This document shows, piece by piece, positions 1 through 64,000 of a DNA stretch of 64,000 bases (its first letter is position 1; each line of letters begins with the position of its first letter). Source of the DNA: Glutamicibacter creatinolyticus. GTDB taxonomy: Bacteria > Actinomycetota > Actinomycetes > Actinomycetales > Micrococcaceae. The stretch covers positions 186,001-250,000 of the forward strand of contig NZ_CP034412.1 in the NCBI RefSeq assembly GCF_006094275.1. Reading direction: 5' to 3'. A program made the position numbers and the translations under genes. The notes under the pieces were generated by a model. That model searched no databases. It saw only the letters and a list, made by a program, of their open reading frames with translations, and was not told the DNA's origin.

Positions 1-379
1 CGCGGTTATGTCAGCTTTCCGTGGAGGGGCAAGTAGCTCCCCAATAACTCATGAGCGAAATCTGTAGACATCGGCGCATGGACTCCAATCTTTACTAGTC
101 GACGTGATGTTGTTGGTTCAACAAGCCGATCGAACCCGCTGGAAAGGCGGTGCCGGGCGCCGGGACAAGTGGCAGTCGCTATTCAGGGGGGACGTGATCT
201 AGAGCCAATCACGGTCATGTCTTTGAAGGCGGGTTCAGGCTGACGACCCCAAGACATGCCAGACATATCGCGCCGCAAACCGGATTTAAGGGATCATGCT
301 AGTTGCGGGACGCGAACCAAACAGGAAAACCGAATTCTCGGCGACTCGGCGACTCGGCGACAGGGGAGCTCATAGGAAA
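1..379. other. Gene-free left edge with a short tandem repeat
   Basis: No convincing coding region is seen here. Base composition is noticeably less GC-rich than the rest of the window. At about 339-362 an 8-bp unit (CGGCGACT) is repeated between two and three times in tandem just before the first candidate gene. No tRNA, integrase or attachment-site duplication was recognised, so an acquired-DNA origin is only an inference from composition. Confidence 0.4.
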
Positions 380-739
380 ATGGCCGCTCAATTAGACGGA
401 GCATCACGCCAGGAGTTAGCAGGCAAGCTTCAACGGCTTGCGAGGTACCTTGAGGGAATGTGGCAACCAGAAATTGCCCAGAAGTACGAAAAGGCTGCAC
501 TTGAACTTGAGCGCGGTGTCACGCCACAACGGCTATATCAAATCTGCAAGACGGTTTTGGCCACGGTCACCGGACACCATGATGGTCTGTTGGTAATTTA
601 CGTTCAAAAATCTGACGGATCACCGGACTCCAGAGAAACTGAAAAATATAATGTTTTACTCAAAGAAGTTCGAGCTTTCGCGCGCCGAACCGTTATTGTT
701 GCTAGATTCCATTGGGCTGCCCGTGGATTCCGGTGGTAG
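380..739 (+). CDS. Hypothetical protein, 119 aa
   Basis: This is an unrecognised small protein. The preferred start is the ATG at 380, preceded by AGGAAA; an upstream in-frame start at 296 would add a low-quality leader that runs through the tandem repeat. The predicted protein has no signal peptide or membrane segment. Residues 1-60 look amphipathic and helical, rich in Leu, Glu, Gln and Lys. Codon usage is less GC-biased than in the genes further right, which fits either a recently acquired gene or a decaying one. No family could be assigned. It stands alone, more than 400 bp from the next well-supported gene. Confidence 0.4.
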   Translation: MAAQLDGASRQELAGKLQRLARYLEGMWQPEIAQKYEKAALELERGVTPQRLYQICKTVLATVTGHHDGLLVIYVQKSDGSPDSRETEKYNVLLKEVRAFARRTVIVARFHWAARGFRW

Positions 740-1148
740 GCATTAAAAGGTCATCTGACGCACTGTATCTAATGAAATAGGCGACCGTACTCCTCGGGGC
801 GAAGTGCGGAAGGACTACGCACTGGGGGGCGTAGGTCGAATCTTCCGACGGGTGCATCGGGCAGATCTGGCTCCTGAAAGGGGCACCGCAACCTGGTGAG
901 CTGCCTGGTTCAGCGATCTAGTTGATAAGAAGACGCTGGAGTTGGTCTATCTTCTGATCGCTTCCGGAGGCACCCGATCCGCCCTTGACCCCTCGTGCGC
1001 CGGGGCCGCTTGCTCTCTCGGGCGATTGATGCGGGTTTTTCAGGGCTTCCACTGGTAGCGCCGGACCGTCAGTTGTTGTCATGCATCCCATGACGCACAT
1101 GAGAGTCTTCTCATCGGCTTCTCTTATTTCCTTCATTTGGCCTTCCTA
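740..1148. other. Mostly non-coding, AT-richer spacer
   Basis: The only coding candidate is a weak minus-strand ORF at 918-1136, described separately. Positions 856-917 carry a short stretch resembling part of the S-box core (AGATCTGGCTCC, later GCAACC, closed by ATCG/CGAT). It is much poorer than the four clear riboswitches elsewhere and is treated as a finding only. No tRNA or terminator with a T-run was seen. Confidence 0.35.
918..1136 (-). CDS. Possible small protein, 72 aa
   Basis: This is a low-confidence ORF of unknown function. In its favour, a good Shine-Dalgarno (AGGAAGG) lies four bases before its ATG, and it is divergent from the DUF4956 gene across a short region containing a perfect inverted repeat at 1149-1163. 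The product is hydrophilic, with two Cys near the N-terminus (MCVMGC) and a Gly/Ser/Pro-rich middle. It has no membrane segment and no domain I recognise. Against it are its short length and the low quality of the surrounding sequence. Confidence 0.25.
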   Translation of the reverse strand: MKEIREADEKTLMCVMGCMTTTDGPALPVEALKNPHQSPERASGPGARGVKGGSGASGSDQKIDQLQRLLIN

Positions 1149-1163
1149 CTCTTGAAACAAGAG
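1149..1163. promoter_or_regulatory. Inverted repeat CTCTTG-AAA-CAAGAG, possible operator
   Basis: A perfect 6-3-6 inverted repeat lies in the 54-bp gap between the 72-aa minus-strand ORF and the DUF4956 gene. It is too short for a terminator and ends 27 bp before the DUF4956 start, so it could be a regulator binding site. No cognate regulator is adjacent. Confidence 0.3.
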
Positions 1164-1190
1164 ATGAACTTCCGGTGAAAGGTAAATGAA

Positions 1191-1826
1191 ATGTTGTCAT
1201 TCTGGATGGCGCTGGCGGCCAATGTTCTTGGCATGACGGTGCTGGTTTACTTCGTGTACTTCCGTCGGCACTTCCGCCGCGACCTCGTGCTGGCCTACAT
1301 TGCCCTGAGCATGGGCATCTTCGCGGTCACCCTGCTGCTCTCAGGCAGCGGCGCAGGGATGGGCCTCGGCTTGGGGCTGTTCGGCATCCTGTCGATCATT
1401 CGTCTGCGCTCGGACACGCTGACCCAGGAGGAAGTGGCCTACTACTTCATTTCCCTGGCCATTGGTCTGGTCAACGGCCTGCACCCCGATCCGGCCTGGT
1501 TCTCCCCGGCGGTGACCGCCGCCCTGGTGCTGGTCATGTTCCTGGCCGATCACCCGGGTTTCGCCCCGCGCACCCAGCGCCAGACCGTCACCCTGGAACG
1601 CGCCTACCCGCGCAATGAGGACCTGGTCGCGGCACTGGAGGAACTGCTGGGAGCCAAGGTGCTGCGCACCGTGGTGACCGAGCTGGACATGGTCCGGGAT
1701 CTGACCATCGTTGACGTCCGCTTCCGGGTGACCCCGTCCACCGGCACCAAGGACTTCCACGGCACCTACGAGCTGGCCAATGTCCCCTCCCAGGTTCCCG
1801 GCGGCAAGCAGGAGACGTGGTCCTAA
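1191..1826 (+). CDS. DUF4956 family membrane protein
   Basis: The 211-aa product has a hydrophobic N-terminal half with about four membrane helices: residues ~3-25, 33-52, a glycine-rich stretch at ~52-68, and 85-122. A soluble C-terminal domain of ~85 residues follows. The segment GLFGILSIIRLRSDTLTQEE is typical of DUF4956. This family is repeatedly found next to VTC/CYTH-type polyphosphate polymerase domains, and that is the case here: the next gene starts inside the stop codon (TAATG). Its biochemical role is not established; it may anchor or channel polymer made by the partner. The start is supported by AAAGG eight bases upstream. Confidence 0.8.
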   Translation: MLSFWMALAANVLGMTVLVYFVYFRRHFRRDLVLAYIALSMGIFAVTLLLSGSGAGMGLGLGLFGILSIIRLRSDTLTQEEVAYYFISLAIGLVNGLHPDPAWFSPAVTAALVLVMFLADHPGFAPRTQRQTVTLERAYPRNEDLVAALEELLGAKVLRTVVTELDMVRDLTIVDVRFRVTPSTGTKDFHGTYELANVPSQVPGGKQETWS

Positions 1827-2686
1827 TGACTGCGGCATCACAAGACGTCCACGCGGCGGGCACCGGGCATACCGGACGCGCCCGCCAGGCGTTGGAGGAA
1901 GCCGTCGCCCGCCGGGCCCCGATCCAGCTGGAGGAGGTGATCCGCGAAGCGGCCCTGCAGACCCGGGTGGACCGCAAGTTCCTGTTGACTCCCGAGCAGT
2001 TCACCGCCATGGTGCAGAAGCTGGGGAAGGACTTCAGGATCATGCAGATCGAGGGACTGCGCACCTTCCGCTACGAGTCGGTGTACTTCGACACCGCCGA
2101 TTTTGAGCAGTACCGTGCCCACCGGCAGGGTCGGCGCCGGCGCTACAAGGTTCGCAGCCGCACCTACGTGGACACCGGGTTGTCGATGTTTGAAATCAAG
2201 ACAAAGGGCCTGCGCGGCAACACGGTCAAGCACCGCATCGAGCAGGACCCTGCCGACTGCGGGCGGCTCACCGAACGCAGCATGCGCTTCCTGGACGAGG
2301 TGATTGCCCGTGAGTACGGCGAACAGGTGCCGGATTTGCGCCCGGTGCTGGACAGCTCCTATGTGCGGGCCACCTTCGTGAACCCGCTGGATGGGGAGCG
2401 GGTCACCTGCGACGTGGAGCTGGCCTATTCCAATGGCCGCGAACAGGTGGACGGCCCGGATCTGGTCGTCGTGGAGACCAAGTCCGCGGACGGGCGGGGG
2501 GTCTCGGACCGGGCCCTGGCGGAGCTGGGCATCCGGCCGGAGAGCATGAGTAAGTACTGCATCGGCGTGGCACTGCTGAACCCGCAGCTGCCGGCCAACC
2601 GCTGGAGCCGGCTGCTGAAGCAGCGGTTCAGCGTCCCGCGCGGTTCCCGGGGGCCGGGACGCCGGATCCCCAAGACCCGTCCGTAG
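1826..2686 (+). CDS. VTC domain polyphosphate polymerase-like protein
   Basis: The protein (about 286 aa) carries the VTC/CYTH-like triphosphate tunnel fold seen in polyphosphate polymerases. Visible signature pieces are RVDRKF near the N-terminus, the basic RRRRYKVRSR strand, EIKTKG, TCDVELAYS and the late VVVETKS and SKYCIG. The alternating acidic and basic residues line the nucleotide/polyphosphate tunnel in the family. The ATG at 1826 overlaps the DUF4956 stop and has AGGAGA ten bases upstream; a GTG at 1817 is also open but too close to that site. Tight coupling to the DUF4956 gene implies a shared role at the membrane, probably polyphosphate synthesis. Enzymatic activity is inferred from family, not shown. 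Confidence 0.8.
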   Translation: MTAASQDVHAAGTGHTGRARQALEEAVARRAPIQLEEVIREAALQTRVDRKFLLTPEQFTAMVQKLGKDFRIMQIEGLRTFRYESVYFDTADFEQYRAHRQGRRRRYKVRSRTYVDTGLSMFEIKTKGLRGNTVKHRIEQDPADCGRLTERSMRFLDEVIAREYGEQVPDLRPVLDSSYVRATFVNPLDGERVTCDVELAYSNGREQVDGPDLVVVETKSADGRGVSDRALAELGIRPESMSKYCIGVALLNPQLPANRWSRLLKQRFSVPRGSRGPGRRIPKTRP

Positions 2687-2704
2687 CCCGTGGCGGCGCC
2701 CCGG

Positions 2705-2735
2705 CGGTCCTGGGACTAGTTCAGGCCCAGGACCG
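2705..2735. terminator. Bidirectional hairpin between converging genes
   Basis: CGGTCCTGGG and CCCAGGACCG form a 10-bp perfect stem with an 11-nt loop, spanning the mgtE stop codon and lying just past the VTC gene. Position between convergent genes suggests a shared terminator, though no T-run follows on either side. Confidence 0.5.
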
Positions 2736-4071
2736 CGGTGGCGATGGAAAAGTAGATCAACAGGCCCGTGGCATCGCAGAAGGTCGAGATGAACGGGTTG
2801 GAGAACACCGCCGGGTCGGCGCCGATCTTCTTGGCCAGCAGGGGCATCACCCCTCCAACGCAGGCGGCCATGACACAGATGGAGAGCAGGGTCAGTCCGA
2901 TCACCGCGCCGATGTCCATTCCGTAGACCAGTGAGGCCACCGCGAACCCCAGGGATCCAAGGGCCGCACCGAGAATGGTGCCCACCCGCAGTTCCCGCCA
3001 GATCACCCGCGGCAAATCTCGCAGCCGCACGTCTCCGACGGCCAGCGCCCGGGTGACCGTGGTGGCCGCCTGGTTGCCGGTGTTCCCGCCGGTGCCCGTG
3101 AGCAGCGGGATGAACAGGGCCAGCGCCACCACCTGGTCCAGGCGGTCCTCGAAGATTTCCAGCACCTGCACCGTGAGCACCGCGGAGAGGGCCAGCACGA
3201 CCAGCCAGACGATGCGGCTGCGCACAATGCGCAGGACCGAGGTGCTCAGGTAGGAGCGCGAGATCAGCTCCGAGCTGCCCGAACGTGCGGCGCTGCGCGC
3301 GGCGGCCTCATCGAGGATCGCCGAGGCGTCATCGTTGGTCAGCATCCCCACCAGGCGTCCGTCGGCATCGGTGATCGGCATCGCCACCAGCTTGTGCTTC
3401 ATGAACCTTCGGGCGACCTCCCGGCGGTCTTCATCGGCCCGCGCGCTGATCGGCACATCGCTGATCTGCGCCAGCCGATCCCCGGGTTCGGCCCCCAAGA
3501 GGTAGCGGATCCCGATCACTCCGGTCAGTTTCCGGTCCTGGTCAATCACCGGCAGCAGGTAGACGGTCTCCGGTTCGCGGATCCGCGAGCGCAGGTACTC
3601 CAGCGCCTGCCCGGCGGTGAAGTTCTCATCCAGGCCCAGCACGGCCGGGGACATGTAGCGGCCGATCGCGGTGCGGGGGTAGCCAAGCACCAGTGCGGTC
3701 ATCTGGCGCTGGTCGGCGCTGAGCGAGGTGAGCAGCTCCTCCCGCACGGCGGCGGGCAGCTCATCGAGCAGGGAGGCCCGGTCATCCGGGGCCAACGCCT
3801 CCACCAGGGAGTTGATGTCCTGGCCCTGCAGCACCGAGAGCAGCTTGCCCTGGTAGGCCGGGGCCAGGTCCTGGAACACCCGCAGCCGGGTCTCGGCGTC
3901 CAGCGCCTGGAACAGTTCGGCGCTTTCGGTGGGGGAGGTGGCCTGGATGAGATAGGACAGCTCGTCCACCGACAGCTGCCGGGCGTGGTCGGCCACGCTG
4001 ACCAGCGGGCCCTGCCCGCCCGGTCCGTTGCGCAGCGTCCGCTCGATTTGCTTCATGATCTGTGTTGACAC
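2716..4071 (-). CDS. mgtE: Magnesium transporter MgtE
   Basis: This is a 451-aa Mg2+ channel/transporter of the MgtE family. The N-terminal region (~25-120) is the superhelical MgtE_N domain with repeated LDELPAAVREELL-type helices. Two CBS domains follow (~125-245), and five membrane helices lie at the C-terminus, containing the pore signature PLLTGTGGNTGNQAATT. The GTG at 4071 is chosen because GGGAG sits seven bases upstream; a longer in-frame start would place translation inside the promoter region. It lies downstream of a two-component system on the same strand (166-bp gap), so control by that system is plausible. CBS domains bind Mg2+ and nucleotides in studied members to gate the pore. 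Confidence 0.92.
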   Translation of the reverse strand: MSTQIMKQIERTLRNGPGGQGPLVSVADHARQLSVDELSYLIQATSPTESAELFQALDAETRLRVFQDLAPAYQGKLLSVLQGQDINSLVEALAPDDRASLLDELPAAVREELLTSLSADQRQMTALVLGYPRTAIGRYMSPAVLGLDENFTAGQALEYLRSRIREPETVYLLPVIDQDRKLTGVIGIRYLLGAEPGDRLAQISDVPISARADEDRREVARRFMKHKLVAMPITDADGRLVGMLTNDDASAILDEAAARSAARSGSSELISRSYLSTSVLRIVRSRIVWLVVLALSAVLTVQVLEIFEDRLDQVVALALFIPLLTGTGGNTGNQAATTVTRALAVGDVRLRDLPRVIWRELRVGTILGAALGSLGFAVASLVYGMDIGAVIGLTLLSICVMAACVGGVMPLLAKKIGADPAVFSNPFISTFCDATGLLIYFSIATAVLGLN

Positions 4072-4237
4072 GCTGCGCTCCCGTGATCCCGCTCTGCCTG
4101 GTATCCGGTTCGGGCGGGCGCCGCGAACCCTCACCAGCACCGTAGCCACCGGCCGCGCCGCTTACAATTCACCTTCGGTGGACATCGAGCAAACACCCAG
4201 CCTCACTGTTCGGCCCGCCCCCGCCGGCGGGGAACCG

Positions 4238-4906
4238 CTAGGCTTCCCGGGCGAGCCGGTAACCCATGCCGCGCACCGTCTCAAAGCGTGCTCCGCCGAG
4301 CTTGTTGCGCAGGTAGCGCACGTAGACGTCCACCACGTTGGAGCCCGGGTCGAAGTCATAGCCCCACACCCGGGAGAGCAGCTGTTCCCGGCTGAGCACC
4401 TGCCCGGGATTGCGCAGGAACGCCTCGGCCAGCGAGAACTCACGGGCCGAGAGATCCACCTCCGCCCCGTCGACCTCCACCACCCGGCGCAGCAGGTCCA
4501 TGCGCAGGCTGCCGTGCTCAAGCACCGCGGTGTCCGCGCCGTTGTCCTCGCTGCGCAGCCGCAGCCGCACCCGGGCCAGCAGCTCATCAAAGTGGAAGGG
4601 CTTGGCCATGTAGTCATCGGCCCCGTCCCGCAGCCCGGTGACGGTGTCGTCCACCGAGTTGCGGGCGGTGAGAATGATGACCGGCGAATCGATATGCGCC
4701 GAGCGCATCCGGCGCAGCAGGCTGAACCCGTCCTCGTCGGGCAGTCCGATGTCCAGGATGATCAGTTCGTAGCAGCCGTTCTGGGCGTGCTCGAACCCGT
4801 CCGCGGCGGTGTCGCACACGGCGGGGGCGAAACCGGCGGCCTTCAAGCCCTTGGCGATGAACGAACTGATCCGTGCCTCATCTTCGATGATCAGGATCCG
4901 GCTCAT
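4238..4906 (-). CDS. OmpR/PhoB-type response regulator
   Basis: The 222-aa protein has an N-terminal receiver domain with the acidic pair at E8/D9, the phosphoacceptor D52 in LILDIGLPDEDGF and the K of KPFHFDELLAR. A C-terminal winged-helix DNA-binding domain occupies ~125-220 and ends RYLRNKLGG...VRGMGYRL. Its start overlaps the stop of the upstream sensor kinase (ATGA), so the two are translated together. The target genes are unknown; nearest candidates are mgtE downstream and the acidic-tail membrane protein upstream. Confidence 0.93.
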   Translation of the reverse strand: MSRILIIEDEARISSFIAKGLKAAGFAPAVCDTAADGFEHAQNGCYELIILDIGLPDEDGFSLLRRMRSAHIDSPVIILTARNSVDDTVTGLRDGADDYMAKPFHFDELLARVRLRLRSEDNGADTAVLEHGSLRMDLLRRVVEVDGAEVDLSAREFSLAEAFLRNPGQVLSREQLLSRVWGYDFDPGSNVVDVYVRYLRNKLGGARFETVRGMGYRLAREA

Positions 4907-6357
4907 GGGGTGGGGGCTCCTTCGGCTAGGGGGATGTCGATGTAGAACGTGGAACCGCTTCCGGGGGTTGAATCCACCCAGACCTTACCACCATGGGATT
5001 CGGCGATGGCCGCGACGATGTTCAGCCCCAGGCCCGAGCCCATGGCCCGTTCACTGTTCTTCCCGCGCCCGAAACGCTCGAAGATCCGCTGCAGGTCATC
5101 GGGGGCGATGCCCACCCCGCCATCGCGCACCCACAGGCGCAGGCACGGGGCTGATCCGTCATTGTGCACCAGGGCCGAACCCAAATCGATGCGGGAGCCG
5201 GGGCTGGAGAACTTCACCGCGTTGGCGCTTAACTGCAGCATCGCCTGGGTGATGCGCGAGGCGTCGAGCCGGACGCTGGCCTCGGCACGGTGCCCGATGC
5301 GCCAGTCCCGTTCGCCCAGGCCCCGGGCCTTGTCCAGGATGTCATCCAGCAGCGCCCCCACCTCGCAGGGCCGGCTGACCACGAAGTCGGCCTGGTTCGC
5401 CCCGGCCAGGGTCACCAGGTCGTTGATCAGCAGCGACATCCGCTTGAGCTCATCCAGCGAAATTTCCCGGGTCTGGGCCACATCCTCGGCGTCATGCACG
5501 TCCATCAGCTCCAGGTGCCCGCGGATGATGGTCACCGGGGTGCGCAGTTCGTGGCCCACATCATCCAGCAGCTGGCGTTGGGACTGCAGGGCCGCCTCCA
5601 GGCGGTCGAGCATCTCATTGATGGTCACCGTCAGCTCGGCGAACTCGTCGTGGCCGGTCACCTCGATGCGGGAGGAGACATCGGATTCGGAGATCTGCCG
5701 GGCGGTGTCCCGCAGCCGGCGGATGGGTTCGAGCATCCGCCCCACGATCAGCCAGGCCGCGATGGAGGCCAGCACCACGACCATGGCCCCGGCGGCGATG
5801 AACACCATGATCTGGGTGTTGATGTGCCGGACCTCGGAAGTGTAGTCATAGGCCAGCACAAAACGGGCCGGCTTGGGATCCGAGGCCAGCTGGATGGGCA
5901 CCACCATGGCCCGGTAGGTGCTGTGCTGGGTGGAGACATTCTCGATGCGCACCCGGGCGTCGGTGGAACTGTTCTTGGCCCACTCCAGGAATTCCGGGTC
6001 ATCCTCCAGGCGCAGTGTCACCGAATGCGGCGCGGTCCACTGCAGCTGATCGGCGCTCAGGCCCAGCATCCCCTGGTAGCGGGCCGGCACGGTGCGCTGC
6101 ATCGCGGTGTACAGCAGGTCCTCGGCGTGTTGGAAGCCCTGTTTGGTTTGCGGATCCACCCCGGTCTCGGCCAGCACCCGATATTCCTCCACGGTGCGGA
6201 TCAGCGAGTCATCCAGCCGGTCGTTGAGCTCGTGGCGCTCCAACACGTACATGGCCGTGCCGGCGGTGGCCAGGGCAATTGCCACCAGCAGGATCATCCC
6301 GGTGATCACCTGGGCCCGGATGGGCATGCGCCGCTGGCGCGGCCTAGTCGTCGTCAT
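4903..6357 (-). CDS. Two-component sensor histidine kinase
   Basis: From the ATG at 6357 the protein is 484 aa: a basic N-terminus, membrane helix ~17-39, an extracytoplasmic sensor region ~40-180, a second helix ~184-206, HAMP (~207-258), HisKA with phosphoacceptor H269 in DVGHELRTPVT, then HATPase_c with N, G1 (DGGVGI) and G2 (GSGLGL) boxes. The start codon overlaps the end of the upstream poly-Asp gene (ATGACGACGACTAG), implying coupled translation; an ATG at 6327 is a shorter alternative. Longer in-frame starts run antisense-frame through the GA-rich Asp repeat and are rejected. Forms a pair with the response regulator. Confidence 0.92.
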   Translation of the reverse strand: MTTTRPRQRRMPIRAQVITGMILLVAIALATAGTAMYVLERHELNDRLDDSLIRTVEEYRVLAETGVDPQTKQGFQHAEDLLYTAMQRTVPARYQGMLGLSADQLQWTAPHSVTLRLEDDPEFLEWAKNSSTDARVRIENVSTQHSTYRAMVVPIQLASDPKPARFVLAYDYTSEVRHINTQIMVFIAAGAMVVVLASIAAWLIVGRMLEPIRRLRDTARQISESDVSSRIEVTGHDEFAELTVTINEMLDRLEAALQSQRQLLDDVGHELRTPVTIIRGHLELMDVHDAEDVAQTREISLDELKRMSLLINDLVTLAGANQADFVVSRPCEVGALLDDILDKARGLGERDWRIGHRAEASVRLDASRITQAMLQLSANAVKFSSPGSRIDLGSALVHNDGSAPCLRLWVRDGGVGIAPDDLQRIFERFGRGKNSERAMGSGLGLNIVAAIAESHGGKVWVDSTPGSGSTFYIDIPLAEGAPTP

Positions 6358-6760
6358 AGTCGTCATCATCGTCCCATTGATCATCATCCCAATCATCGTC
6401 GTCGTCATCGTCATCGTCATCGTCATCGGTGACGCGCGGCGTCGAGGGGGAGGTGGGCGGCAGGGGCTTGACCGGCCCGTGGGAGCGCGACGGGGTGGGC
6501 TTGGGGGTGGGGCTTGGCTTGGGTGTGGCCTTTCCGCTGGCCGGTGGATCACCGACCTTCGGGGTGGGCTCTTCGGACCCGGGAGACGGGTCGCTGCCGG
6601 TGCCCGGCGGATCGGTGGGCGGCTGGTCCACGACCACCCCCGGCCCCAGGTCTCGTTGTGTCGGCCCGGAAAGCACGTGGGCGATTCCCACGGCGCCCAG
6701 GGTGAGCAGCACGATGACTGTCACCACGACCAGGATGCGAAAGATTGCCTGCCTACCCAT
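6344..6760 (-). CDS. Membrane-anchored protein with Pro-rich stalk and poly-Asp tail
   Basis: No family is recognised. The 138-aa product has a short basic N-terminus, one membrane helix (~7-28), a Pro/Thr/Ser-rich stalk (~45-105) and a C-terminal tail with an unbroken run of 12 Asp, followed by more Asp blocks separated by Trp, Gln and Tyr. Topology rules suggest the tail lies outside the membrane, where it could bind divalent cations. It overlaps the sensor kinase start, which is followed by the regulator and then mgtE. Alternative starts at 6769 and 6865 exist; GGGGAG upstream of 6760 favours the short form. A role as an accessory Mg2+/Ca2+-binding factor for the kinase is inference only. 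Confidence 0.65.
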   Translation of the reverse strand: MGRQAIFRILVVVTVIVLLTLGAVGIAHVLSGPTQRDLGPGVVVDQPPTDPPGTGSDPSPGSEEPTPKVGDPPASGKATPKPSPTPKPTPSRSHGPVKPLPPTSPSTPRVTDDDDDDDDDDDDWDDDQWDDDDDYDDD

Positions 6761-6861
6761 GTGATCCATTCTCCCCAAGCCAGATGAGACGAGGATGAGA
6801 ACCGCCGCGCACGCCAGAACGCTGGCCTGCACCAGCGTTCCCCGGCGTCCGCCGGCGGTTT

Positions 6862-7347
6862 TCACCGTAGATGTTCGAAGATGATGCTGGTCTGGGTGGA
6901 GGAAAAGGCGGGGTTCGCCCCCAGGTGGCGGGCCACAAAGTCCCGCAGCTCGTCGATGGTGCTGGTGGCCACCCGCACCAGCAGGTCCGGCGTCCCGCCC
7001 AGCACGAACACGTCACGCACCTGGGGCAGCGCACCCAGTGCCTGGGCCGAGGGCAGCATCCGGTCCCGGGCATGGGCGGCGACCACGATGGAGATCATGG
7101 CGTTGACGCTCACCCCCAGCAGCTTCTCGTTGATGCGGGCCTCATAGCCCTGGATGATCCCGCGGGCCTGCAGCGCCCGCACCCGTCCCAGACAGGTGGA
7201 GGGCGCCAGGCCCACCCGGGCGGCGAGCACGTTGTTGGCCACACGGGCATCCTGGCCCAGTTCCGCCAGGATCGCCAGGTCCGTCGCATCGACGCGAACC
7301 GGATTCGACGCACCATCCTCGGGCACGGGGAATTTCGAATCAGCCAC
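6862..7347 (-). CDS. Lrp/AsnC family transcriptional regulator
   Basis: The 161-aa protein begins with GTG at 7347, five bases after GGAGG. It has an N-terminal AsnC-type helix-turn-helix (~25-70, containing RVGLAPSTCLGRVRALQARGII) and a C-terminal ligand-binding RAM/Lrp-sensor domain (~85-160, with VRDVFVLGGTPDLLVRV). It is divergent from kynureninase across ~125 bp, the usual arrangement for a local regulator of tryptophan/kynurenine catabolism (KynR-like). The effector may be kynurenine or another amino acid; this is inferred from context. Confidence 0.88.
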   Translation of the reverse strand: MADSKFPVPEDGASNPVRVDATDLAILAELGQDARVANNVLAARVGLAPSTCLGRVRALQARGIIQGYEARINEKLLGVSVNAMISIVVAAHARDRMLPSAQALGALPQVRDVFVLGGTPDLLVRVATSTIDELRDFVARHLGANPAFSSTQTSIIFEHLR

Positions 7348-7472
7348 GGAACCTCCGGCCCTTCTTGCGCAGAACTTCGGCCGCGCCACCACAATCTTGA
7401 TTCCAATTCTATGATGGGGTTTCACCTCCGATCACGCGCAGACACCGGCGCACCGTTTGTTGAAAGGTCACG

Positions 7473-8753
7473 ATGAGCACTCAGACCAGTCGCGAAGCCC
7501 TGCAGGCCCTGGACCGCCAGGATCCCCTGGCCCGCTTCCGGGACCGTTTTGTGTTGCCCGAGGCGGTGATTTACCTGGACGGCAACTCGCTGGGGCCGCT
7601 GCCGGTCGGGGCGGCCGAACGGGCCGCCGAAGTGGTGAACGAACAGTGGGGCCAGGGGTTGATCCGCTCCTGGAACACCGCGGGCTGGTTTGAGCTTCCC
7701 ACCCGGCTGGGCGACAAGCTCGGAACACTGCTGGGGGCCAACCCCGGGGAAACGGTGGTCACGGATACCACCAGCCTGAACCTGTTCAAGGCGCTGGCCT
7801 CGGCGCTGCGCATCCAGCAGGTCGACGGACCCGGGCGCCGGGTAATCATCACCGAGCGGGACAATTTCCCCACCGACATCTACATCGCCCAGGGCCTGGC
7901 GGATTTGCTGAACTCGGTCACCACCGAAACCGGCGTGGACTACGAGGTACGGCTGATCGACACCCAGGACGAACTGCTGGCCGCCCTGGGGCCGGACACC
8001 GCGCTGATCTCCCTGTCCCACGTGAACTACCGCACCGGGCGGATGTGGGACATGCCCGCCATCACCGCCGCCGCCCATGAGGCCGGGGCGCTGGCGATCT
8101 GGGATTTGGCCCACGCCGCGGGCGCGGTGCCGGTGGACCTGAACGGGGCCGACGCGGACTATGCGGTGGGCTGCACGTACAAGTACCTCAACGGCGGGCC
8201 GGGCGCCCCGGCGTTCATCTGGGTCAACGCCCGGCACCAGCGGCGTTTCTGGCAACCGCTCTCCGGCTGGTGGTCGCACGCCCAGCCCTTTGCCATGGAT
8301 GAGGACTACGCCCCGGCCGATGACGCCCGCCGCTTCATGTGCGGCACCCAGCCGATCACTTCGCTGGCGATGCTCGAGGTGGGCCTGGACGTGTCGCTGG
8401 AGGCGGACCAGCACCAGCTGCGGGCCAAGTCCCTGGAGCTGACCGACCTGTTCATCGAGCTGGTGCGCGAACGCTGCCCCGGACTGGGACTGGAACTGGT
8501 CACCCCGCAGCAGCACGCCGAGCGCGGCAGCCACGTCAGCTTCCGCCACCCCCACGGCTACGCCGTGATGGCCGCACTGATTGAGCGCGGGGTCATCGGG
8601 GACTACCGGGAACCGGAGGTGCTGCGTTTTGGGGTGACCCCGCTGTACCTTTCGCGCACCGATATCTGGGATGCGGTGGAAATTCTGCGTGAGGTTCTGC
8701 ACACCGGGGCCTGGCAGCGGGAGGAGTTCACGCGTCGAAACGCGGTGACCTAG
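7473..8753 (+). CDS. kynU: Kynureninase
   Basis: A 426-aa PLP-dependent aminotransferase-class-V enzyme that hydrolyses L-kynurenine to anthranilate and alanine. The family marks are [11 protein letters not shown] near the N-terminus, [11 protein letters not shown] (the PLP-binding Asp) and [13 protein letters not shown] with the Schiff-base lysine at K237. Length matches bacterial KynU. AAAGG lies ahead of the ATG. The gene is divergent from the Lrp-type regulator and is followed by an amino-acid permease. No tryptophan dioxygenase or formamidase is seen nearby, so the enzyme may process imported kynurenine. Confidence 0.93.
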
Positions 8754-8820
8754 TCCAGCTTGGCGTCCCGGGACCAAGACCGGGGCAGGCAGCGGCCCCT
8801 GGGGTGGGCGCGGTAGCGTT

Positions 8821-8853
8821 GTTCACGGCGCCCCAGCGTGGGGCGCGGTGAAC
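8821..8853. promoter_or_regulatory. 33-bp near-perfect inverted repeat before permease
   Basis: Two 14-base arms (GTTCACGGCGCCCC and GGGGCGCGGTGAAC) with one mismatch flank the loop AGCGT, ending 20 bp before the permease GTG. With no T-run it is either a kynU terminator of the hairpin-only kind or a leader structure/operator controlling the permease. Confidence 0.5.
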
Positions 8854-8873
8854 AGTGAATCCGAGGACGGTAC

Positions 8874-10283
8874 GTGTCAGAAAGTACGGGGCCCGACGCC
8901 ACCGGCGGCGGGCTGAAGCGCACCCTGGGCTCCGGGCAGATGTCCATGATCGCGCTGGGCGGCGCGATCGGCACCGGGCTGTTCATGGGCAGCAAGCTGG
9001 GCATCGAGATGGCCGGCTCCAGCGTGATCCTCAGCTACGTGCTGGGCGGGCTGATCGCGCTGCTGGTGATGGGCGCGCTCGCCGAAATGACGGTGCAGCA
9101 CCCGGTGTCCGGCTCCTTCGGCCTCTTCGCCCAAAAATACCTGGGCAACTATGCCGGGTTCATGACCCGCTACCTATACTGGTCCGCGCTGGTGCTGGCG
9201 GTGGGGACCGAGGTCAGTGTGGTCGGGCAGTACATGCAGCTGTGGTTCCCGCAGGTGCAGCCGCTGTTGTGGGTGGTCCTGTTCTCGGTGGCCCTGCTGG
9301 GGGTGAACATGAGCAATGTGCGCGCCTTTGGCAGCACCGAGTACTGGTTCTCCGCCATCAAGGTCTTCGCCGTGCTGGCCTTCATCATCGTGGCCGGGTG
9401 GCTGGTGCTGGGCAGCGGCAATCCCGACTACGGGGTGGCGAACTACACCGCGCAGGCCCCGTTCTTCGCTGGCGGCCCGCTGGGGGTATGGGGTGCGGTC
9501 ATCGTGGCGATCTTCTCCTACATGGGGGTGGAGGTCATTGCGATCGCCGCGGCCGAGGCCCGTCAGCCGCGGGTGGCGGTGCGCCGGGCCTTCAAGGTCA
9601 CGTTCCTGCGCCTGCTGCTGTTCTACATCGCCACCCTGGGCCTGATCCTGTGCATTGCCCCGCGCGATGAGCTGCTTAACGGCGGATCCCCGTTCGTGAC
9701 GGTGATGCAGGTGGTGGGGATCCCCTACGCCGATTCGGTGCTAAACTTCGTGCTGATCGTGGCCGCGCTGTCGGCCATGAACGCCCAGCTGTACGCCGCC
9801 TCCCGCACCCTGAAGTCGTTGTCCGAGGTCGGCTACGCGCCGGCGCTCAGCGGCAGGGTCGCGGCCAACGGGGCCCCGGTGCATGCGGTGTGGATGTCCG
9901 CCGGGGGGATCGCGGTCGCCGCGGTGGTCTACGCCCTGGTGCCCGAGGGCGGGATGGGCATCATGATTTCCCTGGCGACCTTCGGTGCCATGGCGACCTG
10001 GCTGATGATCCTGCTCAGCCACGTGGCCTTCCGCCGCCGGCATCGCCAGCAGGGCACCACCCCGGACTTCCGGCTGCCCGGCTTTCCGGCCGGTTCGCTG
10101 CTGGGCGCCCTGCTGCTGGCCGGACTGCTGGTGACCTCCCTGTTCACCGAACAGTTCCGCCTCACCCTGGTCTTTGGCGTGCCGTTCGTGGTGGTGATCA
10201 GCATCATTTACCGATTCCTGGGGCGCCGGGCGGACAAACTACACTCGGGAACCGTGGCTTCCGGGCCATCCGGTACGAGCTAA
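8874..10283 (+). CDS. Amino acid permease (APC superfamily, AAT type)
   Basis: The 469-aa integral membrane protein has ~12 helices and the APC signature GGAIGTGLFMGSK in helix 1, with a typical HPVSGSFG loop after helix 2. It starts at GTG 8874, preceded by GAGGA. Members import amino acids by proton symport. Location between kynureninase and thymidine kinase, and near the Lrp regulator, suggests kynurenine, tryptophan or alanine as candidate substrates, but specificity cannot be read from sequence. The tdk gene starts 11 bp after its stop. Confidence 0.88.
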   Translation: MSESTGPDATGGGLKRTLGSGQMSMIALGGAIGTGLFMGSKLGIEMAGSSVILSYVLGGLIALLVMGALAEMTVQHPVSGSFGLFAQKYLGNYAGFMTRYLYWSALVLAVGTEVSVVGQYMQLWFPQVQPLLWVVLFSVALLGVNMSNVRAFGSTEYWFSAIKVFAVLAFIIVAGWLVLGSGNPDYGVANYTAQAPFFAGGPLGVWGAVIVAIFSYMGVEVIAIAAAEARQPRVAVRRAFKVTFLRLLLFYIATLGLILCIAPRDELLNGGSPFVTVMQVVGIPYADSVLNFVLIVAALSAMNAQLYAASRTLKSLSEVGYAPALSGRVAANGAPVHAVWMSAGGIAVAAVVYALVPEGGMGIMISLATFGAMATWLMILLSHVAFRRRHRQQGTTPDFRLPGFPAGSLLGALLLAGLLVTSLFTEQFRLTLVFGVPFVVVISIIYRFLGRRADKLHSGTVASGPSGTS

Positions 10284-10293
10284 GGGAGCGTCA

Positions 10294-10917
10294 GTGGCCA
10301 AACTGTATTTCCGCTACGGGGCAATGAACTCGGGCAAGTCGACCAGCCTGCTGCAGGCCGCGTTCAACTATGAGGAGCGCGGCCAGCGCATCGCGCTGGC
10401 CAAGCCGGGGGTCGACACCAAGGGGGACAGCTCGATTGTGTCCCGGTTGGGACTGGAACGGGAAGTTGATTTCGTGGTTGGTCCCGCGGACAACCTGCGC
10501 GAGCAGTTCGCGGCCCTCGCCTCCGGGGAGGACCCCGAGGCGCTGCTGACCCACGTGGATGCCCCGCCGGTGGCGTGCCTGCTCGTGGACGAGGCCCAGT
10601 TCCTCAGCCGTGACCAGGTTGATGACCTGCTGCGCATCGCGGTGCTCGATGACGTGCCGGTGCTCGCCTACGGCATCCGCACCGATTTCAGGACCCACGC
10701 GTTTCCCGGATCGGCCCGGCTGATGGAGCTGGCGCACTCCCTTGAGGAGCTCAAAACCATCTGCCGTTGCGGGCGCAAGGCCATGTTCAACACCCGCCGG
10801 GTCGGCGATGAGGTGGTTTTCGACGGGGACCAGGTCGCCATCGACGGCGAGGACGTCTGGTATGAGTCGCTGTGTGCCGGCTGCTATCTGCGGCTATCCG
10901 GCGGGGAGCTGAGCTAG
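10294..10917 (+). CDS. tdk: Thymidine kinase
   Basis: This 207-aa type II thymidine kinase phosphorylates thymidine with ATP in the pyrimidine salvage pathway. Visible are the P-loop GAMNSGKST (residues 9-17), the DEAQFL metal/catalytic motif, the lasso-type substrate segment YGIRTDFRTHAFPGS and zinc-binding Cys pairs (CRC and CAGC). GTG start with AAGGGAG overlapping the permease stop region indicates co-transcription with the permease, without an obvious functional link. Confidence 0.94.
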   Translation: MAKLYFRYGAMNSGKSTSLLQAAFNYEERGQRIALAKPGVDTKGDSSIVSRLGLEREVDFVVGPADNLREQFAALASGEDPEALLTHVDAPPVACLLVDEAQFLSRDQVDDLLRIAVLDDVPVLAYGIRTDFRTHAFPGSARLMELAHSLEELKTICRCGRKAMFNTRRVGDEVVFDGDQVAIDGEDVWYESLCAGCYLRLSGGELS

Positions 10918-10954
10918 TTTCCCTGCCGCCCTGCGGCCGGCGGGACGTTGTGGC

Positions 10955-11500
10955 TCAGCCCGCGGTTTTCGGCAACAGCCCGGCAACCGCCCGCTGCAGG
11001 GCCCAGTCAAACCCGTCCGCCTGCTCGTGGCTGACGTCCAACTGCACCAGGTTCTGCCGGTAGGCCACCGACCCCAGAATGTGGTTCAGAAGCAGCTGGC
11101 GGCCGAACGCGGCCTCCTGGGCCGGCAACCCGGCCGACTGCAGCAGCCGATCCAGCTGGGCCAGCGGGGCCAGGCCGGTCACCTGCAGGGCGCTGGCCAC
11201 CTCAAGCACCTCCGGGCTGTCCTGGATGGGCAGCAGGGTCAGGTACAGCTTGCGGCACAACTGCAGCAGCGCATCGCGGGGGTGCGCAAAATCGGTGGGA
11301 TCCACCGCGAGCTGCGGAGTGTTCAGCAGGGCAGCGGCGACCTGGCCGAGCAGTTCCTGCTTGTTCTTCACGTGCCAGTACAGCGCCCCCACCTGGACGT
11401 CCAGTTCCCGGGCCAGGCGGCGCATTGACAGGTCGGCCAACCCAAACCGCTGCAGGATATCCACTGCGGTGCTCACCACCGCCGACTGAGTTAGGGCCAT
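10955..11500 (-). CDS. TetR family transcriptional regulator
   Basis: 181 aa from ATG 11500 (a GTG two codons earlier is possible). The N-terminal helix-turn-helix (~5-50) contains LADLSMRRLARELDVQVGALYWHVKNKQ, with the tryptophan typical of TetR-class C (TetR-like LYWHVKNK) recognition helices. The C-terminal ligand domain is variable. It is divergent from the GyrI-like gene over ~130 bp and may regulate it. The effector is unknown. Confidence 0.85.
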   Translation of the reverse strand: MALTQSAVVSTAVDILQRFGLADLSMRRLARELDVQVGALYWHVKNKQELLGQVAAALLNTPQLAVDPTDFAHPRDALLQLCRKLYLTLLPIQDSPEVLEVASALQVTGLAPLAQLDRLLQSAGLPAQEAAFGRQLLLNHILGSVAYRQNLVQLDVSHEQADGFDWALQRAVAGLLPKTAG

Positions 11501-11628
11501 ACCCACCAGTCTAGGGGCAGTTGTCCCGCCCTGCGCATTAGGCCCCCTGCCGCTGGGGTAGGTGACCTGGGTAGTCTGGACACCACGATTCAGGGCCGTG
11601 CGCCCATGACGGGGAGGGGTGAGCCGCA

Positions 11629-12246
11629 GTGGGAGCGAAGGTGGACTTCAAGCGGCAGATCGAGGCATATCGTGCGCCGCGCGGACGCGTCCAGCGGATT
11701 GCGGTGCCCGCCCTGCAGTACCTGATGATTGACGGGCACGGTGACCCGAACACCTCCCCGCGCTTTGCGCAGGGCATCGGGGCCCTATTTCCGCTGGCCT
11801 ACAAACTCAAGTTCCACAGCAAGAACGAACTGCGGCGGGACTATGTTGTCATGCCCCTGGAGGGGCTGTGGTGGGCCGAGGACATGGGGGCCTTTACCGT
11901 CCGGCGGGACAAGTCCCAATGGCTGTGGACGATGATGACCATGGTCCCGGACTGGATCGATGCGTCCCTGCTGGACCTGGCCCGCCAGCAAATTGGGGCC
12001 AGCGGCGCCAGTCCGCTGCTGGATCAGGTGCGTCTGGAACGCCTGGAGGAGGGAACGTGTCTGCAGACCCTGCATGTGGGTTCGTTCGATGACGAGGGCG
12101 GGGTGATGGGGCAGCTGCATGCCCACGCAGCGGATGCCGGCCTGCGGCTGACCGGGCGGCATCACGAAATCTATTTGAGCGATATCCGGCGCAGTGCGCC
12201 GGATAAACTGCGCACCATCCTGCGCCAACCGGTGACCGGCACATGA
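11629..12246 (+). CDS. GyrI-like small-molecule-binding domain protein
   Basis: A 205-aa protein matching the GyrI-like/SOUL-type effector-binding fold found alone or in AraC regulators. Supporting segments are RVQRIAVPALQYLMIDGHGDPN near the N-terminus and the late GLRLTGRHHEIYLSDIRR. It has no DNA-binding domain. Starts at GTG 11629 after GGAGGGG. The next ORF overlaps its stop by four bases (ATGA). Proteins of this type bind hydrophobic cations or hydrolyse small toxic compounds; the divergent TetR regulator fits a drug-response role, which is inferred. Confidence 0.75.
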   Translation: MGAKVDFKRQIEAYRAPRGRVQRIAVPALQYLMIDGHGDPNTSPRFAQGIGALFPLAYKLKFHSKNELRRDYVVMPLEGLWWAEDMGAFTVRRDKSQWLWTMMTMVPDWIDASLLDLARQQIGASGASPLLDQVRLERLEEGTCLQTLHVGSFDDEGGVMGQLHAHAADAGLRLTGRHHEIYLSDIRRSAPDKLRTILRQPVTGT

Positions 12247-12650
12247 AGGAGCCCCGGGGCCAGCGCCCCAGAGGTGGTCAGGGGCAGGGGCAGGCGTCCG
12301 GTGAGCAGGTCGCGGCTCAGCACAGGTTTCTGCGGGAGGTCGTGGCCGCGTTGCCCGCGCTGAGTTCGATCCTGGCCAGTCAGTTTGCCGCCTGCCTTGT
12401 CGAAGCCGCCCCGCACGGCGGCCAGTGCCTGGTCCTGACCCGCCGGGGCGCTGCGGCCCCATTGCCGGCGGGAGTGGAAAACCCGTTACCTCTCGATGCG
12501 CAGATCGATGAGAACCCCGGCGCGGCGCAGGTGCTGCTGTGGCATGAGGCAGGGTTCGTGGAGCAGGTGGAGATCTGCTGGTTCGGCCAGGACCATCCGC
12601 TGCTGGGGGATTTGCGCCTGATCACGGACGCGTCGCCGCGGCCGTCATAG
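12243..12650 (+). CDS. Hypothetical protein, 135 aa
   Basis: The ORF begins within the stop of the GyrI-like gene (ATGA) and is probably translated by coupling. The first ~20 residues are Gly/Gln/Arg-rich and probably disordered. The remainder looks like a compact alpha/beta domain with AQVLLWHEAGFVEQVEICWF near the middle and DLRLI at the end. No family was recognised. Tight coupling suggests a role connected to the GyrI-like protein. Confidence 0.55.
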   Translation: MKEPRGQRPRGGQGQGQASGEQVAAQHRFLREVVAALPALSSILASQFAACLVEAAPHGGQCLVLTRRGAAAPLPAGVENPLPLDAQIDENPGAAQVLLWHEAGFVEQVEICWFGQDHPLLGDLRLITDASPRPS

Positions 12651-12671
12651 TTCCTGGGCCACCACAGGTTC

Positions 12672-12687
12672 TAGACTAGTCTGTCTA
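12672..12687. promoter_or_regulatory. McbR-type operator TAGAC-N6-GTCTA
   Basis: TAGACTAGTCTGTCTA lies 10 bp before the TetR gene start. The TAGAC-N6-GTCTA form equals the consensus described for the corynebacterial sulfur repressor McbR. An inner palindrome AGACTAGTCT is also present. Position just upstream of the Shine-Dalgarno suggests autorepression of the tetR-eamA operon. Confidence 0.7.
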
Positions 12688-12697
12688 GTGGAGGTGG

Positions 12698-13267
12698 ATG
12701 ATGTCCCCACGGATCAGTGCCAGGGAGAGGCTGCTGCAGGAAGCGGCGCAGCGTTTCTACGCGAACGGGATCGCCGCCACCGGCATCGACGGGATCATCC
12801 AGGGTGCCGGGGTGGCGAAAATGAGCCTGTACAACAACTTTGGGTCCAAGGCCGAGCTGGTCGCCGCCTACCTTGAGCGGCGCCACCAGCAGTGGCTGGA
12901 GCTCTACCATGAACGTTTGGGCCGCCAGCGCGGGGCGCAGGCCGGGGTGCTGGCGGTGGTGGACGCGTACCTGGACCACGCGCACATGGCCTACGCGCAC
13001 GGTTTTCGCGGGTGCGGCCTGCTCAACGCGGCGGCCGAATTGCCCGCCGGCCACCCTGGTCGTGCCACCGTGGCCCGGCACAAGGCCGAAGTTGAACACC
13101 TCCTGCGCGGGCACCTGGACACGCAGGACCCGGGGCGGGCCGCTGCGCTGGCCGAACAGATCTCCTACCTGCTGGAGGGTGCCATGGCCCGGGCCGGCCT
13201 GGAAGGCAGCGACCAGCGTCTGGTGGCGGCGCGCCGGATCATCGCCGGGTGGGTGGAGTCCCGGTGA
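12698..13267 (+). CDS. TetR/AcrR regulator, McbR-like subfamily
   Basis: The 189-aa protein has an N-terminal helix-turn-helix (~9-55) reading GIDGIIQGAGVAKMSLYNNF and FGSKAELVAAYLE. This closely resembles the same region of C. glutamicum McbR as I recall it. The ligand domain carries the subfamily motif FRGCGLLNAAAELP. Two ATGs in tandem (12698 and 12701) are possible; GGAGG spacing favours the second. Its stop overlaps the start of the EamA transporter (GTGA), so the pair is one operon. An McbR-consensus operator lies directly upstream. Whether it senses a sulfur metabolite is unknown; it may simply control the exporter. Confidence 0.85.
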   Translation: MMSPRISARERLLQEAAQRFYANGIAATGIDGIIQGAGVAKMSLYNNFGSKAELVAAYLERRHQQWLELYHERLGRQRGAQAGVLAVVDAYLDHAHMAYAHGFRGCGLLNAAAELPAGHPGRATVARHKAEVEHLLRGHLDTQDPGRAAALAEQISYLLEGAMARAGLEGSDQRLVAARRIIAGWVESR

Positions 13268-14229
13268 GCCGCGCCGCGGCCCCCGGCGTCCTGGCCCTGG
13301 TGGTCACCTCAATCCTGTGGGGAACCACCGGGACCGCGGCGAGCTTCGCCCAGGGCGTCTCCCCACTGGCCATTGGGGCGGCGTCCCTGGGCATTGGCGG
13401 ACTGCTGCAGGGGATGATTGCCCTGCCCCAGCTGCGCCGGCAACGCTCGGAGCTGCGTCGGCGCGGTGGGCTTCTCGCCGCCGGCGCGCTGGCGGTCTTC
13501 GTGTATCCGCTCGCTTTCTATTCCTCCATGCACCTGGGCGGGGTGGCCCTGGGAACGGTGATCTCCCTGGGCTCCGCGCCGGTGCTCTCCGGAGTGCTGG
13601 AACGGATTTTTGACGGACACCCCCTGCGGGCACGGTGGTGGCTGGCCGTGGCCGTGGGGGTAGCCGGCAGCGTCCTGCTGTGCCTGGCCCGCAGCGCCGG
13701 CGACCAGGCCGGGCAGCAGCAGGTCGTGGCCAGCGTGTTGCTGGGTCTGCTGGCCGGGGCCAGCTACGCGCTGTACTCCTGGGTGGTGGGCCGGCTGATG
13801 GGCAGCGGCATCGAGCGCCGCGCGGCGGTGGGGTCGGTGTTCAGTGCCGGCGGGCTGCTGCTGATGCCGGTGCTGCTGCTGACCGGCGCGCCGCTGTTGG
13901 CCTCGGCGGTGAACACCTGGGTGGGCCTGTATTTGAGCCTGGTCCCGATGTTCCTGGGGTATGTGCTCTTCGGGGTGGGACTTTCGCGGGTCAACGCCAG
14001 TACCGCCACCACCATCACCCTGCTGGAACCGGCGGTGGCCGCCGTGCTGGCCGTGCTGATTGTGGGCGAACACCTGGGCGTCGTTGGATGGCTGGGGGTG
14101 GTGCTGATTGGGCTGGCGCTGGGTGTGCTGGTGTACTCCCCGCGGCGGATAACCGCCCAAGGCCGGCCGCGCGGCCCCGCGCGGTCCAGCGGGGGGCAGC
14201 AATGCCCAACCTCCAGGACGATGCAGTAA
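13264..14229 (+). CDS. EamA/DMT family transporter
   Basis: A 321-aa membrane protein with ten predicted helices in two EamA repeats (~5-140 and ~155-290), of the drug/metabolite transporter superfamily. Repeat two includes LEPAVAAVLAVLIVGEHLG, the usual EamA second-repeat signature. GTG 13264 overlaps the TetR stop. Family members export amino acids (including cysteine and threonine) or other small metabolites. Regulation by the preceding TetR protein is likely; the substrate cannot be told. Confidence 0.87.
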   Translation: MSRAAAPGVLALVVTSILWGTTGTAASFAQGVSPLAIGAASLGIGGLLQGMIALPQLRRQRSELRRRGGLLAAGALAVFVYPLAFYSSMHLGGVALGTVISLGSAPVLSGVLERIFDGHPLRARWWLAVAVGVAGSVLLCLARSAGDQAGQQQVVASVLLGLLAGASYALYSWVVGRLMGSGIERRAAVGSVFSAGGLLLMPVLLLTGAPLLASAVNTWVGLYLSLVPMFLGYVLFGVGLSRVNASTATTITLLEPAVAAVLAVLIVGEHLGVVGWLGVVLIGLALGVLVYSPRRITAQGRPRGPARSSGGQQCPTSRTMQ

Positions 14230-14306
14230 CATCGCCTTCTTATGCACCACGCTGGCCGATGAACCGGGCGCCGCGGGAGCGCGAGGTGTCGATTTTTGGA
14301 GGAAGA

Positions 14307-14675
14307 ATGCGCAGCAGTACCGTGGGTGGAGCCCTGGAGGTGCTGCTGTTCGCCGGCGCGGGCCTGGTGGTCCTGCTGAGCCATTCGGTGCTGTTCCAAC
14401 TGCCCGGGCTGCTGCTGCTTGGCGGAATCGTTCTGGCGTACCGGATGACGGTGCGGGGGCATATTCTGGGCTGCGTCCCGTAGGTGGCCCGGGTCTACCG
14501 CAGGAACACGCTCATCCTTGGAAGCGTGGGGTTCCTGGGCCTCTTTGATCCGCTGGGCTGGCCAGCCGCGCTGCTGCTGTTTGTCCTGGCCGTGGTGATC
14601 GGCAAACGTGCCCGTGCCTACGGGCACCCGGTCACGGAGCGAGGGGATGTCCCGCGTTTGATGCAGCTTTTCTAG
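14307..14675 (+). pseudogene. Small membrane protein gene split by in-frame amber codon
   Basis: An ATG at 14307 with a strong GGAGGAAGA site opens a 58-aa hydrophobic protein ending at TAG 14481-14483. The same frame then continues from GTG 14484 for 63 codons, again with a membrane helix (AALLLFVLAVVIG), to 14675. There is no Shine-Dalgarno for the second part. Joined, the halves would make a ~122-aa protein with about three to four helices. The simplest reading is a nonsense-interrupted gene or a sequencing error; two adjacent small genes or readthrough remain possible. Function unknown. Confidence 0.5.
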
Positions 14676-14780
14676 TTCCGGGTCCGGGTCCGCGCCTGCT
14701 GGCGGAGCCGGCGCAGGCAGAACACATGACGGCACACGGCAACGAGCTCGAGAATAACCTACCGGTTCGCTAAACTTTGG

Positions 14781-14808
14781 TTGTAAGAGCCCCCTGAACT
14801 CTTATGGT
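14781..14808 (+). promoter_or_regulatory. Candidate promoter for purA
   Basis: TTGTAA (14781-14786) and TATGGT (14803-14808) with a 16-bp spacer resemble a sigma-70-type promoter ~110 bp before purA. The leader that would follow contains a small perfect hairpin at 14850-14866 (CCCGGCA/TGCCGGG). Assignment is by eye only. Confidence 0.35.
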
Positions 14809-14916
14809 GGACCCATGGTCCTGTAAGTGCGTCAAGGGGTATATTTTTGCCCGGCACCGTGCCGGGGCGGCGCGAAGCACGCCGGTACCACTGCTTTACG
14901 CAAGGGGGAGGATCCC

Positions 14917-16206
14917 ATGCCAGCAATCGTGATCGTCGGCGCCCAGTGGGGCGACGAAGGCAAGGGGAAGGCCACCGATCTGCTCGGTGGCAAGGTCGAC
15001 TACGTGGTCAAGCCCAACGGCGGCAACAACGCCGGGCATACCGTGGTTGTTGGCGGTGAGAAGTATGAGCTCAAGCTCCTTCCCGCCGGCATCCTGTCCC
15101 CGAACGCCACCCCGATCATCGGCAACGGCTGCGTGGTGAACCTCGAGGCCCTGTTCGAGGAAATTGACGGGCTGGAAGCCCGCGGGGCGGACACCTCACG
15201 CCTGCGGGTCTCGGCCAACGCCCACCTGGTGGCCCCCTATCACCAGACCATGGACAAGGTCACCGAGCGTTTCCTGGGCAAGCGGGCCATCGGCACCACC
15301 GGCCGCGGCATCGGGCCCACCTACATGGACAAGATCGGCCGCCTGGGCATCCGCGTGCAGGACGTGTTCGATGAATCAATCCTGCGCCAGAAGGTTGAAG
15401 GCGCGCTGCGTCAGAAGAACGAACTGCTGGTCAAGGTCTACAACCGCCGTGCGGTGACCGTCGAGGAAATCGTCGAGTACTTCCTGTCCTTCGCCGAGCG
15501 CCTGCGTCCACTGGTCATCGATTCCACCTATGAACTGAACAAGGCCCTGGATGAGGACAAGGTGGTGCTCATGGAAGGCGGCCAGGCCACGTTCCTGGAT
15601 GTTGACCACGGCACCTACCCGTTCGTGACCTCCTCCAACCCGACCGCCGGCGGCGCGTCCGTGGGCTCGGGCATTGGCCCCACCCGGATCAACCGCTCCA
15701 TTGGCATCATCAAGGCCTACACGACCCGTGTGGGTGCCGGGCCGTTCCCCACCGAACTGTTTGACGAGATGGGCGAATACCTGCAGAAGACCGGCGGCGA
15801 GTTCGGCGTGAATACCGGTCGTCCGCGCCGCTGCGGCTGGTACGACGCGGTCATGGCCCGCCACGCCTCGCGCGTGAACGGCTTCACCGACTACTTCGTG
15901 ACCAAGCTGGATGTGCTGACCAGCATCGAGAAGATTCCGGTTTGCGTGGCCTATGACGTGGATGGGGTGCGCCACGACGAAATGCCGATGACGCAGACCG
16001 AATTCCACCACGCCAAGCCGATTTTCGAGTACTTCGACGGCTGGACCGAGGACATCAGCGGGGCCCGCAGCCTGGAAGACCTGCCGGAAAACGCGCGCAA
16101 CTACGTGTTGGCGCTCGAGGCCATGAGCGGCACCCGGATCTCGGCCATCGGCGTTGGCCCGGACCGCGACCAGACGATCGTGCGCTACGACCTGCTCAAC
16201 GACTAG
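14917..16206 (+). CDS. purA: Adenylosuccinate synthase
   Basis: PurA joins IMP and aspartate using GTP in AMP synthesis. The 429-aa product starts at ATG 14917 right after GGGGGAGG and opens with the signature [16 protein letters not shown] (P-loop-like GDEGKGK) and [10 protein letters not shown]. Later motifs include [20 protein letters not shown] and [13 protein letters not shown]. Length is standard. It appears monocistronic. Confidence 0.97.
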
Positions 16207-16324
16207 TCTCCGTCGGCTGCAGGACACACCCGGTTGCCGCGCAGGATGGCCGGCACCCCAGGGGTGTCGGCCATTGCCTTGCCCGGGGCGGCCGCCGCCA
16301 ACGCGGCGCCTGCGACGGTGTCCG

Positions 16325-16948
16325 CTAATCCTGCGGGGGCGCGGGGTACGGGTTCTGCCGCAGCAGCCGGGCCAGGTGCGCGGTGTTGCGCACCGCGATG
16401 GAGGTGGCGTTCGCGGTCACCTCCGGGGTCTGTTCCAGATCCTGGTAGTCCACGGTGTGCATGGCCTCGCCCACCCAATAGGTGGAGCCCTGCGCCGGAA
16501 GGCTGAAGCCCACCTCGGCCAGCCCCTGGGAAAGCTCCGCCACCACATGGTGGGCACCGTCCTCGTTGCCCACCACCGCAACCAGGGCGACGCGGTCAAA
16601 GAGAATTGGGCGCCCCTTCTCATCGGTTTCCGACAACTCGGCGTCCAGCCGTTCCAGGACGCGCTGCGCCGGGCTGGCCGGGTGGCCCACCCAGATGGGG
16701 GTGGCCATCACCAGGATGTCTGATTCCAGCATGGTCTTGCGGATCTGCGGCCAGGCGTCACCTGGGCCCATGTCGGTGAGCACCCCGGGTTTGACGTCGT
16801 GGTCGACCACCCGCAGCAGCTGGCTTTCGACGTGGTGCTTTTTCAATTCCTCGGCGACCTGCCGGGCCAGCAGGTCACTGCTGGAGGGCTTCGGGGAGGG
16901 GGTGAGCGTGCAGACCAGGATGAGGGCCTTGAGCGGTGTAGGTGTCAT
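16325..16948 (-). CDS. Flavodoxin-fold NAD(P)H-dependent oxidoreductase
   Basis: A 207-aa protein of the NADPH-dependent FMN reductase/flavodoxin-like family. The N-terminal strand LKALILVCTLTPSPKPSSSD forms the FMN phosphate loop, and TPIWVGHPAS packs around the flavin. The start at ATG 16948 gives the family length. It may reduce quinones or supply reduced flavin. It is the only candidate flavin reductase in the window but lies far from the sulfur monooxygenases. Confidence 0.8.
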   Translation of the reverse strand: MTPTPLKALILVCTLTPSPKPSSSDLLARQVAEELKKHHVESQLLRVVDHDVKPGVLTDMGPGDAWPQIRKTMLESDILVMATPIWVGHPASPAQRVLERLDAELSETDEKGRPILFDRVALVAVVGNEDGAHHVVAELSQGLAEVGFSLPAQGSTYWVGEAMHTVDYQDLEQTPEVTANATSIAVRNTAHLARLLRQNPYPAPPQD

Positions 16949-17280
16949 GCCCCCAGTCTGCGCGAGGCGCTGCACCCTGGCCACGGTCGCCAGCAGATCG
17001 CCAGCTACCGCCAAGTTTTGGCTCTTGCCAGCCGGTTGGGCAGCGCCTCCGGTCGTGCCCGGGCCCTCGGTGCACACCCCAAGTCCCTGCCTGGCGCGAC
17101 CTGACCTGGAAAAACCGGGTTCGTTCCGGCATGCTCGCCGGGTCGCGCCACGGCAAATTCCCTGCCCGCCATCGTGGCCGGGGGTGGAGATAGATCACGG
17201 AGAATCGGCATGACAGCTCCGGCTGTGCGTCATAAGATGAATTGCTACGAACCACCACAGCGACCCCGAGGCGGAGAACA

Positions 17281-17649
17281 ATGGCACAGATGAGCGAGGA
17301 GCTCATTGAGCAGTGGGCTGATGCCACTGCTGAGATCTACAACGAATCCCTGACCGGCATCAACCTGACCCGGCTGGAATCCGCGGTGGAGCGCTATATC
17401 GACCTGTTCGCCCAGACCGAGGACCTGACCTTCAACCCGGAGGTCACGCCCCTGGACTTCTTCGAACGCCACCCGTTCCATGCAGTGAGCACCATCCTGA
17501 ACCTGCCCGAGGCCCAGGAAGTGCTGGACTCCGACCAGCTGGACGAGTTGGACGCGATTGCCGACTTCACCGAAGCGTGGCACACCTTTGACGCGGAACA
17601 GGAACCGGAGCTGGGGATTTCCGAGGCGGACGACGAAGAGGGCTGGTAG
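17281..17649 (+). CDS. Conserved acidic hypothetical protein, 122 aa
   Basis: Starts at ATG 17281, with a second ATG three codons in (MAQM). The protein is strongly acidic and helical, without signal peptide or membrane segment, and ends with a Glu/Asp-rich tail (EADDEEGW). No domain is recognised. Clean codon bias matches neighbouring genes, so it is very likely real. Confidence 0.6.
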   Translation: MAQMSEELIEQWADATAEIYNESLTGINLTRLESAVERYIDLFAQTEDLTFNPEVTPLDFFERHPFHAVSTILNLPEAQEVLDSDQLDELDAIADFTEAWHTFDAEQEPELGISEADDEEGW

Positions 17650-17723
17650 CCGGGCCCCACCGGCTCCCGCCCCCGGCCCGTGGAGCTATTCACTTTCCGG
17701 GCCACCCATGGCACGATGCGCGT

Positions 17724-18155
17724 ATGAGTCAGTTCACTGTGTTCGAAAGCGTGGAAACCATCCACCTGCCGGTGCACCGCGTCTGGGAGCTGCTGACCGA
17801 CTGGGGGTCGGCGAACCTGTGGATGCCGCAGGTGAGCTACATGGACGCCAGCCAGGACCCGCCGCGGGTGGGCACCCTGCTGGATTACCAGGTGGCGGGC
17901 CGTTCACGGCAGTTCGTCATCCACGACCTGGTGGAGCCCAACACCCTGGTCCTGCACTCCTCGGAGGATACCGACGCGCTGTCCTACCGTTTTGACCTCA
18001 CCGCGCTGGGCGCCGACACCCGGGTGATCCTGCAGGTGATGATCATCGACCCGGACCTGACGGTCCAGGAATGCGAGCGCTTTGCCGAACAGGTGCGGGC
18101 CAGCGACGAAACGATGCTGGCGCGCCTGAAGCAGTACGCGCAGCAGGCCCCCTGA
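17724..18155 (+). CDS. SRPBCC (polyketide cyclase/START-like) family protein
   Basis: The 143-aa protein fits the helix-grip SRPBCC fold: an opening strand with TIHLPVHRVWELLTDWGSAN, central strands around TLLDYQVAGR and LHSSEDTD, and the long C-terminal helix after QECERFAEQVRASDE. Such proteins bind hydrophobic ligands in a central cavity; the ligand here is unknown. It lies alone, convergent with the deacetylase gene 7 bp away. Confidence 0.75.
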   Translation: MSQFTVFESVETIHLPVHRVWELLTDWGSANLWMPQVSYMDASQDPPRVGTLLDYQVAGRSRQFVIHDLVEPNTLVLHSSEDTDALSYRFDLTALGADTRVILQVMIIDPDLTVQECERFAEQVRASDETMLARLKQYAQQAP

Positions 18156-18162
18156 CCGGCGA

Positions 18163-18942
18163 TTACTGGGAATCGGCCGGGGCGCTGGGGGAGGGCCCGG
18201 CGCTGGCCGGGGTCTTCAGCTTTGTGTAGACGCTCCCGGGCTCGAACTCCGTGTGGGCGAACAGGTCCTGCACGGTCACCAGGGTGTACCCGGCCTCGCG
18301 CAGTTGCTGCACCAGCTCGGGCACCGCGTCCACCGAGGTCTCGTGGATATCGTGCATCAGGATTACCGACCCCGGGCTGACCTCCTGCATGGCGATCTTC
18401 ACGGTTTTCTTCGGGTCGTGGTGCTTCCAGTCCAGCGTGTCCACGTCCCACAACAGCAAGGGGGTGGGAATCAGCCGGTTGTAGACCACCCCGTTGGCGC
18501 CGTACGGCGGACGGAACACCTCGGGCGTCACCCCGGCGGCCTGCTGGACGGCCTCATCGGTCCACTGCACCTCATGCTCGATTCCCTCGCGGGTCAGCTT
18601 GGTGATGTCCTTGTGGTCATAGCTGTGCGAACCGATCTGGTGGCCCTCCGCCACCATGCGCTGCAGCGCCTGCGGGTAGTGCCCCACATTCTTTCCCAGC
18701 ACGAAGAACGTGGCCGGGGCCTGGGCTTCGCCCAGTTCATCAAGCAGCCGGTCGGTGTACTCTCCCGGACCGTCATCGAAGGTCAACGCGACGCAGGCCA
18801 CCTGCTGGCAGTCCACCTGCTGCGGCGCCTGCTCCTGCGGGGCCGGCTCCTGATCGGATCCGGGGCTTGCGCACCCGGCCAGCAGCGGCAGCAGCAGGGC
18901 GGCGGCCACCATCCGGTGCCGCCGACGGTTGAACAAACGCAT
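18163..18942 (-). CDS. Polysaccharide deacetylase (NodB) lipoprotein
   Basis: 259 aa. A lipoprotein signal peptide ends at LLAGC (C24), followed by a Gln/Pro/Glu-rich spacer and the NodB domain (~50-230). Catalytic motifs are visible: TFDDGPGEYT with D56/D57, the metal-binding SHSYDH (H106, H110), RPPYGA and the late LMHDI. It probably removes N-acetyl groups from peptidoglycan or another wall glycan at the outer membrane face. A serine/proline tail closes the protein. GGAAGG lies directly against the ATG, so the exact start is not certain. Confidence 0.88.
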   Translation of the reverse strand: MRLFNRRRHRMVAAALLLPLLAGCASPGSDQEPAPQEQAPQQVDCQQVACVALTFDDGPGEYTDRLLDELGEAQAPATFFVLGKNVGHYPQALQRMVAEGHQIGSHSYDHKDITKLTREGIEHEVQWTDEAVQQAAGVTPEVFRPPYGANGVVYNRLIPTPLLLWDVDTLDWKHHDPKKTVKIAMQEVSPGSVILMHDIHETSVDAVPELVQQLREAGYTLVTVQDLFAHTEFEPGSVYTKLKTPASAGPSPSAPADSQ

Positions 18943-18972
18943 CCTTCCACTGTGCTCCGGACCCGGGACAAA

Positions 18973-19007
18973 GTGAAATCGCCACGCGCACCGCGTGGCG
19001 ATTTCAC
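18973..19007. terminator. Perfect 16-bp hairpin terminator after ptsH
   Basis: GTGAAATCGCCACGCG pairs perfectly with CGCGTGGCGATTTCAC around a 3-nt loop. It lies between ptsH and the deacetylase gene, both on the minus strand, and probably ends the fructose PTS operon. Confidence 0.75.
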
Positions 19008-19050
19008 AGGGTGATCTGTGCCGTACCGCTGGGGCCGGCGGCGCGGGCCC

Positions 19051-19329
19051 CTACTGGGCGTCGTGGTCGGTTTCCAGTACTGCGGCCAGTGTTTCCAGCG
19101 CCTGTTCGGCACCTTCGCCTTCGGCCCGCAGCACCACCCGGGTTCCGTGTTCGGCGCCCAGGCCCATCAGGGACAGGATGCTGGAGGCGTCCAGCGCCTC
19201 CTCGATGGGTTCGCCCTCCAGGGCGATGGTGACCTCGACGGGCTGCTCGGCGGCGGCCTCGGCGAAGATCGCGGCCGGGCGGGCGTGCAGGCCCACACGG
19301 CTGGCAATGGTGGCGATACGTTCTGCCAT
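19051..19329 (-). CDS. ptsH: HPr phosphocarrier protein
   Basis: The 92-aa HPr carries phosphate from Enzyme I to the fructose permease. The phosphorylated histidine is H15 in GLHARPA, and the Ser-site region reads DASSILSLMGL (S50). AAGGAG sits five bases before the ATG. It is the last gene of the fru operon, about 100 bp after ptsI, and is followed by a strong terminator. Confidence 0.95.
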   Translation of the reverse strand: MAERIATIASRVGLHARPAAIFAEAAAEQPVEVTIALEGEPIEEALDASSILSLMGLGAEHGTRVVLRAEGEGAEQALETLAAVLETDHDAQ

Positions 19330-19427
19330 GATGACTCCTTCGGTGAAATGGTAATCGGTGGTGTTTTCGGTTGGGCTTGGGCGTGCTGCTTGGTCCTAAT
19401 TTCCGCTGGCCGGCGCGGTGCCGGGCG

Positions 19428-21122
19428 CTAGAGGCCGAAGCGCTGCAGGTCCGGCAGCTCGGCGCGCACCAGCTGTCGCGCCTCGGCGGCGGACGCGGCA
19501 TGCAGCGCCAGCTGTGCCAGGCGGCGCGCGGTGTGCGAGTCCACGCCGCGCAGCACCTGGGCGACCGCCGGCAGGGCGCGCTGGTTCATGGACAGGGAGG
19601 CGACTCCCAGCCCAACCAGCACCACGGCCAGGGCCGGGTCGGCGGCCGCCTCACCGCACACGCCCACGGGTTTGCCTCCGCTGCTGCGTGCGCCCTGCGC
19701 CGTGGCCTGCACCAGGTGCAGCACCGCCGGCTGCCAGGGGTCGTTCAGGGCGGCCAGCGCGCCCAGCTGCCGGTCGGCGGCCATCGTGTACTGGGTCAGG
19801 TCGTTGGTGCCGATCGACACGAAGTCGCAGCGCTGCAGGATCGGGGCGGCGAGCAGCGCCGCGGAGGGCACTTCCACCATCACCCCGCTGGTGTCCAGGC
19901 CCGCCTGCGCCGCCAGGGCAGCGAAGTCGGCCGCTTCCTGGGCGGTGGAGACCATCGGGGCCATGACCCACACCTGGGCCGTGCTGGACCGGGATGCCTC
20001 GGCGATGGCCGCCAGCTGCCGGGCGAGCACCCCGGGAACGGAGGCGTCGGTGCGGTAGCCGCGCACCCCCAGGGCAGGGTTCGGTTCGGCGGTGTCGGTC
20101 AGGAACGGCAGCGGCTTGTCCGCCCCGGCGTCCAGGGTGCGCACCACCACCTTGCGTCCCTCAAAGGCCTGGAACACCGCTTGGTAGGCGGCGACCTGCT
20201 CGGCGTGCTCAGGTTCGCTGTCGCGCCCCAGGAAGCAGAATTCGGTGCGCAGCAGCCCGACACCCTCGGCCCCGGCGGCGGCCGCGCTGCGGGCATCGGA
20301 GCCGCTGCCCACGTTGGCCAGCAGCGCCACCGCGGTGCCGTCGCCCAGGCGACCTGCGCCGTCGAAGGCCGGCAGCGGCTCGCGCCGGGCGTAGGCCTCG
20401 GACAGCTGCCGCTGGGCCTGCCCCGGGTCGGGGATCACCTGTCCGCTGACCCCGTCCACGAATACCTCCTGCCCCTCTGCGAGCCGCTGGCTGTCCCGGG
20501 CGGCCACGACGGCCGGCAGCCCCAGCGACCTGGCGATGATCGCGGTGTGGGACTGCGGTCCGCCTTCGGCCGTCACCAGGGCCAGCACCCGTGAGGGGTC
20601 CAGGGTGGCGGTGTCGGCCGGGGCCAGGTCCTCGGCCAGCAGCACGAAGGGCTGCCGTTCGTCCGGGATGCCCGGCGCCGGTTCCCCGCGCAGCTCGGCG
20701 ACGATGCGGGCGCGCACATCCAACACGTCCGTGGCCCGCTCGGCCATGTACCCGCCCAGCGCGCTGAGCTGGGTGGCGACCGCGTCGGCGGCCTCCCAGA
20801 TCGCCGATTCGGCGCGGGTTCCGGAGGCGACCAGGGCACTGGCCGACTTGAGCAGGGTCTTGTCCGCCGCCATCAGCGCGGTCGCCTTGAGCACCGCGCG
20901 GGCGTCGCCGGTGGCCAGCGCGGCGCGCTCCTTCAGCCGTTGGGCCACCCGCCCGGTGGCCTCGGCCAGCCGCGCGGTTTCCTCCTCGACGCTGCTGCCC
21001 TCGGGCAGCGGGGCGCCCTCGGGTGGGGCCGCCAGGGGTGCGGGCATCCGGCGCACCGGACCGATCACGCGGCCCGCGCTGACCCCTACACCGTGCACTA
21101 TCTGGGATTGTTGCCGGCTCAT
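19428..21122 (-). CDS. ptsI: PTS Enzyme I (phosphoenolpyruvate-protein phosphotransferase)
   Basis: 564 aa from ATG 21122, which overlaps the fruA stop (ATGA). Enzyme I takes phosphate from PEP onto H192 in GGPQSHTAIIARS and passes it to HPr. The C-terminal TIM barrel has LLRTEFCFL, the PEP-binding MAPMVST region, FVSIGTNDLTQYTMAADR and the Cys loop KPVGVCGEAA. Longer in-frame starts would lie inside fruA and are rejected. Its place inside the fructose operon suggests that fructose-type sugars are the main PTS substrates. Confidence 0.95.
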   Translation of the reverse strand: MSRQQSQIVHGVGVSAGRVIGPVRRMPAPLAAPPEGAPLPEGSSVEEETARLAEATGRVAQRLKERAALATGDARAVLKATALMAADKTLLKSASALVASGTRAESAIWEAADAVATQLSALGGYMAERATDVLDVRARIVAELRGEPAPGIPDERQPFVLLAEDLAPADTATLDPSRVLALVTAEGGPQSHTAIIARSLGLPAVVAARDSQRLAEGQEVFVDGVSGQVIPDPGQAQRQLSEAYARREPLPAFDGAGRLGDGTAVALLANVGSGSDARSAAAAGAEGVGLLRTEFCFLGRDSEPEHAEQVAAYQAVFQAFEGRKVVVRTLDAGADKPLPFLTDTAEPNPALGVRGYRTDASVPGVLARQLAAIAEASRSSTAQVWVMAPMVSTAQEAADFAALAAQAGLDTSGVMVEVPSAALLAAPILQRCDFVSIGTNDLTQYTMAADRQLGALAALNDPWQPAVLHLVQATAQGARSSGGKPVGVCGEAAADPALAVVLVGLGVASLSMNQRALPAVAQVLRGVDSHTARRLAQLALHAASAAEARQLVRAELPDLQRFGL

Positions 21123-23143
21123 GCCGCCACCTCCGTCTTGACCGGTGCGCCCTTGCGCACATACTTCTTCAGTCCCACCACCAGCAGGCCGGAGACGATC
21201 GTGCCGAGCACTGTGGAGACCAGGAACATGGGCCAGCTGCCCTGCATCGCGAAGAAGACGAAGATCCCGCCGTGCGGGGCCTGGCTGACCACGTCGAAGG
21301 CCATGACCATCGACCCGGTGATCCCGGCACCGACCATGGACGCGGGGATCACGCGCAGCGGGTCCGCGGCGGCGAAGGGAATCGCTCCCTCGGAGATGAA
21401 GGCCGCGCCCAGCAGCCAGGCCGCCTTGCCGTTCTCCCGCTCGGCCGGACTGAACAGCTTCGGGGCGATGAGCGTGGCCAGGGCCATGGCCAGCGGCGGC
21501 ACCATGCCCGCGGCCATTACCGCGGCCATGATCATCCATGGGGCCGGGTTCTCCAGCGAGCCGGTGCCCAGCCCCGCCACGGCGAAGGCGTAGGCCACCT
21601 TGTTCACCGGCCCGCCCAGGTCAAAGGCCATCATCAGGCCCAGGATCAGCCCCAGCAGCGCGGCCCCGGTGCCGCTCATTGAGGAGAGGAACAGGTTCAA
21701 CGCGTCGGTCAGCCGGGCGATGGGGCCACCCAGGAACAGGAACATCAGCCCGGAGGCGATGATGGAGCCAAGCAGCGGCACGATGACCACCGGCATCAGC
21801 CCGCGGGCCCACTTGGGCACGTTCCAGGAGCTGATCCAGCGGGAGGCCAGACCGGCGATCACCCCGCCAACGATGCCACCGAGGAACCCGGCGCCCATGA
21901 ACCCGGCGACGGCGCCGGCCGTGAAGCCCGGGGCGATGCCCGGCCGATCGGCGTAGGCGTAGGCAATGTACCCGGCCAGCGCGGGGACCAGAAAGCCCAT
22001 GGACAGCGAACCGATCTTGAACGCCACCGCCCCCAGGTAGGCGCCCAGCCCTCCCGCGGGCAGGTTGAACAGCGTGTTCGTTCCCAGGATGTCATCGGCC
22101 ACGTCGGTGATGTCGTAGCCGCCAAGCAGGAAGCCCAGGGCGATCAGCAGCCCGCCGCCGGCGACGAAGGGGATCATGTAGGACACCCCGGTCAGCAGGG
22201 CCCGCTTCAGCCCGGCACCGAATGATTCCCGCTGACCGCCGCGCGGGTCCTGATGCCCGGATCCTTCCGGCGTGCCGGCCTGAACCCGCCGCGCCGCGGG
22301 GTCGGTGGCGGCCGCGATGGCCTGGCGCAGCAACGCTTCCGGCTCGTCGATGCCGCGCTTGACCGGCACCTGGATGACCGGTTTGCCCGCGAAGCGGGAG
22401 CGGTCGCGCACATCGACGTCCACGGCGAAGATCACCGCGTCGGCGCGGTCAATGACCTGCTGGTCCAGGGCCGTGGAGCCGGAGGATCCCTGGGTTTCCA
22501 CCGCGAAGTCCACCCCCATCTCCTCGGCGGCCTGCGCGAGCGAATCGGCGGCCATATAGGTGTGGGCGATGCCCGTGGGGCAGGCGGTGACCGCCACGAT
22601 GCGTGCGCCGGGCTCCTGCTGGGCGCCAGCGGCTTCCGGTGCGGTGCTGGGGGTTTGCGGGGTCGGCGCGGCGGGCGCTGCCGGGGCCGGGGTCCCGGAA
22701 AGCACCCCGTCGATCAGCTCCACGACCTGTCCTGGCTCGCGGGCCTCGCGCAGCGCCGTGGTAAAGGACTTTTTCACCAGGGCCCGGGCCAGGGTGGACA
22801 GCAGCTTCAGGTGGTCCTTGTCCGCCCCTTCCGGGGCGGCGATGAAGAACACCAGGTTCGCCGGTCCGTCCTTGGCCCCGAAGTCCACTGCCGGGGCCAG
22901 GCGGGCCATCGCAAGCGTTGGCGCAGTCACGGCGGCCGAGCGGCAATGCGGGATGGCGATGCCGCCGGGAACCCCGGTGGCCGTCTTCGCTTCCCGGGCC
23001 TTGGCGTCAGCGGCCAGGGCCACGGCGTCGCTGGCCCGGCCCTGCCTGGCCACCAGCGCGGCCAGCGCGTCAATGACCTGGTCGGTGCTGGAACCCAGGT
23101 AGGTGTCCAGGCTCACCAGATGCTGGTTGATCAGTTCGGTCAT
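21119..23143 (-). CDS. fruA: Fructose-specific PTS permease, EIIABC fusion
   Basis: A 674-aa single-chain permease. Domain order is EIIA (1-~148; phospho-His H66 in GIAIPHCRS), an Ala/Pro linker, EIIB (~180-280; phospho-Cys C188 in TACPTGIAHTYMAADSL) and the membrane EIIC (~310-665) with about ten helices (GGLLIALGFLLGGYDI near its start). It imports fructose as fructose 1-phosphate, the substrate of the adjacent FruK. The operon order and short gaps indicate co-transcription with fruR, fruK and ptsI. Confidence 0.95.
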   Translation of the reverse strand: MTELINQHLVSLDTYLGSSTDQVIDALAALVARQGRASDAVALAADAKAREAKTATGVPGGIAIPHCRSAAVTAPTLAMARLAPAVDFGAKDGPANLVFFIAAPEGADKDHLKLLSTLARALVKKSFTTALREAREPGQVVELIDGVLSGTPAPAAPAAPTPQTPSTAPEAAGAQQEPGARIVAVTACPTGIAHTYMAADSLAQAAEEMGVDFAVETQGSSGSTALDQQVIDRADAVIFAVDVDVRDRSRFAGKPVIQVPVKRGIDEPEALLRQAIAAATDPAARRVQAGTPEGSGHQDPRGGQRESFGAGLKRALLTGVSYMIPFVAGGGLLIALGFLLGGYDITDVADDILGTNTLFNLPAGGLGAYLGAVAFKIGSLSMGFLVPALAGYIAYAYADRPGIAPGFTAGAVAGFMGAGFLGGIVGGVIAGLASRWISSWNVPKWARGLMPVVIVPLLGSIIASGLMFLFLGGPIARLTDALNLFLSSMSGTGAALLGLILGLMMAFDLGGPVNKVAYAFAVAGLGTGSLENPAPWMIMAAVMAAGMVPPLAMALATLIAPKLFSPAERENGKAAWLLGAAFISEGAIPFAAADPLRVIPASMVGAGITGSMVMAFDVVSQAPHGGIFVFFAMQGSWPMFLVSTVLGTIVSGLLVVGLKKYVRKGAPVKTEVAA

Positions 23144-23158
23144 GGCTGCATCCTTGAC

Positions 23159-24118
23159 TTAGAACGGTCCGTCGACGCTGACCGCGTCGGCGGTGAGATG
23201 GGTGGGGGAGGGGATGGTGGAACCCGGCAGGGCGACGGCCGCCGAGCCGTAGGCCACCGCGTGGGCCAGGCTTCCGGCCGGGTCCGAACCGGTGGATTCT
23301 GCGATCAAGTACCCGGCCAGGGCCGAGTCCCCGGCCCCGACCGTACTGCGCGGGATCACCGGCGCGTGCCGGGCCAGCCAGCAGCCCTCGGCGGTGGCCA
23401 GCACGGCGCCCTGCGCGCCGAGGGTGGCCAGCACGGTGCCCACCCCGCGCTGCACCAGGTAGCCGGCGGCGCGGGCCGCCTCTTTGGGGGACTGCTCGAA
23501 CCCCAGGGCCGAATCCTGGGCGATCAATTCGGTCAACTCCTCGGCGTTGGGCTTGATCAGATCCGGCAGGTGGTTGGCATCAAAGGCAAACAGGCTGGCC
23601 AGCGGGGCGCCGGAGGTGTCCACCGCGATGCGTGGGGCGCGGTCGGCGAGCCTGCTGCGCAGGGTGGCGCACAGCCGGGCGTAGAAATCCGGGGCGACTC
23701 CCGGCGGCAGGGACCCGGCCAGCACCACCCAGCGGGCCGAGGCACCCAGCTCGCACAGCACCTCGGTGACCTGTTCCAGGGCTGGTGCGTCCAGTGCGGG
23801 GCCCGGCTCGTTGATCTTGGTGGTGGTCCCGTCCGGATCGGTGATTGTGATGTTGGTGCGCAACGGCTGGTCGATGGGGATGGCCCGGTGCGGCAGCCCG
23901 TCGGCTTCCAGCGCCCGCACCAGCGGGTCGTGGGCCGCCCCGGGCAGTACGGCCAGCACCGGCTGGCCGGCCTGGGCAATGGCACGGGCCACGTTCACGC
24001 CCTTGCCGGCGGCCTGCACCCGGCTGGCTGCGGCGCGCTGCACCTGTCCCGGGGCCAGCGCGGAGCTTAGCTCCACCGTCTGGTCCAGGGCCGGGTTCAT
24101 GGTCAGGGTGAGGATCAT
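23159..24118 (-). CDS. fruK: 1-phosphofructokinase
   Basis: A 319-aa PfkB-family kinase that converts fructose 1-phosphate to fructose 1,6-bisphosphate. The PfkB sugar-binding motif AAGKGVNVARAI is near residue 37, and the C-terminal signature STVGAGDSALAGYL holds the catalytic Asp. The start overlaps the fruR stop by four bases, and fruA follows 15 bp after its stop. Confidence 0.94.
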   Translation of the reverse strand: MILTLTMNPALDQTVELSSALAPGQVQRAAASRVQAAGKGVNVARAIAQAGQPVLAVLPGAAHDPLVRALEADGLPHRAIPIDQPLRTNITITDPDGTTTKINEPGPALDAPALEQVTEVLCELGASARWVVLAGSLPPGVAPDFYARLCATLRSRLADRAPRIAVDTSGAPLASLFAFDANHLPDLIKPNAEELTELIAQDSALGFEQSPKEAARAAGYLVQRGVGTVLATLGAQGAVLATAEGCWLARHAPVIPRSTVGAGDSALAGYLIAESTGSDPAGSLAHAVAYGSAAVALPGSTIPSPTHLTADAVSVDGPF

Positions 24119-24888
24119 GCCAGCACCACGTCCACGTCGGCCGCCTCCAGGGCGGCCGCCAGTGCGCCGGCCGGCGCGCGGTCGGTGACCAGGGTGTCGA
24201 CCTGGTCCAGGGTGGCGAACTGGACCAGGGTCAGCTCGTCGTGTTTCGTCGCGTCGGCCAGCACGACCACGCGCTGGGCGCTGGCCACCATGGCGGCCTT
24301 GACGCTGGCCTCCAGCGGGTCGGGGGTGCTGAGGCCGAAATCGGCGTGCAGGGCGTTGGTGCCCACGAAGGCCAAATCCGCCCGCAGCCGCGCATAGGCC
24401 GTTACGGTTCCGGCCCCGGTGGCCGCACTGGTCAGTCCCCGGACCCGTCCGCCAATGAATTCCAGCGCCAGCTGCGGGTTCGCGCTGATGCGGGCGGCGA
24501 TCGGCAGGGCGTGGGTGATCACCAAGGTGTCCTCGCCACCCTGCTGGGCGATCAGGCCGGCCAGCTCGGCGGTGGTGGTGCCGGCATCCAGCATGATCGA
24601 ACCGCCCGCGGAGGGCAGCAGCTGTTGTGCGGCCCGGGCGATGGCCTGCTTCGCCTCGGCGTGCAGGGTGCTGCGGTCGCTGTGGCTTTGCTCCCGGGTG
24701 CTGGCCGCGGCCAGTCCGACCGCCCCGCCGTGCACCCGGCGCAGCAGGCCGTCGGTTTCCAGCAGCGCCAAATCCCGCCGGACGGTTTCACGGGTGATGG
24801 CAAAACGTTCGGAGAGTTCCGCGACGGAGACCTTCCCGTGTGTTTCCACCGCTTCGGTGATGAGCCGGTGTCTCTCTTCGGCGAACAT
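24115..24888 (-). CDS. fruR: DeoR family repressor of the fructose operon
   Basis: 257 aa from ATG 24888. The N-terminal helix-turn-helix (~18-55: VSVAELSERFAITRETVRRD) is followed by the sugar-phosphate sensing DeoRC domain containing MLDAGTTTAELAGL. As first gene of fruR-fruK-fruA-ptsI-ptsH it is expected to repress the operon and be released by fructose 1-phosphate. Direct TGTTTG repeats 40-70 bp upstream are candidate operators. A longer start (24984) would extend into that operator region and is not preferred. Confidence 0.92.
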   Translation of the reverse strand: MFAEERHRLITEAVETHGKVSVAELSERFAITRETVRRDLALLETDGLLRRVHGGAVGLAAASTREQSHSDRSTLHAEAKQAIARAAQQLLPSAGGSIMLDAGTTTAELAGLIAQQGGEDTLVITHALPIAARISANPQLALEFIGGRVRGLTSAATGAGTVTAYARLRADLAFVGTNALHADFGLSTPDPLEASVKAAMVASAQRVVVLADATKHDELTLVQFATLDQVDTLVTDRAPAGALAAALEAADVDVVLA

Positions 24889-24928
24889 TCCTGCCTCCCG
24901 TGTGCGTGAGCTGACCCACAGTGATCTG

Positions 24929-25003
24929 TGTTTGTATGACTTTATGCCTGTTTGTGTGGCATCGTCAAGACATTTGGGGGGCAAAAGTTGGCGTTATGTT
25001 TGC
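24929..25003. promoter_or_regulatory. TGTTTG direct repeats, candidate FruR operators
   Basis: TGTTTGT occurs at 24929-24935 and again at 24949-24955, exactly 20 bp (about two helical turns) apart, with a third TGTTTGC at 24997-25003. The stretch is unusually AT-rich for this window and lies in front of fruR. Confidence 0.55.
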
Positions 25004-25023
25004 TTATCTGTGCTTTGGGGCTC

Positions 25024-26331
25024 TTATTCGCCCTGCGGGGCCACTGGTTCCGGGGCGCCCTCGTCCAGCGGGTGGGCGATTTCGTCCCGCCAGAAGCGGC
25101 CGCACCACCAGGCGATGACGGCAAAGACCGGGGAGGCCAGGCCCGCGAAGATGAAGATCTCCCGCGGCGCAACGAGCTGGCTCAGCGGTCCGGTGACGGC
25201 CATAGAGACCGGCATCAGGGCCAGGGAGACGAAGAAGTCCAGGCTGGAAATCCTGCCGAGCAGGTGCGCCGGCACCCGCCGCTGCAGCAGCGTGCCCCAG
25301 GTGACCTGCCCAATCCCGTCGGTCAGCCCCACGATGAACAGCAGGATCACCAGACACCACAGGGCCGGGACGAAGCCCACGGCAACCAGCGGCAGGGAGC
25401 CAAAACCCCAGCAGGCCATCATGATGCTCAGGTAGCGCCGGGGCATGCGCAGCGTGGCGGTGGCCATTGACCCCAGGGCGCAGCCCACGCCGTAGGCGGC
25501 CAGTGCGGAGGCGAAGTCCGTCGCGTCCCCGCCCAGCCGGTCGCTGACCTCGAAGGGCAGCAGTACTTCGAAGGGCCCAATAAACGTGAAGACCGCAACC
25601 ACCGCGAACAGCAGGGTCCAGCGCAGCCACGGGGTGCCCACCGTGTAGCCCACGCCCTCCCGCAGCTGGTGGATGATGCCACCCCCGGCCTGCTGCCCGC
25701 TGCCACCGGCGGGCCGGTCATAGGCCGGGGCATGGGAAATGCGGCGCAGGGTCAGCAGGGCCGCCACGTGGGTTACCGAAATCCCGGCAATCGCGTGGGC
25801 GGGGGAAACCGAGGCCACCAGCACCCCGGCCGCCAACGGACCCAACGCGGTCTGCACCACCGGGCGCACCGTGCCCTCGATGCCGTTGGCCGCCAGCAGC
25901 TCGGCGGCCGGCAGCATTCGCGGCAGCAGTGCCGAATAGGCCGGATAGAAGAACGCGGCCCCGGCCCCGGAGAGGAACCCGGCCAGCACCAGGTGCCACA
26001 GCTGCAGGCTGTGGGTCAGGGCCAGCGCCGCCGTGGCGCTCATCACCAGCAGTGAGGCGGTTTCCACCAGCAGCAGGATCTTGCGGCAGGAGTACCTGTC
26101 GGCAGCGATCCCGCCCAGCAGCACCAGGCCAATCAGGCCGAGCGAGGTGGCCGTGGCGACGCTGGAGAGCTGCACCGGACCGCCGCCGAGCTGGCGCACC
26201 TGGTAGACCATGGCCACCGCCCACATGCCGTGGGCCAGGGTGGAGAGCACCAGGGCGCACGCCAACACGGTGTAGTCGCGGCGCGCGAAGGGCCGCAGCA
26301 GGCGGATCGCGGCGAATGGCTTGGCGCCCAT
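25024..26331 (-). CDS. MFS transporter, drug-efflux type
   Basis: A 435-aa membrane protein with 12 predicted helices and the MFS loop motif GGIAADRYSCRK between helices 2 and 3. The overall pattern (EGTVRPVVQTALGPLAAGVLV, FYPAYSALLPRML) matches the EntS/macrolide-efflux-like MFS_3 group. It probably exports a drug or siderophore. There is no adjacent regulator, but the upstream region has several ATTTGTC repeats. Its stop lies just past the fruR promoter region on the same strand. Confidence 0.85.
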   Translation of the reverse strand: MGAKPFAAIRLLRPFARRDYTVLACALVLSTLAHGMWAVAMVYQVRQLGGGPVQLSSVATATSLGLIGLVLLGGIAADRYSCRKILLLVETASLLVMSATAALALTHSLQLWHLVLAGFLSGAGAAFFYPAYSALLPRMLPAAELLAANGIEGTVRPVVQTALGPLAAGVLVASVSPAHAIAGISVTHVAALLTLRRISHAPAYDRPAGGSGQQAGGGIIHQLREGVGYTVGTPWLRWTLLFAVVAVFTFIGPFEVLLPFEVSDRLGGDATDFASALAAYGVGCALGSMATATLRMPRRYLSIMMACWGFGSLPLVAVGFVPALWCLVILLFIVGLTDGIGQVTWGTLLQRRVPAHLLGRISSLDFFVSLALMPVSMAVTGPLSQLVAPREIFIFAGLASPVFAVIAWWCGRFWRDEIAHPLDEGAPEPVAPQGE

Positions 26332-26349
26332 GGCGCACTCCTCGGGTCG

Positions 26350-26391
26350 GTGATTTGTCTATCGTCACCGACCCGATTGATATTTGTCAAT
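26350..26391. promoter_or_regulatory. Repeat-rich operator region of the MFS gene
   Basis: Contains GGTGA...TCACC (26349-26369), the palindrome ATTGA-N6-TCAAT (26376-26391) and the direct repeat ATTTGTC at 26353 and 26382. A related ATTTGCC follows at 26395. On the minus strand the palindrome also supplies a TTGACA -35-like element. Confidence 0.4.
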
Positions 26392-26462
26392 CACTATTTG
26401 CCGGGTCCGCCGCCCCGCCGGGCCGGCAGCCTGCGGCCGTGGCGGGGGGCAGCGGGCAAGCG

Positions 26463-26957
26463 CTAGGCCAGCAGCTGGCGTTTGGAGGAGATCACCCCGG
26501 TGTTGAACCCGGCCAGGCGCAGCCCGCCGTGGAAGCGGGCGTGTTCGATTTTCACGCAGCGGTCCATGACCACATTCAGCCCCGCGGCCTCGGCGCGCTC
26601 GGCCACCTCCTCGTGCCAGGAACCCAGCTGCAGCCACAGGGTCTTGGCCCCCACGGCCAGGGCCTCGTCCAGCACCCCGGGCAGGTCATCATGCTTGCGG
26701 AAGACCTCGACCAGGTCGGGGGTCTCGGGCAGGTCCGCCAGCGACTTGTAGACCGGTTGGCCCAGGATCTCGTCCACCACCGGGTTGATGAAGTACACCC
26801 GGTAGTTTGAGGAGGACAGCAGGTAGGTGGCCACGAAGTAGCTGGCCCGCGAGGGCTTGTTCGAGGCCCCCACGATCGCGATCGAGGTGGTCTCGCGCAG
26901 GATCTGGAGGCGCTGCGCGGCGCTGGGGCCCTGCCAGGTGCGTAGTGCGGTGCTCAT
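26463..26957 (-). CDS. CoA-binding domain protein (YccU-like)
   Basis: 164 aa with a Rossmann-type CoA_binding_2 domain: TSIAIVGASNKPSRASY near residue 25 is the nucleotide-binding loop, with VYFINPVV and AKTLWLQLGSWHEEV later. Its ATG overlaps the metY stop (TAATG), so it is co-translated with metY behind the SAM riboswitch. The ligand and function in this family are not settled. A second member of the same family lies at 57659, again after a SAM-controlled operon. Confidence 0.85.
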   Translation of the reverse strand: MSTALRTWQGPSAAQRLQILRETTSIAIVGASNKPSRASYFVATYLLSSSNYRVYFINPVVDEILGQPVYKSLADLPETPDLVEVFRKHDDLPGVLDEALAVGAKTLWLQLGSWHEEVAERAEAAGLNVVMDRCVKIEHARFHGGLRLAGFNTGVISSKRQLLA

Positions 26958-28321
26958 TAGTTCGCTCCCTTCCCGGCCGGCACGGCGCAGGCCGCCGCGT
27001 CATAGGACGGCATCTCGAATTGGTGCTCCGGCTCCGGCTGCTGGGCGGCGCTCAGTGCCTGGTCCAGGTCCCAGATGATGTCCTCGACATCCTCCAGGCC
27101 CACCGACAGGCGGATCAGGTCCTGCGGCACCCCGGCCGCCTGCAGCTGCTCCTCGCTCAGCTGCTGGTGGGTGGTGGACCCCGGGTGCAGCACCAGGGTG
27201 CGTGCATCACCGATGTTCGCCAGGTGGCTGGCCAGCTGCAGGGCCTGGATGAACTTGGCCCCGGCCTGCCGGCCGCCCTTGATTCCGAAGCTGAAGACCG
27301 AACCCACACCCAGCGGCAGCAGCTTGCGCGCCTGCTCGTGCTGGGGATGGGAGGCCAGGCCCGCATAGTTCACGTAGCTGACCCGGTCATCGGCCTCCAG
27401 CCACTGGGCGACCTGCTGGGCGTTGGCCAGGTGCGCGTCCATCCGCTGGGCCAGGGTCTCCACGCCCTGCAGCAGCTGGAACGCGGACTGGGCCGGCAGG
27501 GAGGGGCCGAAATCGCGCAGCTGCTCACTGCGCAGCTTGGTCAAAAACCCGTACTCCCCGAAGTTGCCCCACCAGGAGACGTTCCCATAGCTGGGTACCG
27601 GCTCGGTCATGGTGGGGAACTTCCCGTTGCCCCAGTTGAAGGTGCCCGATTCGATGACCACCCCGCCCAGGGTGGTGCCGTGACCGCCGATGAACTTGGT
27701 CGCCGAATGGATCACGATGTCCGCGCCGTGCTCGATCGGACGCAACAGGTAGGGCGGGGTCAGCGTCGAATCGACCACCAGCGGAATGTCGTGGCGGTGC
27801 GCCACCGCGGCCAGCCCGGCCAGGTCGGCAATGTCCCCGGAGGGGTTGGCAACCACCTCGGTGTACACCGCCTTGGTGTTCGACCCGATCGCGGCCTCGA
27901 AATCGGCCGGGTCGTTGGAGTCGATGAAGGTGGTCTGAATGCCAAAGCGGCGCAGTGAGACATCCAGCTGGGTGATGGTCCCGCCGTAGAGCTTCGCAGA
28001 GGCGACAATGTGGTCCCCGGCCTGGGCCAGCGCGGCAAAGGTGATGAACTCCGCCGCCATGCCCGAACCGGTGGCCACCGCGCCGATCCCGCCCTCCAGG
28101 GAGGCCATGCGCTCCTCGAAGGCGGCCACGGTCGGGTTGCCGATGCGGGAGTAGATGTTCCCGTACTTCTGCAGCGCAAACAGGTTCGCCGCGTCATCGG
28201 TGTCCTTGAATACGAAGGACGTGCTTTGGTAGATCGGCACCGCGCGGGCGCCGTGTTCGGCATCGGGGGTTCCGCCGGCGTGCAGGGCACGGGTGCGGAA
28301 TCCAAACTTGTGGTCGGCCAT
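26957..28321 (-). CDS. metY: O-acetylhomoserine/O-acetylserine sulfhydrylase
   Basis: A 454-aa PLP enzyme of the Cys/Met metabolism family that makes homocysteine (or cysteine) from the O-acetylated amino acid and sulfide. The cofactor lysine is K209 in HSATKFIGGHG; other marks are YSRIGNPTVAAFEERMASLEGG. AAGGAG precedes ATG 28321. A longer start at 28405 would enter the leader and is rejected. A SAM-I type riboswitch lies 126 bp upstream, so expression should fall when SAM is abundant. Confidence 0.94.
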   Translation of the reverse strand: MADHKFGFRTRALHAGGTPDAEHGARAVPIYQSTSFVFKDTDDAANLFALQKYGNIYSRIGNPTVAAFEERMASLEGGIGAVATGSGMAAEFITFAALAQAGDHIVASAKLYGGTITQLDVSLRRFGIQTTFIDSNDPADFEAAIGSNTKAVYTEVVANPSGDIADLAGLAAVAHRHDIPLVVDSTLTPPYLLRPIEHGADIVIHSATKFIGGHGTTLGGVVIESGTFNWGNGKFPTMTEPVPSYGNVSWWGNFGEYGFLTKLRSEQLRDFGPSLPAQSAFQLLQGVETLAQRMDAHLANAQQVAQWLEADDRVSYVNYAGLASHPQHEQARKLLPLGVGSVFSFGIKGGRQAGAKFIQALQLASHLANIGDARTLVLHPGSTTHQQLSEEQLQAAGVPQDLIRLSVGLEDVEDIIWDLDQALSAAQQPEPEHQFEMPSYDAAACAVPAGKGAN

Positions 28322-28408
28322 GGTGGCGTGACTCCTTATCGGCTCGTCTTCCGGCCCACCGCGGCATTGGCCGGGAGGGCCATCAAGGCAATATCCCGGA
28401 ATCAATGT

Positions 28409-28444
28409 CTGTCTTCACTGCACTGGCCCTATGGCCGAAGACAG
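28409..28444 (-). promoter_or_regulatory. Hairpin following the metY S-box (expression platform)
   Basis: Read on the minus strand, CTGTCTTC pairs with GAAGACAG, with an inner GGCC/GGCC pairing, starting two bases after the aptamer P1 helix. It has no T-run. Its position suggests it is part of the switch between aptamer and metY. Confidence 0.5.
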
Positions 28445-28446
28445 CT

Positions 28447-28535
28447 CCATCGTTTCTGGCGGTAGCACCGTATCCACCGGCTGTGGCAGGTTGCTGCGGC
28501 GTCATCGAACCAGATCTCTCGGCCGCTCGGGATGG
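28447..28535 (-). ncRNA. SAM-I (S-box) riboswitch, metY leader
   Basis: On the minus strand the element runs CCATC...GAGCGGCCGAGAGATCTGG, then GACGCCGCAGCAACC, later GGTGCTACCGCCAG and a closing GATGG. CCATC/GATGG form helix P1. The core and the conserved GCAACC and GGTGCTA segments match the S-box family; related SAM-IV RNAs share part of the core and cannot be fully excluded. It senses S-adenosylmethionine and faces metY. Confidence 0.9.
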
Positions 28536-28675
28536 TTACCCCCAGTGTCTCAACATGTGTGAATGTGACCCAAGTTGTGCGTCGAAAGATTGCGCGGCGC
28601 GTCACAGGCCCCATCCGGCCATCCGCACCCTGGGGGATTCAGCGCCACCGGCAGTACTGGCTAGACTCAAGAAGT

Positions 28676-29245
28676 ATGAATGGTGCACTGGCTTTGGTTC
28701 GACACGGACAAACCGACTGGAACCTGGCAGGCAGGCTGCAGGGGCAGACGGACATCCCGCTCAACGCGACCGGGCGGGAACAGGCGCGCGCGGTCGGCGC
28801 CCGGCTGGCCGATGAGGGCTGGGATGTGGTCCTGGCCTCCCCGCTGGGCCGCGCCCAGGAAAGCGCGCAGATCATTGCCAAGACCCTTGGGGCCCGCACC
28901 GGCCCGCCGGTACCGGAACTGGTGGAGCGCGGATTCGGGCCACTGGAGGGGCAGTGCCGCTCGGAGCTGGATGAGGACCTGGTGCAGGAGCTGATGGAGC
29001 AGGCCGAACCGCGTTCGGCCGTGCTGCGCCGGGCAGTGCCGGCCCTGCTCCAGCTGGCCGCCACCCATCCCCAGCGGCGCATCCTGTGTGTCAGCCACGG
29101 GGCGACCATGCGCATCATCCGCGATACCCTGCTCGGACGCCGCCTGCCCCAGGGCGTGGAGAACGGGGAAGTGGTGCCCCTGGACCTGGGCGAACTGCGC
29201 GAACTGGAACTGGCCCTGCGCGACGGTGACCCGGTCGTGGTCTAG
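28676..29245 (+). CDS. Histidine phosphatase family protein
   Basis: 189 aa, phosphoglycerate-mutase-like fold. The catalytic histidine lies in LVRHGQTDWN at the N-terminus, with ASPLGRAQESAQI and the second histidine in CVSHGATMRI. Substrate cannot be predicted; relatives act on small phosphoesters. It stands alone, divergent from metY. Confidence 0.9.
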   Translation: MNGALALVRHGQTDWNLAGRLQGQTDIPLNATGREQARAVGARLADEGWDVVLASPLGRAQESAQIIAKTLGARTGPPVPELVERGFGPLEGQCRSELDEDLVQELMEQAEPRSAVLRRAVPALLQLAATHPQRRILCVSHGATMRIIRDTLLGRRLPQGVENGEVVPLDLGELRELELALRDGDPVVV

Positions 29246-29358
29246 AAACAGGGCCGGCCCCCACCGCCCGGTGGGTGGTCGCAGGAAATCCGGCCAAAGA
29301 CCTCACGAAAAGCTGTCCCGCCACGTTTACATGGTGAGAGCCAATCACCAGGAGCACC

Positions 29359-29856
29359 ATGAAGCAGCCATTCGAACAGATCGTGCAGGCCCACGGACTG
29401 AGCGTGTTGCGCGTGTGCCGCTCCCTGCTGGATGAACACCGCGCCAAGGACGCCTGGTCGGAAACCTTCCTGGCCGCCCTGCGGGCCTACCCGCAACTGG
29501 ATCCGGAGGCCAACGTCCAGGCTTGGCTGGTGCGCATCGCCCACCGCAAGGCCATCGATGAGCTGCGCCGCCACCGCGGCGAGGATCTGGAAACCGACCC
29601 CGCCGCACACGCCCCCTCGACGGAGGCCGGGCCAGAAGGCCGGGCCGAAAACCTGGAGCTGTGGCAGCTGGTCAAGCAGTTGCCGGAAAAACAACGCTTG
29701 GTCGTTGCGTACCGCTATTTGGGTGGATTGGACTACCGGCAGATCTCCCAGATTCTTTCCGGAACCCCGGAAGCAGCGCGGCGCGCCGCCGCCGACGGGA
29801 TCAGCAATCTGCGACGCCGAATGGACGCCGGATCAGCAACTGGAGGAAAACCATGA
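29359..29856 (+). CDS. ECF-type RNA polymerase sigma factor
   Basis: 165 aa. Region 2 spans ~8-78 (including AKDAWSETFLAALRAYP and IAHRKAIDELRR) and region 4 ~98-155 (LPEKQRLVVAYRYLGGLDYRQISQILSGT). CAGGAG is seven bases before the ATG. No anti-sigma gene follows; instead its stop overlaps the start of an alkylguanine-DNA methyltransferase (ATGA), which suggests a role in the response to DNA alkylation. Confidence 0.88.
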   Translation: MKQPFEQIVQAHGLSVLRVCRSLLDEHRAKDAWSETFLAALRAYPQLDPEANVQAWLVRIAHRKAIDELRRHRGEDLETDPAAHAPSTEAGPEGRAENLELWQLVKQLPEKQRLVVAYRYLGGLDYRQISQILSGTPEAARRAAADGISNLRRRMDAGSATGGKP

Positions 29857-30494
29857 GTCAGCTTGATGGCACCGCCCCGCTCAACACCCCGCCGACCGAG
29901 GTTGAGCAGCGCCTCCTGGCCAGCCTGCACGACCGGCTGGAGCAGGCCGCCCACCGGGAGCACCTTACCGACGCGGTGTACCGGATCGTGCAGTCGCCCC
30001 TGGGCCCCCTGTTGGTGGCCGCCACGGAGGTAGGGCTGGTGCGGGTGGCCTTCGCCTCCGAGGAGCACGAGCGCGTGCTGGAACAGCTCAGCGAAAGCCT
30101 GGGCGCCCGGATCCTGCGCTCGCCGGGCGCATTGGACACCGCGGCCCGGCAGCTGGAGGAGTACTTCAGCGGCCACCGCACCAGCTTCACCCTGCCGCTG
30201 GATCTGCGGCTCTCCACCGAATTCCGGCGCCGGGTCCAGCTGGAACTGGGCCACATCGGTTACGGACACACCCTGAGCTACCGGCAAATGGCCGAACGCA
30301 TCGGAAAGCCTGCGGCCGTACGGGCCGTGGGGTCGGCCTGCGCCACCAACCCGCTGCCCATTGTGCTGCCCTGCCACCGGGTGCTGCGTACCGATGGTTC
30401 GCTGGGCGGCTACCTGGGCGGGCTGCAGGCCAAGCGGATCCTGCTGCAGCTGGAAAACCCGAACGGCGCGCGGCAACCCTCCACCCTGTTCTAG
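29853..30494 (+). CDS. ogt: Methylated-DNA-[protein]-cysteine S-methyltransferase
   Basis: 213 aa. The protein removes O6-alkyl groups from guanine onto its own cysteine, C174 in the PCHRV motif. VRAVGSACATNPLPIVLPCHRV is the complete active-site region and YGHTLSYRQMAERIG the DNA-binding helix. It carries an N-terminal extension of ~40 residues, helical and Glu/Arg-rich, ahead of the usual domain. Translation is coupled to the sigma-factor gene and TGGAGGAA precedes the ATG. Confidence 0.92.
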   Translation: MSQLDGTAPLNTPPTEVEQRLLASLHDRLEQAAHREHLTDAVYRIVQSPLGPLLVAATEVGLVRVAFASEEHERVLEQLSESLGARILRSPGALDTAARQLEEYFSGHRTSFTLPLDLRLSTEFRRRVQLELGHIGYGHTLSYRQMAERIGKPAAVRAVGSACATNPLPIVLPCHRVLRTDGSLGGYLGGLQAKRILLQLENPNGARQPSTLF

Positions 30495-30696
30495 CTCCCC
30501 ATGCGACGCCCGGGGTGCCGGCGCTTGCGTGGGAGGACGACCGCCGATTCCACGTGAAACAACCTTGAGAGGCTGATAGCATCACCGACGTGGTGTGATA
30601 GAGGTTTGTCGCCACTACGAGAGAATATTCGACAAACGATTTCGTTTGCCATCCGACCCTGTTGTCCTCCCGCCAGGGTCGGGAGTGCGGACCGGA

Positions 30697-32091
30697 TCAG
30701 GCATCGATGACCAGGTCCGTGCTCGCGGTGGAGCAACAGGGCAGGAATTTTCCGGCTTCGATTTCCCGGGCCCGGATCCCGCCCTGGTGGTTCATGTCCA
30801 CCTCACCGGAGAGCTTGATGACCTTGCAGGAGCCGCACATGCCCTCCTGGCAGTTGGCCCCGATGCGCACCCCGGCCTGTTTGGCGACCGGCAGAATCCG
30901 CTGGTCGGGGTCGATGCGCACCTTCAGGCCGGACTTGAGGAAGGACATGGTCAAACTGCCTTCCCCGACGGTGGCAACCTCCTGGGGGTCCATGGGCGGT
31001 GTGCCGCCAAGGTCCGGTGGCGGCCCGGGCACCGCATCCGATGCGGAACCACGCCCGCCCTCCTCCGTGGGCAGGGCACCGGGCGGGTTTCCCGGCGGCG
31101 TGGCTGGCGCCGGGTCGTACAGGCCTAGGTTCTGCTGTTCGAATTGGGATTCGGGTGCCTCGGCCATTTCCCCGGCCAGGTCCTCGGCATATGCCAACTC
31201 CTGCTGGTATTCCAGGCGGGTCTGCCGGCCCCCCGAGAAGAACTCCATGTGGATGGAGGTGTCGTCAACCCCCACCTCCAGCAGCAATTGGGCCGCGTTG
31301 TTCAGGTACCCCTCTGGGCCGCACGCATAGACGTGGCGGCCGTTCGCGTCCGGGGCCACCTGCTCAATCATGTGGCAGGTCAGTCGTCCCAGCATCCATT
31401 CCCAGTCCCCGGGCACGGAGCGGTCCCCCAGGGAGTAATACACCGTGATGCGTTCATCGACCGCCGCAATGTACTCCAGTTCCTTGGCAAATCCGAACCC
31501 GCCGGGTTCGGCTCCGTGGTACAGCACCACGACGTCGGCCTGGCCGGGCAGGGCGTGGATGGTGCGCACCATGGAGATGATCGGGGTGATGCCCGCCCCG
31601 GCGGCCAGGAAGAGAAAGCGCGCGCGGCGCTCGGCGTCGGGCAGGTGGAAGGCGCCAATCGGGCCGAGCATCTCCAGCACGGTGCCCGGGCGCACGTGCC
31701 GGTGCACCCACGGGGAGACCAGACCCTGTTCCTCGCGCTTGACGGTGATGTTAAAGGTCCATGGTTCGGTGGGCGCACTGGAAATCGAATAGTTCCGGTC
31801 GACCGGTTCCTGGCCTTCCCCGTGAACGGGAAAGGCGATGTTCAGGTACTGGCCGGAGCGGAACGCCAGCGGGGCCCCGTCGGTACGGCGGAAGACGAAG
31901 GTCATCATGCCCCCGGCCTCGGGGATCGTTTCCACGCATTCGGCGCTGAATTCCTGCGGGTGCCAGGGGCCCAGGGCGCGGGCGGCACCGGCTGCCCGGT
32001 TCGTGGCCCGCAGCACCCGGTTCCAGGGCATCTCCAGACCGCGGATGCGCTGGATGCCGGAGGCACGGATGCTCGTGGTGGTGACCGTCAT
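30697..32091 (-). CDS. gbcB: Rieske oxygenase reductase (GbcB-like)
   Basis: 464 aa. It transfers electrons from NAD(P)H through FAD and a 2Fe-2S centre to the oxygenase encoded just upstream. The FAD domain has RNYSISS, the NAD domain GAGITPIISM and CGPEGYLNNAAQLL, and the C-terminal plant-type ferredoxin has CQEGMCGSCKV with the fourth Cys in FLPCCST. Between reductase and ferredoxin lies an unusual Pro/Gly-rich linker of ~60 residues. ATG 32091 overlaps the gbcA stop (ATGA). The likely substrate partner is glycine betaine monooxygenase, based on context. Confidence 0.88.
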   Translation of the reverse strand: MTVTTTSIRASGIQRIRGLEMPWNRVLRATNRAAGAARALGPWHPQEFSAECVETIPEAGGMMTFVFRRTDGAPLAFRSGQYLNIAFPVHGEGQEPVDRNYSISSAPTEPWTFNITVKREEQGLVSPWVHRHVRPGTVLEMLGPIGAFHLPDAERRARFLFLAAGAGITPIISMVRTIHALPGQADVVVLYHGAEPGGFGFAKELEYIAAVDERITVYYSLGDRSVPGDWEWMLGRLTCHMIEQVAPDANGRHVYACGPEGYLNNAAQLLLEVGVDDTSIHMEFFSGGRQTRLEYQQELAYAEDLAGEMAEAPESQFEQQNLGLYDPAPATPPGNPPGALPTEEGGRGSASDAVPGPPPDLGGTPPMDPQEVATVGEGSLTMSFLKSGLKVRIDPDQRILPVAKQAGVRIGANCQEGMCGSCKVIKLSGEVDMNHQGGIRAREIEAGKFLPCCSTASTDLVIDA

Positions 32092-33392
32092 GCCAGATGC
32101 TCCCGCATCCGCTGCACGTACCAGTTGATGAACGCCTCCACCTGGTACTCGCTTTTCATGTAGGGCCCGGGCTCGTAGGCGGGACTGGCGGCACCGGCCT
32201 GGCACAACTCCACGAAGGCCTTGTCCTGCAGGTTGGTCTGCTTCCAGGTGTGCGTCAGGGACTCCACCTCGTAATCCACCCCGGCCTGCGCGTCGTCGGC
32301 CACCAGCCAAGTGGTGCGCACCAGGGTCTGGTGTTCGTTGATGGGGAAGACCGCAAAGGTGATGACGTGATCACCAAGCAGGTGGAACCAGCTGTTGGGT
32401 TGAATGTGCAGCGAGCAGCGGCCGAGGCGGAAATCTGGGAGGTCGCCGAGCAGTTTCTTGGACAGCCGGCGCCCGGTGGGCGAGAAGGATTCGCCCTGTC
32501 CGTCCAAAGGTTCGCGCGAGACGCGGAACCCGGCCACCCGGGTATCCAACTCCTCGATGACCGCATAGGGCAGCCCATAGCGTCGGCAGCGTTCCTCCAG
32601 TGCGCCCTGCGCCTGTTGGTTCCGGTCCCAGACCTCGACCAGGTGCGGTGGCACCGTGCTCTCATTCAGGCCCCAGGTGGGGAAGAGCGCGCAGGCCAGC
32701 TCCGGGTGGCCGTCGCAGTGGTAGCACTCGCGGTTGTTCTCCATCACCAGTTTCCAGTTGCCCTGTTCAACAATGTTCTGCTGGTAGGCCACCTTGGTGC
32801 GGGACAGGTCATGGGGCGCGAGGTAGGGCTCGAAGACGGCCGCTGCCCGGTCAAAGTCCTCGGGCGGCTCGGGGGACAGGCAGACGAGGATCAGTCCCGC
32901 ATAAACCCTGCTGTGTGCCCGTTTCAGCGCGAAACAGCCCTTGTCGAAATCCACTTCCCCGGGGGCCGAGGCGTGAATCAGCTCCCCGTCCTGGGAGTAG
33001 GTCCAGGAATGGTAGCCGCACACCAGGTTGCCGGTCGAGCCGGAGGCCTCGGTCAGCACCCGCGCGCCGCGGTGTCGGCACACGTTGTGAAGGACGTTGA
33101 TTTGCCCGTCGTCCTTGCGCAGGATGATCAGCGAGCTGGGGCCGAAGTCCACGGTGATGTAGTCCCCGGGCTCCGGGATTTCCGCGACACTGGCGGCGTA
33201 GAGCCACTGGGTGCCGAAGATTCCCTCCATGTCCAGGGCGAAGAGGGTCGGGTCGGTGTAGAACGGCGCATTGAGCGAATACCCCGAGCGGCGCCGGGCG
33301 AAGAGCTGGCGTATTTCCTCCAGCTGCCCGGCGGGCAGGGCAGTGGCAAGGCTGCCGCGGGCCGTGCGCGGCGCATTCATCGAAACAGACAT
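32088..33392 (-). CDS. gbcA: Rieske non-heme iron oxygenase, probable glycine betaine demethylase
   Basis: 434 aa. The Rieske domain ligands are C105, H107, C125 and H128 (CRHRGA and CGYHSW). The catalytic domain shows ENNRECYHCDGHPEL, holding the iron ligands. This layout matches GbcA-type enzymes that oxidatively demethylate glycine betaine to dimethylglycine and formaldehyde. The assignment is strengthened by the adjoining reductase, a formaldehyde dehydrogenase and a BCCT betaine-type transporter. AAGGAA precedes the ATG. Divergent LysR regulator at 33549. Confidence 0.87.
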   Translation of the reverse strand: MSVSMNAPRTARGSLATALPAGQLEEIRQLFARRRSGYSLNAPFYTDPTLFALDMEGIFGTQWLYAASVAEIPEPGDYITVDFGPSSLIILRKDDGQINVLHNVCRHRGARVLTEASGSTGNLVCGYHSWTYSQDGELIHASAPGEVDFDKGCFALKRAHSRVYAGLILVCLSPEPPEDFDRAAAVFEPYLAPHDLSRTKVAYQQNIVEQGNWKLVMENNRECYHCDGHPELACALFPTWGLNESTVPPHLVEVWDRNQQAQGALEERCRRYGLPYAVIEELDTRVAGFRVSREPLDGQGESFSPTGRRLSKKLLGDLPDFRLGRCSLHIQPNSWFHLLGDHVITFAVFPINEHQTLVRTTWLVADDAQAGVDYEVESLTHTWKQTNLQDKAFVELCQAGAASPAYEPGPYMKSEYQVEAFINWYVQRMREHLA

Positions 33393-33548
33393 GGGCGGTT
33401 CCTTGGAAGGGGGGCGGAAGGGGAGCCTGTCAGCGGCCGCGGCGTGGCGGGGACCGCAACGTGAACGGATGTTGTACCGATCACATTAGATGCTGTGAAA
33501 GTGCAATAAAAGCGCAAAAAACTGCCGATCATCGTGCACAATATCCGC

Positions 33549-34481
33549 ATGATCGATGCCCGTCTCCACACGCTGCGCGTGTTCGCCACCTGCGGCACCG
33601 TGGCGGCCACGGCCGAGCTCACCGGCTACTCCCCGTCGGCGGTCTCCGCGCAGCTGCGCGAACTGCAGCGCTCGCTGGGCATTGAGCTGCTGGTCCGTGA
33701 CGGGCGGGGCGTGCGGCTCACCGCGGCCGGTCGGCACCTGGTGGCGGGTTCGGATGACCTGGTCGCGCAGTGGGAGGGGCTGCGCGCTGCGGCCCTGCGC
33801 GCCGATGAGCAGGTGCCGGCGCAGTTTGGCCTGGGCGGGTTCTCCAGTGCCGCCGCGCAGCTGCTGGCCCCGCTGGCCGCCGCGCTGCGCGAAACCCGGC
33901 CCACCCTGGCGGTACGCCTGATCGAGGCCAGCCCGGCACGCTGCTACGAACTGCTGGTGGCCGAACGCATTGACCTGGCGGTCGTGGTGGCAATGCAGGC
34001 AGACAGCGTGGGGGAGGAGGACCCCCGCTTTGAGCAGACGTTCCTGCTCAACGATCCGCTGGACGTGTTGGTCCCGGCCGGGCATCGGCTGGCCGAGCGG
34101 GTCTCGGTGCGCCTGGAGGAGCTGGCCTCCGAGCCCTGGATTACCGACACCGTCGGATCTACCTACCGGGCGCTGTTTACGGCGGCCTTCACCGCGGTGG
34201 GCGCCACCCCGCGCATTGCCCACGAGTCCCTGGAGTGGGAGACCATGATCGCCTTCGTCGGTGCCGGGCTCGGGGTGGGCCTGTTGCCGCGGCTGGCACC
34301 CATCGGTGGGCATGAAAATGTGCGCAGGCTGCGACTGACCGGGCCAGGACGCCCCACCCGACGCATCGTCGCCGCCGCGCGGCGCGGCAGCATGGACTCC
34401 CCGCTGATTGGTCAATGCCTGCAGATCCTGCAGGGGAGGGCGCGCAGCATCCTGGACGAGCGGCTGGACGAGGAGACGTAG
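33549..34481 (+). CDS. LysR family transcriptional regulator
   Basis: 310 aa from ATG 33549. The N-terminal helix-turn-helix (~5-60) reads GTVAATAELTGYSPSAVSAQL, followed by the periplasmic-binding-like effector domain (~90-300). Divergent from gbcAB and upstream of fdhA, it is the probable activator of betaine catabolism here. The ~155-bp divergent region is AT-rich near the regulator start. Effector unknown. Confidence 0.88.
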   Translation: MIDARLHTLRVFATCGTVAATAELTGYSPSAVSAQLRELQRSLGIELLVRDGRGVRLTAAGRHLVAGSDDLVAQWEGLRAAALRADEQVPAQFGLGGFSSAAAQLLAPLAAALRETRPTLAVRLIEASPARCYELLVAERIDLAVVVAMQADSVGEEDPRFEQTFLLNDPLDVLVPAGHRLAERVSVRLEELASEPWITDTVGSTYRALFTAAFTAVGATPRIAHESLEWETMIAFVGAGLGVGLLPRLAPIGGHENVRRLRLTGPGRPTRRIVAAARRGSMDSPLIGQCLQILQGRARSILDERLDEET

Positions 34482-34543
34482 GTCGAGCCGACCACGGAGC
34501 GCACCCTTGACACCCCCTGTGACGCAGAGCACACTGTTGCTAG

Positions 34544-34563
34544 GTTGGACTCATTTATCCAAC
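34544..34563. promoter_or_regulatory. Inverted repeat GTTGGA-N8-TCCAAC before fdhA
   Basis: A 6-8-6 inverted repeat in the AT-rich upstream region of fdhA, ~28 bp before its GTG start. Size and symmetry fit a dimeric regulator site, possibly for the neighbouring LysR protein. Confidence 0.4.
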
Positions 34564-34591
34564 TTATATTTAACAAGGCGGAGGTTCTCAG

Positions 34592-35806
34592 GTGGGAAAC
34601 AAGGCAGTGAGCTACGCAGGACCGGGCAAGGTCGAGGTCATCGACACCCCCTATCCGGAATTCGTCCTGCGCGACGGGCCCGGGGTGCACCCAGACAACG
34701 TCGGACGCAAGGTGGAGCACGGGGTGATCCTGCGAACCATCGCCACCAACATCTGCGGTTCGGACCAACACATGGTGCGCGGACGCACCACCGCCCCCTC
34801 GGGCCTGGTGCTCGGGCATGAAATCACCGGTGAAGTCATCGAGGTGGGGCGGGACGTCGAGTTCGTCAAGGTCGGGGACGTCGTCTCGGTGCCGTTCAAC
34901 ATCTCCTGCGGCCGGTGCCGCAACTGCAAGGAAGGCAAGACCGGCATCTGCCTGAACGTGAACCCGGACCGTCCCGGCTCCGCCTACGGGTACGTGGACA
35001 TGGGCGGCTGGGTGGGTGGCCAGGCCGAATACGTGCTCGTTCCCTACGCGGACTGGAACGTGCTGAAGTTCCCCGACCGCGACCAGGCGATGGAGAAGAT
35101 CCTGGACCTGGCGATGCTCTCGGACATTTTCCCCACCGGGTACCACGGGGCCGTGGGCGCCGGGGTGGGTGTGGGATCAACCGTGTACGTGGCCGGCGCC
35201 GGCCCGGTGGGCCTGGCCGCCGCCACCTCCGCCCAGCTGCTGGGCGCCGCGGTGGTCATCGTCGGGGACCTGAACGCCGACCGGTTGGCCCAGGCCCGCA
35301 GCTTCGGCTGCGAAACCGTGGATGTCTCCCAGGGCGACCCCGGTGAGCAGATAGAACAGATCCTGGGCGTGCCGGAGGTGGAGTGCGGGATCGACGCGGT
35401 CGGGTTCGAGGCCCGCGGCCACGGCCACGAGGCGGCCACCGAGCAGCCGGCCACGGTGCTGAACTCGCTGATGGAGATCACCCGCGCCGGTGGCCACCTG
35501 GGGATCCCGGGGCTGTACGTCACCGGGGATCCGGGTGCCGCCGATGAGGCGGCGAAGGTCGGTTCGCTGTCGATGCGCTTCGGCCTGGGCTTCGCCAAAT
35601 CCCACACCTTCGTCACCGGACAGTGCCCGGTGATGAAGTACCACCGCGGGCTAATGCACGCGATCCTGGCCGACAAGGTGTCCATTGCCAGGAACGTGAA
35701 CGCAACGACCATTTCCCTGGATGAGGCCCCGGCCGGGTACGCGGCCTTCGACGAGGGGGCGGCACAAAAATTCGTGCTTGACCCGCACGGCCTGATTCGC
35801 GGCTAA
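34592..35806 (+). CDS. fdhA: Glutathione-independent formaldehyde dehydrogenase
   Basis: A 404-aa zinc-dependent medium-chain dehydrogenase of the Pseudomonas FdhA type. It opens with GNKAVSYAGPGKVEV, the catalytic-zinc region is TNICGSDQHMVRGR and GHEITGEV, the structural-zinc Cys cluster is CGRCRNCKEGKTGIC and the NAD loop GAGPVGLAAA. It oxidises formaldehyde to formate without thiol cofactor. The fit to formaldehyde released by betaine demethylation is direct. GTG start after GGAGG. Confidence 0.93.
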   Translation: MGNKAVSYAGPGKVEVIDTPYPEFVLRDGPGVHPDNVGRKVEHGVILRTIATNICGSDQHMVRGRTTAPSGLVLGHEITGEVIEVGRDVEFVKVGDVVSVPFNISCGRCRNCKEGKTGICLNVNPDRPGSAYGYVDMGGWVGGQAEYVLVPYADWNVLKFPDRDQAMEKILDLAMLSDIFPTGYHGAVGAGVGVGSTVYVAGAGPVGLAAATSAQLLGAAVVIVGDLNADRLAQARSFGCETVDVSQGDPGEQIEQILGVPEVECGIDAVGFEARGHGHEAATEQPATVLNSLMEITRAGGHLGIPGLYVTGDPGAADEAAKVGSLSMRFGLGFAKSHTFVTGQCPVMKYHRGLMHAILADKVSIARNVNATTISLDEAPAGYAAFDEGAAQKFVLDPHGLIRG

Positions 35807-36217
35807 ACGCCGAAGGCGGGCGCAATGCGGGGGCGCGGGGGCGGGGAGGCGAGGAATTTCACATCCCCGCCCCTGGCACTGCATGGCACAAGGGCAAAAA
35901 GCGTTCTGGTGGGAACGGGATCGGGGGCAAAAAAGACCGTGGGGCTTGACCTGACTTGCCTGCATCCAACAGTATTGAACGCAGACCTTAGGGCCGCGGT
36001 GGGCCGTGTTGGCCGTTGTCGCATGCATCTGAACGGCGGGCTCGCCGATCTTCGAAGCGCCGCCGTTTCCGGCCCCTGCCGTCTGCTGGCCCGCCCGACT
36101 GGGGCCATGCAACCGTTCCGCTGCCACCGCCTGGCAGCCTGCCGTCCGGAGCGCGCCGCCGCCGAGTCGATGATTTCCCCGTCGGCAGCGCCGTCCTGCC
36201 AGTGAAGGAAGAACGTA
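35807..36217. other. 411-bp spacer between fdhA and the BCCT gene
   Basis: No gene is supported. A short stem (CGCC-GAA-GGCG) follows the fdhA stop. The region was inspected for a glycine riboswitch and none was recognised. It probably carries the promoter and leader of the transporter, whose Shine-Dalgarno (GAAGGAAG) lies at its right end. Confidence 0.5.
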
Positions 36218-38131
36218 ATGAAGCCAAGTGATCAATCGATCCAGGAGCTCGTGGGTGAGCTGCACACAGCTCGCAAACGCCGCCCCCGGAAATACACCGC
36301 CTCCGGCACCGACTACTGGGTGTTCGGCATTGCCGGCTGCCTGGCCCTGGCGTTCATCGCCTGGGGGTTCGTTTCCCCCGAGGGCCTGGGCGCAGTGGCC
36401 GGCAAGGCACTGGATTGGGTGATCACCAACACCGGCTGGCTGTTCGTCATCGCCGCCTCGGTGTTCGCGGTCTTCGTGATCGTGCTCGCTTCGAAGAACT
36501 TCGGGCGCATCCCGCTGGGCAAGGACGGGGAAAAGCCCGAATTCAGCACGGTCTCCTGGATCTCGATGATGTTTGCCACCGGCATGGGCATTGGCCTGGT
36601 GTTCTACGGGGTGGGCGAACCGCTGTTCTTCTACATGTCCCCGCCGCCGGGAACCGTGGAGGGGCAGACCGATGCGGCGCTGAGCACCGCCATGGGCACC
36701 ACCTTGTTCCACTGGACGCTCTACCCGTGGGCGATGTACGCCATTGTGGGCCTGGGCATGGCCTACGGCAGCTTCCGCCTGGGCCGCCCGCAGCTGTTCT
36801 CCTCCATGTTCTCCTCGATCTTCGGCGAGCGCGCCATCCACGGCTGGGGCGGACGCACCATCAACATCCTGGCCATCCTGGCCACGCTGTTCGGCTCGGC
36901 CTGTTCGCTGGGCCTGGGCGCCCTGCAGATCGGCGGCGGCATCCAGGCCACCGGCGTGATGGAGAACGTCGGCTCGGGCATCCTGGTGATCATCATTGCC
37001 ATCCTCACCGCCCTGTTCGTGGCCTCCGCGGTCTCCGGCATTGAGCGCGGCATCCAGTGGCTGTCCAACACCAACATGGTGCTGGCCCTGGTTCTGGCGC
37101 TGATTGTCTTCATCGGCGGCCCGACCCTGTTCATCCTGAACGTCATCCCGAACGCGATTGGCGCGTTCATCCGCGACCTGCCGGAAATGGCCTCGCGCAC
37201 CGCGGCCTCCACCGACGGGACCATGGCCGACTGGCTTTCGTCCTGGACCGTGTTCTACTGGGCCTGGTGGGTGTCATGGACCCCGTTCGTGGGTCTGTTC
37301 ATTGCCCGCATCTCCCGTGGGCGCAGCATCCGCCAGTTCGTCACCGGCGTGCTGCTGGTGCCCTCGACCGTGACCCTGCTGTGGTTCGCGATCTTTGGCG
37401 GCGGCGCAATCGGCCTGCAGGAACGCGCGCAGCGTTCGGGGGATTCGGGCCAGGCGCTGGCCAGCATTGTTGACGGCGCCCCGGACATCAACTTCGACCT
37501 GGTGCTCTTCGACCTGCTGGAGAAGCTGCCGGTGCCCGGCTGGGTGGCGGTGGTGCTGATGGTGGTCACGGTGCTGCTGATCGCGATCTTCTTCGTCACC
37601 GGCGCCGACTCGGCCTCCATCGTAATGGGGGCGCTCAGTGAGCGCGGGGCTGAACACCCGACCCGCAAGTCCGTGATCTTCTGGGGCGTCGCGGTGGGCG
37701 CCGTGGCGGCGGTGATGCTGCTGGCCGGCGGGGACCACCCGGCGGCGGCCCTGAACGGGCTGAAGAACATCACGATTGTCTCGGCTCTGCCCTTCGTGCT
37801 GGTGATGCTGCTGCTGTGCGTGGCCATCTGGAAGGATCTGAGCCGCGACCCGCTGGTCATCCAGAACAAGGTGGCCCGTGAGGTGCTGGAGCAGTCGGTG
37901 GCCGAGGGCGTGGAACGCCATGAGGGCGGGCACTTCAGCCTGATGACGACCGAAATCGACATCATCACCATCGAACGGGCCCCGGCCCCGCACGACACGA
38001 TCGTCTACGAGGAAGGGCAGCAGCCGCCGGCCAAGCCGGTGACCGATGAGGACCGCCCCGACCCGGAAGGGGAGAACCCGCGGACCGGGGACGATGACCC
38101 GCAGTCCGATGGCACTGATCCCCGGAAATAG
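36218..38131 (+). CDS. BCCT family transporter (betaine/choline/carnitine)
   Basis: 637 aa with about 12 helices. The BCCT marks are MMFATGMGIGLVFYGVGEP, FHWTLYPWAMYAIVG and WAWWVSWTPFVGLFIARISRG, which includes the aromatic trimethylammonium-binding box. An extended charged C-terminus (~545-637), rich in Glu, Asp and Pro, resembles the osmosensing tails of BetP-type carriers. It likely imports glycine betaine for the demethylase cluster and/or for osmoprotection. Confidence 0.9.
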   Translation: MKPSDQSIQELVGELHTARKRRPRKYTASGTDYWVFGIAGCLALAFIAWGFVSPEGLGAVAGKALDWVITNTGWLFVIAASVFAVFVIVLASKNFGRIPLGKDGEKPEFSTVSWISMMFATGMGIGLVFYGVGEPLFFYMSPPPGTVEGQTDAALSTAMGTTLFHWTLYPWAMYAIVGLGMAYGSFRLGRPQLFSSMFSSIFGERAIHGWGGRTINILAILATLFGSACSLGLGALQIGGGIQATGVMENVGSGILVIIIAILTALFVASAVSGIERGIQWLSNTNMVLALVLALIVFIGGPTLFILNVIPNAIGAFIRDLPEMASRTAASTDGTMADWLSSWTVFYWAWWVSWTPFVGLFIARISRGRSIRQFVTGVLLVPSTVTLLWFAIFGGGAIGLQERAQRSGDSGQALASIVDGAPDINFDLVLFDLLEKLPVPGWVAVVLMVVTVLLIAIFFVTGADSASIVMGALSERGAEHPTRKSVIFWGVAVGAVAAVMLLAGGDHPAAALNGLKNITIVSALPFVLVMLLLCVAIWKDLSRDPLVIQNKVAREVLEQSVAEGVERHEGGHFSLMTTEIDIITIERAPAPHDTIVYEEGQQPPAKPVTDEDRPDPEGENPRTGDDDPQSDGTDPRK

Positions 38132-38180
38132 CCGGCCCACCGGCTAGGCACCGGCCGGGCGTACGCCCCGGCGGGCACCA

Positions 38181-38236
38181 CAACGGCCTTGCCCCGCCCC
38201 GCGCAGCTCACTGCGTGGGGCGGGGCAAGGCCGTTG
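38181..38236. terminator. Strong bidirectional terminator
   Basis: A 20-base arm (CAACGGCCTTGCCCCGCCCC) pairs perfectly with its partner, and an inner GCGCAG/CTGCGT stem with loop CTCA extends it to ~26 bp. It separates the plus-strand BCCT gene from the minus-strand acs gene. Confidence 0.85.
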
Positions 38237-38270
38237 TTCTCCAAGAGGCTCAGCCCAGCGGGCCCGGCGC

Positions 38271-40229
38271 CTAGCGGTGGCGGCAGATTTGCTCCAGCTT
38301 CGCGATGCATGGCTCGTTTTGCAGGCTGGTGGTGTCACCCAGTTCGGTGCCCTGGAACAGCTGGGTCAGCAGCCGGCGCATGATCTTTCCGGAGCGGGTC
38401 TTGGGCACGTCCGGGACCAGCACCACGTCCCGCGGCTTGGCGATCGGGCCGATCTGCCGGCGCACGGTCTCCCGCAGCTCTGCCACGAACGCCTCGCGCC
38501 TCGCCGCGGTGGCCGCATCCGGTGCGGCCGCGACCAGCGACTGGTCCAGCGGCACCACGAACGCGGTGGCCGCGTGCCCGGTGGTGGCATCCGGGGTGGG
38601 GCACACCCCGGCCTCCACGACGCCCGGATGGGTGACCAGCGCCGATTCGATTTCAATGGTGGACAGCCGGTGCCCGGAGATGTTGATGACGTCATCGGTG
38701 CGTCCCAGGATCCAGATGTCCTCATCCGCATCGAACCGGGCCCCGTCCCCGGCCAGGAACCAGCCCTGCTCGGCGTACTGCTTCCAGTAGCTGGTGTAGT
38801 AGCGCCGCGCATCGCCCCACACGGTGCGGGCCATTGCCGGACCGGTGCGGGTGATGACGATGTTGCCCTGTTCGCCGGGGGCCACACGTGTTCCCTGGGC
38901 GTCCACGATGTCCACCGCGACCCCCGGGGTGGCTCGCGCGGCACAGCCGGGCTTGAAGCCGGTGTCGGTGGGCCGCGGGGAGAGGATCGTCGCCCCGGAC
39001 TCGGACTGCCACCAGGTGTCCACCATGGGGATGCCTTCGGCGGTGTTGCGTCCCACTTCGGTGCGCAGCCAGCGCCAGGCTTCCGGGTTCACCGCCTCGC
39101 CCACGGTGCCGCCCACCCGGATGGAGGACAGGTCATAGTGTGCCGGGATGCCGTCGGGGAACCAGCCCATGAGGGAACGCACCAGGGTGGGGGCCGTGTA
39201 GTAGCTGGTGACCTTGTAGCGTTCGATGATCTCAAAATGCCGTCCCGGGTGCGGAGCGTTGGGCACCCCCTCGTAGATCACCTGGGTGACCCCGTTGGCC
39301 AGGGGACCATAGATTTCGTAGGTGTGGGCGGTGACCCAGGCCAGGTCCGCCGTGCACCAGTGCACGTCCAGCTCGCGCAGCGCCGGGTCCGGGTTGGCGA
39401 ACAACAGGTTGTGGCTGTAGGCGGCCTGGGTCAGGTAGCCGCCGGTGGTGTGCACCAGCCCCTTGGGCTTGCCGGTGGTCCCGGAGGTGTACATGATGAA
39501 CAGCGGGGTTTCGGCGTCAAAGGCCTGGGCCTGGTGTTCGGTGGGCTGGCTGTCCACCAGCTCGTGCCACCACACGTCCCGTCCCTCGGTCCAGGCGATG
39601 TCGCACCCGGTGCGCCGGATCACCAGCACGTTCTCAATGTTGTTCTCCCCGGCCACCGCCGTGTCCGCGTTGTCCTTGACCGGGACGGCGGCGCCGCGGC
39701 GAAACTGGCCGTCCGTGGTGACCAGCAGCTTCGCTGCGGTGTCCTCGACCCGGAACTTCAGGGCCGCGGCGGAGAACCCGCCGAAAACCAGGGAGTGGAT
39801 CGCGCCAATGCGGGCGCAGGCCAGGGTGATGACCACCGTCTCCACCAGCACCGGCAGGTAGATGACCACCCGGTCACCCTTCCCGATGCCCAGTTCGGTC
39901 AGCGCGTTCGCGGCCTGGCATACCCGTTCGGCCAGTTCCCGGTAGGTGACGGTCTCCCGGTCCCCGGGTTCCCCCTCGAAGTACAGGGCCACCTTCTCAC
40001 CGCGGCCGGCCGCCACATGCCGGTCCGTGCAGTTCACGGCGGCGTTCAGCGTGCCGCCCAGGTACCAGGAAATCTGCGGGCCGCGTTCGGCGGCGGGGTC
40101 GGCGGCAACGATCCGGGAGGTGGTGTGCCATCGGGTGTCCCAGTCCAGCAGGTTCGCCGCTTCATCCCAGAAGCGCTGGCGGGTGGCTTCGTCGGTGCTT
40201 TCCTCGGAGGTGAGGTCGATGGTTGTCAT
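38271..40229 (-). CDS. acsA: Acetyl-CoA synthetase
   Basis: 652 aa, AMP-forming acetate-CoA ligase. The ATP loop YTSGTTGKPKGLVH, the WWQSESGA specificity region and the C-terminal SGKIMRR with the regulatory/catalytic lysine are all present. It begins only 32 bp after the end of the sulfonate ABC permease gene on the same strand, with no terminator seen between, so it may be transcribed from the S-box-controlled ssu promoter. A role in using acetate derived from C2 sulfonates is an inference. Confidence 0.95.
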   Translation of the reverse strand: MTTIDLTSEESTDEATRQRFWDEAANLLDWDTRWHTTSRIVAADPAAERGPQISWYLGGTLNAAVNCTDRHVAAGRGEKVALYFEGEPGDRETVTYRELAERVCQAANALTELGIGKGDRVVIYLPVLVETVVITLACARIGAIHSLVFGGFSAAALKFRVEDTAAKLLVTTDGQFRRGAAVPVKDNADTAVAGENNIENVLVIRRTGCDIAWTEGRDVWWHELVDSQPTEHQAQAFDAETPLFIMYTSGTTGKPKGLVHTTGGYLTQAAYSHNLLFANPDPALRELDVHWCTADLAWVTAHTYEIYGPLANGVTQVIYEGVPNAPHPGRHFEIIERYKVTSYYTAPTLVRSLMGWFPDGIPAHYDLSSIRVGGTVGEAVNPEAWRWLRTEVGRNTAEGIPMVDTWWQSESGATILSPRPTDTGFKPGCAARATPGVAVDIVDAQGTRVAPGEQGNIVITRTGPAMARTVWGDARRYYTSYWKQYAEQGWFLAGDGARFDADEDIWILGRTDDVINISGHRLSTIEIESALVTHPGVVEAGVCPTPDATTGHAATAFVVPLDQSLVAAAPDAATAARREAFVAELRETVRRQIGPIAKPRDVVLVPDVPKTRSGKIMRRLLTQLFQGTELGDTTSLQNEPCIAKLEQICRHR

Positions 40230-40261
40230 CGAAGAAAATCCTTTACACGTGGTCGCGGGCC

Positions 40262-41086
40262 CTAGGCCCAGCGGGCAATGGCCTTGCGTTCGGCGATGGA
40301 CAGCAGGGCATCGGTGAGTTTGCCGAAGATCGCCAGCAAGATGATGGTCAGGATCAGGCGGTCAATGCGCCCATTGTTTTGGGAATCGGTGAGCAGGAAC
40401 CCCAGGCCCATGGAGGCGCCGAGCAGTTCGGCCGCCACCAGGAACAGCCATGCCTGGGCCAGGGCCAGGCGCAGCCCGGAGAAGATCGCGGGAACCACGG
40501 CCGGCAGCTGAACGGTGCGCAACAGGCGCAGGCCCCGGTAGCCAAAGGAGCGGGCCGCCTCCACCAGCTGGGGATCCACGTGGCGCAGCGCCAGGGAGAC
40601 GGTGGTGAAGACCGGGAAGAAGGCGCCGATGATGATCAGGGTGACCTTGGAGTCCTCACCCATCTTCATCCACAGCACCAGCAGCGGAACCCAGGCCAGT
40701 GACGGGACCGCGCGCAGCGCCCCGATGCTCAGGCTCAGCAGGGCATCGGCCAGCTTCGATAGTCCCACCAGGGCACCGAAGACCAGGCCCAGCAGCGAAC
40801 CGGCGGCAAAGCCCAACAGGACCCGCTGGGCGGAGATGCCTATGTGGGTCCACAGCTCGCCGCGCTCCAGCAGGTCAACGGCGGCGGTGATGACGGAGGC
40901 CGGGGTGGGCAGCGCATAGGAGGGCACCAGTCCGCTTGTCGTGGCCAACTGCCACGCCACCAGGACCAGGGCGGGGACAACCAGGCCCACCAGCCAGTGC
41001 GGGAGCCCCAGCAGTGCGGCGAGCAGCCCGGCGCGCGGGGCATCGGCTTGTGTGGTGGCCGGCTGCTGGTCAACAGGAGCGGTCAT
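40262..41086 (-). CDS. ssuC: Sulfonate ABC transporter permease
   Basis: 274 aa, six predicted membrane helices, BPD-type permease fold with the EAA loop EAARSFGYRGLRLLRTVQLPA. It resembles SsuC/TauC. It follows the substrate-binding protein gene by 3 bp. With SsuB and SsuA it forms a complete importer; aliphatic sulfonates or taurine are the expected substrates. Confidence 0.9.
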   Translation of the reverse strand: MTAPVDQQPATTQADAPRAGLLAALLGLPHWLVGLVVPALVLVAWQLATTSGLVPSYALPTPASVITAAVDLLERGELWTHIGISAQRVLLGFAAGSLLGLVFGALVGLSKLADALLSLSIGALRAVPSLAWVPLLVLWMKMGEDSKVTLIIIGAFFPVFTTVSLALRHVDPQLVEAARSFGYRGLRLLRTVQLPAVVPAIFSGLRLALAQAWLFLVAAELLGASMGLGFLLTDSQNNGRIDRLILTIILLAIFGKLTDALLSIAERKAIARWA

Positions 41087-41089
41087 CGC

Positions 41090-42103
41090 CTATTCACCCG
41101 CAATCTGTGAGGCATCGGCCTGCCGGGCAAACTGGTCGTCAACCAGGGTGTCCAGTGCGGCGTCCACCTCGGCTTGGCTCTTCACATCGCCGCTGTCGAC
41201 AAACACCGGCCCAATGTTGCCCAGCACCTGAACGAACTTCTCGCCCGGGACCGCCGCCACGTCGAGGTTGGATCGCTCGGAGATGACCGTGTCGGCGACC
41301 TGAGCGTCCAGTCCGGCGACATCGGCCAGGATCTGTGCGGTTTCCTCCGGGTGGCTGCCGGCCCACTGGCGCGCCTTCTCATAGGCGTCAACCACGGTCT
41401 GCGCCACTTCCGGGCTGTCCTTGAGGAAGTCCTCACGGGCGTTGAGCGCCCCATAGGTGTTGAAGTCCAGGTTGCGGTACAGCAGGCGTGCCCCGTCCTG
41501 TTCGGCGGACGCCATGATCGGGTCCAGTCCGCTCCAGGCATCCACCGAGCCGTTGGCCAAAGCGGTGCGCCCGTCGGCGTGCTGCACGTTCTGCAACGTG
41601 ATGTCCTTTTCCCCCAACCCCGCCTCCTGCAGGGCCTGCAGCAGGAAGAAGTAGGGGTCGGTGCCCTTGGTGGCCGCGACCTGCTTGCCCTTCAGGTCGG
41701 CGACCGAGGAAACCGGTGAATCCTTGCCCACGACCAGTGCTGACCATTCGGGCTGCGAGTACAACGCGATCGTCTTGATCGGGGAACCGTTGGAGCGGGC
41801 CAGCAGGGCGGCGGATCCGGCGGTGGAGCCCACGTCGATGGCGTCCGCACGCAGTGCCTCGTTGGCCTTGTTTGACCCGGCCGACTGGATCCATTCGACG
41901 CTGATGCCGTCGTCGGCCAGCGCATCCTCCAGCCATCCCTTTTCCTTCAGCACCAGGCTCAGGGGGTTGTAGGTCGCATAGTCGAGGGTCAGGGTCTCAC
42001 CGGCAGCGGCGTTCTCCCCGGCGCAGCCGCTGAGGCTGCTCGCGGCCAATGCCACGGCGGCGAAGGTGAATGCGCAACGGCGGGACAGGATGAATTTTGA
42101 CAT
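41090..42103 (-). CDS. ssuA: Sulfonate ABC transporter substrate-binding lipoprotein
   Basis: 337 aa from ATG 42103. A lipoprotein signal peptide ends at SLSGC (C27). The mature part is an NMT1/THI5-like SsuA domain (TLDYATYNPLSLVLKEKGWL, AIDVGSTAGSAALLARSNG, KGKQVAATKGTDPYFFL). It captures sulfonates outside the membrane for SsuBC. It is the middle gene of ssuB-ssuA-ssuC. Confidence 0.9.
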   Translation of the reverse strand: MSKFILSRRCAFTFAAVALAASSLSGCAGENAAAGETLTLDYATYNPLSLVLKEKGWLEDALADDGISVEWIQSAGSNKANEALRADAIDVGSTAGSAALLARSNGSPIKTIALYSQPEWSALVVGKDSPVSSVADLKGKQVAATKGTDPYFFLLQALQEAGLGEKDITLQNVQHADGRTALANGSVDAWSGLDPIMASAEQDGARLLYRNLDFNTYGALNAREDFLKDSPEVAQTVVDAYEKARQWAGSHPEETAQILADVAGLDAQVADTVISERSNLDVAAVPGEKFVQVLGNIGPVFVDSGDVKSQAEVDAALDTLVDDQFARQADASQIAGE

Positions 42104-42194
42104 GGGAATCCTTAGCGGGTGGGTTCGGCGGCGCACGGGAGCAGGCCCGGACGCAAGGGTGAGGGATGGGCAGGAAGGCGACGCGGCGCGGGGG

Positions 42195-43022
42195 TTAATG
42201 GCCCGACGGGTCGACACCGAGCAGCTGCAGCAGATGCGCGCGCTGGGCGGTGAATCCGGAACCCGTCCGGTTGCGGGGCCTGTGGGAGTTCAGGGGCAGG
42301 TCCTCGATGACCCCGGCCCCGTTCTGCTTCTGCTCCGCGTTCGGCCGCCGGTGCCCCAGGACAATGACGCGGTCGGCCAGGCTCAGGGCCTCGTCCACGT
42401 CATGGGTGACCATCAGCACCGTGGTCGGGAACGAACGGTGGATGTCCAGCAGCAGATCCTGCATTTTCAGGCGGGTCAGGGCATCCAGCGCGCCGAACGG
42501 TTCGTCCAGCAGCAGGACCCCGGGGCGCCGTGCCAGGGCGCGGGCCAGTGAAACGCGCTGGGCCATGCCCCCGGAAATCTCGCGCGGACGAAGTTCCGCC
42601 GCGTGGGTGAGTTCGGTCAGTTCCAGCAGCTCGGCGATCAGCTCGCGCCCGGCCTGGGCGGTCAGCTGCGGAGACAGGCCCAGGGCGATGTTCTGGCGCA
42701 CCGTCCGCCACGGCAGCAACCGGGGTTCCTGGAACGCCACCGCACAGCGGTCATCGATTCCCTCCACGGCGTGGCCGCCAATGCGGACCTGGCCGACACT
42801 GGGGTGATCCAGGCCGCTGACGGTGCGCAGCAGTGTGGACTTGCCGCAGCCGCTGGCGCCCAGGATGGCCACCACCTGACCGGCGGTGATCTGCAGGTCG
42901 ATGCCCGACAGGACCGTGCGGGTCTGCCGTCCTGCGGTGAACGAACGCCCCAGGTTGTGGAACTGAACCGATCGGGCAGTGGATGGCGCCACGGGTGTGG
43001 GCGACACAAGGACAGTACTCAT
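42195..43022 (-). CDS. ssuB: Sulfonate ABC transporter ATP-binding protein
   Basis: 275 aa. Walker A GASGCGKSTLLR, Q-loop FQEPRLLPW, signature SGGMAQR, Walker B VLLLDEPFGALD and the switch histidine THDVDEAL are complete. The ATG at 43022 is chosen because GGAG lies six bases upstream; upstream ATGs at 43028 and 43034 fall inside the riboswitch P1 helix. First gene of the ssu operon, directly behind an S-box aptamer. Confidence 0.93.
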   Translation of the reverse strand: MSTVLVSPTPVAPSTARSVQFHNLGRSFTAGRQTRTVLSGIDLQITAGQVVAILGASGCGKSTLLRTVSGLDHPSVGQVRIGGHAVEGIDDRCAVAFQEPRLLPWRTVRQNIALGLSPQLTAQAGRELIAELLELTELTHAAELRPREISGGMAQRVSLARALARRPGVLLLDEPFGALDALTRLKMQDLLLDIHRSFPTTVLMVTHDVDEALSLADRVIVLGHRRPNAEQKQNGAGVIEDLPLNSHRPRNRTGSGFTAQRAHLLQLLGVDPSGH

Positions 43023-43030
43023 TGTCATCT

Positions 43031-43135
43031 CCATCGCTTCTGGCGTTAGCACCGTCCATGCAGGAAGAGGCCTTCTCCCCGTCATGGTGGTTGCTGCGGC
43101 GTCAACGAGCCAGATCTCTCGGCCGCTCGGGATGG
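43031..43135 (-). ncRNA. SAM-I (S-box) riboswitch, ssuBAC leader
   Basis: Minus-strand aptamer: CCATC opens P1, then GAGCGGCCGAGAGATCTGG, GACGCCGCAGCAACC, a longer variable arm, TAACGCCAGAAGCGATGG closing P1. The closing GATGG overlaps the GG of the ssuB Shine-Dalgarno (GGAG), so ligand-stabilised P1 should directly block ribosome binding: a translational switch. Confidence 0.9.
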
Positions 43136-43405
43136 TTACGCCACCATGTAATCGTCCCGAACGGATGGAAGGCAAATCGTTCGTAATGTGACGAATCTTC
43201 GAAGCATACGTTTCTGGGGCCGGTAATTCTGGTATTTCTTTGATCCCTTGTGGATTCTGCATCATTCTGCCGCTTGAGGGGGTCAGGCTGTAACGTCCTG
43301 CCCATTCGCGCGATCCGGGCGTTCGACGTCATCTGCGCTTCATGCCCCGAAATATGACGCCAGGCCTTGAGCCGGCTTCGTCACCGCCGGTACAAATGAG
43401 ATGAA
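43136..43405. promoter_or_regulatory. Divergent promoter region between two S-boxes
   Basis: This 270-bp AT-richer stretch must hold the promoters of both the ssu operon (minus) and the first monooxygenase pair (plus), since each side begins with its own riboswitch. Exact -35/-10 boxes could not be assigned with confidence. Confidence 0.5.
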
Positions 43406-43489
43406 CCATCCAGAGCGGCCGAGAGATCTGGCTCCACGACGCCGCAGCAACCACCCCATGCGGGCCGGTGCTACCGCCAGGACCGATGG
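43406..43489 (+). ncRNA. SAM-I (S-box) riboswitch, first monooxygenase operon
   Basis: CCATC (P1), GAGCGGCCGAGAGATCTGG, GACGCCGCAGCAACC, GGTGCTACCGCCAGG and closing GATGG. The gene start follows 18 bases later; its GAGG Shine-Dalgarno lies seven bases beyond P1 rather than inside it, so the mechanism may differ from the ssuB switch. Confidence 0.9.
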
Positions 43490-43507
43490 AAGAATTGAGG
43501 CTCTTGC

Positions 43508-44848
43508 ATGTCATTCGGCGAACCCCAACCGGACTTCAACACGCTGTCCGACCCTGCCCAGGCCCCTGCGGGCAACGCCGTGGACCTGGACCAGCACCCC
43601 GAGCAGCTGCCCGAGCGGCAGCTGCTGAAGATCACCCCGGGGCCTGGGGCCGACGAACAATATGAACGCCTGGCCGCCACCTTCCGGCCGGTCTTCGCGC
43701 AAATCGCCGAGGGCGCGGCCCACCGGGACCGGGAGCGCATCCTGCCCTTTGAGCAAGTGGGGCTGCTGAACCGGGAACGCTTCGGGGCCCTGCGCGTCCC
43801 GGTGGACCGCGGCGGGTACGGTGCCCGCATGTCCGATGTCTTCCGCCTGCTGATTGAACTGGCCGAAGCCGACTCCCACATCGCCCAGCTCTGGCGTGCC
43901 CACCTGGCCTTCGTCGAAGACGTGCTGGCCTTCGAGGACCAGTCGCTGCAGGCCAAATGGCTGGAGCGGATCTCCGCCGGGCACATTGTGGGCAACGCCT
44001 ACACCGAACGCGGCGGCAACCGGCTGGGCAGCCTGAACACCACGGCCACCGAGCACGAGGGCCGCTGGTTCGTCACCGGGGAGAAGTACTACTGCACCGG
44101 GACCATCTTTGCCGACTGGACCATGGTGGCCGTGGCCCACCCGCAGCTGCCCGGTCGGCAGATCGCCGTCGTGGCCACCCAGCATTCCGGGGTGCGGATC
44201 CTGGATGACTGGGACGGGTTCGGCCAGCAGCTGACGGGCACCGGCACCACTACGTTCGAGCGGGTCCCGGTGGACAGCTTCATCCCGCAGCATGAGAACG
44301 ACACCGAATCGGCGATCTTCCAGCTGGTGCTGCTGGCCGTGCAGGCCGGCGTGGCCCGCGCGGCGCTGAATGACCTGCGCTCCTCGGTCCAGCTGCGCAC
44401 CCGCAGCTTCAGCACCGGCACCGGGGTCCCGGTCCGCCACGAACCGCAGGTCCTGCAGGTCGTGGGGGAGGTCTCGGCCGAGGTCTTCGCCATCGAGTCG
44501 GTGGTGATGGGCGCCGTGCTGGAGGTCGAGGCCGCCCTGGCCGACGCCAACCTGAGCCCCGCCGAACGCTATGCGGTGTGCGAGTTGGCCGCCAACCGCG
44601 CCCAATCGGTCACCCAGCCGCTGACCATCGGGGTGACCAGCAAGCTCTTTGACCCGCTGGGCGCCTCGGCCACCAAGGCCAGCTGCAACATGGACCGGCA
44701 CTGGCGCAACGCCCGCACCATCGCCACCCACAACCCCGCCATCTACAAATCCCGCATCGTGGGCGACTACGAGATCAACGCGGTGCCCCCGGTGCGGCTG
44801 AACGCCACCGGGGACGTCCCCGCCCCGGGCCAGGTCAGCTTCCGCTAG
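43508..44848 (+). CDS. DszC/SfnC-like flavin-dependent monooxygenase (acyl-CoA dehydrogenase fold)
   Basis: 446 aa. The acyl-CoA dehydrogenase-type fold begins near residue 50 (ADEQYERLAATFRPVF); typical group marks are NAYTERGGNRLG, FVTGEKYYCTG, RILDDWDGFGQ and the late DRHWRNARTIATHNP. Enzymes of this group (DszC, SfnC) use reduced FMN and O2 to oxygenate organosulfur compounds. Compared with its paralogue at 54886 it has an extra ~35-residue N-terminal extension. It follows an S-box and precedes an LLM monooxygenase, a pairing expected for stepwise C-S cleavage. Substrate unknown. Confidence 0.85.
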   Translation: MSFGEPQPDFNTLSDPAQAPAGNAVDLDQHPEQLPERQLLKITPGPGADEQYERLAATFRPVFAQIAEGAAHRDRERILPFEQVGLLNRERFGALRVPVDRGGYGARMSDVFRLLIELAEADSHIAQLWRAHLAFVEDVLAFEDQSLQAKWLERISAGHIVGNAYTERGGNRLGSLNTTATEHEGRWFVTGEKYYCTGTIFADWTMVAVAHPQLPGRQIAVVATQHSGVRILDDWDGFGQQLTGTGTTTFERVPVDSFIPQHENDTESAIFQLVLLAVQAGVARAALNDLRSSVQLRTRSFSTGTGVPVRHEPQVLQVVGEVSAEVFAIESVVMGAVLEVEAALADANLSPAERYAVCELAANRAQSVTQPLTIGVTSKLFDPLGASATKASCNMDRHWRNARTIATHNPAIYKSRIVGDYEINAVPPVRLNATGDVPAPGQVSFR

Positions 44849-44893
44849 TCCCGCCCGCCACCATCGAATCAAACCCCCGAAAGAAGGACCGCC

Positions 44894-46297
44894 ATGAGCC
44901 GCACACCCCGCGAAATCCTGTTCAACGCCTTTGACATGAACTGCGTCGCCCACCAGTCGCCCGGACTCTGGCGCCACCCGCAGGACCAAGCCGCAAGCTA
45001 CAACACCCTGGGCTACTGGACCCACCTGGCCAAGGTGCTGGAAAAGGGCAAGTTCGACGGGCTGTTCATCGCCGATGTGCTGGGCACCTATGACGTCTAC
45101 AACGGCACCAACGAATCCCCGCTGCGCACCGGCGCCCAGGCCCCGGTCAACGACCCGATTCTGCTGGTCTCCGCCATGGCCGCGGTCACCGAGAACCTCG
45201 GCTTCGGCATCACCGCGGGCACCGCCTACGAGCACCCGTACCCGTTCGCCCGCCGCCTGGCCACCCTGGACCACCTCACCGGGGGCCGGGTCGGCTGGAA
45301 CGTGGTCACCGGCTACCTGCCCTCCGCCGCGCGCAACATGGGCCAGGAAGACCAGATGGAGCACGACGAACGCTACGACCACGCCGATGAGTACCTGGAA
45401 GTGGTGTACAAGCTGCTGGAGGGCTCCTGGGAAGATGACGCGGTCAAGGCCGACAAGGTCCGCGGCATCTACACCAACCCGGAGCAGGTGCACCCGATCA
45501 ACCATGAGGGCAAGTACTTCAAGGTACCGGGCATCGCCATCACCGAACCGAGCACCCAGCGCACCCCGGTGATCTACCAGGCCGGGGCCTCCAGCCGCGG
45601 GGTGAAGTTCGCGGCCGAGAACGCGGAGGCCGTCTTCGTCACCTCGCCGACCCGGGAAATGCTCAAGGCCACCGTCACCAAGATCCGTGACGCCGCCGAG
45701 GCCGCCGGCCGGGACCGCTACGACATCAAGATCTTCGCCATGCAGACCATCATCACCGGCCAGGACTCGGCCACCGCGCAGGCGAAGTACGAGGACTACA
45801 AGTCCTACGCTGACGTCGAGGGGGCACTGGTGCTGATCTCCGGGTGGATGGGGGTGGACCTCTCGGCCTACGACCCGGACGACGTGATCGGCTCGAACGT
45901 GAAGTCCAACGCGATCCAGTCTTCCGTGGAGACCTTCCAGAAGGCCAGCGGCGACGAGGGCTCACCGTGGACCATCCGGCAGCTGGCCGAGTGGGTCGGC
46001 GTGGGCGGTTTCGGCCCGATCACCGTCGGTTCGGGCGCCGAGGTAGCCGAGAAGCTGATCGACTGGGTGGACTACACCGACGTGGACGGGTTCAACCTCG
46101 CCTACGCGATCACCCCGGGAACCTTTGAGGACATCGTCGAGTATGTGGTTCCCGAACTGCAGGCCCGCGGCGCCTACAAGACCGAGTATGCCGAAGGCTC
46201 GCTGCGCAACAAGCTCTTCGGTGCCGGCGACCGGGTCAAGGACACCCACCGCGCCGCCCAGTACAAGATCGCCAACCGCCTGGCTGCCGCCCGCTAG
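44894..46297 (+). CDS. LLM flavin-dependent monooxygenase (NtaA/SnaA/DszA family)
   Basis: 467 aa, bacterial luciferase-like TIM barrel of the NtaA/SnaA/DszA group. Characteristic stretches are LWRHPQDQA, GKFDGLFIADVLG, HLTGGRVGWNVVTGYL and VIYQAGASSRGVKFAAENAEAVF. It needs reduced FMN from a separate reductase, none of which is nearby. AGAAGGA precedes the ATG, 45 bp after the DszC-like gene, so both are in one SAM-controlled operon. Likely acts on the product of the upstream enzyme. Confidence 0.88.
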   Translation: MSRTPREILFNAFDMNCVAHQSPGLWRHPQDQAASYNTLGYWTHLAKVLEKGKFDGLFIADVLGTYDVYNGTNESPLRTGAQAPVNDPILLVSAMAAVTENLGFGITAGTAYEHPYPFARRLATLDHLTGGRVGWNVVTGYLPSAARNMGQEDQMEHDERYDHADEYLEVVYKLLEGSWEDDAVKADKVRGIYTNPEQVHPINHEGKYFKVPGIAITEPSTQRTPVIYQAGASSRGVKFAAENAEAVFVTSPTREMLKATVTKIRDAAEAAGRDRYDIKIFAMQTIITGQDSATAQAKYEDYKSYADVEGALVLISGWMGVDLSAYDPDDVIGSNVKSNAIQSSVETFQKASGDEGSPWTIRQLAEWVGVGGFGPITVGSGAEVAEKLIDWVDYTDVDGFNLAYAITPGTFEDIVEYVVPELQARGAYKTEYAEGSLRNKLFGAGDRVKDTHRAAQYKIANRLAAAR

Positions 46298-46314
46298 CGG
46301 CCAGCGGTGAACAG

Positions 46315-46367
46315 GGCGGCGCGGCCGCGGAAAAACCCGTCACTGGTCTTTCCGCGGCCGCGCCGCC
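46315..46367. terminator. Strong bidirectional terminator
   Basis: GGCGGCGCGGCCGCGGAAA pairs perfectly with TTTCCGCGGCCGCGCCGCC across a 15-nt loop. It lies between the converging LLM monooxygenase and gamma-glutamyltransferase genes. Confidence 0.85.
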
Positions 46368-46388
46368 TTCGGTGTGGATGCGCGGGAG

Positions 46389-48230
46389 CTACTTGTGCTT
46401 CTTGTGTCCCTTCAGCTGCTTCACCACCATCGCCGAGCCGCCCCCGCGCCGGGTCGGTTCGGCCGCGGCGGTCAGCTTGCCCCGCGGGCCGATCTCCACG
46501 GCCGCCACCGCACCGATCTCCGCCTGCGGGGTAAAGGAATCCCCGGACGGCACGAACTGGTGGCCGAAGGGCTCCAGCATCCGGGCATCATCGGCAATGA
46601 ACTCCGGTTCGGCGGTGACCGCGGTGGTGTTGCGCTGTGAGGCGCGCGGCGCGGCAATCGCCTCGGAAATCTCCATGCCCAGATCCACGCGGTTGACCAG
46701 GGTCTGCAGCACCGTGGTGATGATCGTCGAGCCGCCCGGGGAGCCAACCGCCAGCACCGGCTTGCGGTCCTTGAGCACAATGGTCGGCGCCATGGAGGAG
46801 CGCGGCCGCTTGCCCGGCTCGATGCGGTTCGGGTCGGCCGGATCGTAGACGGTGGAGAAGTCGGTCAGCTCGTTGTTGAGCAGGAACCCGCGGCCCGGCA
46901 CCACGATGCCCGAACCGCCGGTCTGTTCAATGGTCAGCGTGTAGGACACGACGTTGCCCCACCGGTCGGCCACCGACAGGTGCGTGGTCGAGATGTTCTC
47001 CGTGTCCTTCTCCTGCGCCACCACACCGGCTTCGGTGGGGCAGCGCCCGTCGTAGTTGGCGGCATCGCCCGGCGCTACCGGTTTCACGGAGGCGCGCTGC
47101 GGATCCAGGGCGCAGGCCCGCTCGGCCCCGAAGAGCCGGTCGGTCAGCTGGCGGGTGGGCACATCGACGAATGCCGGATCCCCGACGTATTTGCCGCGGT
47201 CGGCAAACGCCAGGGCGCTGGCCTCCAGGTAGTGGTGCAGCGCGTCGGGTCGCGGCATCGTGGAAAGCTGGAACCGATTCAGGATGTTCAGGGCCTCGCC
47301 GACCGTGGTGCCCCCACTGCTGGAGGGGGCCATCCCGTAGACGTCCAGGCCGCGATAGTTCACCCTGGTCGGCTTCTGCTTTACGACCTTGTAGCGTGCC
47401 AGGTCCGCGGCGGTCATGTGGCCGGCTGGCACGGGCAGCTCGGTTCCCGGCACCACCGGCGGGGCCTGCACGGTCGCGGCGATCTGCTCGGCGAGCTCAC
47501 CGCGGTAGAACGAGTTGATGCCCCGGCGCGCAATCATGCGGTAGGTCTTGGCCAAATCGGGGTTCTTGAACACGCTGCCCACCTTGGGGGCATCCCCCCG
47601 GGGAAGGTACAGCTTCCGGGTGGACTCGAAGGCCTCGAACCGCTCCTTGTTATCCAGGGTTTGCTCGCGGAACGTCTCATCCACGACGAAGCCGCGCGTG
47701 GCCGTCTTGATGGCCGGCTGCAGGGCCTTGCCCAGGCTCATCGTTCCCCAGCGGTCCAGGGCCTCATCCCAGGTGGCCAGCGTGCCGGGCACGCCCACGG
47801 ACACCCCGCTGGTCACCAGCTCCGGGGTGAAGGGGTAGGGGCTGCCGGTCTGCGGATCAATGAAGGCGTCGTGGGGCATGGCGGACGGGGCGGTTTCCCG
47901 ACCGTCCAGCGTGCTGATCTTCCGGGTGTCGGCGTCGTAGTACATGAAGTAGCCTCCGCCGCCAATGCCGGCGCTGTAGGGTTCGGCGACTCCCAGTGTC
48001 GCGGCGGCGGCCACCGCCGCGTCCACGGCGTTGCCGCCGCGGCGCAACACGGAAATCGCCGCGGAGGTGGCCTCCGGGTCGACGGTGGCCACGGCGCCAC
48101 CGTAACCGGTGGCGGTGGCTTGCTTTTCGGTTTGGCGTGGTTCTGCCTGGGCCGGCGCCAGACTGAGCGCGGTCAAGCCCAACGCCAGGCTGATCGCGCA
48201 GGCTGGGGCGCGAAGTGATCGTGGGTGCAC
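46389..48230 (-). CDS. ggt: Gamma-glutamyltransferase
   Basis: 613 aa with an N-terminal signal peptide (cleavage near AQA-E30). The Ntn-hydrolase precursor self-cleaves before a threonine, seen as ENISTTHLSV (T415), giving large and small subunits. The oxyanion and substrate loops GSPGGSTIITTVLQ and RPRSSMAPTIV are present. It hydrolyses gamma-glutamyl compounds such as glutathione outside the membrane, releasing a source of cysteine, which suits its place among sulfur genes, although no S-box precedes it. GTG start after AAGGAG. Confidence 0.93.
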   Translation of the reverse strand: MHPRSLRAPACAISLALGLTALSLAPAQAEPRQTEKQATATGYGGAVATVDPEATSAAISVLRRGGNAVDAAVAAAATLGVAEPYSAGIGGGGYFMYYDADTRKISTLDGRETAPSAMPHDAFIDPQTGSPYPFTPELVTSGVSVGVPGTLATWDEALDRWGTMSLGKALQPAIKTATRGFVVDETFREQTLDNKERFEAFESTRKLYLPRGDAPKVGSVFKNPDLAKTYRMIARRGINSFYRGELAEQIAATVQAPPVVPGTELPVPAGHMTAADLARYKVVKQKPTRVNYRGLDVYGMAPSSSGGTTVGEALNILNRFQLSTMPRPDALHHYLEASALAFADRGKYVGDPAFVDVPTRQLTDRLFGAERACALDPQRASVKPVAPGDAANYDGRCPTEAGVVAQEKDTENISTTHLSVADRWGNVVSYTLTIEQTGGSGIVVPGRGFLLNNELTDFSTVYDPADPNRIEPGKRPRSSMAPTIVLKDRKPVLAVGSPGGSTIITTVLQTLVNRVDLGMEISEAIAAPRASQRNTTAVTAEPEFIADDARMLEPFGHQFVPSGDSFTPQAEIGAVAAVEIGPRGKLTAAAEPTRRGGGSAMVVKQLKGHKKHK

Positions 48231-48530
48231 AGCTACCCGCTCCTTGGGGGGTTGATGGGTTCTGACCCCCTCAAGCTAGGCGAAGTGCACCACATCGAAT
48301 GGAAGTGACACGCATCACATCCCAAAAGTTGTGGTTGTACTGAGGAACCGGCTTTCGGCGCAGTGCCTCCTGGGCGGGGCCGTCCTTCGGAGAGGAGCCG
48401 GTGGTTTCTGCGCACGAAGCACCATATGCCTTTCCCGCCGATTTTTGCGCGCAACCTTGGTTCCGGGCAGAGGCAATGAAAGGCCCCTGTGCAGCGCCGG
48501 CCCATGGCGGAAAGCACTAGGCTTGGGGCC

Positions 48531-49064
48531 ATGGATTCCTCGGCCTCCCGGTTCCCGCCGGTCGGCCTCGCGCGGGCAAGACAATTGTGGGGCGATTATG
48601 TGCTTTGGGCAGGGGGCGGGGGCCTGCGACCCGAGGTGTTGCCTGTCGTTGACTACTTCGGGGACAGTCCCGCGTTGGCCGATGCGTTGCTGCGCGCAGT
48701 TTCCGACGGGGATAAGCGCGCAACCTCGAGCCTGGAGAACGAGTACACGGCAAGCGGTGAACCGTTGCCGGAGGCAGGCGCCTATTGGCTAGCCTGCGAT
48801 TCCACCGGTACGGCGCGTCTCATCCTGCAGACCACCGAGGTCACCTTGGCGGCTTTTGATCACGTGGACGCCGATTTCGCCTTTGCCGAAGGGGAGGATG
48901 ACCGCTCGTTGGCCAGCTGGCGCCGCGAGCATGAGAAGTACTGGCGTCGCACCCAGCGGGTTGCTGGACACCAATGGGATCCGACCCTGACGTCGCAGCC
49001 GGGTTTCCGGGTCGTGCTTGAGCGTTTCGTTGTCGCCTGGCCTATGGGCCCCGGCAGGGCGTAG
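48531..49064 (+). CDS. ASCH domain protein
   Basis: 177 aa from ATG 48531. The ASCH-type beta-barrel is suggested by DGDKRATSSLENEYTASGEPLPEAGAY-like sequence (residues ~60-85), ARLILQTTEVTLAAFDHVD and the end motif VVLERFVV. ASCH domains are related to PUA folds and bind RNA or nucleosides; its role here is unknown. It lies between ggt and the second sulfur operon with no clear functional tie. Confidence 0.8.
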   Translation: MDSSASRFPPVGLARARQLWGDYVLWAGGGGLRPEVLPVVDYFGDSPALADALLRAVSDGDKRATSSLENEYTASGEPLPEAGAYWLACDSTGTARLILQTTEVTLAAFDHVDADFAFAEGEDDRSLASWRREHEKYWRRTQRVAGHQWDPTLTSQPGFRVVLERFVVAWPMGPGRA

Positions 49065-49462
49065 CCCCCAGCGGTTTTTCCGCGCCGGTGGATCGGCCGG
49101 CTCGTGGATGAGGAATCTGTACAGGGTTTCACAGGGCTCCAACTGCGGGACAGGGGCAAGCAGGCCCGGCCCTGCGGCTGCTGCACGGTGCTGCCCCCGG
49201 TCCGCGGATGCGTGTAAGACCCGCGCCACCCGCTACAGCGGGCGCGGTGGCACCGGCGCCATCCTGCCGGGGGGATTGTCAAGGATCTGCGGTTTTCGCC
49301 TTCACATAATGACTTACCGGCGCATGTGACCCCATTGTTACGGTGCTGCCGAGCCTTTGTCGCCTCCTCGGTGACGATGTGACGTCGATGTTTCGTCATG
49401 GTTGGTCACATGAATGTCCCCGCCGCACACTGAAATCACCCGGAACACCCACCGGAACAACA
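49065..49462. other. Upstream region of the second organosulfur operon
   Basis: No gene is supported in these ~400 bp. ATGTGAC appears at 49324-49330 and 49377-49383, and its inverse GTCACAT at 49405-49411, forming a possible operator pair. The promoter for the S-box transcript must lie here, but no convincing -35/-10 pair could be fixed. Confidence 0.45.
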
Positions 49463-49547
49463 CCATCCAGAGCGACTGAGAGACCTGGCTCGTTGACGTC
49501 GCAGCAACCACCCCGACGGGGAGCGGTGCTAAGGCCAGGACCGATGG
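49463..49547 (+). ncRNA. SAM-I (S-box) riboswitch, ABC transporter operon
   Basis: CCATC (P1), GAGCGACTGAGAGACCTGG, GACGTCGCAGCAACC, GGTGCTAAGGCCAGG and closing GATGG. Base changes relative to the other three copies are compensatory or in loops (for example GCGAC/GTCGC in place of GCGGC/GCCGC), supporting a folded RNA. It is followed by a 121-base leader before the first gene. Confidence 0.9.
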
Positions 49548-49602
49548 AGATTGCTAGATTTCGCAACGGTCCCCGAACACGGGCGGATGTCTGCCTGTTT
49601 TG

Positions 49603-49658
49603 CCTCCCTTCGCGGGAGGGACCTGAATTCAGCGTGCTCCTCGGGCTAAACCGAGAGG
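49603..49658 (+). promoter_or_regulatory. Leader hairpins, likely expression platform
   Basis: Two stems lie between the S-box and the ABC gene. CCTCCC/GGGAGG (49603-49619) has a TTCGC loop. CTCCTCGG/CCGAGAGG (49637-49658) covers the AGAGGA Shine-Dalgarno nine bases before the ATG. The second could hide the ribosome site, giving translational control. Confidence 0.5.
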
Positions 49659-49668
49659 AACACGGATT

Positions 49669-51300
49669 ATGCGGCCACCACGTTTGGCGCTGAAAGCCAC
49701 CGCACTGCTTGCGGCCCTGGGGCTGTCGTTGACCGCATGCGGCGGCAGCGGCGTGGCAAGCCCGAACACCGAGTCGGCACAGTCGGCCGGCGACCCGGTG
49801 CAGGGTGGAACCCTGACCTACGCCGAGGTCACCCCCATCGACAACTGGCAGACCCAGGCGGCCCGGTTCTACGAGAAGGCCAACGTGCTGAACTCGGTGC
49901 TGGACCGGCTGACCTATTTTGACGCCGAGCAGGGCAAGCTGGTGGGGTGGATCGCCAGCGGCTTCACCTCCAACGAGGCCAAGACCCAGTACACGTTCAC
50001 CATTCGTGATGGGGTGACGTTCTCCAACGGCACCGCACTGGATGCCAAGGCCGTCAAGGCGAACCTGGACGCGCTGGGACTGGGCATCAAGGATGCGCAG
50101 ATCCAGCCGAACGTGGATTTCTCGGCGTACAAGTCCTCCAAGGTGCTGGACGGGAACAAGGTCCAGGTCACCCTGAAGCGTCCGGACGCCAACTTCCTGC
50201 GCGCCACCTCCTCGGTGACCGCCGGGCTGGTGGCCCCCGAAACGCTGAAGCTGGACAACGCCGGGCAGTCGGCGATCTCCAAGATCGTGGGTTCGGGACC
50301 GTTCGTCTTCGCCTCGGAAAAGCCCGATGAGGAAGTGGTGTTCAGCGCCCGCGACGACTACGCCTGGGCTCCGCAGGGTGCACAGAACCCGGGGGCTCCC
50401 TACCTGGATGAGCTGGTCATCAAGTACCTGCCGGAGGTTGCGCACCGTGCCGGTGCCGCCCAGTCCGGGCAGGTGGACCTGGTTCGGGGATTGCAGCCGG
50501 TGGATGAGCAGGTGCTGAAATCCGGCGGCGGCCAGGTGTTCGCCGCGCAGGGCGTGGACTTGACCACCAACAACGCCTCGGTGCGCATTGGCTCCGGGCA
50601 GCTGGCCGACGCCAAGGTCCGCCAGGCGCTGCAGGTGGGCATCGACCGCCAGGCGCTGAAGGACACCGTGCTTTCGGACAGCTATGTGATTTCCGCATCG
50701 ATTCTGAACCACAAGGCCCCGGGCTTCGTGGACTTCTCCGCGGAATTGGCCTACGACCCGGCGCGCTCCAAGGAGCTGCTGGATGAGGCCGGCTGGGTTC
50801 CGGGACCGGATGGGATCCGGCAGAAGGACGGGAAGAAGCTGGAGGTCACCGTCGCCTCCTCGAACAACTCGGTGGTCATCAAGCCGGCCTTCGAACTTAT
50901 TGAGCAGCAGTGGCGCGAGATCGGGGTCAAACTGGTGAACCGGGCAGCGGACAACACGTTCCTGACCAGTGCCCTGGTCGATGACAAGGTCGAATTCTTC
51001 GGCACCCGGCAGTTCGCCTACGGCGGGCTGGGGCCGGTCTTCGGGCCGGCGAACAACACCCAGACGCTGAACGCGGACGAAGAGCTGAACGAACTGTTCA
51101 CCCGGGAACAGGCGGCCACCACCGAGCAGGAGCACCTGAAGCTGATCGGTGAGGAACAGCGTGCCCTGGTGCTGGACAAGGCCCTGACCCTGGTGCTGTG
51201 GGATGAGGTCCAGGTCTACGGCGCGCATTCGGGCACCCACGTCGACTTCACCTCCGGCACCGCCCCGATCTTCCAGGGCGCCTGGAAGAGCGGCAAGTAG
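49669..51300 (+). CDS. Peptide/nickel-type ABC substrate-binding lipoprotein
   Basis: 543 aa, SBP family 5. The signal peptide ends at SLTAC (C24). Conserved parts include the opening QGGTLTYAEV, YTFTIRDGVTFSNGTALDAKAVKANLD and the late EELNELFTREQAA. Family members bind dipeptides, oligopeptides, nickel complexes, opines or glutathione. Encoded first after an S-box and upstream of matching permeases, ATPase and monooxygenases, its cargo is expected to contain sulfur; the compound is unknown. Confidence 0.88.
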   Translation: MRPPRLALKATALLAALGLSLTACGGSGVASPNTESAQSAGDPVQGGTLTYAEVTPIDNWQTQAARFYEKANVLNSVLDRLTYFDAEQGKLVGWIASGFTSNEAKTQYTFTIRDGVTFSNGTALDAKAVKANLDALGLGIKDAQIQPNVDFSAYKSSKVLDGNKVQVTLKRPDANFLRATSSVTAGLVAPETLKLDNAGQSAISKIVGSGPFVFASEKPDEEVVFSARDDYAWAPQGAQNPGAPYLDELVIKYLPEVAHRAGAAQSGQVDLVRGLQPVDEQVLKSGGGQVFAAQGVDLTTNNASVRIGSGQLADAKVRQALQVGIDRQALKDTVLSDSYVISASILNHKAPGFVDFSAELAYDPARSKELLDEAGWVPGPDGIRQKDGKKLEVTVASSNNSVVIKPAFELIEQQWREIGVKLVNRAADNTFLTSALVDDKVEFFGTRQFAYGGLGPVFGPANNTQTLNADEELNELFTREQAATTEQEHLKLIGEEQRALVLDKALTLVLWDEVQVYGAHSGTHVDFTSGTAPIFQGAWKSGK

Positions 51301-51311
51301 GGGAGGGAAGC

Positions 51312-52268
51312 ATGGGCGGATACATTGCCAAGCGCGTTGGCCAGGCCCTGCTGGTCATCTGGCTGGCCTACACCGCGGTTTTCCTGGCGGTGCAGGCCCT
51401 GCCGAATGACCCGGTGACCATCTTCCTGTCCACCGACGCCGCCGCGGACCCGGCCACCATCGCACAGCTGAAGGCCCACTACGGCTATGACCAACCGCTG
51501 ATCACCCAATACCTGGGGCAGCTGTGCGCGCTGCTGCGCGGGGACCTGGGCTACTCGCTGTCCTCCGGGGCGCCGGTGGCCGCCCGGATCGGGGAGGTCA
51601 TCGGATCCACCCTGGTCCTGGCCGGCAGCGCCTTCGTGCTGGCCGTCCTGCTGGCGGTGGCCCTGGTGGCCGCGGCCACCCTGGCCCGCGGTGAGCGGCT
51701 GCGCCGGGCGCTGTTGAACCTGCCGCCGCTGTTCATTTCAATCCCGGTGTTCTGGCTGGGCCTGGTGCTGCTGCAGCTGCTGGCCGTGCAGCTGGGGGTG
51801 ATGTCCCTGTTCCCGGACGGTTCGGCGCTGTCGCTGCTGGTGCCGATCCTGGTGCTGGCCCTGCACCTGAGCGCACCGATCGCCCAGGTGCTGCTCAAGA
51901 GCGTTCAGCAGGTCTCGGCCCAGCCGTTCGTGGACGTGCTGCGCGCCAAGGGGGCCGGAGAGTCCTGGATCTTCTACCGCCACACCCTGAAGAACGCCGC
52001 CCCGGCCGCGCTGTCGATTGCCGGGATCACCATCGGCACCCTGCTGGCCGGCTCGGTGATCACCGAGACCGTGTTCGCCCGCGCCGGACTGGGGCAGCTG
52101 GTGCTGCAGGCGGTCACCGTCCAGGACATTCCCCTGGTGCAGGGGCTGGTGCTGCTCACCGCCGCCACCTTCACTGTGGTGAACCTGCTGGTGGACCTCA
52201 TCCACCCGCAGCTGGACCCCCGAATCATTACCGCCCACGCCGGCTCGGCACGGGCCCTGGCCGCCTGA
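51312..52268 (+). CDS. ABC transporter permease (DppB type)
   Basis: 318 aa, six helices, with the N-terminal MGGYIAKRVGQALLVIWLAY typical of DppB/OppB and the EAA-type loop around FVDVLRAKGAGESWIFYRHTLKNA. GGGAGG precedes the ATG, 11 bp after the binding-protein gene. Works with the DppC-type permease and the fused ATPase that follow. Confidence 0.9.
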   Translation: MGGYIAKRVGQALLVIWLAYTAVFLAVQALPNDPVTIFLSTDAAADPATIAQLKAHYGYDQPLITQYLGQLCALLRGDLGYSLSSGAPVAARIGEVIGSTLVLAGSAFVLAVLLAVALVAAATLARGERLRRALLNLPPLFISIPVFWLGLVLLQLLAVQLGVMSLFPDGSALSLLVPILVLALHLSAPIAQVLLKSVQQVSAQPFVDVLRAKGAGESWIFYRHTLKNAAPAALSIAGITIGTLLAGSVITETVFARAGLGQLVLQAVTVQDIPLVQGLVLLTAATFTVVNLLVDLIHPQLDPRIITAHAGSARALAA

Positions 52269-52282
52269 AGGGACAAGGGATC

Positions 52283-53173
52283 ATGAGCGTACTGACCGAA
52301 CAGAACACCACCCCGGCCGGGCTGCCGCTCCCGGAGCCGGCACCAACCACCGCGGCGCCAGCACCGGGCCGCCCGGTGCGCCGCTGGCTGGGACGCTGGT
52401 GGATGCTGCTGCCGCTGGGCCTGCTGCTGGCCTGGGCGCTGGTGCCCGGCGCGTTCAGCGCAGCGGACCCGATCACCGGGATCCCGGCGCAGAAGCTGAG
52501 CGCCCCCAGCCCCGCCCACCCCTTTGGCACCGACCACCTGGGCCGCGACGTGTACTCCCGGGTGGTGCACGGCACGCGGCAAACCCTGATGACCGCGGGA
52601 CTGGCATGCCTGATCGGTTCGGTGCTCGGCAGCGTGCTGGGCCTGCTGGCCGGCACCGCCGGAAGGGCGGCGGACGCCGTGGCCATGCGCCTGGTGGACG
52701 TGCTGCTGGCGGTGCCCGCGTTCCTGATCGCGCTGATCCTGGTCACCGCCACCGAGCCCGGGCCGCTGTCCCTGGGCCTGGGGGTGGGGATCGCCTCGAT
52801 CGCCGCGTTCGCCCGGCTGGTGCGCACCGAGGTGCTGCGGGTGCGCTCCCACGACTTCGTGCAGGCGGCACTGATGAGCGGCGGCGGCTACTTCACCGTG
52901 CTGCGCCGGCACATCCTGCCGCACGTGATCGGACCGGTGCTGGCCCTGCTCGCCGTGGATTTGGGGGCGGCGATCCTGGCCATCTCGGGACTGGGTTTCC
53001 TGGGCTTCGGCGCCCCGCCGCCCACCCCCGAATGGGGGCTGCTGATTTCCGAGGGACGCCAGTACCTGTCGGTGGCCTGGTGGCTGACCACCCTGCCGGG
53101 CCTGGTGATCGTCACGGCCGTCATGCTCACCGCCGCCCTGGGGCGCAGCATCAACCGCGCCTTCCGCTTCTAG
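52283..53173 (+). CDS. ABC transporter permease (DppC type)
   Basis: 296 aa, about six helices. The DppC/OppC pattern HPFGTDHLGRDVYSRVVHGTRQ precedes helix 2, and the coupling loop reads VRSHDFVQAALMSGGGYFTVLRRHILPH. A Pro/Ala-rich cytosolic N-terminus of ~35 residues precedes the first helix. The next gene starts 16 bp after its stop. Confidence 0.9.
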   Translation: MSVLTEQNTTPAGLPLPEPAPTTAAPAPGRPVRRWLGRWWMLLPLGLLLAWALVPGAFSAADPITGIPAQKLSAPSPAHPFGTDHLGRDVYSRVVHGTRQTLMTAGLACLIGSVLGSVLGLLAGTAGRAADAVAMRLVDVLLAVPAFLIALILVTATEPGPLSLGLGVGIASIAAFARLVRTEVLRVRSHDFVQAALMSGGGYFTVLRRHILPHVIGPVLALLAVDLGAAILAISGLGFLGFGAPPPTPEWGLLISEGRQYLSVAWWLTTLPGLVIVTAVMLTAALGRSINRAFRF

Positions 53174-53189
53174 GACAAGGACAGTGGAC

Positions 53190-54815
53190 ATGGAAATGAA
53201 CACCAAGAACACCCCCGCCGCACCGGTGGTGCGCATCGAGGACCTCACGGTACGCTACCCCGGCGGGACGGTGGCCGCCAACGGGCTGGACCTGCACATC
53301 CCCTCGGGGCAGATCCTCGCCGTTGTCGGGGAATCCGGGTCCGGCAAGTCGACCCTGACCAAGGCGCTGATCGGGCTGCTGCCGGCCGGCACCCGCGTCG
53401 AGGGGTCCATCCGCTTTGGCGGCACCGAGGTGACGAGCCTGGATGTGCGCCGCTGGCGGGCCATCCGCGGGGCCGGCATCGGGCTGGTGCCCCAGGATCC
53501 GGGCTCCAGCCTGGACCCGGTGAAGACCATCGGCTCCCAGCTGATCGAGGTGTTCCGGCTGCACCCGCAGCGTTCGGTGCCCAAGGCCCAATGGCGGTCC
53601 CGGGTCGTCGAACTGCTGGCAAGCGTGGGCGTTGACCGCCCGGAATACCGGCTGGGCCAGTACCCGCACGAGCTGTCCGGCGGACTGAAGCAGCGGGTGC
53701 TGATCGCGATCGCCTTCGCGCTGGACCCGCAGCTGCTGATCGCCGATGAGCCGACCAGCGCCCTGGACGTCACGGTGCAGCGCACCGTGCTGGAGGTCTT
53801 CGTATCCCTGGCCCGGCAAAAGGGCACCACGGTCCTGTTCGTGACCCACGACCTGGCGGTCGCCACGGACATCGCCGACCGGGTGCTGGTGATGAATTCG
53901 GGGCGGATCCTGGAGGACCGCAGCGTGCGCTCGCTGATCACCGAAAGCACCGAACCCTACACCCGGGCGCTGCTGGCCCAGGCCACCGGCAACCGGCAGC
54001 GGCCCCAACCGGTCGCACACGCAGACATCGCGATCGACGTGCAGGAGGTGTCCAGGACCTTCGGCCGCGGCGCCACCGCCCACCGTGCGGTGCACCAGGT
54101 CAGCTTCCAGGTCCCGCGCGGCACCACGTTCTCCCTGGTCGGGGAATCGGGTTCGGGCAAGTCCACGACCGCCAAGCTGATCATGGGCCTGCTGGATCCG
54201 CAGTCCGGGCAGATCCGGGTCAACGGGCAGCGGGTGGGTGCGGCCCACGGCCGGCGCCGGCACCAGCTGTGGCGCCAGGCCCAGCTGGTCTACCAGAACC
54301 CGGACTCGGCGTTGGACCCGCGCCAGCGCATCGCATCGATCATTGCCGAGCCGTTGCTGAACTACCGGCTGGGGGACCCGCGCTGGCGTTCCGGACGGGT
54401 GGCCGAGCTCATGGAGCAGGTCAACCTGGCCCCTTCCCTGGCCGCGGCCCGCCCGCCCCAGCTCTCCGGCGGACAGCGCCAGCGGGTGGCGATCGCCCGG
54501 GCGCTGGCGTCCGGGGCCGAGATCCTGGTGCTGGACGAGGCGCTGAGCGCACTGGATGTGCTCACTCAGGAGCAGATCCTGGCCTTGCTCCAGTCCCTGC
54601 AGCGCGAGCACGGGCTGACCTACCTGTTCATTTCCCACGACCTGCATGTGGTGGAACGCATCAGCCACCATGTGGGGGTCATGCGGCGCGGGGAGCTGGT
54701 GGAGAGCGGCAGCGTGCACCAGGTGTTCACCGAACCGGCCCACCCCTACACCCGCACCCTGCTGGCGGCGAACCCCGGGCAGGTTCTGCGTGAACTGTGC
54801 CCTGCCGCCGGCTGA
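53190..54815 (+). CDS. Fused dual ABC ATPase (DppD-DppF type)
   Basis: 541 aa from ATG 53190. It contains two complete ABC domains: the first with GESGSGKSTLTKALIG, LSGGLKQR and IADEPTSALD, the second with GESGSGKSTTAKLIMG, LSGGQRQR and VLDEALSALD. The fusion supplies both nucleotide-binding sites for the two permeases. Walker B of the second half reads LDEALSALD, with the usual Pro replaced by Ala, a common variant. The DszC-like gene follows 70 bp later on the same strand. Confidence 0.92.
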   Translation: MEMNTKNTPAAPVVRIEDLTVRYPGGTVAANGLDLHIPSGQILAVVGESGSGKSTLTKALIGLLPAGTRVEGSIRFGGTEVTSLDVRRWRAIRGAGIGLVPQDPGSSLDPVKTIGSQLIEVFRLHPQRSVPKAQWRSRVVELLASVGVDRPEYRLGQYPHELSGGLKQRVLIAIAFALDPQLLIADEPTSALDVTVQRTVLEVFVSLARQKGTTVLFVTHDLAVATDIADRVLVMNSGRILEDRSVRSLITESTEPYTRALLAQATGNRQRPQPVAHADIAIDVQEVSRTFGRGATAHRAVHQVSFQVPRGTTFSLVGESGSGKSTTAKLIMGLLDPQSGQIRVNGQRVGAAHGRRRHQLWRQAQLVYQNPDSALDPRQRIASIIAEPLLNYRLGDPRWRSGRVAELMEQVNLAPSLAAARPPQLSGGQRQRVAIARALASGAEILVLDEALSALDVLTQEQILALLQSLQREHGLTYLFISHDLHVVERISHHVGVMRRGELVESGSVHQVFTEPAHPYTRTLLAANPGQVLRELCPAAG

Positions 54816-54885
54816 ACCCGAGCCCGGCCGGGAAGCGCCCGGCCACCGACGAACGACGAACTTCCCCCGTCACGAAAAGAGGAGC

Positions 54886-56109
54886 ATGAGCACCCACGCC
54901 ATCCAGGCCACCAGCGACGAAGCGGTCTACCAACGCCTGCTGGAACGCTTTCGCCCGGTCTTCACCCGCATCGCCCAGGGCGCCCGGGAGCGCGAACAAC
55001 ACCGTGAACTGCCCTACCAGCAGGTGGCGTGGCTCAAGGACGCCGGCTTCACGGCGCTGCGGGTCCCGGCCAGCCACGGCGGAACGCCGGTGAGCCACAC
55101 CGACCTGTTCCGGCTGCTGATCGAATTGGCTGCCGCCGACTCCAACGTGGCCCACCTGCTGCGCAGCCACTTCTCCTTCGTGGAGACCATCGCGCTGCAG
55201 CCCGCCGAGTTCCAGGACCGCTGGTTCCCGCGGGTGCTGGCCGGCGAAATCTTCGGCAACGCCGCCACCGAACGCGGCGGCAACGCCCTGGGCGCCACGA
55301 ACACCAAGCTGATCAACACCGGGGCCGGGTGGGTGCTGCGCGGGGAAAAGTACTACACCACCGGCTCCATCTTCGCCGACTGGGTGGTGGTGATGGCCTC
55401 CACGGACGGCGTGGAGGGGCGGCAGTACGCGGTCGTGGAACGCACCGCGCCGGGCGTGCGGATCCTGGATGACTGGGACGGCTTCGGCCAGCCGCTGACC
55501 GGCACCGGCACCGCCATCTTTGAGGATGTCCCGGTGCAGGAGCAGAACATCATCCAGCGCAAGGTCGCCTCCACCCTGGAACCGGCGTTCTTCCAGCTGT
55601 GCCTGCTGGCCGTGCTGGTGGGCATCGGCAAGGCGGCCCGTGGCGAGGCGGCCGGGCTGGTGGCCGCGCGCACCCGCACCTTCAACACCGGTTCCGGGGC
55701 GCTGTTCCGCGATGACGCACAGATCCAGGAACTGGTGGGGCGCCTGGCCGCCAACGTGTTTGCCGCCGAGTCGATTGTCATCACCGCCGCCCGGGAACTG
55801 GATGCCGCCCACGATGCGGCGCTGGGGCTGGACGAGCAGCAGGCCTACCTGCGCGCCGAACTGGCGGTGCAGCAGGCCCACGTGGCCACCCCGAAGCTGG
55901 TGCTGGATGCCACCAGCGAGCTGTTCGACGTCACCGGCGCCTCCGCGGTGTCCACCAGCAAGTCGCTGGACCGCTACTGGCGCAACGCGCGCACCGTGGC
56001 CACCCACAACCCGGTCGCGTTCAAGGCCCGCTCCGTGGGGGACTACTTCATCAACGGCACCATCCCCACCGGGTTGAACTCCATTGGCGAAGCGAAGGGA
56101 AAGAAGTAA
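54886..56109 (+). CDS. DszC/SfnC-like flavin-dependent monooxygenase, second copy
   Basis: 407 aa from ATG 54886, preceded by AGAGGAG. It is a paralogue of the protein at 43508, sharing FRPVF, FRLLIELA, ATERGGNALG, RGEKYYTTGSIFADW, RILDDWDGFGQPLTGTGTA and YWRNARTVATHNP, but without its long N-terminal extension. The acyl-CoA dehydrogenase-type fold with FMN suggests oxygenation of an organosulfur compound brought in by the upstream ABC system. The next gene begins directly after its stop. Confidence 0.87.
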   Translation: MSTHAIQATSDEAVYQRLLERFRPVFTRIAQGAREREQHRELPYQQVAWLKDAGFTALRVPASHGGTPVSHTDLFRLLIELAAADSNVAHLLRSHFSFVETIALQPAEFQDRWFPRVLAGEIFGNAATERGGNALGATNTKLINTGAGWVLRGEKYYTTGSIFADWVVVMASTDGVEGRQYAVVERTAPGVRILDDWDGFGQPLTGTGTAIFEDVPVQEQNIIQRKVASTLEPAFFQLCLLAVLVGIGKAARGEAAGLVAARTRTFNTGSGALFRDDAQIQELVGRLAANVFAAESIVITAARELDAAHDAALGLDEQQAYLRAELAVQQAHVATPKLVLDATSELFDVTGASAVSTSKSLDRYWRNARTVATHNPVAFKARSVGDYFINGTIPTGLNSIGEAKGKK

Positions 56110-57528
56110 ATGGGAACCTTTGACCAGCGACCGCGCCTGCTGCTGTCCGCCTTCTTGATGAACACCTCCAGCCACATCCTGGGCGGCATGTGGCGCCACC
56201 CGCAGGCCCAGCAGCACCGCTTCCACGAACTGGCGCCCTGGGTGGACCTGGCCCGCAAACTGGAGGACGCGAAGTTCGACGCCATGTTCTTCGCCGACGT
56301 GGTGGGCCTCTATGGGGACCACGAGGGCGGCTGGGCCTCCCACGTGCGCAAGGGGCTGCAGGTGCCCAGCCACGATCCACTGGTGCTGCTCTCCGCGCTG
56401 GCCGCCGGCACCGGGCAGATCGGGCTGGCCATGACCAGCTCGGTCATCCAGGCCCACCCCTTCCAGTTCGCCCGCCAGCTCTCCACCCTGGACCACCTCT
56501 CCAACGGCCGGGTCGCCTGGAACATTGTCACCAGCGTCCTGGAAAACGCGCACCGCAACTTCGGGGGAGCCTCCCTGGTCGCCCACGATGACCGCTACAG
56601 CTGGGCGGAGGAATACGTGGAGGCCGCCTACAAGCTGTGGGAAGGCTCCTGGGCGGACGACGCGCTGCTGGCGGACAAGGCTAACGGGATCTACGCGGAT
56701 CCGGACAAGGTCAGCAAGATCAACCACCGCGGCCAGATCTATTCCATCGACGGGCCGCACCTGGCCGTGCCCAGCACCCAGCGCACCCCCTTCCTCTTCC
56801 AGGCCGGTTCCTCCCCGCGCGGCACCCAGTTCGCCGCGACCCACGCCGAGGCGACCTTCCTGTTCGCTCCGCACCCGCAGTACGTGGCCAAGAAGGTCGC
56901 CCAGCTGGATACGAACCTGCAGGCGGCCGGGCGCCGCCGCCAGGATCTGAAGGTTTTCGCCGGGCTTTCCTTCGTGGTGGGCTCCACCGAGGCGGAGGCC
57001 AAGGCGCTGGAAGCCGAATACGACCAGTACCTGGACCCGCACGCGATCATCGCGCACATCGGCGGCGGGCTGGGAATCGACCTGGGAGGACTGGAGCTGG
57101 ACACCCCGCTGGGCCAGGTGCAGACCGAAGGCGCCCAGGGGGTGCTCGAAGCGGTGCTGGCCTCCACCCCCGGCGGCAACCCGACGCTGCGGGATCTGGC
57201 CCACTACCGGGCGAAGGCCCAGCAGCTGGTCGGAACCCCGGAACAGATCGCCGACCAGCTGGAGCAGTGGCAGGACGCGGGCATCGACGGGCTGAACATC
57301 ATGAACCACGTGCTGCCCGGCTCCTACGACAACTTCATTGACGGGCTGCTGCCCGAACTGCGTCGCCGCGGACTGGCGCAAACCCAGTACACCCCGGGAA
57401 GCCTGCGCCACAAGGTGTTCGGGCGCGGGGACCGGCTGCCGTCAAACCACCCGGCCGCCGCGTTCCGCGGGGCATTCACGCACTCCAGCGCCGCCAGCGG
57501 CCAACCGGAGCAGAATCTGGTCCCGTAG
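56110..57528 (+). CDS. LLM flavin-dependent monooxygenase (NtaA/SnaA/DszA family), second copy
   Basis: 472 aa, paralogue of the protein at 44894. Shared features include MWRHPQAQQ, KFDAMFFADVVG, HLSNGRVAWNIVTSVLENAHRNFG and PFLFQAGSSPRG. The ATG follows the DszC-like stop with no gap, so the two are translationally linked. It is expected to use reduced FMN and O2, acting after the DszC-like enzyme. The operon ends with two hairpin terminators. Confidence 0.9.
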   Translation: MGTFDQRPRLLLSAFLMNTSSHILGGMWRHPQAQQHRFHELAPWVDLARKLEDAKFDAMFFADVVGLYGDHEGGWASHVRKGLQVPSHDPLVLLSALAAGTGQIGLAMTSSVIQAHPFQFARQLSTLDHLSNGRVAWNIVTSVLENAHRNFGGASLVAHDDRYSWAEEYVEAAYKLWEGSWADDALLADKANGIYADPDKVSKINHRGQIYSIDGPHLAVPSTQRTPFLFQAGSSPRGTQFAATHAEATFLFAPHPQYVAKKVAQLDTNLQAAGRRRQDLKVFAGLSFVVGSTEAEAKALEAEYDQYLDPHAIIAHIGGGLGIDLGGLELDTPLGQVQTEGAQGVLEAVLASTPGGNPTLRDLAHYRAKAQQLVGTPEQIADQLEQWQDAGIDGLNIMNHVLPGSYDNFIDGLLPELRRRGLAQTQYTPGSLRHKVFGRGDRLPSNHPAAAFRGAFTHSSAASGQPEQNLVP

Positions 57529-57543
57529 CCGGACACAAGACCC

Positions 57544-57624
57544 GGGTAGCGGCCCCTTGGATGGCTGGGGGAGGCCGGGCCGCTACCCGCACCTGAACCA
57601 CCGCTGCAAGTTCGCAGCGGTGGT
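57544..57624. terminator. Double terminator after the second organosulfur operon
   Basis: Stem 1: GGGTAGCGGCCC with GGGCCGCTACCC (57544-57588). Stem 2: ACCACCGCTGC with GCAGCGGTGGT (57597-57624), followed by TTT, a classical intrinsic terminator on the plus strand. Confidence 0.85.
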
Positions 57625-57658
57625 TTTCCCCTGCCCGCACCCGGGGTAGGGTGACGGC

Positions 57659-58075
57659 ATGAACGCCAAACATGTCAATGATCCAGAGGTTATCCGCCGG
57701 CTGCTGACCACCCCCGCCCGCTGGGCCGTGGTGGGATTGACGAACAACCCGCGGCGGGTGGCCCCCTCCATTGCCCGTTACCTGAAGGAACAGCTGGGAA
57801 TGCAGATCCTGCCGGTATCCCTGAGCGGGGAAACCGTCATGGGGGAAACCGGGTTTGAGCGTCTGGACCAGATCCCCGGGCACATCGACGTCGTGGACTG
57901 CTTCGTGAACTCGGCGAAGGCCGGGGACATCGTGGACCAGGCCATCGAGGTCGGCGCCAGCGCCGTCTGGCTGCAGCTGGGCGTTGTGGACGAAGCCGCC
58001 GCGCAGCGCGCCAAGGACGCCGGGCTCGAGGTGGTCATGGACACTTGCCCGAAGATCGAATACCCGCTTCTCTAG
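57659..58075 (+). CDS. CoA-binding domain protein (YccU-like), second copy
   Basis: 138 aa. RWAVVGLTNNPRRVAPSIARYL is the Rossmann-type nucleotide-binding loop, and ASAVWLQLGVVDEAAAQRA and VVMDTCPKIEY complete the CoA_binding_2 family pattern. It is related to the protein after metY. Here it has its own transcription unit behind a terminator. The ligand is thought to be a CoA-like molecule; function unknown. Confidence 0.85.
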   Translation: MNAKHVNDPEVIRRLLTTPARWAVVGLTNNPRRVAPSIARYLKEQLGMQILPVSLSGETVMGETGFERLDQIPGHIDVVDCFVNSAKAGDIVDQAIEVGASAVWLQLGVVDEAAAQRAKDAGLEVVMDTCPKIEYPLL

Positions 58076-58169
58076 CGCCAGTGCTGCGAAGGAGCCCACC
58101 CCAGTCCCTGCCCCGGACGGCGACTGCTACCGTGGGAACCGGACGCGGCGGAGATCCGGGACGGTGGAA

Positions 58170-58571
58170 ATGAGCGCGCTGGAGGAGCACCACGAGGTGT
58201 GGCGGGCCCTGTGCCTGTCCATGCCCGGAGCCTACGAAGACTTCCCCTTTGGGGAACACAGCACCGTGTTCAAGGTTGCCGGACGGGACCGCGCCAAGGG
58301 CAAGATGTTCGCCCTGCTGATGGTGCATCAGGGCGAACTGCTGCTGAACCTGAAATGTGAACCGGCCATCGCCGAACGGCTGCGAGACGAGCACGAACAG
58401 ATCACCGGCGCCTACCACATGAACAAAAGACACTGGAACTCAGTGCGCGTGGGACTGGGCCCGCAGGTGATGCGCGAACTGGTCGAGGATTCCTATGATC
58501 TGGTGATCGAGGCAATGCCGGCACGTGACCGGAGCGCCATCCAAATCAAGAGACACACCGGTGGCGGCTAA
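58170..58571 (+). CDS. MmcQ/YjbR family protein
   Basis: 133 aa from ATG 58170. The family core is PGAYEDFPFGEHSTVFKVAGR, then KMFALLMVHQGELLLNLKC, then HMNKRHWNSVRVG, characteristic of the YjbR fold (a CyaY-like DNA-binding-type domain). Its cellular role is not established. Other in-frame starts upstream run into the previous gene. Confidence 0.85.
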   Translation: MSALEEHHEVWRALCLSMPGAYEDFPFGEHSTVFKVAGRDRAKGKMFALLMVHQGELLLNLKCEPAIAERLRDEHEQITGAYHMNKRHWNSVRVGLGPQVMRELVEDSYDLVIEAMPARDRSAIQIKRHTGGG

Positions 58572-58584
58572 CTAGACTGGTGGC

Positions 58585-58908
58585 ATGTACTTCATCGTTG
58601 TTAAGTTCCAGGTAAAGCCCGAATTCACCGAAAGCTTCATGGACCGCGTCGCCGAGTTCACCCGCACCACCCGCGCCGAGGAGGGCAACTTGTTCTTCGA
58701 CTGGTCCACCAGCGTCGAAGACCCGAACGAGTTTGTGCTGGTTGAGGGGTTCCGTGACGACGAAGCGGCCGCCACCCACGTCAATGGCCCGCACTTCGCA
58801 GCAGGTCTGGAAGCCATGCGTCCGGCCCTGGTGTCCACCCCGAAGATCATTTCCCGCAAGGTCGATGGTCAGGGCTGGGACGAAATGGGCGAGCTGAAGA
58901 TCGACTAG
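58585..58908 (+). CDS. ABM-domain quinol monooxygenase-like protein
   Basis: 107 aa. The dimeric alpha/beta ABM fold is indicated by MYFIVVKFQVKPEFTESFMD, EGNLFFDWSTSVEDPNEFVLVEGF and the HVNGPHF loop. Such small proteins oxidise quinols or degrade heme, or modify aldehydes without cofactors. It follows the YjbR-like gene by 13 bp and is likely co-transcribed. Confidence 0.85.
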   Translation: MYFIVVKFQVKPEFTESFMDRVAEFTRTTRAEEGNLFFDWSTSVEDPNEFVLVEGFRDDEAAATHVNGPHFAAGLEAMRPALVSTPKIISRKVDGQGWDEMGELKID

Positions 58909-58960
58909 TTTCTGCCGCTGAGCGACCCCGCTTCCCCGGCTGGGGTCAGGGCGTCGACAC

Positions 58961-58993
58961 GTCAAAAGCACCGCCGCTGGCGGTGCTTTTGAC
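58961..58993. terminator. Bidirectional terminator
   Basis: GTCAAAAGCACCGCC pairs perfectly with GGCGGTGCTTTTGAC around loop GCT. The A/T-rich stem base gives a T-run in both directions, ending the ABM gene (plus) and the nucleotidase gene (minus). A second stem, GACCCC/GGGGTC, lies just before it. Confidence 0.85.
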
Positions 58994-59029
58994 GTTAATC
59001 TTCACATTGTCTCCCTGGGCTCTCGGCCT

Positions 59030-61282
<2,253 letters not shown>

Positions 61283-61544
61283 GGAAAATCCCCTAGAGGT
61301 AAACAAGTGATCGTCACATGTTTATCCCATGGGAGTGAACCTGTCGATACTTTTTGATGAAGTGTGGGGTTGATGTCGGGGGTCGTTCACGTGGCCTGGC
61401 TTCACACGGCCCACTCGCAGCGGGTCGGCCTGGTCGGCTTTCATCGCGAAATCCGCGCCACAGTTTGACTATCAAGCAGATCTTTCACGTTCACCGTGTG
61501 ATCGTGGCCGGCTTTGGTGCAGAGCCGCAACGGGGGCGCGCGGA

Positions 61545-61754
61545 TCATTCGCCGCTGGGTGGTCTCACCCGCGAGGCTCCCACGATTCGTCCGACCAGCG
61601 TGCATACGGCCAGCACGAAGAGCAGGTATGCCCCGGTGAGCAGGCCGTAGGCCAACTCACGATGCTGGACGTTGAGGGCAAAGATGAAGACCGCGGCACC
61701 GCACACCAAAAGCGCAACCCCCAGAAGCCGCATCTTCATCTCCGCATCACGCAT
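61545..61754 (-). CDS. Small two-helix membrane protein
   Basis: About 62-69 aa. Two hydrophobic helices (LLGVALLVCGAAVFIFAL and LLTGAYLLFVLAVCTLVG) are separated by a short polar loop. The ATG at 61754 gives the longer form; an ATG at 61733 has better GGAG spacing. No family is recognised. The 160 bp upstream hold an AT-rich segment with the palindrome TGTAATTACA (61798-61807), a likely promoter/operator zone. Confidence 0.55.
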   Translation of the reverse strand: MRDAEMKMRLLGVALLVCGAAVFIFALNVQHRELAYGLLTGAYLLFVLAVCTLVGRIVGASRVRPPSGE

Positions 61755-61953
61755 CCCTTGTTCCGTAGACCACGCTGTCCCGTGAAAAACCAATGACTGT
61801 AATTACAATAATTGCACAAATAGTTGTCCGAAGGAATCCTCCGAAAGGACTAGATGTGCCTGCTCACCTACCGCAGTGGGATGAAGCGGCGCCTCGGGGA
61901 GCAGGGTAAACCTAGGAAAAACCCGTTCACCGCCGTGAGTCGGGGGTGTGCGG

Positions 61954-62682
61954 TTAGAGGCAGCTGCGCAGGATCTTCTCAATGGCCGCCTGTTCGGCCT
62001 TTGTCATCCACGCGTCATATTTCGCCTTCACCTGCGTCTGACGGGAAACGTAGCTGCACCGGAAGGAGCGGTTGGGCGGCAGCCACGTTGCCGCGTCCTT
62101 GTCGCCCTTGGATGCATTGGTCGGGCCATCCACAGCCATCAGGTTCAGCGGGTCGTTGGCAAAGTTCAGGCGGGTTTCGGCGTCCCACTGCTGGGCGCCC
62201 TTCTGCCAGGCATCCGAAAGCGCCACCACATGGTCGATCTGCACCGCGCTGCTGGTTCCCTGCCCGCGCACAAAGGAGATGCTCTTGCCGGTGTAGGGGT
62301 CATCAAGTACGCCGCTGAGCACCACGCATTCAATGCGTCCCTCCCGGTATTCCACGTCCTTCAGGTCCCGGGCGAGAATGTCATTGCGCGCGTCGCACCC
62401 GTTGCGATCGGGGTCCTTCCAGCCCTTGCTGAATTCCTCGCGCGAGTACCCGGTCTTCGGGGCGCGGCCCTTGACGTCGATTTCCTCAAGCAACGCCAGC
62501 GATTCTGCGAACTCAAGGCTTTGCTCTTCGGTGATGGGGCCGCCGGTGGAGAGGGCTTGTGACTGCGTTTGCCCTGGAGCGGCGTCGGGGTTGAAATCGC
62601 TGAGCGTCCCGGCCGAGCATGAGGTCAGTGACAGTGAGCCAAGCAAGAGGGCCAGGGTGATGAAGCGACGCGGGCTGCGCAT
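61954..62682 (-). CDS. Secreted HNH-family (DUF1524) nuclease lipoprotein
   Basis: 242 aa from ATG 62682. A lipoprotein signal ends at SLTSC (C22). The C-terminal half contains QIDHVVALSDAWQKGA, the DH of the HNH/DUF1524 site, then NDPLNLMAVDGPTNASKGDKDAATW, typical of extracellular GmrSD-like nucleases of actinobacteria. C102-like Cys in NGCDARNDILARDL also matches the family. Probably degrades extracellular DNA for nutrition. Confidence 0.85.
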   Translation of the reverse strand: MRSPRRFITLALLLGSLSLTSCSAGTLSDFNPDAAPGQTQSQALSTGGPITEEQSLEFAESLALLEEIDVKGRAPKTGYSREEFSKGWKDPDRNGCDARNDILARDLKDVEYREGRIECVVLSGVLDDPYTGKSISFVRGQGTSSAVQIDHVVALSDAWQKGAQQWDAETRLNFANDPLNLMAVDGPTNASKGDKDAATWLPPNRSFRCSYVSRQTQVKAKYDAWMTKAEQAAIEKILRSCL

Positions 62683-62722
62683 GCGGTAGAAGGTTCCCTT
62701 CGATGCAGTGGGCGCACCAAAA

Positions 62723-62759
62723 ATAAGGTGCTGCCTGTGGTGTACAGCCAGCACCTTAT
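62723..62759. terminator. Hairpin between two minus-strand genes
   Basis: ATAAGGTGCTG pairs perfectly with CAGCACCTTAT across a 15-nt loop. It follows the small 52-aa gene and precedes the nuclease gene, so it most likely ends the former. Confidence 0.65.
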
Positions 62760-62828
62760 CGCTTCGGGGCGACACTATCGCCCGAACCGCCGGGGCACCT
62801 TCATGTGGTGTCCGTGACGCAGACCGCG

Positions 62829-62987
62829 CTAGTTGGTCGCGGTTCCCGGATCCTCGTCCTGGCCCGGACGGATGTGCGATGCCCCGCCCTCATCACGCCA
62901 CTTCTTCAGCTGCTCGGGTGACACTTCGCCGGTGTCGATGTTTTCTGGTGCGTAGGGATCCTTGCCCTTGTCATTTACCGTGTCCAT
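62829..62987 (-). CDS. Small hydrophilic protein, 52 aa
   Basis: Starting at ATG 62987 (GAGG just upstream, with short spacing), the product is a charged, hydrophilic peptide containing DPYAPENIDTGEVSPEQLKK and ending in an acidic tail. The upstream extension of the same frame to 63314 lacks coding character. Similar small proteins occur in Arthrobacter relatives as far as I recall, but no function is known. Confidence 0.5.
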   Translation of the reverse strand: MDTVNDKGKDPYAPENIDTGEVSPEQLKKWRDEGGASHIRPGQDEDPGTATN

Positions 62988-63304
62988 ATCCTCACCGTAG
63001 GCCGGTTCCGGCAAAGCGACAAGGAGTCCGGTCCCGTCCGTTTTCGTAACGGCAACGGCGGCCTCGGCATTGTCCGGGCCAAAAAGTCTCCAAGTCGGTG
63101 CCTTGTCGCTGGATGTGGTAGGAATGGGGTTAGTGACACGGGGTGCCGCCGCAGCGGCTGAGAAAACACCCGTCGAACCTGCACCAGTTAGTACTGGCGA
63201 AGGGAATGTCCTGGATTCCACGATGCCCCGCACCTTTGAGTGGCTGCGGCGTATCCACACCGGGTTCCGTTCGCCTTGACCCACATTCAAGGAGTTCGAA
63301 CACC

Positions 63305-64000
63305 ATGAACACACAAACCACCACCGTCGAAACCAGCAACAGTGCTCTACCCCTGGCAGAGCAGCAGGTGTTGGTCACCGGCGCCGCGCGCGGGCTGGGC
63401 GCGGCCATCAGCACCGCCTTCCTGGACGCCGGAGCGAACGTGGTCCTCAACTACCACTCCTCGAGGCAGGCCGCCAACGATCTGGCTGCCCGCTACCCCG
63501 AACAGGCCCTGGCCGTGCAGGCTGATGTGCGTGAAGCCGGGCAGCTGAAGGACCTGGTCCGCCAGGCCGAAGAGCACTTCGGCAAGCCGCTGACCACGCT
63601 GGTCAACAACGCGCTGGTCGACTTCTCCTTCAACGGGGACGCCCGGCCCAAGGCTGGCGAACTCAGCGCGGCCGATTTGAGCAAGCAGTTCACCGGGTCG
63701 GTGCTGGCCCCGGTCGCCGCAATCCAGGCCGTGCTGCCGAACATGCGCAAAGCCGGTTTTGGACGGATCATCAATATCGGCACGAACCTCTTCCAGCATC
63801 CGGTGGTCCCGTACCACGACTACACGGCCACCAAGGCGGCACTGCTGTCGCTGACCCGCACCTTCGCCGATGACCTGGGACCCGAGGGGATCACCGTGAA
63901 CATGGTCTCGGGCGGACTGCTGCGCACGACCGACGCCTCCGCGGCCACCCCGGAAGAGGTCTTTGACTTCATCGCCTCCGGCACACCGCTGCGCAAGGTC
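63305..64000 (+). CDS. SDR family oxidoreductase, truncated by window end
   Basis: The first 232 codons are present; the C-terminus lies outside. The Rossmann loop VTGAARGLGAAIS (residues ~24-36), NNALVDFSF in place of the usual NNAG, the catalytic tyrosine in YHDYTATKAAL and the conserved Asn/Ser region match 3-oxoacyl-ACP reductase-like SDR enzymes. FabG-type reductases prefer NADP. A partial change of NNAG to NNAL is common among SDRs of unknown substrate. Short leader with no strong Shine-Dalgarno. Confidence 0.85.
   Translation, partial: MNTQTTTVETSNSALPLAEQQVLVTGAARGLGAAISTAFLDAGANVVLNYHSSRQAANDLAARYPEQALAVQADVREAGQLKDLVRQAEEHFGKPLTTLVNNALVDFSFNGDARPKAGELSAADLSKQFTGSVLAPVAAIQAVLPNMRKAGFGRIINIGTNLFQHPVVPYHDYTATKAALLSLTRTFADDLGPEGITVNMVSGGLLRTTDASAATPEEVFDFIASGTPLRKV

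Follow-up and report, generated by a model that had tools for sequence, protein, structure and literature searches.

SAM-I aptamers before organosulfur, methionine and acetyl-CoA synthetase genes in Glutamicibacter creatinolyticus and across the Micrococcaceae

We analyzed a window of 64,000 nucleotides from Glutamicibacter creatinolyticus (contig NZ_CP034412.1) in which genes for organosulfur import, flavin monooxygenases, and methionine synthesis stand behind RNA elements of a SAM-sensing class (Table 1). Searching the window with cmscan against 4227 Rfam families returned four matches to RF00162 (SAM-I, or S-box) above the gathering cut-off of 44.4 bits, with scores of 51 to 61 bits and whole-window E-values between 1.4e-11 and 8.6e-9. 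All four matches were full length (model positions 1 to 108) and the top of their clan at their own place, and three aptamer alignments examined contain the core blocks GAG, GCAACC, and GGUGC as well as helix P1. No match to RF00634 (SAM-IV) over its cut-off was detected in the window. The first-pass annotation had placed S-box aptamers before ssuBAC, a monooxygenase pair, an importer with a second pair, and metY, and had named a covariance scan with RF00162 as the check; all four elements exceeded the threshold, at 51.0 to 60.6 bits, and their positions before import, monooxygenase, and MetY genes agree with that account. Given these E-values and the SAM-I matches in 18/18 genomes of the genus, a chance origin of the aptamers is very unlikely.

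Table 1. Features of the sulfur operons, by position in the window
Feature	Position	Strand	Evidence
CoA_binding_2 protein directly 3' of metY	26463..26957	-	PF13380 142.8 bits
metY, O-acetylhomoserine sulfhydrylase	26957..28321	-	TIGR01326 594.6 bits, cut-off 495.1
SAM-I aptamer, metY	28444..28538	-	RF00162 51.0 bits; distal, P1 to metY start 125 nt
acs paralogue, last gene of ssuBAC run	38271..40229	-	TIGR02188 753 bits, cut-off 724.95
ssuC-like permease	40262..41086	-	PRK11365 176.9 bits, below cut-off 347
ssuA-like binding protein	41090..42217	-	TIGR01728 229.7 bits, cut-off 163.5
ssuB-like ATPase	42195..43022	-	ATG 5 nt past Rfam aptamer end
SAM-I aptamer, ssuBAC-acs	43028..43138	-	RF00162 55.9 bits; Shine-Dalgarno GGAG overlaps P1 3' strand
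SAM-I aptamer, first sfnB-like/LLM pair	43403..43492	+	RF00162 53.9 bits
sfnB-like flavin monooxygenase 1	43508..44848	+	TIGR04022 258.3 bits, cut-off 430.9
NtaA/DmoA-family LLM monooxygenase 1	44894..46297	+	TIGR03860 545 bits, cut-off 279.7
SAM-I aptamer, importer and second pair	49460..49550	+	RF00162 60.6 bits; distal, P1 to start 121 nt
Peptide-type substrate-binding protein	49669..51300	+	TIGR04028 353.6 bits, cut-off 468.5
Importer permease 1	51312..52268	+	Opp/Nik-type permease models, below cut-offs
Importer permease 2	52283..53173	+	Opp/Nik-type permease models, below cut-offs
Fused double ATPase of importer	53184..54815	+	two ABC_tran stretches
sfnB-like flavin monooxygenase 2	54886..56109	+	TIGR04022 298.9 bits, below cut-off (scanned as ORF 54646-56109)
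NtaA/DmoA-family LLM monooxygenase 2	56110..57528	+	TIGR03860 495.3 bits
Second CoA_binding_2 protein	57659..58075	+	PF13380 115.4 bits; candidate operon member

Profile searches recovered the gene content that had been proposed for the window: ssuBAC-like genes, two monooxygenase pairs, a dipeptide-type importer (49669-54815) that precedes the second pair, and metY. The SsuA-like protein and MetY exceed their family cut-offs. The SsuB and SsuC equivalog models were not reached; the ssuB-like ORF, scored as 42195-42995, gave 212.6 bits with ntrCD and 207.2 bits with SsuB (PRK11247, cut-off 395), both under their cut-offs. We placed the ssuB start at 43022, which is not the start of the longest ORF, and that of the second sfnB-like gene at 54886, where it is accompanied by GAGGAG. 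The SsuD monooxygenase was detected in 0/18 genomes of the genus at an E-value of 1e-60, with 3/14 control genomes positive. MetX-like genes scored below the curated cut-off in 18/18 genomes, and likewise in 6 positive control genomes.

The two pairs had been described as DszC-like/DszA-like. Their number stands; the label is misleading, because the LLM proteins are far nearer to DmoA and HcbA1 than to DszA and neither sfnB-like protein of the window reaches the DszC or SfnB cut-off. Both LLM proteins exceed the TIGR03860 cut-off. The nearest solved relative of LLM1 is the dimethyl sulfide monooxygenase DmoA (6ak1, 565 bits), with YtnJ weaker at 226 bits; LLM2 matched HcbA1 (6lr1) at 474.5 bits and DmoA at 404.2 bits. 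For SfnB1 the nearest is the methanesulfinate monooxygenase MsuC (127 bits), with TdsC close behind (121 bits), and for SfnB2 the two scored 129.6 and 128.9 bits. Because the SfnB equivalog TIGR04022 was reached neither by these proteins nor by a third and a fourth gene (264.2 and 241.8 bits), we call them only sfnB-like. With the DszC model NF043015 (cut-off 850), the two proteins of the window scored 112.2 and 114.1 bits and the third gene 258.5 bits, and we rejected a reading as DszABC desulfurization. A tRNA-Arg predicted at 45977-46050 was discarded as a false positive, since it lies inside the LLM1 frame and was predicted in none of four related loci.

In the whole genome we detected seven SAM-I sites, all above the cut-off, and the three outside the window precede metF-metE, metNI, and the third DszC/SfnB-like gene. 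Sulfate assimilation, judged by cysN alone, lies outside this set: cysN is present in 18/18 genomes of the genus, and neither copy in this genome is near any of the seven sites. The proposal that RNA governs the entire scavenging route is therefore too wide.

The genus contains 116 SAM-I matches, 4 to 8 in each of the 18 genomes, and 58 of 119 genomes sampled from the order have SAM-I (in 53 of them, at least one match exceeds the cut-off). Overall we analyzed 223 sites, 18 of which are below gathering (6/116 in the genus and 12/107 elsewhere). A gene of the query set lies within 450 nt of 107 of the 116 genus sites. The nine others comprise five before an ABC cassette with an LLM gene behind it, three before a methionine-synthase-like ORF (judged by first residues, with the frame unclear in one; two similar ORFs from other genera were tested with Pfam), and one of only 33.4 bits with no sulfur gene. 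Among 33 actinobacterial sfnB loci searched, 18 have a same-strand SAM-I element within 150 nt upstream, including one (L053) slightly under gathering at 44.1 bits; another 7 have SAM-I at 2.5 to 5 kb, and 8 have none upstream on their own strand. Outside the phylum, SAM-I was found at 0/15 sfnB loci searched. What had been presented as one organism's island is the local part of a wider regulon that is found throughout the genus and family, the Micrococcaceae, and that also includes acs, metF-metE, and metNI. In genome G023, an OsmC-like gene lies downstream of SAM-I.

The acs paralogue fills the opening 2 kb of the interval covered by the first-pass annotation, which did not mention it. It exceeds the AcsA cut-off, and the alignment shows that it keeps V310, T311, V386, and W414, which we take to be the acetate-pocket positions of the Salmonella enzyme. 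In 37/44 genomes, an acs gene belongs to a run of same-strand genes downstream of SAM-I, a count that includes G025, G028, and G049, where the aptamer is below gathering. The figure for sfnB, 38/44 genomes, is biased because 26 of the 44 were picked by sfnB similarity; acs was not a criterion. The SAM-I-associated gene is a second acetate-CoA ligase, a separate paralogue beside another acs, and in a tree it separates as its own clade from 8 other acs genes (drawn from 5 genomes, with a program warning of long branches). Since the two other acs genes of the genus are away from SAM-I sites, SAM-I control is not a general requirement for acs activity.

The ssuB leader has the geometry of direct occlusion. 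Its Shine-Dalgarno sequence GGAG is part of the closing helix P1, overlapping GAUGG, and the AUG follows 8 nt after GAUGG. When the leader was folded with ViennaRNA, openness of the ribosome site was 0.23 with P1 forced and 0.97 with P1 forbidden. A Shine-Dalgarno sequence lies across the aptamer end in 18/21 scored ssuB leaders and in 52/163 scored leaders of all targets, of which 4/52 are start-picking artefacts; elsewhere in the order, this was the case for 7/27 leaders in a hand-picked sample. SAM-IV leaders of actinomycetes may share a similar arrangement.

Other leaders are built differently. The importer, metY, metF, and metNI have their starts 77 to 125 nt beyond the aptamer, and direct-occlusion geometry is absent at the importer and metY. 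In the sfnB1 leader, GAGG begins 8 nt and the AUG 18 nt past P1, and folding with P1 forced or forbidden gave no difference; attenuation at up to 10 nt has been noted for one preQ1-I riboswitch (PMC10907184). Across the six leaders of the genome other than that of ssuB, openness changed by ≤0.05 between the two P1 states, which leaves the switch unproven in those six. For distal leaders, grouped into five sets, RNAalifold predicted a hairpin on the Shine-Dalgarno side in the set of 8 metF leaders and little structure in the remaining sets; covariation scores across all five ranged from -0.52 to 0.61. By eye, most of 13 importer leaders share UCCUCGG...CCGAGAGGA directly 5' of the start; because two pairing registers are possible, we make no claim for a hairpin there.

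Taken together, we consider it probable that the window is the local part of a Micrococcaceae SAM-I regulon that is on at low SAM, acts as a translational off-switch, and serves organosulfur scavenging and acetate recovery. When SAM is abundant, P1 would be stabilized and translation blocked, by direct occlusion at ssuB and perhaps by a hairpin near the Shine-Dalgarno sequence where the start is distal. When SAM is low, the organosulfur importers and the putative sulfur-freeing flavin monooxygenases would be made, MetY and MetF/MetE would convert the freed sulfur to methionine, and MetNI would import methionine. A dedicated acetyl-CoA synthetase would be made as well; on the basis of gene order and pocket residues, we propose that it recovers the acetate given off by MetY for each sulfur fixed. 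A bolder version, possible but short of an even chance, is a one-domain SAM-I switch of the Micrococcales, in which the P1 3' strand GAUGGAG(G) doubles as the Shine-Dalgarno sequence at many genes, with no separate expression platform, and which would govern an organosulfur-to-methionine economy with an acetate-recapturing acetyl-CoA synthetase. In distal leaders, GGAG may mimic a Shine-Dalgarno sequence and compete for the anti-Shine-Dalgarno.

Protein control is the usual norm for sulfonate genes, and the aptamers could be real but only a secondary brake on translation, with a DNA-binding sulfur regulator (CymR-, CysB-, or McbR-like) controlling transcription. Neither ssuB nor sfnB1 has a terminator-like site from aptamer to start, a space of only 5 and 15 nt, so transcription itself may escape RNA control there. 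The presence of an RNA element before each separate unit argues against this account, as does acs, which retains its own aptamer where no ssuBAC comes after that aptamer and has a second aptamer before it inside the ssuBAC-acs run of G021 and G029; we regard a mainly protein-based control as somewhat doubtful. The same short spaces count against a switch by termination of transcription, the classic mode of Firmicute S-boxes, which we hold to be quite improbable. A scan of two leader regions, with the metY leader outside it, found two weak terminator-like sites in each (expected 0.5 and 0.4). Of the four, only the site at 49580-49593 in the importer leader falls in the gap from aptamer to gene, and it is a weak 5-pair stem; such sites carry little weight in a high-GC actinobacterium. 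This is also true of a sigma-70 consensus scan of two leader regions, which returned no promoter.

For acs, gene order bears on the source of the acetate. The gene follows ssuBAC in 16/44 genomes, this one included (in G006, only an ssuC stretch was seen), which places it beside import rather than methionine synthesis, as expected if the acetate it activated stemmed from the carbon moiety of organosulfur substrates, released by C-S cleavage as an aldehyde and then oxidized. However, in 7/44 genomes metY comes after acs without an intervening aptamer, and no aldehyde dehydrogenase is among the families of the window's sulfur operons; we judge this source unlikely, and note that the two accounts of acs are not mutually exclusive. 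That acs follows ssu genes in 11/18 genomes of the genus, its own included, would also fit a passenger co-transcribed through position only. Its place as the first recognized gene within 400 nt of the aptamer in 17/44 genomes and its status as a separate paralogue beside another acs make a mere passenger very improbable. Recovery of acetate released by MetY is the role we propose.

If the regulon operates as proposed, one RNA signal could take the place of the protein regulators to which control of sulfonate and sulfone utilization, and of the importers with it, is usually attributed, across common actinobacteria, and many unassigned sfnB-like and LLM monooxygenases would be linked to sulfur limitation. 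Acetate recovery would emerge as an overlooked cost of making methionine through direct sulfhydrylation, and the one-domain design is a testable proposal for the best-studied class of SAM riboswitch. The suggestion that this may be an undescribed regulon is compatible with the literature titles and abstracts searched, in which neither a regulon of this kind in the group nor control of acs by SAM is reported; RegPrecise and most subscription papers were outside that scope, so an earlier description may exist. The available part of Sun et al. 2013 (PMC3766115) covers, among Actinobacteria, only Corynebacteriaceae and Mycobacteriaceae, and the available part of another study reports a leader of a Bacillus alkanesulfonate transporter, found through a terminator screen (PMC2965389).

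Among known enzymes, DmoA and MsuC are the nearest solved relatives of LLM1 and SfnB1, although SfnB1 is only distant kin, with TdsC nearly as near, and the genus genomes lack a detectable SsuD. The ytmI/ytnJ sulfur operon of Bacillus subtilis also combines an NtaA-family LLM protein, the weaker LLM1 relative YtnJ, with importers; there, control is by the proteins CymR and YtlI rather than by SAM-I. Like other members of RF00162, the elements described here are full-length aptamers above gathering with conserved core blocks, and they include methionine genes among their targets. They differ in that most precede organosulfur importers, monooxygenases, and acs, in that the scanned leaders have no clear terminator, and in that the Shine-Dalgarno sequence overlaps P1 at ssuB and at further sites. 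Translational SAM-I riboswitches of Xanthomonas, as described in the available part of that report (PMC7270179), share the aptamer and act mainly on translation of methionine genes, but they use a separate anti-Shine-Dalgarno hairpin, whereas the P1 strand holds the Shine-Dalgarno sequence at ssuB. Direct-occlusion riboswitches likewise place the ribosome-binding site inside or beside the ligand-bound fold, with other aptamer folds; the section on them in a 2024 review names SAM-II/V, SAM-III, SAM-SAH, and some preQ1 riboswitches, and not SAM-I (PMC10907184). A precedent for RNA control under sulfur limitation is the SAM-V/SAM-II regulon of Pelagibacter, whose response was measured (PMC5069961). 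As far as the available part of that paper describes it, SAM riboswitches there block translation when SAM is plentiful, as we infer here, and metY is a target in both; osmC is a further Pelagibacter target, to be set beside the OsmC-like gene downstream of SAM-I in G023. The Pelagibacter regulon uses other aptamer classes and its organosulfur importers are constitutive, whereas here the importers stand behind RNA.

We searched the window and the rest of its genome for SAM-I (S-box) riboswitch aptamers, Rfam family RF00162. The first-pass annotation had placed S-boxes at four sites: ahead of ssuBAC, ahead of one monooxygenase pair, ahead of an importer that a second such pair follows, and at metY. 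All four are full-length matches of 51.0 to 60.6 bits (cmscan, Rfam 15; gathering cutoff 44.4 bits), and alignments of three to the model show the GAG, GCAACC, CUGGC, GGUGC, and GAUG blocks intact. In total, the genome contains seven SAM-I sites, all over the cutoff. The proposed organosulfur island is better founded than stated; its interpretation takes the right direction, although its wording needs corrections.

Locations of the features discussed (window positions unless another locus is named)
Feature	Location	Strand	Remark
CoA_binding_2 protein	26463-26957	-	directly 3' of metY; also present in genus metY segments
metY	26957-28321	-	
Rieske oxygenase, ferredoxin-type reductase, alcohol-dehydrogenase-like gene, BCCT transporter	30697-38131		region separating metY from the island; a role in betaine or choline use is possible
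acs	38271-40229	-	last gene of the ssuBAC run
ssuBAC-like importer genes	43022-40262	-	
SfnB1	43508-44848	+	
LLM1	44894-46297	+	
tRNA-Arg(tcg), ARAGORN	45977-46050	+	inside the LLM1 frame; probably a false positive (none predicted in four related loci)
gamma-Glutamyltranspeptidase	46389-48230	-	convergent with LLM1; on the opposite strand past pair 1 in 13 genomes; possible glutathione-sulfur link
Importer	49669-54815		
SfnB2	54886-56109	+	
LLM2	56110-57528	+	
CoA_binding_2 protein	57659-58075	+	3' of LLM2
TPP riboswitch	63129-63223	+	65.2 bits, above gathering
SAM-I outside window	L002, L273		upstream of metF-metE and a second OAH-sulfhydrylase-like gene
SAM-I outside window	L003		upstream of metNI
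SAM-I outside window	L007, L274		upstream of a third DszC/SfnB-like gene, then a fourth sfnB-like gene
cysN copies, own genome	C1:1357519-1358745; C1:1838022		first-listed kind present in just 3 of 18 genus genomes
OsmC-like gene, genome G023	L211, 9685-10266		directly after SAM-I (Pfam)
Nesterenkonia aurantiaca run	L252, 401-5497		SAM-I, sulfite-reductase-type gene, two PAPS-reductase-family genes (Pfam)

Every one of the 18 genus genomes, the window's own among them, contains SAM-I, with four to eight matches each and 116 overall (E ≤ 0.001), six of them below gathering. Named relatives with sfnB-like genes provided at least 79 loci; we took 50 of these for the RF00162 genome search and searched 48 genomes. 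Matches were found in 31: 30 of the 33 actinobacterial genomes and, among the 15 others, a single Sphingobacterium. Among the matches listed, the closest named relatives of SfnB1 come from Glutamicibacter and Arthrobacter strains (~75% identity), which makes Glutamicibacter or a neighboring genus the probable origin of the window. At the 33 actinobacterial sfnB loci, a same-strand SAM-I lies no more than 150 nt from the sfnB match in 18 and 2.5 to 5 kb upstream in 7. Eight loci (Sinomonas, two Microbacterium, Curtobacterium sp. S6, Brevibacterium, Salinibacterium, Arthrobacter agilis, and Rothia) have no SAM-I upstream on the sfnB strand, and three of these genomes, both from Microbacterium and the one from Salinibacterium, gave no SAM-I match anywhere. 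None of the 15 non-actinobacterial sfnB loci searched has SAM-I at the locus. An order-level sample gave SAM-I in 58 of 119 genomes (53 over the cutoff), and some of 27 leaders hand-picked from it, mostly from other families, precede ssuBAC-, importer-, LLM-, metF-, or metN-like genes. Two genomes of another family (G143 and G171) have 13 and 8 matches; in the stretches examined, SAM-I is followed by ssuBAC- and importer-like genes, and in G143 also by LLM genes. Their regulons are larger than those of the window's genus.

With 20 query proteins, we searched the stretch (5 kb at most) that follows each of 223 SAM-I sites, of which 116 are in the genus, 104 in other actinobacteria, and 3 in Sphingobacterium; four genomes of the sfnB-relative set that share coordinates with congeners were counted once. 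A query gene lies within 450 nt at 107 of 116 genus sites and 79 of 104 other actinobacterial sites; of the 25 other actinobacterial sites left over, some were tested with Pfam, and three segments end at a contig edge after 96 to 461 nt. Pfam detected methionine-synthase-like open reading frames after SAM-I in two genomes (G042 and G032). At five loci (L166, L128, L137, L139, and L191), SAM-I precedes an ABC cassette, with an LLM gene 4.7 kb on; the cassette is a candidate further organosulfur import system, and its binding protein in L166, the one tested with Pfam, is Peripla_BP_4. Across the 44 actinobacterial genomes with SAM-I, same-strand runs (query genes within 5 kb, including any with their own aptamer) contain sfnB/DszC-like genes in 38, acs in 37, LLM in 35, metY in 34, another Cys/Met PLP enzyme in 27, metNI in 23, ssu in 22, the importer in 14, and metF in 12. 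Selection by sfnB brought in 26 of the 44 genomes and thereby inflates the sfnB count; acs was no selection criterion.

The acs gene opens the interval described in the first-pass annotation, which missed it. Its product passes the AcsA equivalog (753 bits; cutoff 724.95), and it is identical to the Salmonella enzyme at what we take to be the acetate-pocket positions. Three acs-type genes occur in 17 of 18 genus genomes (E ≤ 1e-150), scoring 910 to 932, 745 to 761 (the window type), and 622 to 656 bits; the highest-scoring type is distant from every SAM-I site and is the only one in G004. Among the 37 genomes with acs after SAM-I, it is the first recognized gene within 400 nt of the aptamer in 17 and follows ssu genes in 16 (in G006, just an ssuC stretch was seen). 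Two genomes (G021 and G029), in which a second aptamer immediately precedes acs inside the ssuBAC-acs run, are counted in both groups. In five others, acs lies 547 to 728 nt past the aptamer, one of them Nesterenkonia G043, where Pfam identified a flavin reductase between SAM-I and acs plus metY; in G023 it lies 2.4 kb past, behind the OsmC-like gene. The acs-linked aptamer is below gathering in G025, G028, and G049. In a 45-row tree, for which the program warns of long branches, 37 SAM-I-linked acs (the length filter removed G036, leaving 36 of the 37 genomes) are split from eight others (five genomes) by a branch with 100/100 support.

MetY releases one acetate per sulfur, and acs may therefore recover this acetate; metY follows acs without an intervening aptamer in 7 of 44 genomes. 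Alternatively, acs could use acetate derived from substrate carbon, and its position behind the ssu genes would be in keeping with such a source.

The label "DszA-like" fits both LLM proteins poorly. Among solved structures, LLM1 is closest to DmoA (565 bits versus 275 for DszA), and LLM2 scores 474 with HcbA1, 404 with DmoA, and 232 with DszA. SfnB1 and SfnB2 have similarly low scores with methanesulfinate monooxygenase (127 and 130) and TdsC (121 and 129). "DszC-like" is fairer for the third DszC/SfnB-like gene because it matches 8cda, a "probable monooxygenase," at 263 bits, then methanesulfinate monooxygenase at 230 and DszC at 215. A search at E 1e-60 found SsuD in none of the 18 genus genomes; therefore, judging from gene content, the ssuBAC-like importer seems to operate without it, and LLM1, its divergent neighbor, is a natural candidate for C-S cleavage. 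Going by the nearest relatives, our guess is that the substrates are C1 organosulfur compounds; here and throughout, we infer both substrates and ligand response.

The claim that SAM-sensing RNA covers the entire scavenging route stands, as far as aptamer positions go, for import, the monooxygenases, and metY. It seems too broad for sulfate assimilation as judged by cysN, which occurs in all 18 genus genomes: neither own copy is near the seven SAM-I sites, so this pathway apparently lies outside the own genome's set. N. aurantiaca differs, with sulfate assimilation probably behind the same RNA class. MetX-like genes occur in 18 of 18 genus genomes, below the curated cutoff.

In the ssuB leader (GAUGG-AGAUGACA-AUG), the Shine-Dalgarno GGAG spans the end of P1, the closing helix, and in a folding model the ribosome site is open 23% with P1 forced versus 97% with P1 forbidden. 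Our script chose the best Shine-Dalgarno per leader and scored 163 (60 of 223 sites were unscored). It crosses the aptamer end in 52, including ssuB in 18 of 21, acs in 10 of 18, SfnB1-best in 9 of 24, and metN in 5 of 21; in four of these leaders, namely one importer, two metY, and one acs, the start falls inside the aptamer and the crossing is an artifact. A stricter script saw the crossing in 7 of the 27 leaders from elsewhere in the order. Because GAUGGAG also occurs where the start is distant, Shine-Dalgarno use alone does not shape the P1 sequence. In distal-class leaders of the own genome, the start lies 63 to 125 nt past P1; the sfnB1 leader is intermediate, with the Shine-Dalgarno just past P1. 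For metF leaders, folding predicts a hairpin adjoining the Shine-Dalgarno; importer leaders, by eye, may have a similar one.

In its section on direct occlusion, a review lists SAM-II/V, SAM-III, SAM-SAH, and preQ1 members and remarks that a single class may use several mechanisms (PMC10907184); the Xanthomonas SAM-I differs in controlling translation via a separate hairpin (PMC7270179). An RNA-run sulfur response is already known because in Pelagibacter, according to PMC5069961, SAM-V and SAM-II riboswitches precede bhmT, metY, mmuM, and osmC, which go up under sulfur limitation, whereas organosulfur importers do not. The occurrence of osmC behind a SAM riboswitch both there and in G023 hints at a shared sulfur-stress role. 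SAM-I, LLM, SfnB-like proteins, and AcsA all belong to kinds already described; what looks like a new variation is that a single RNA signal brings them together and that the Shine-Dalgarno lies within the SAM-I P1. Compared with Pelagibacter, the would-be new part is import and desulfurization behind SAM-I in actinobacteria.
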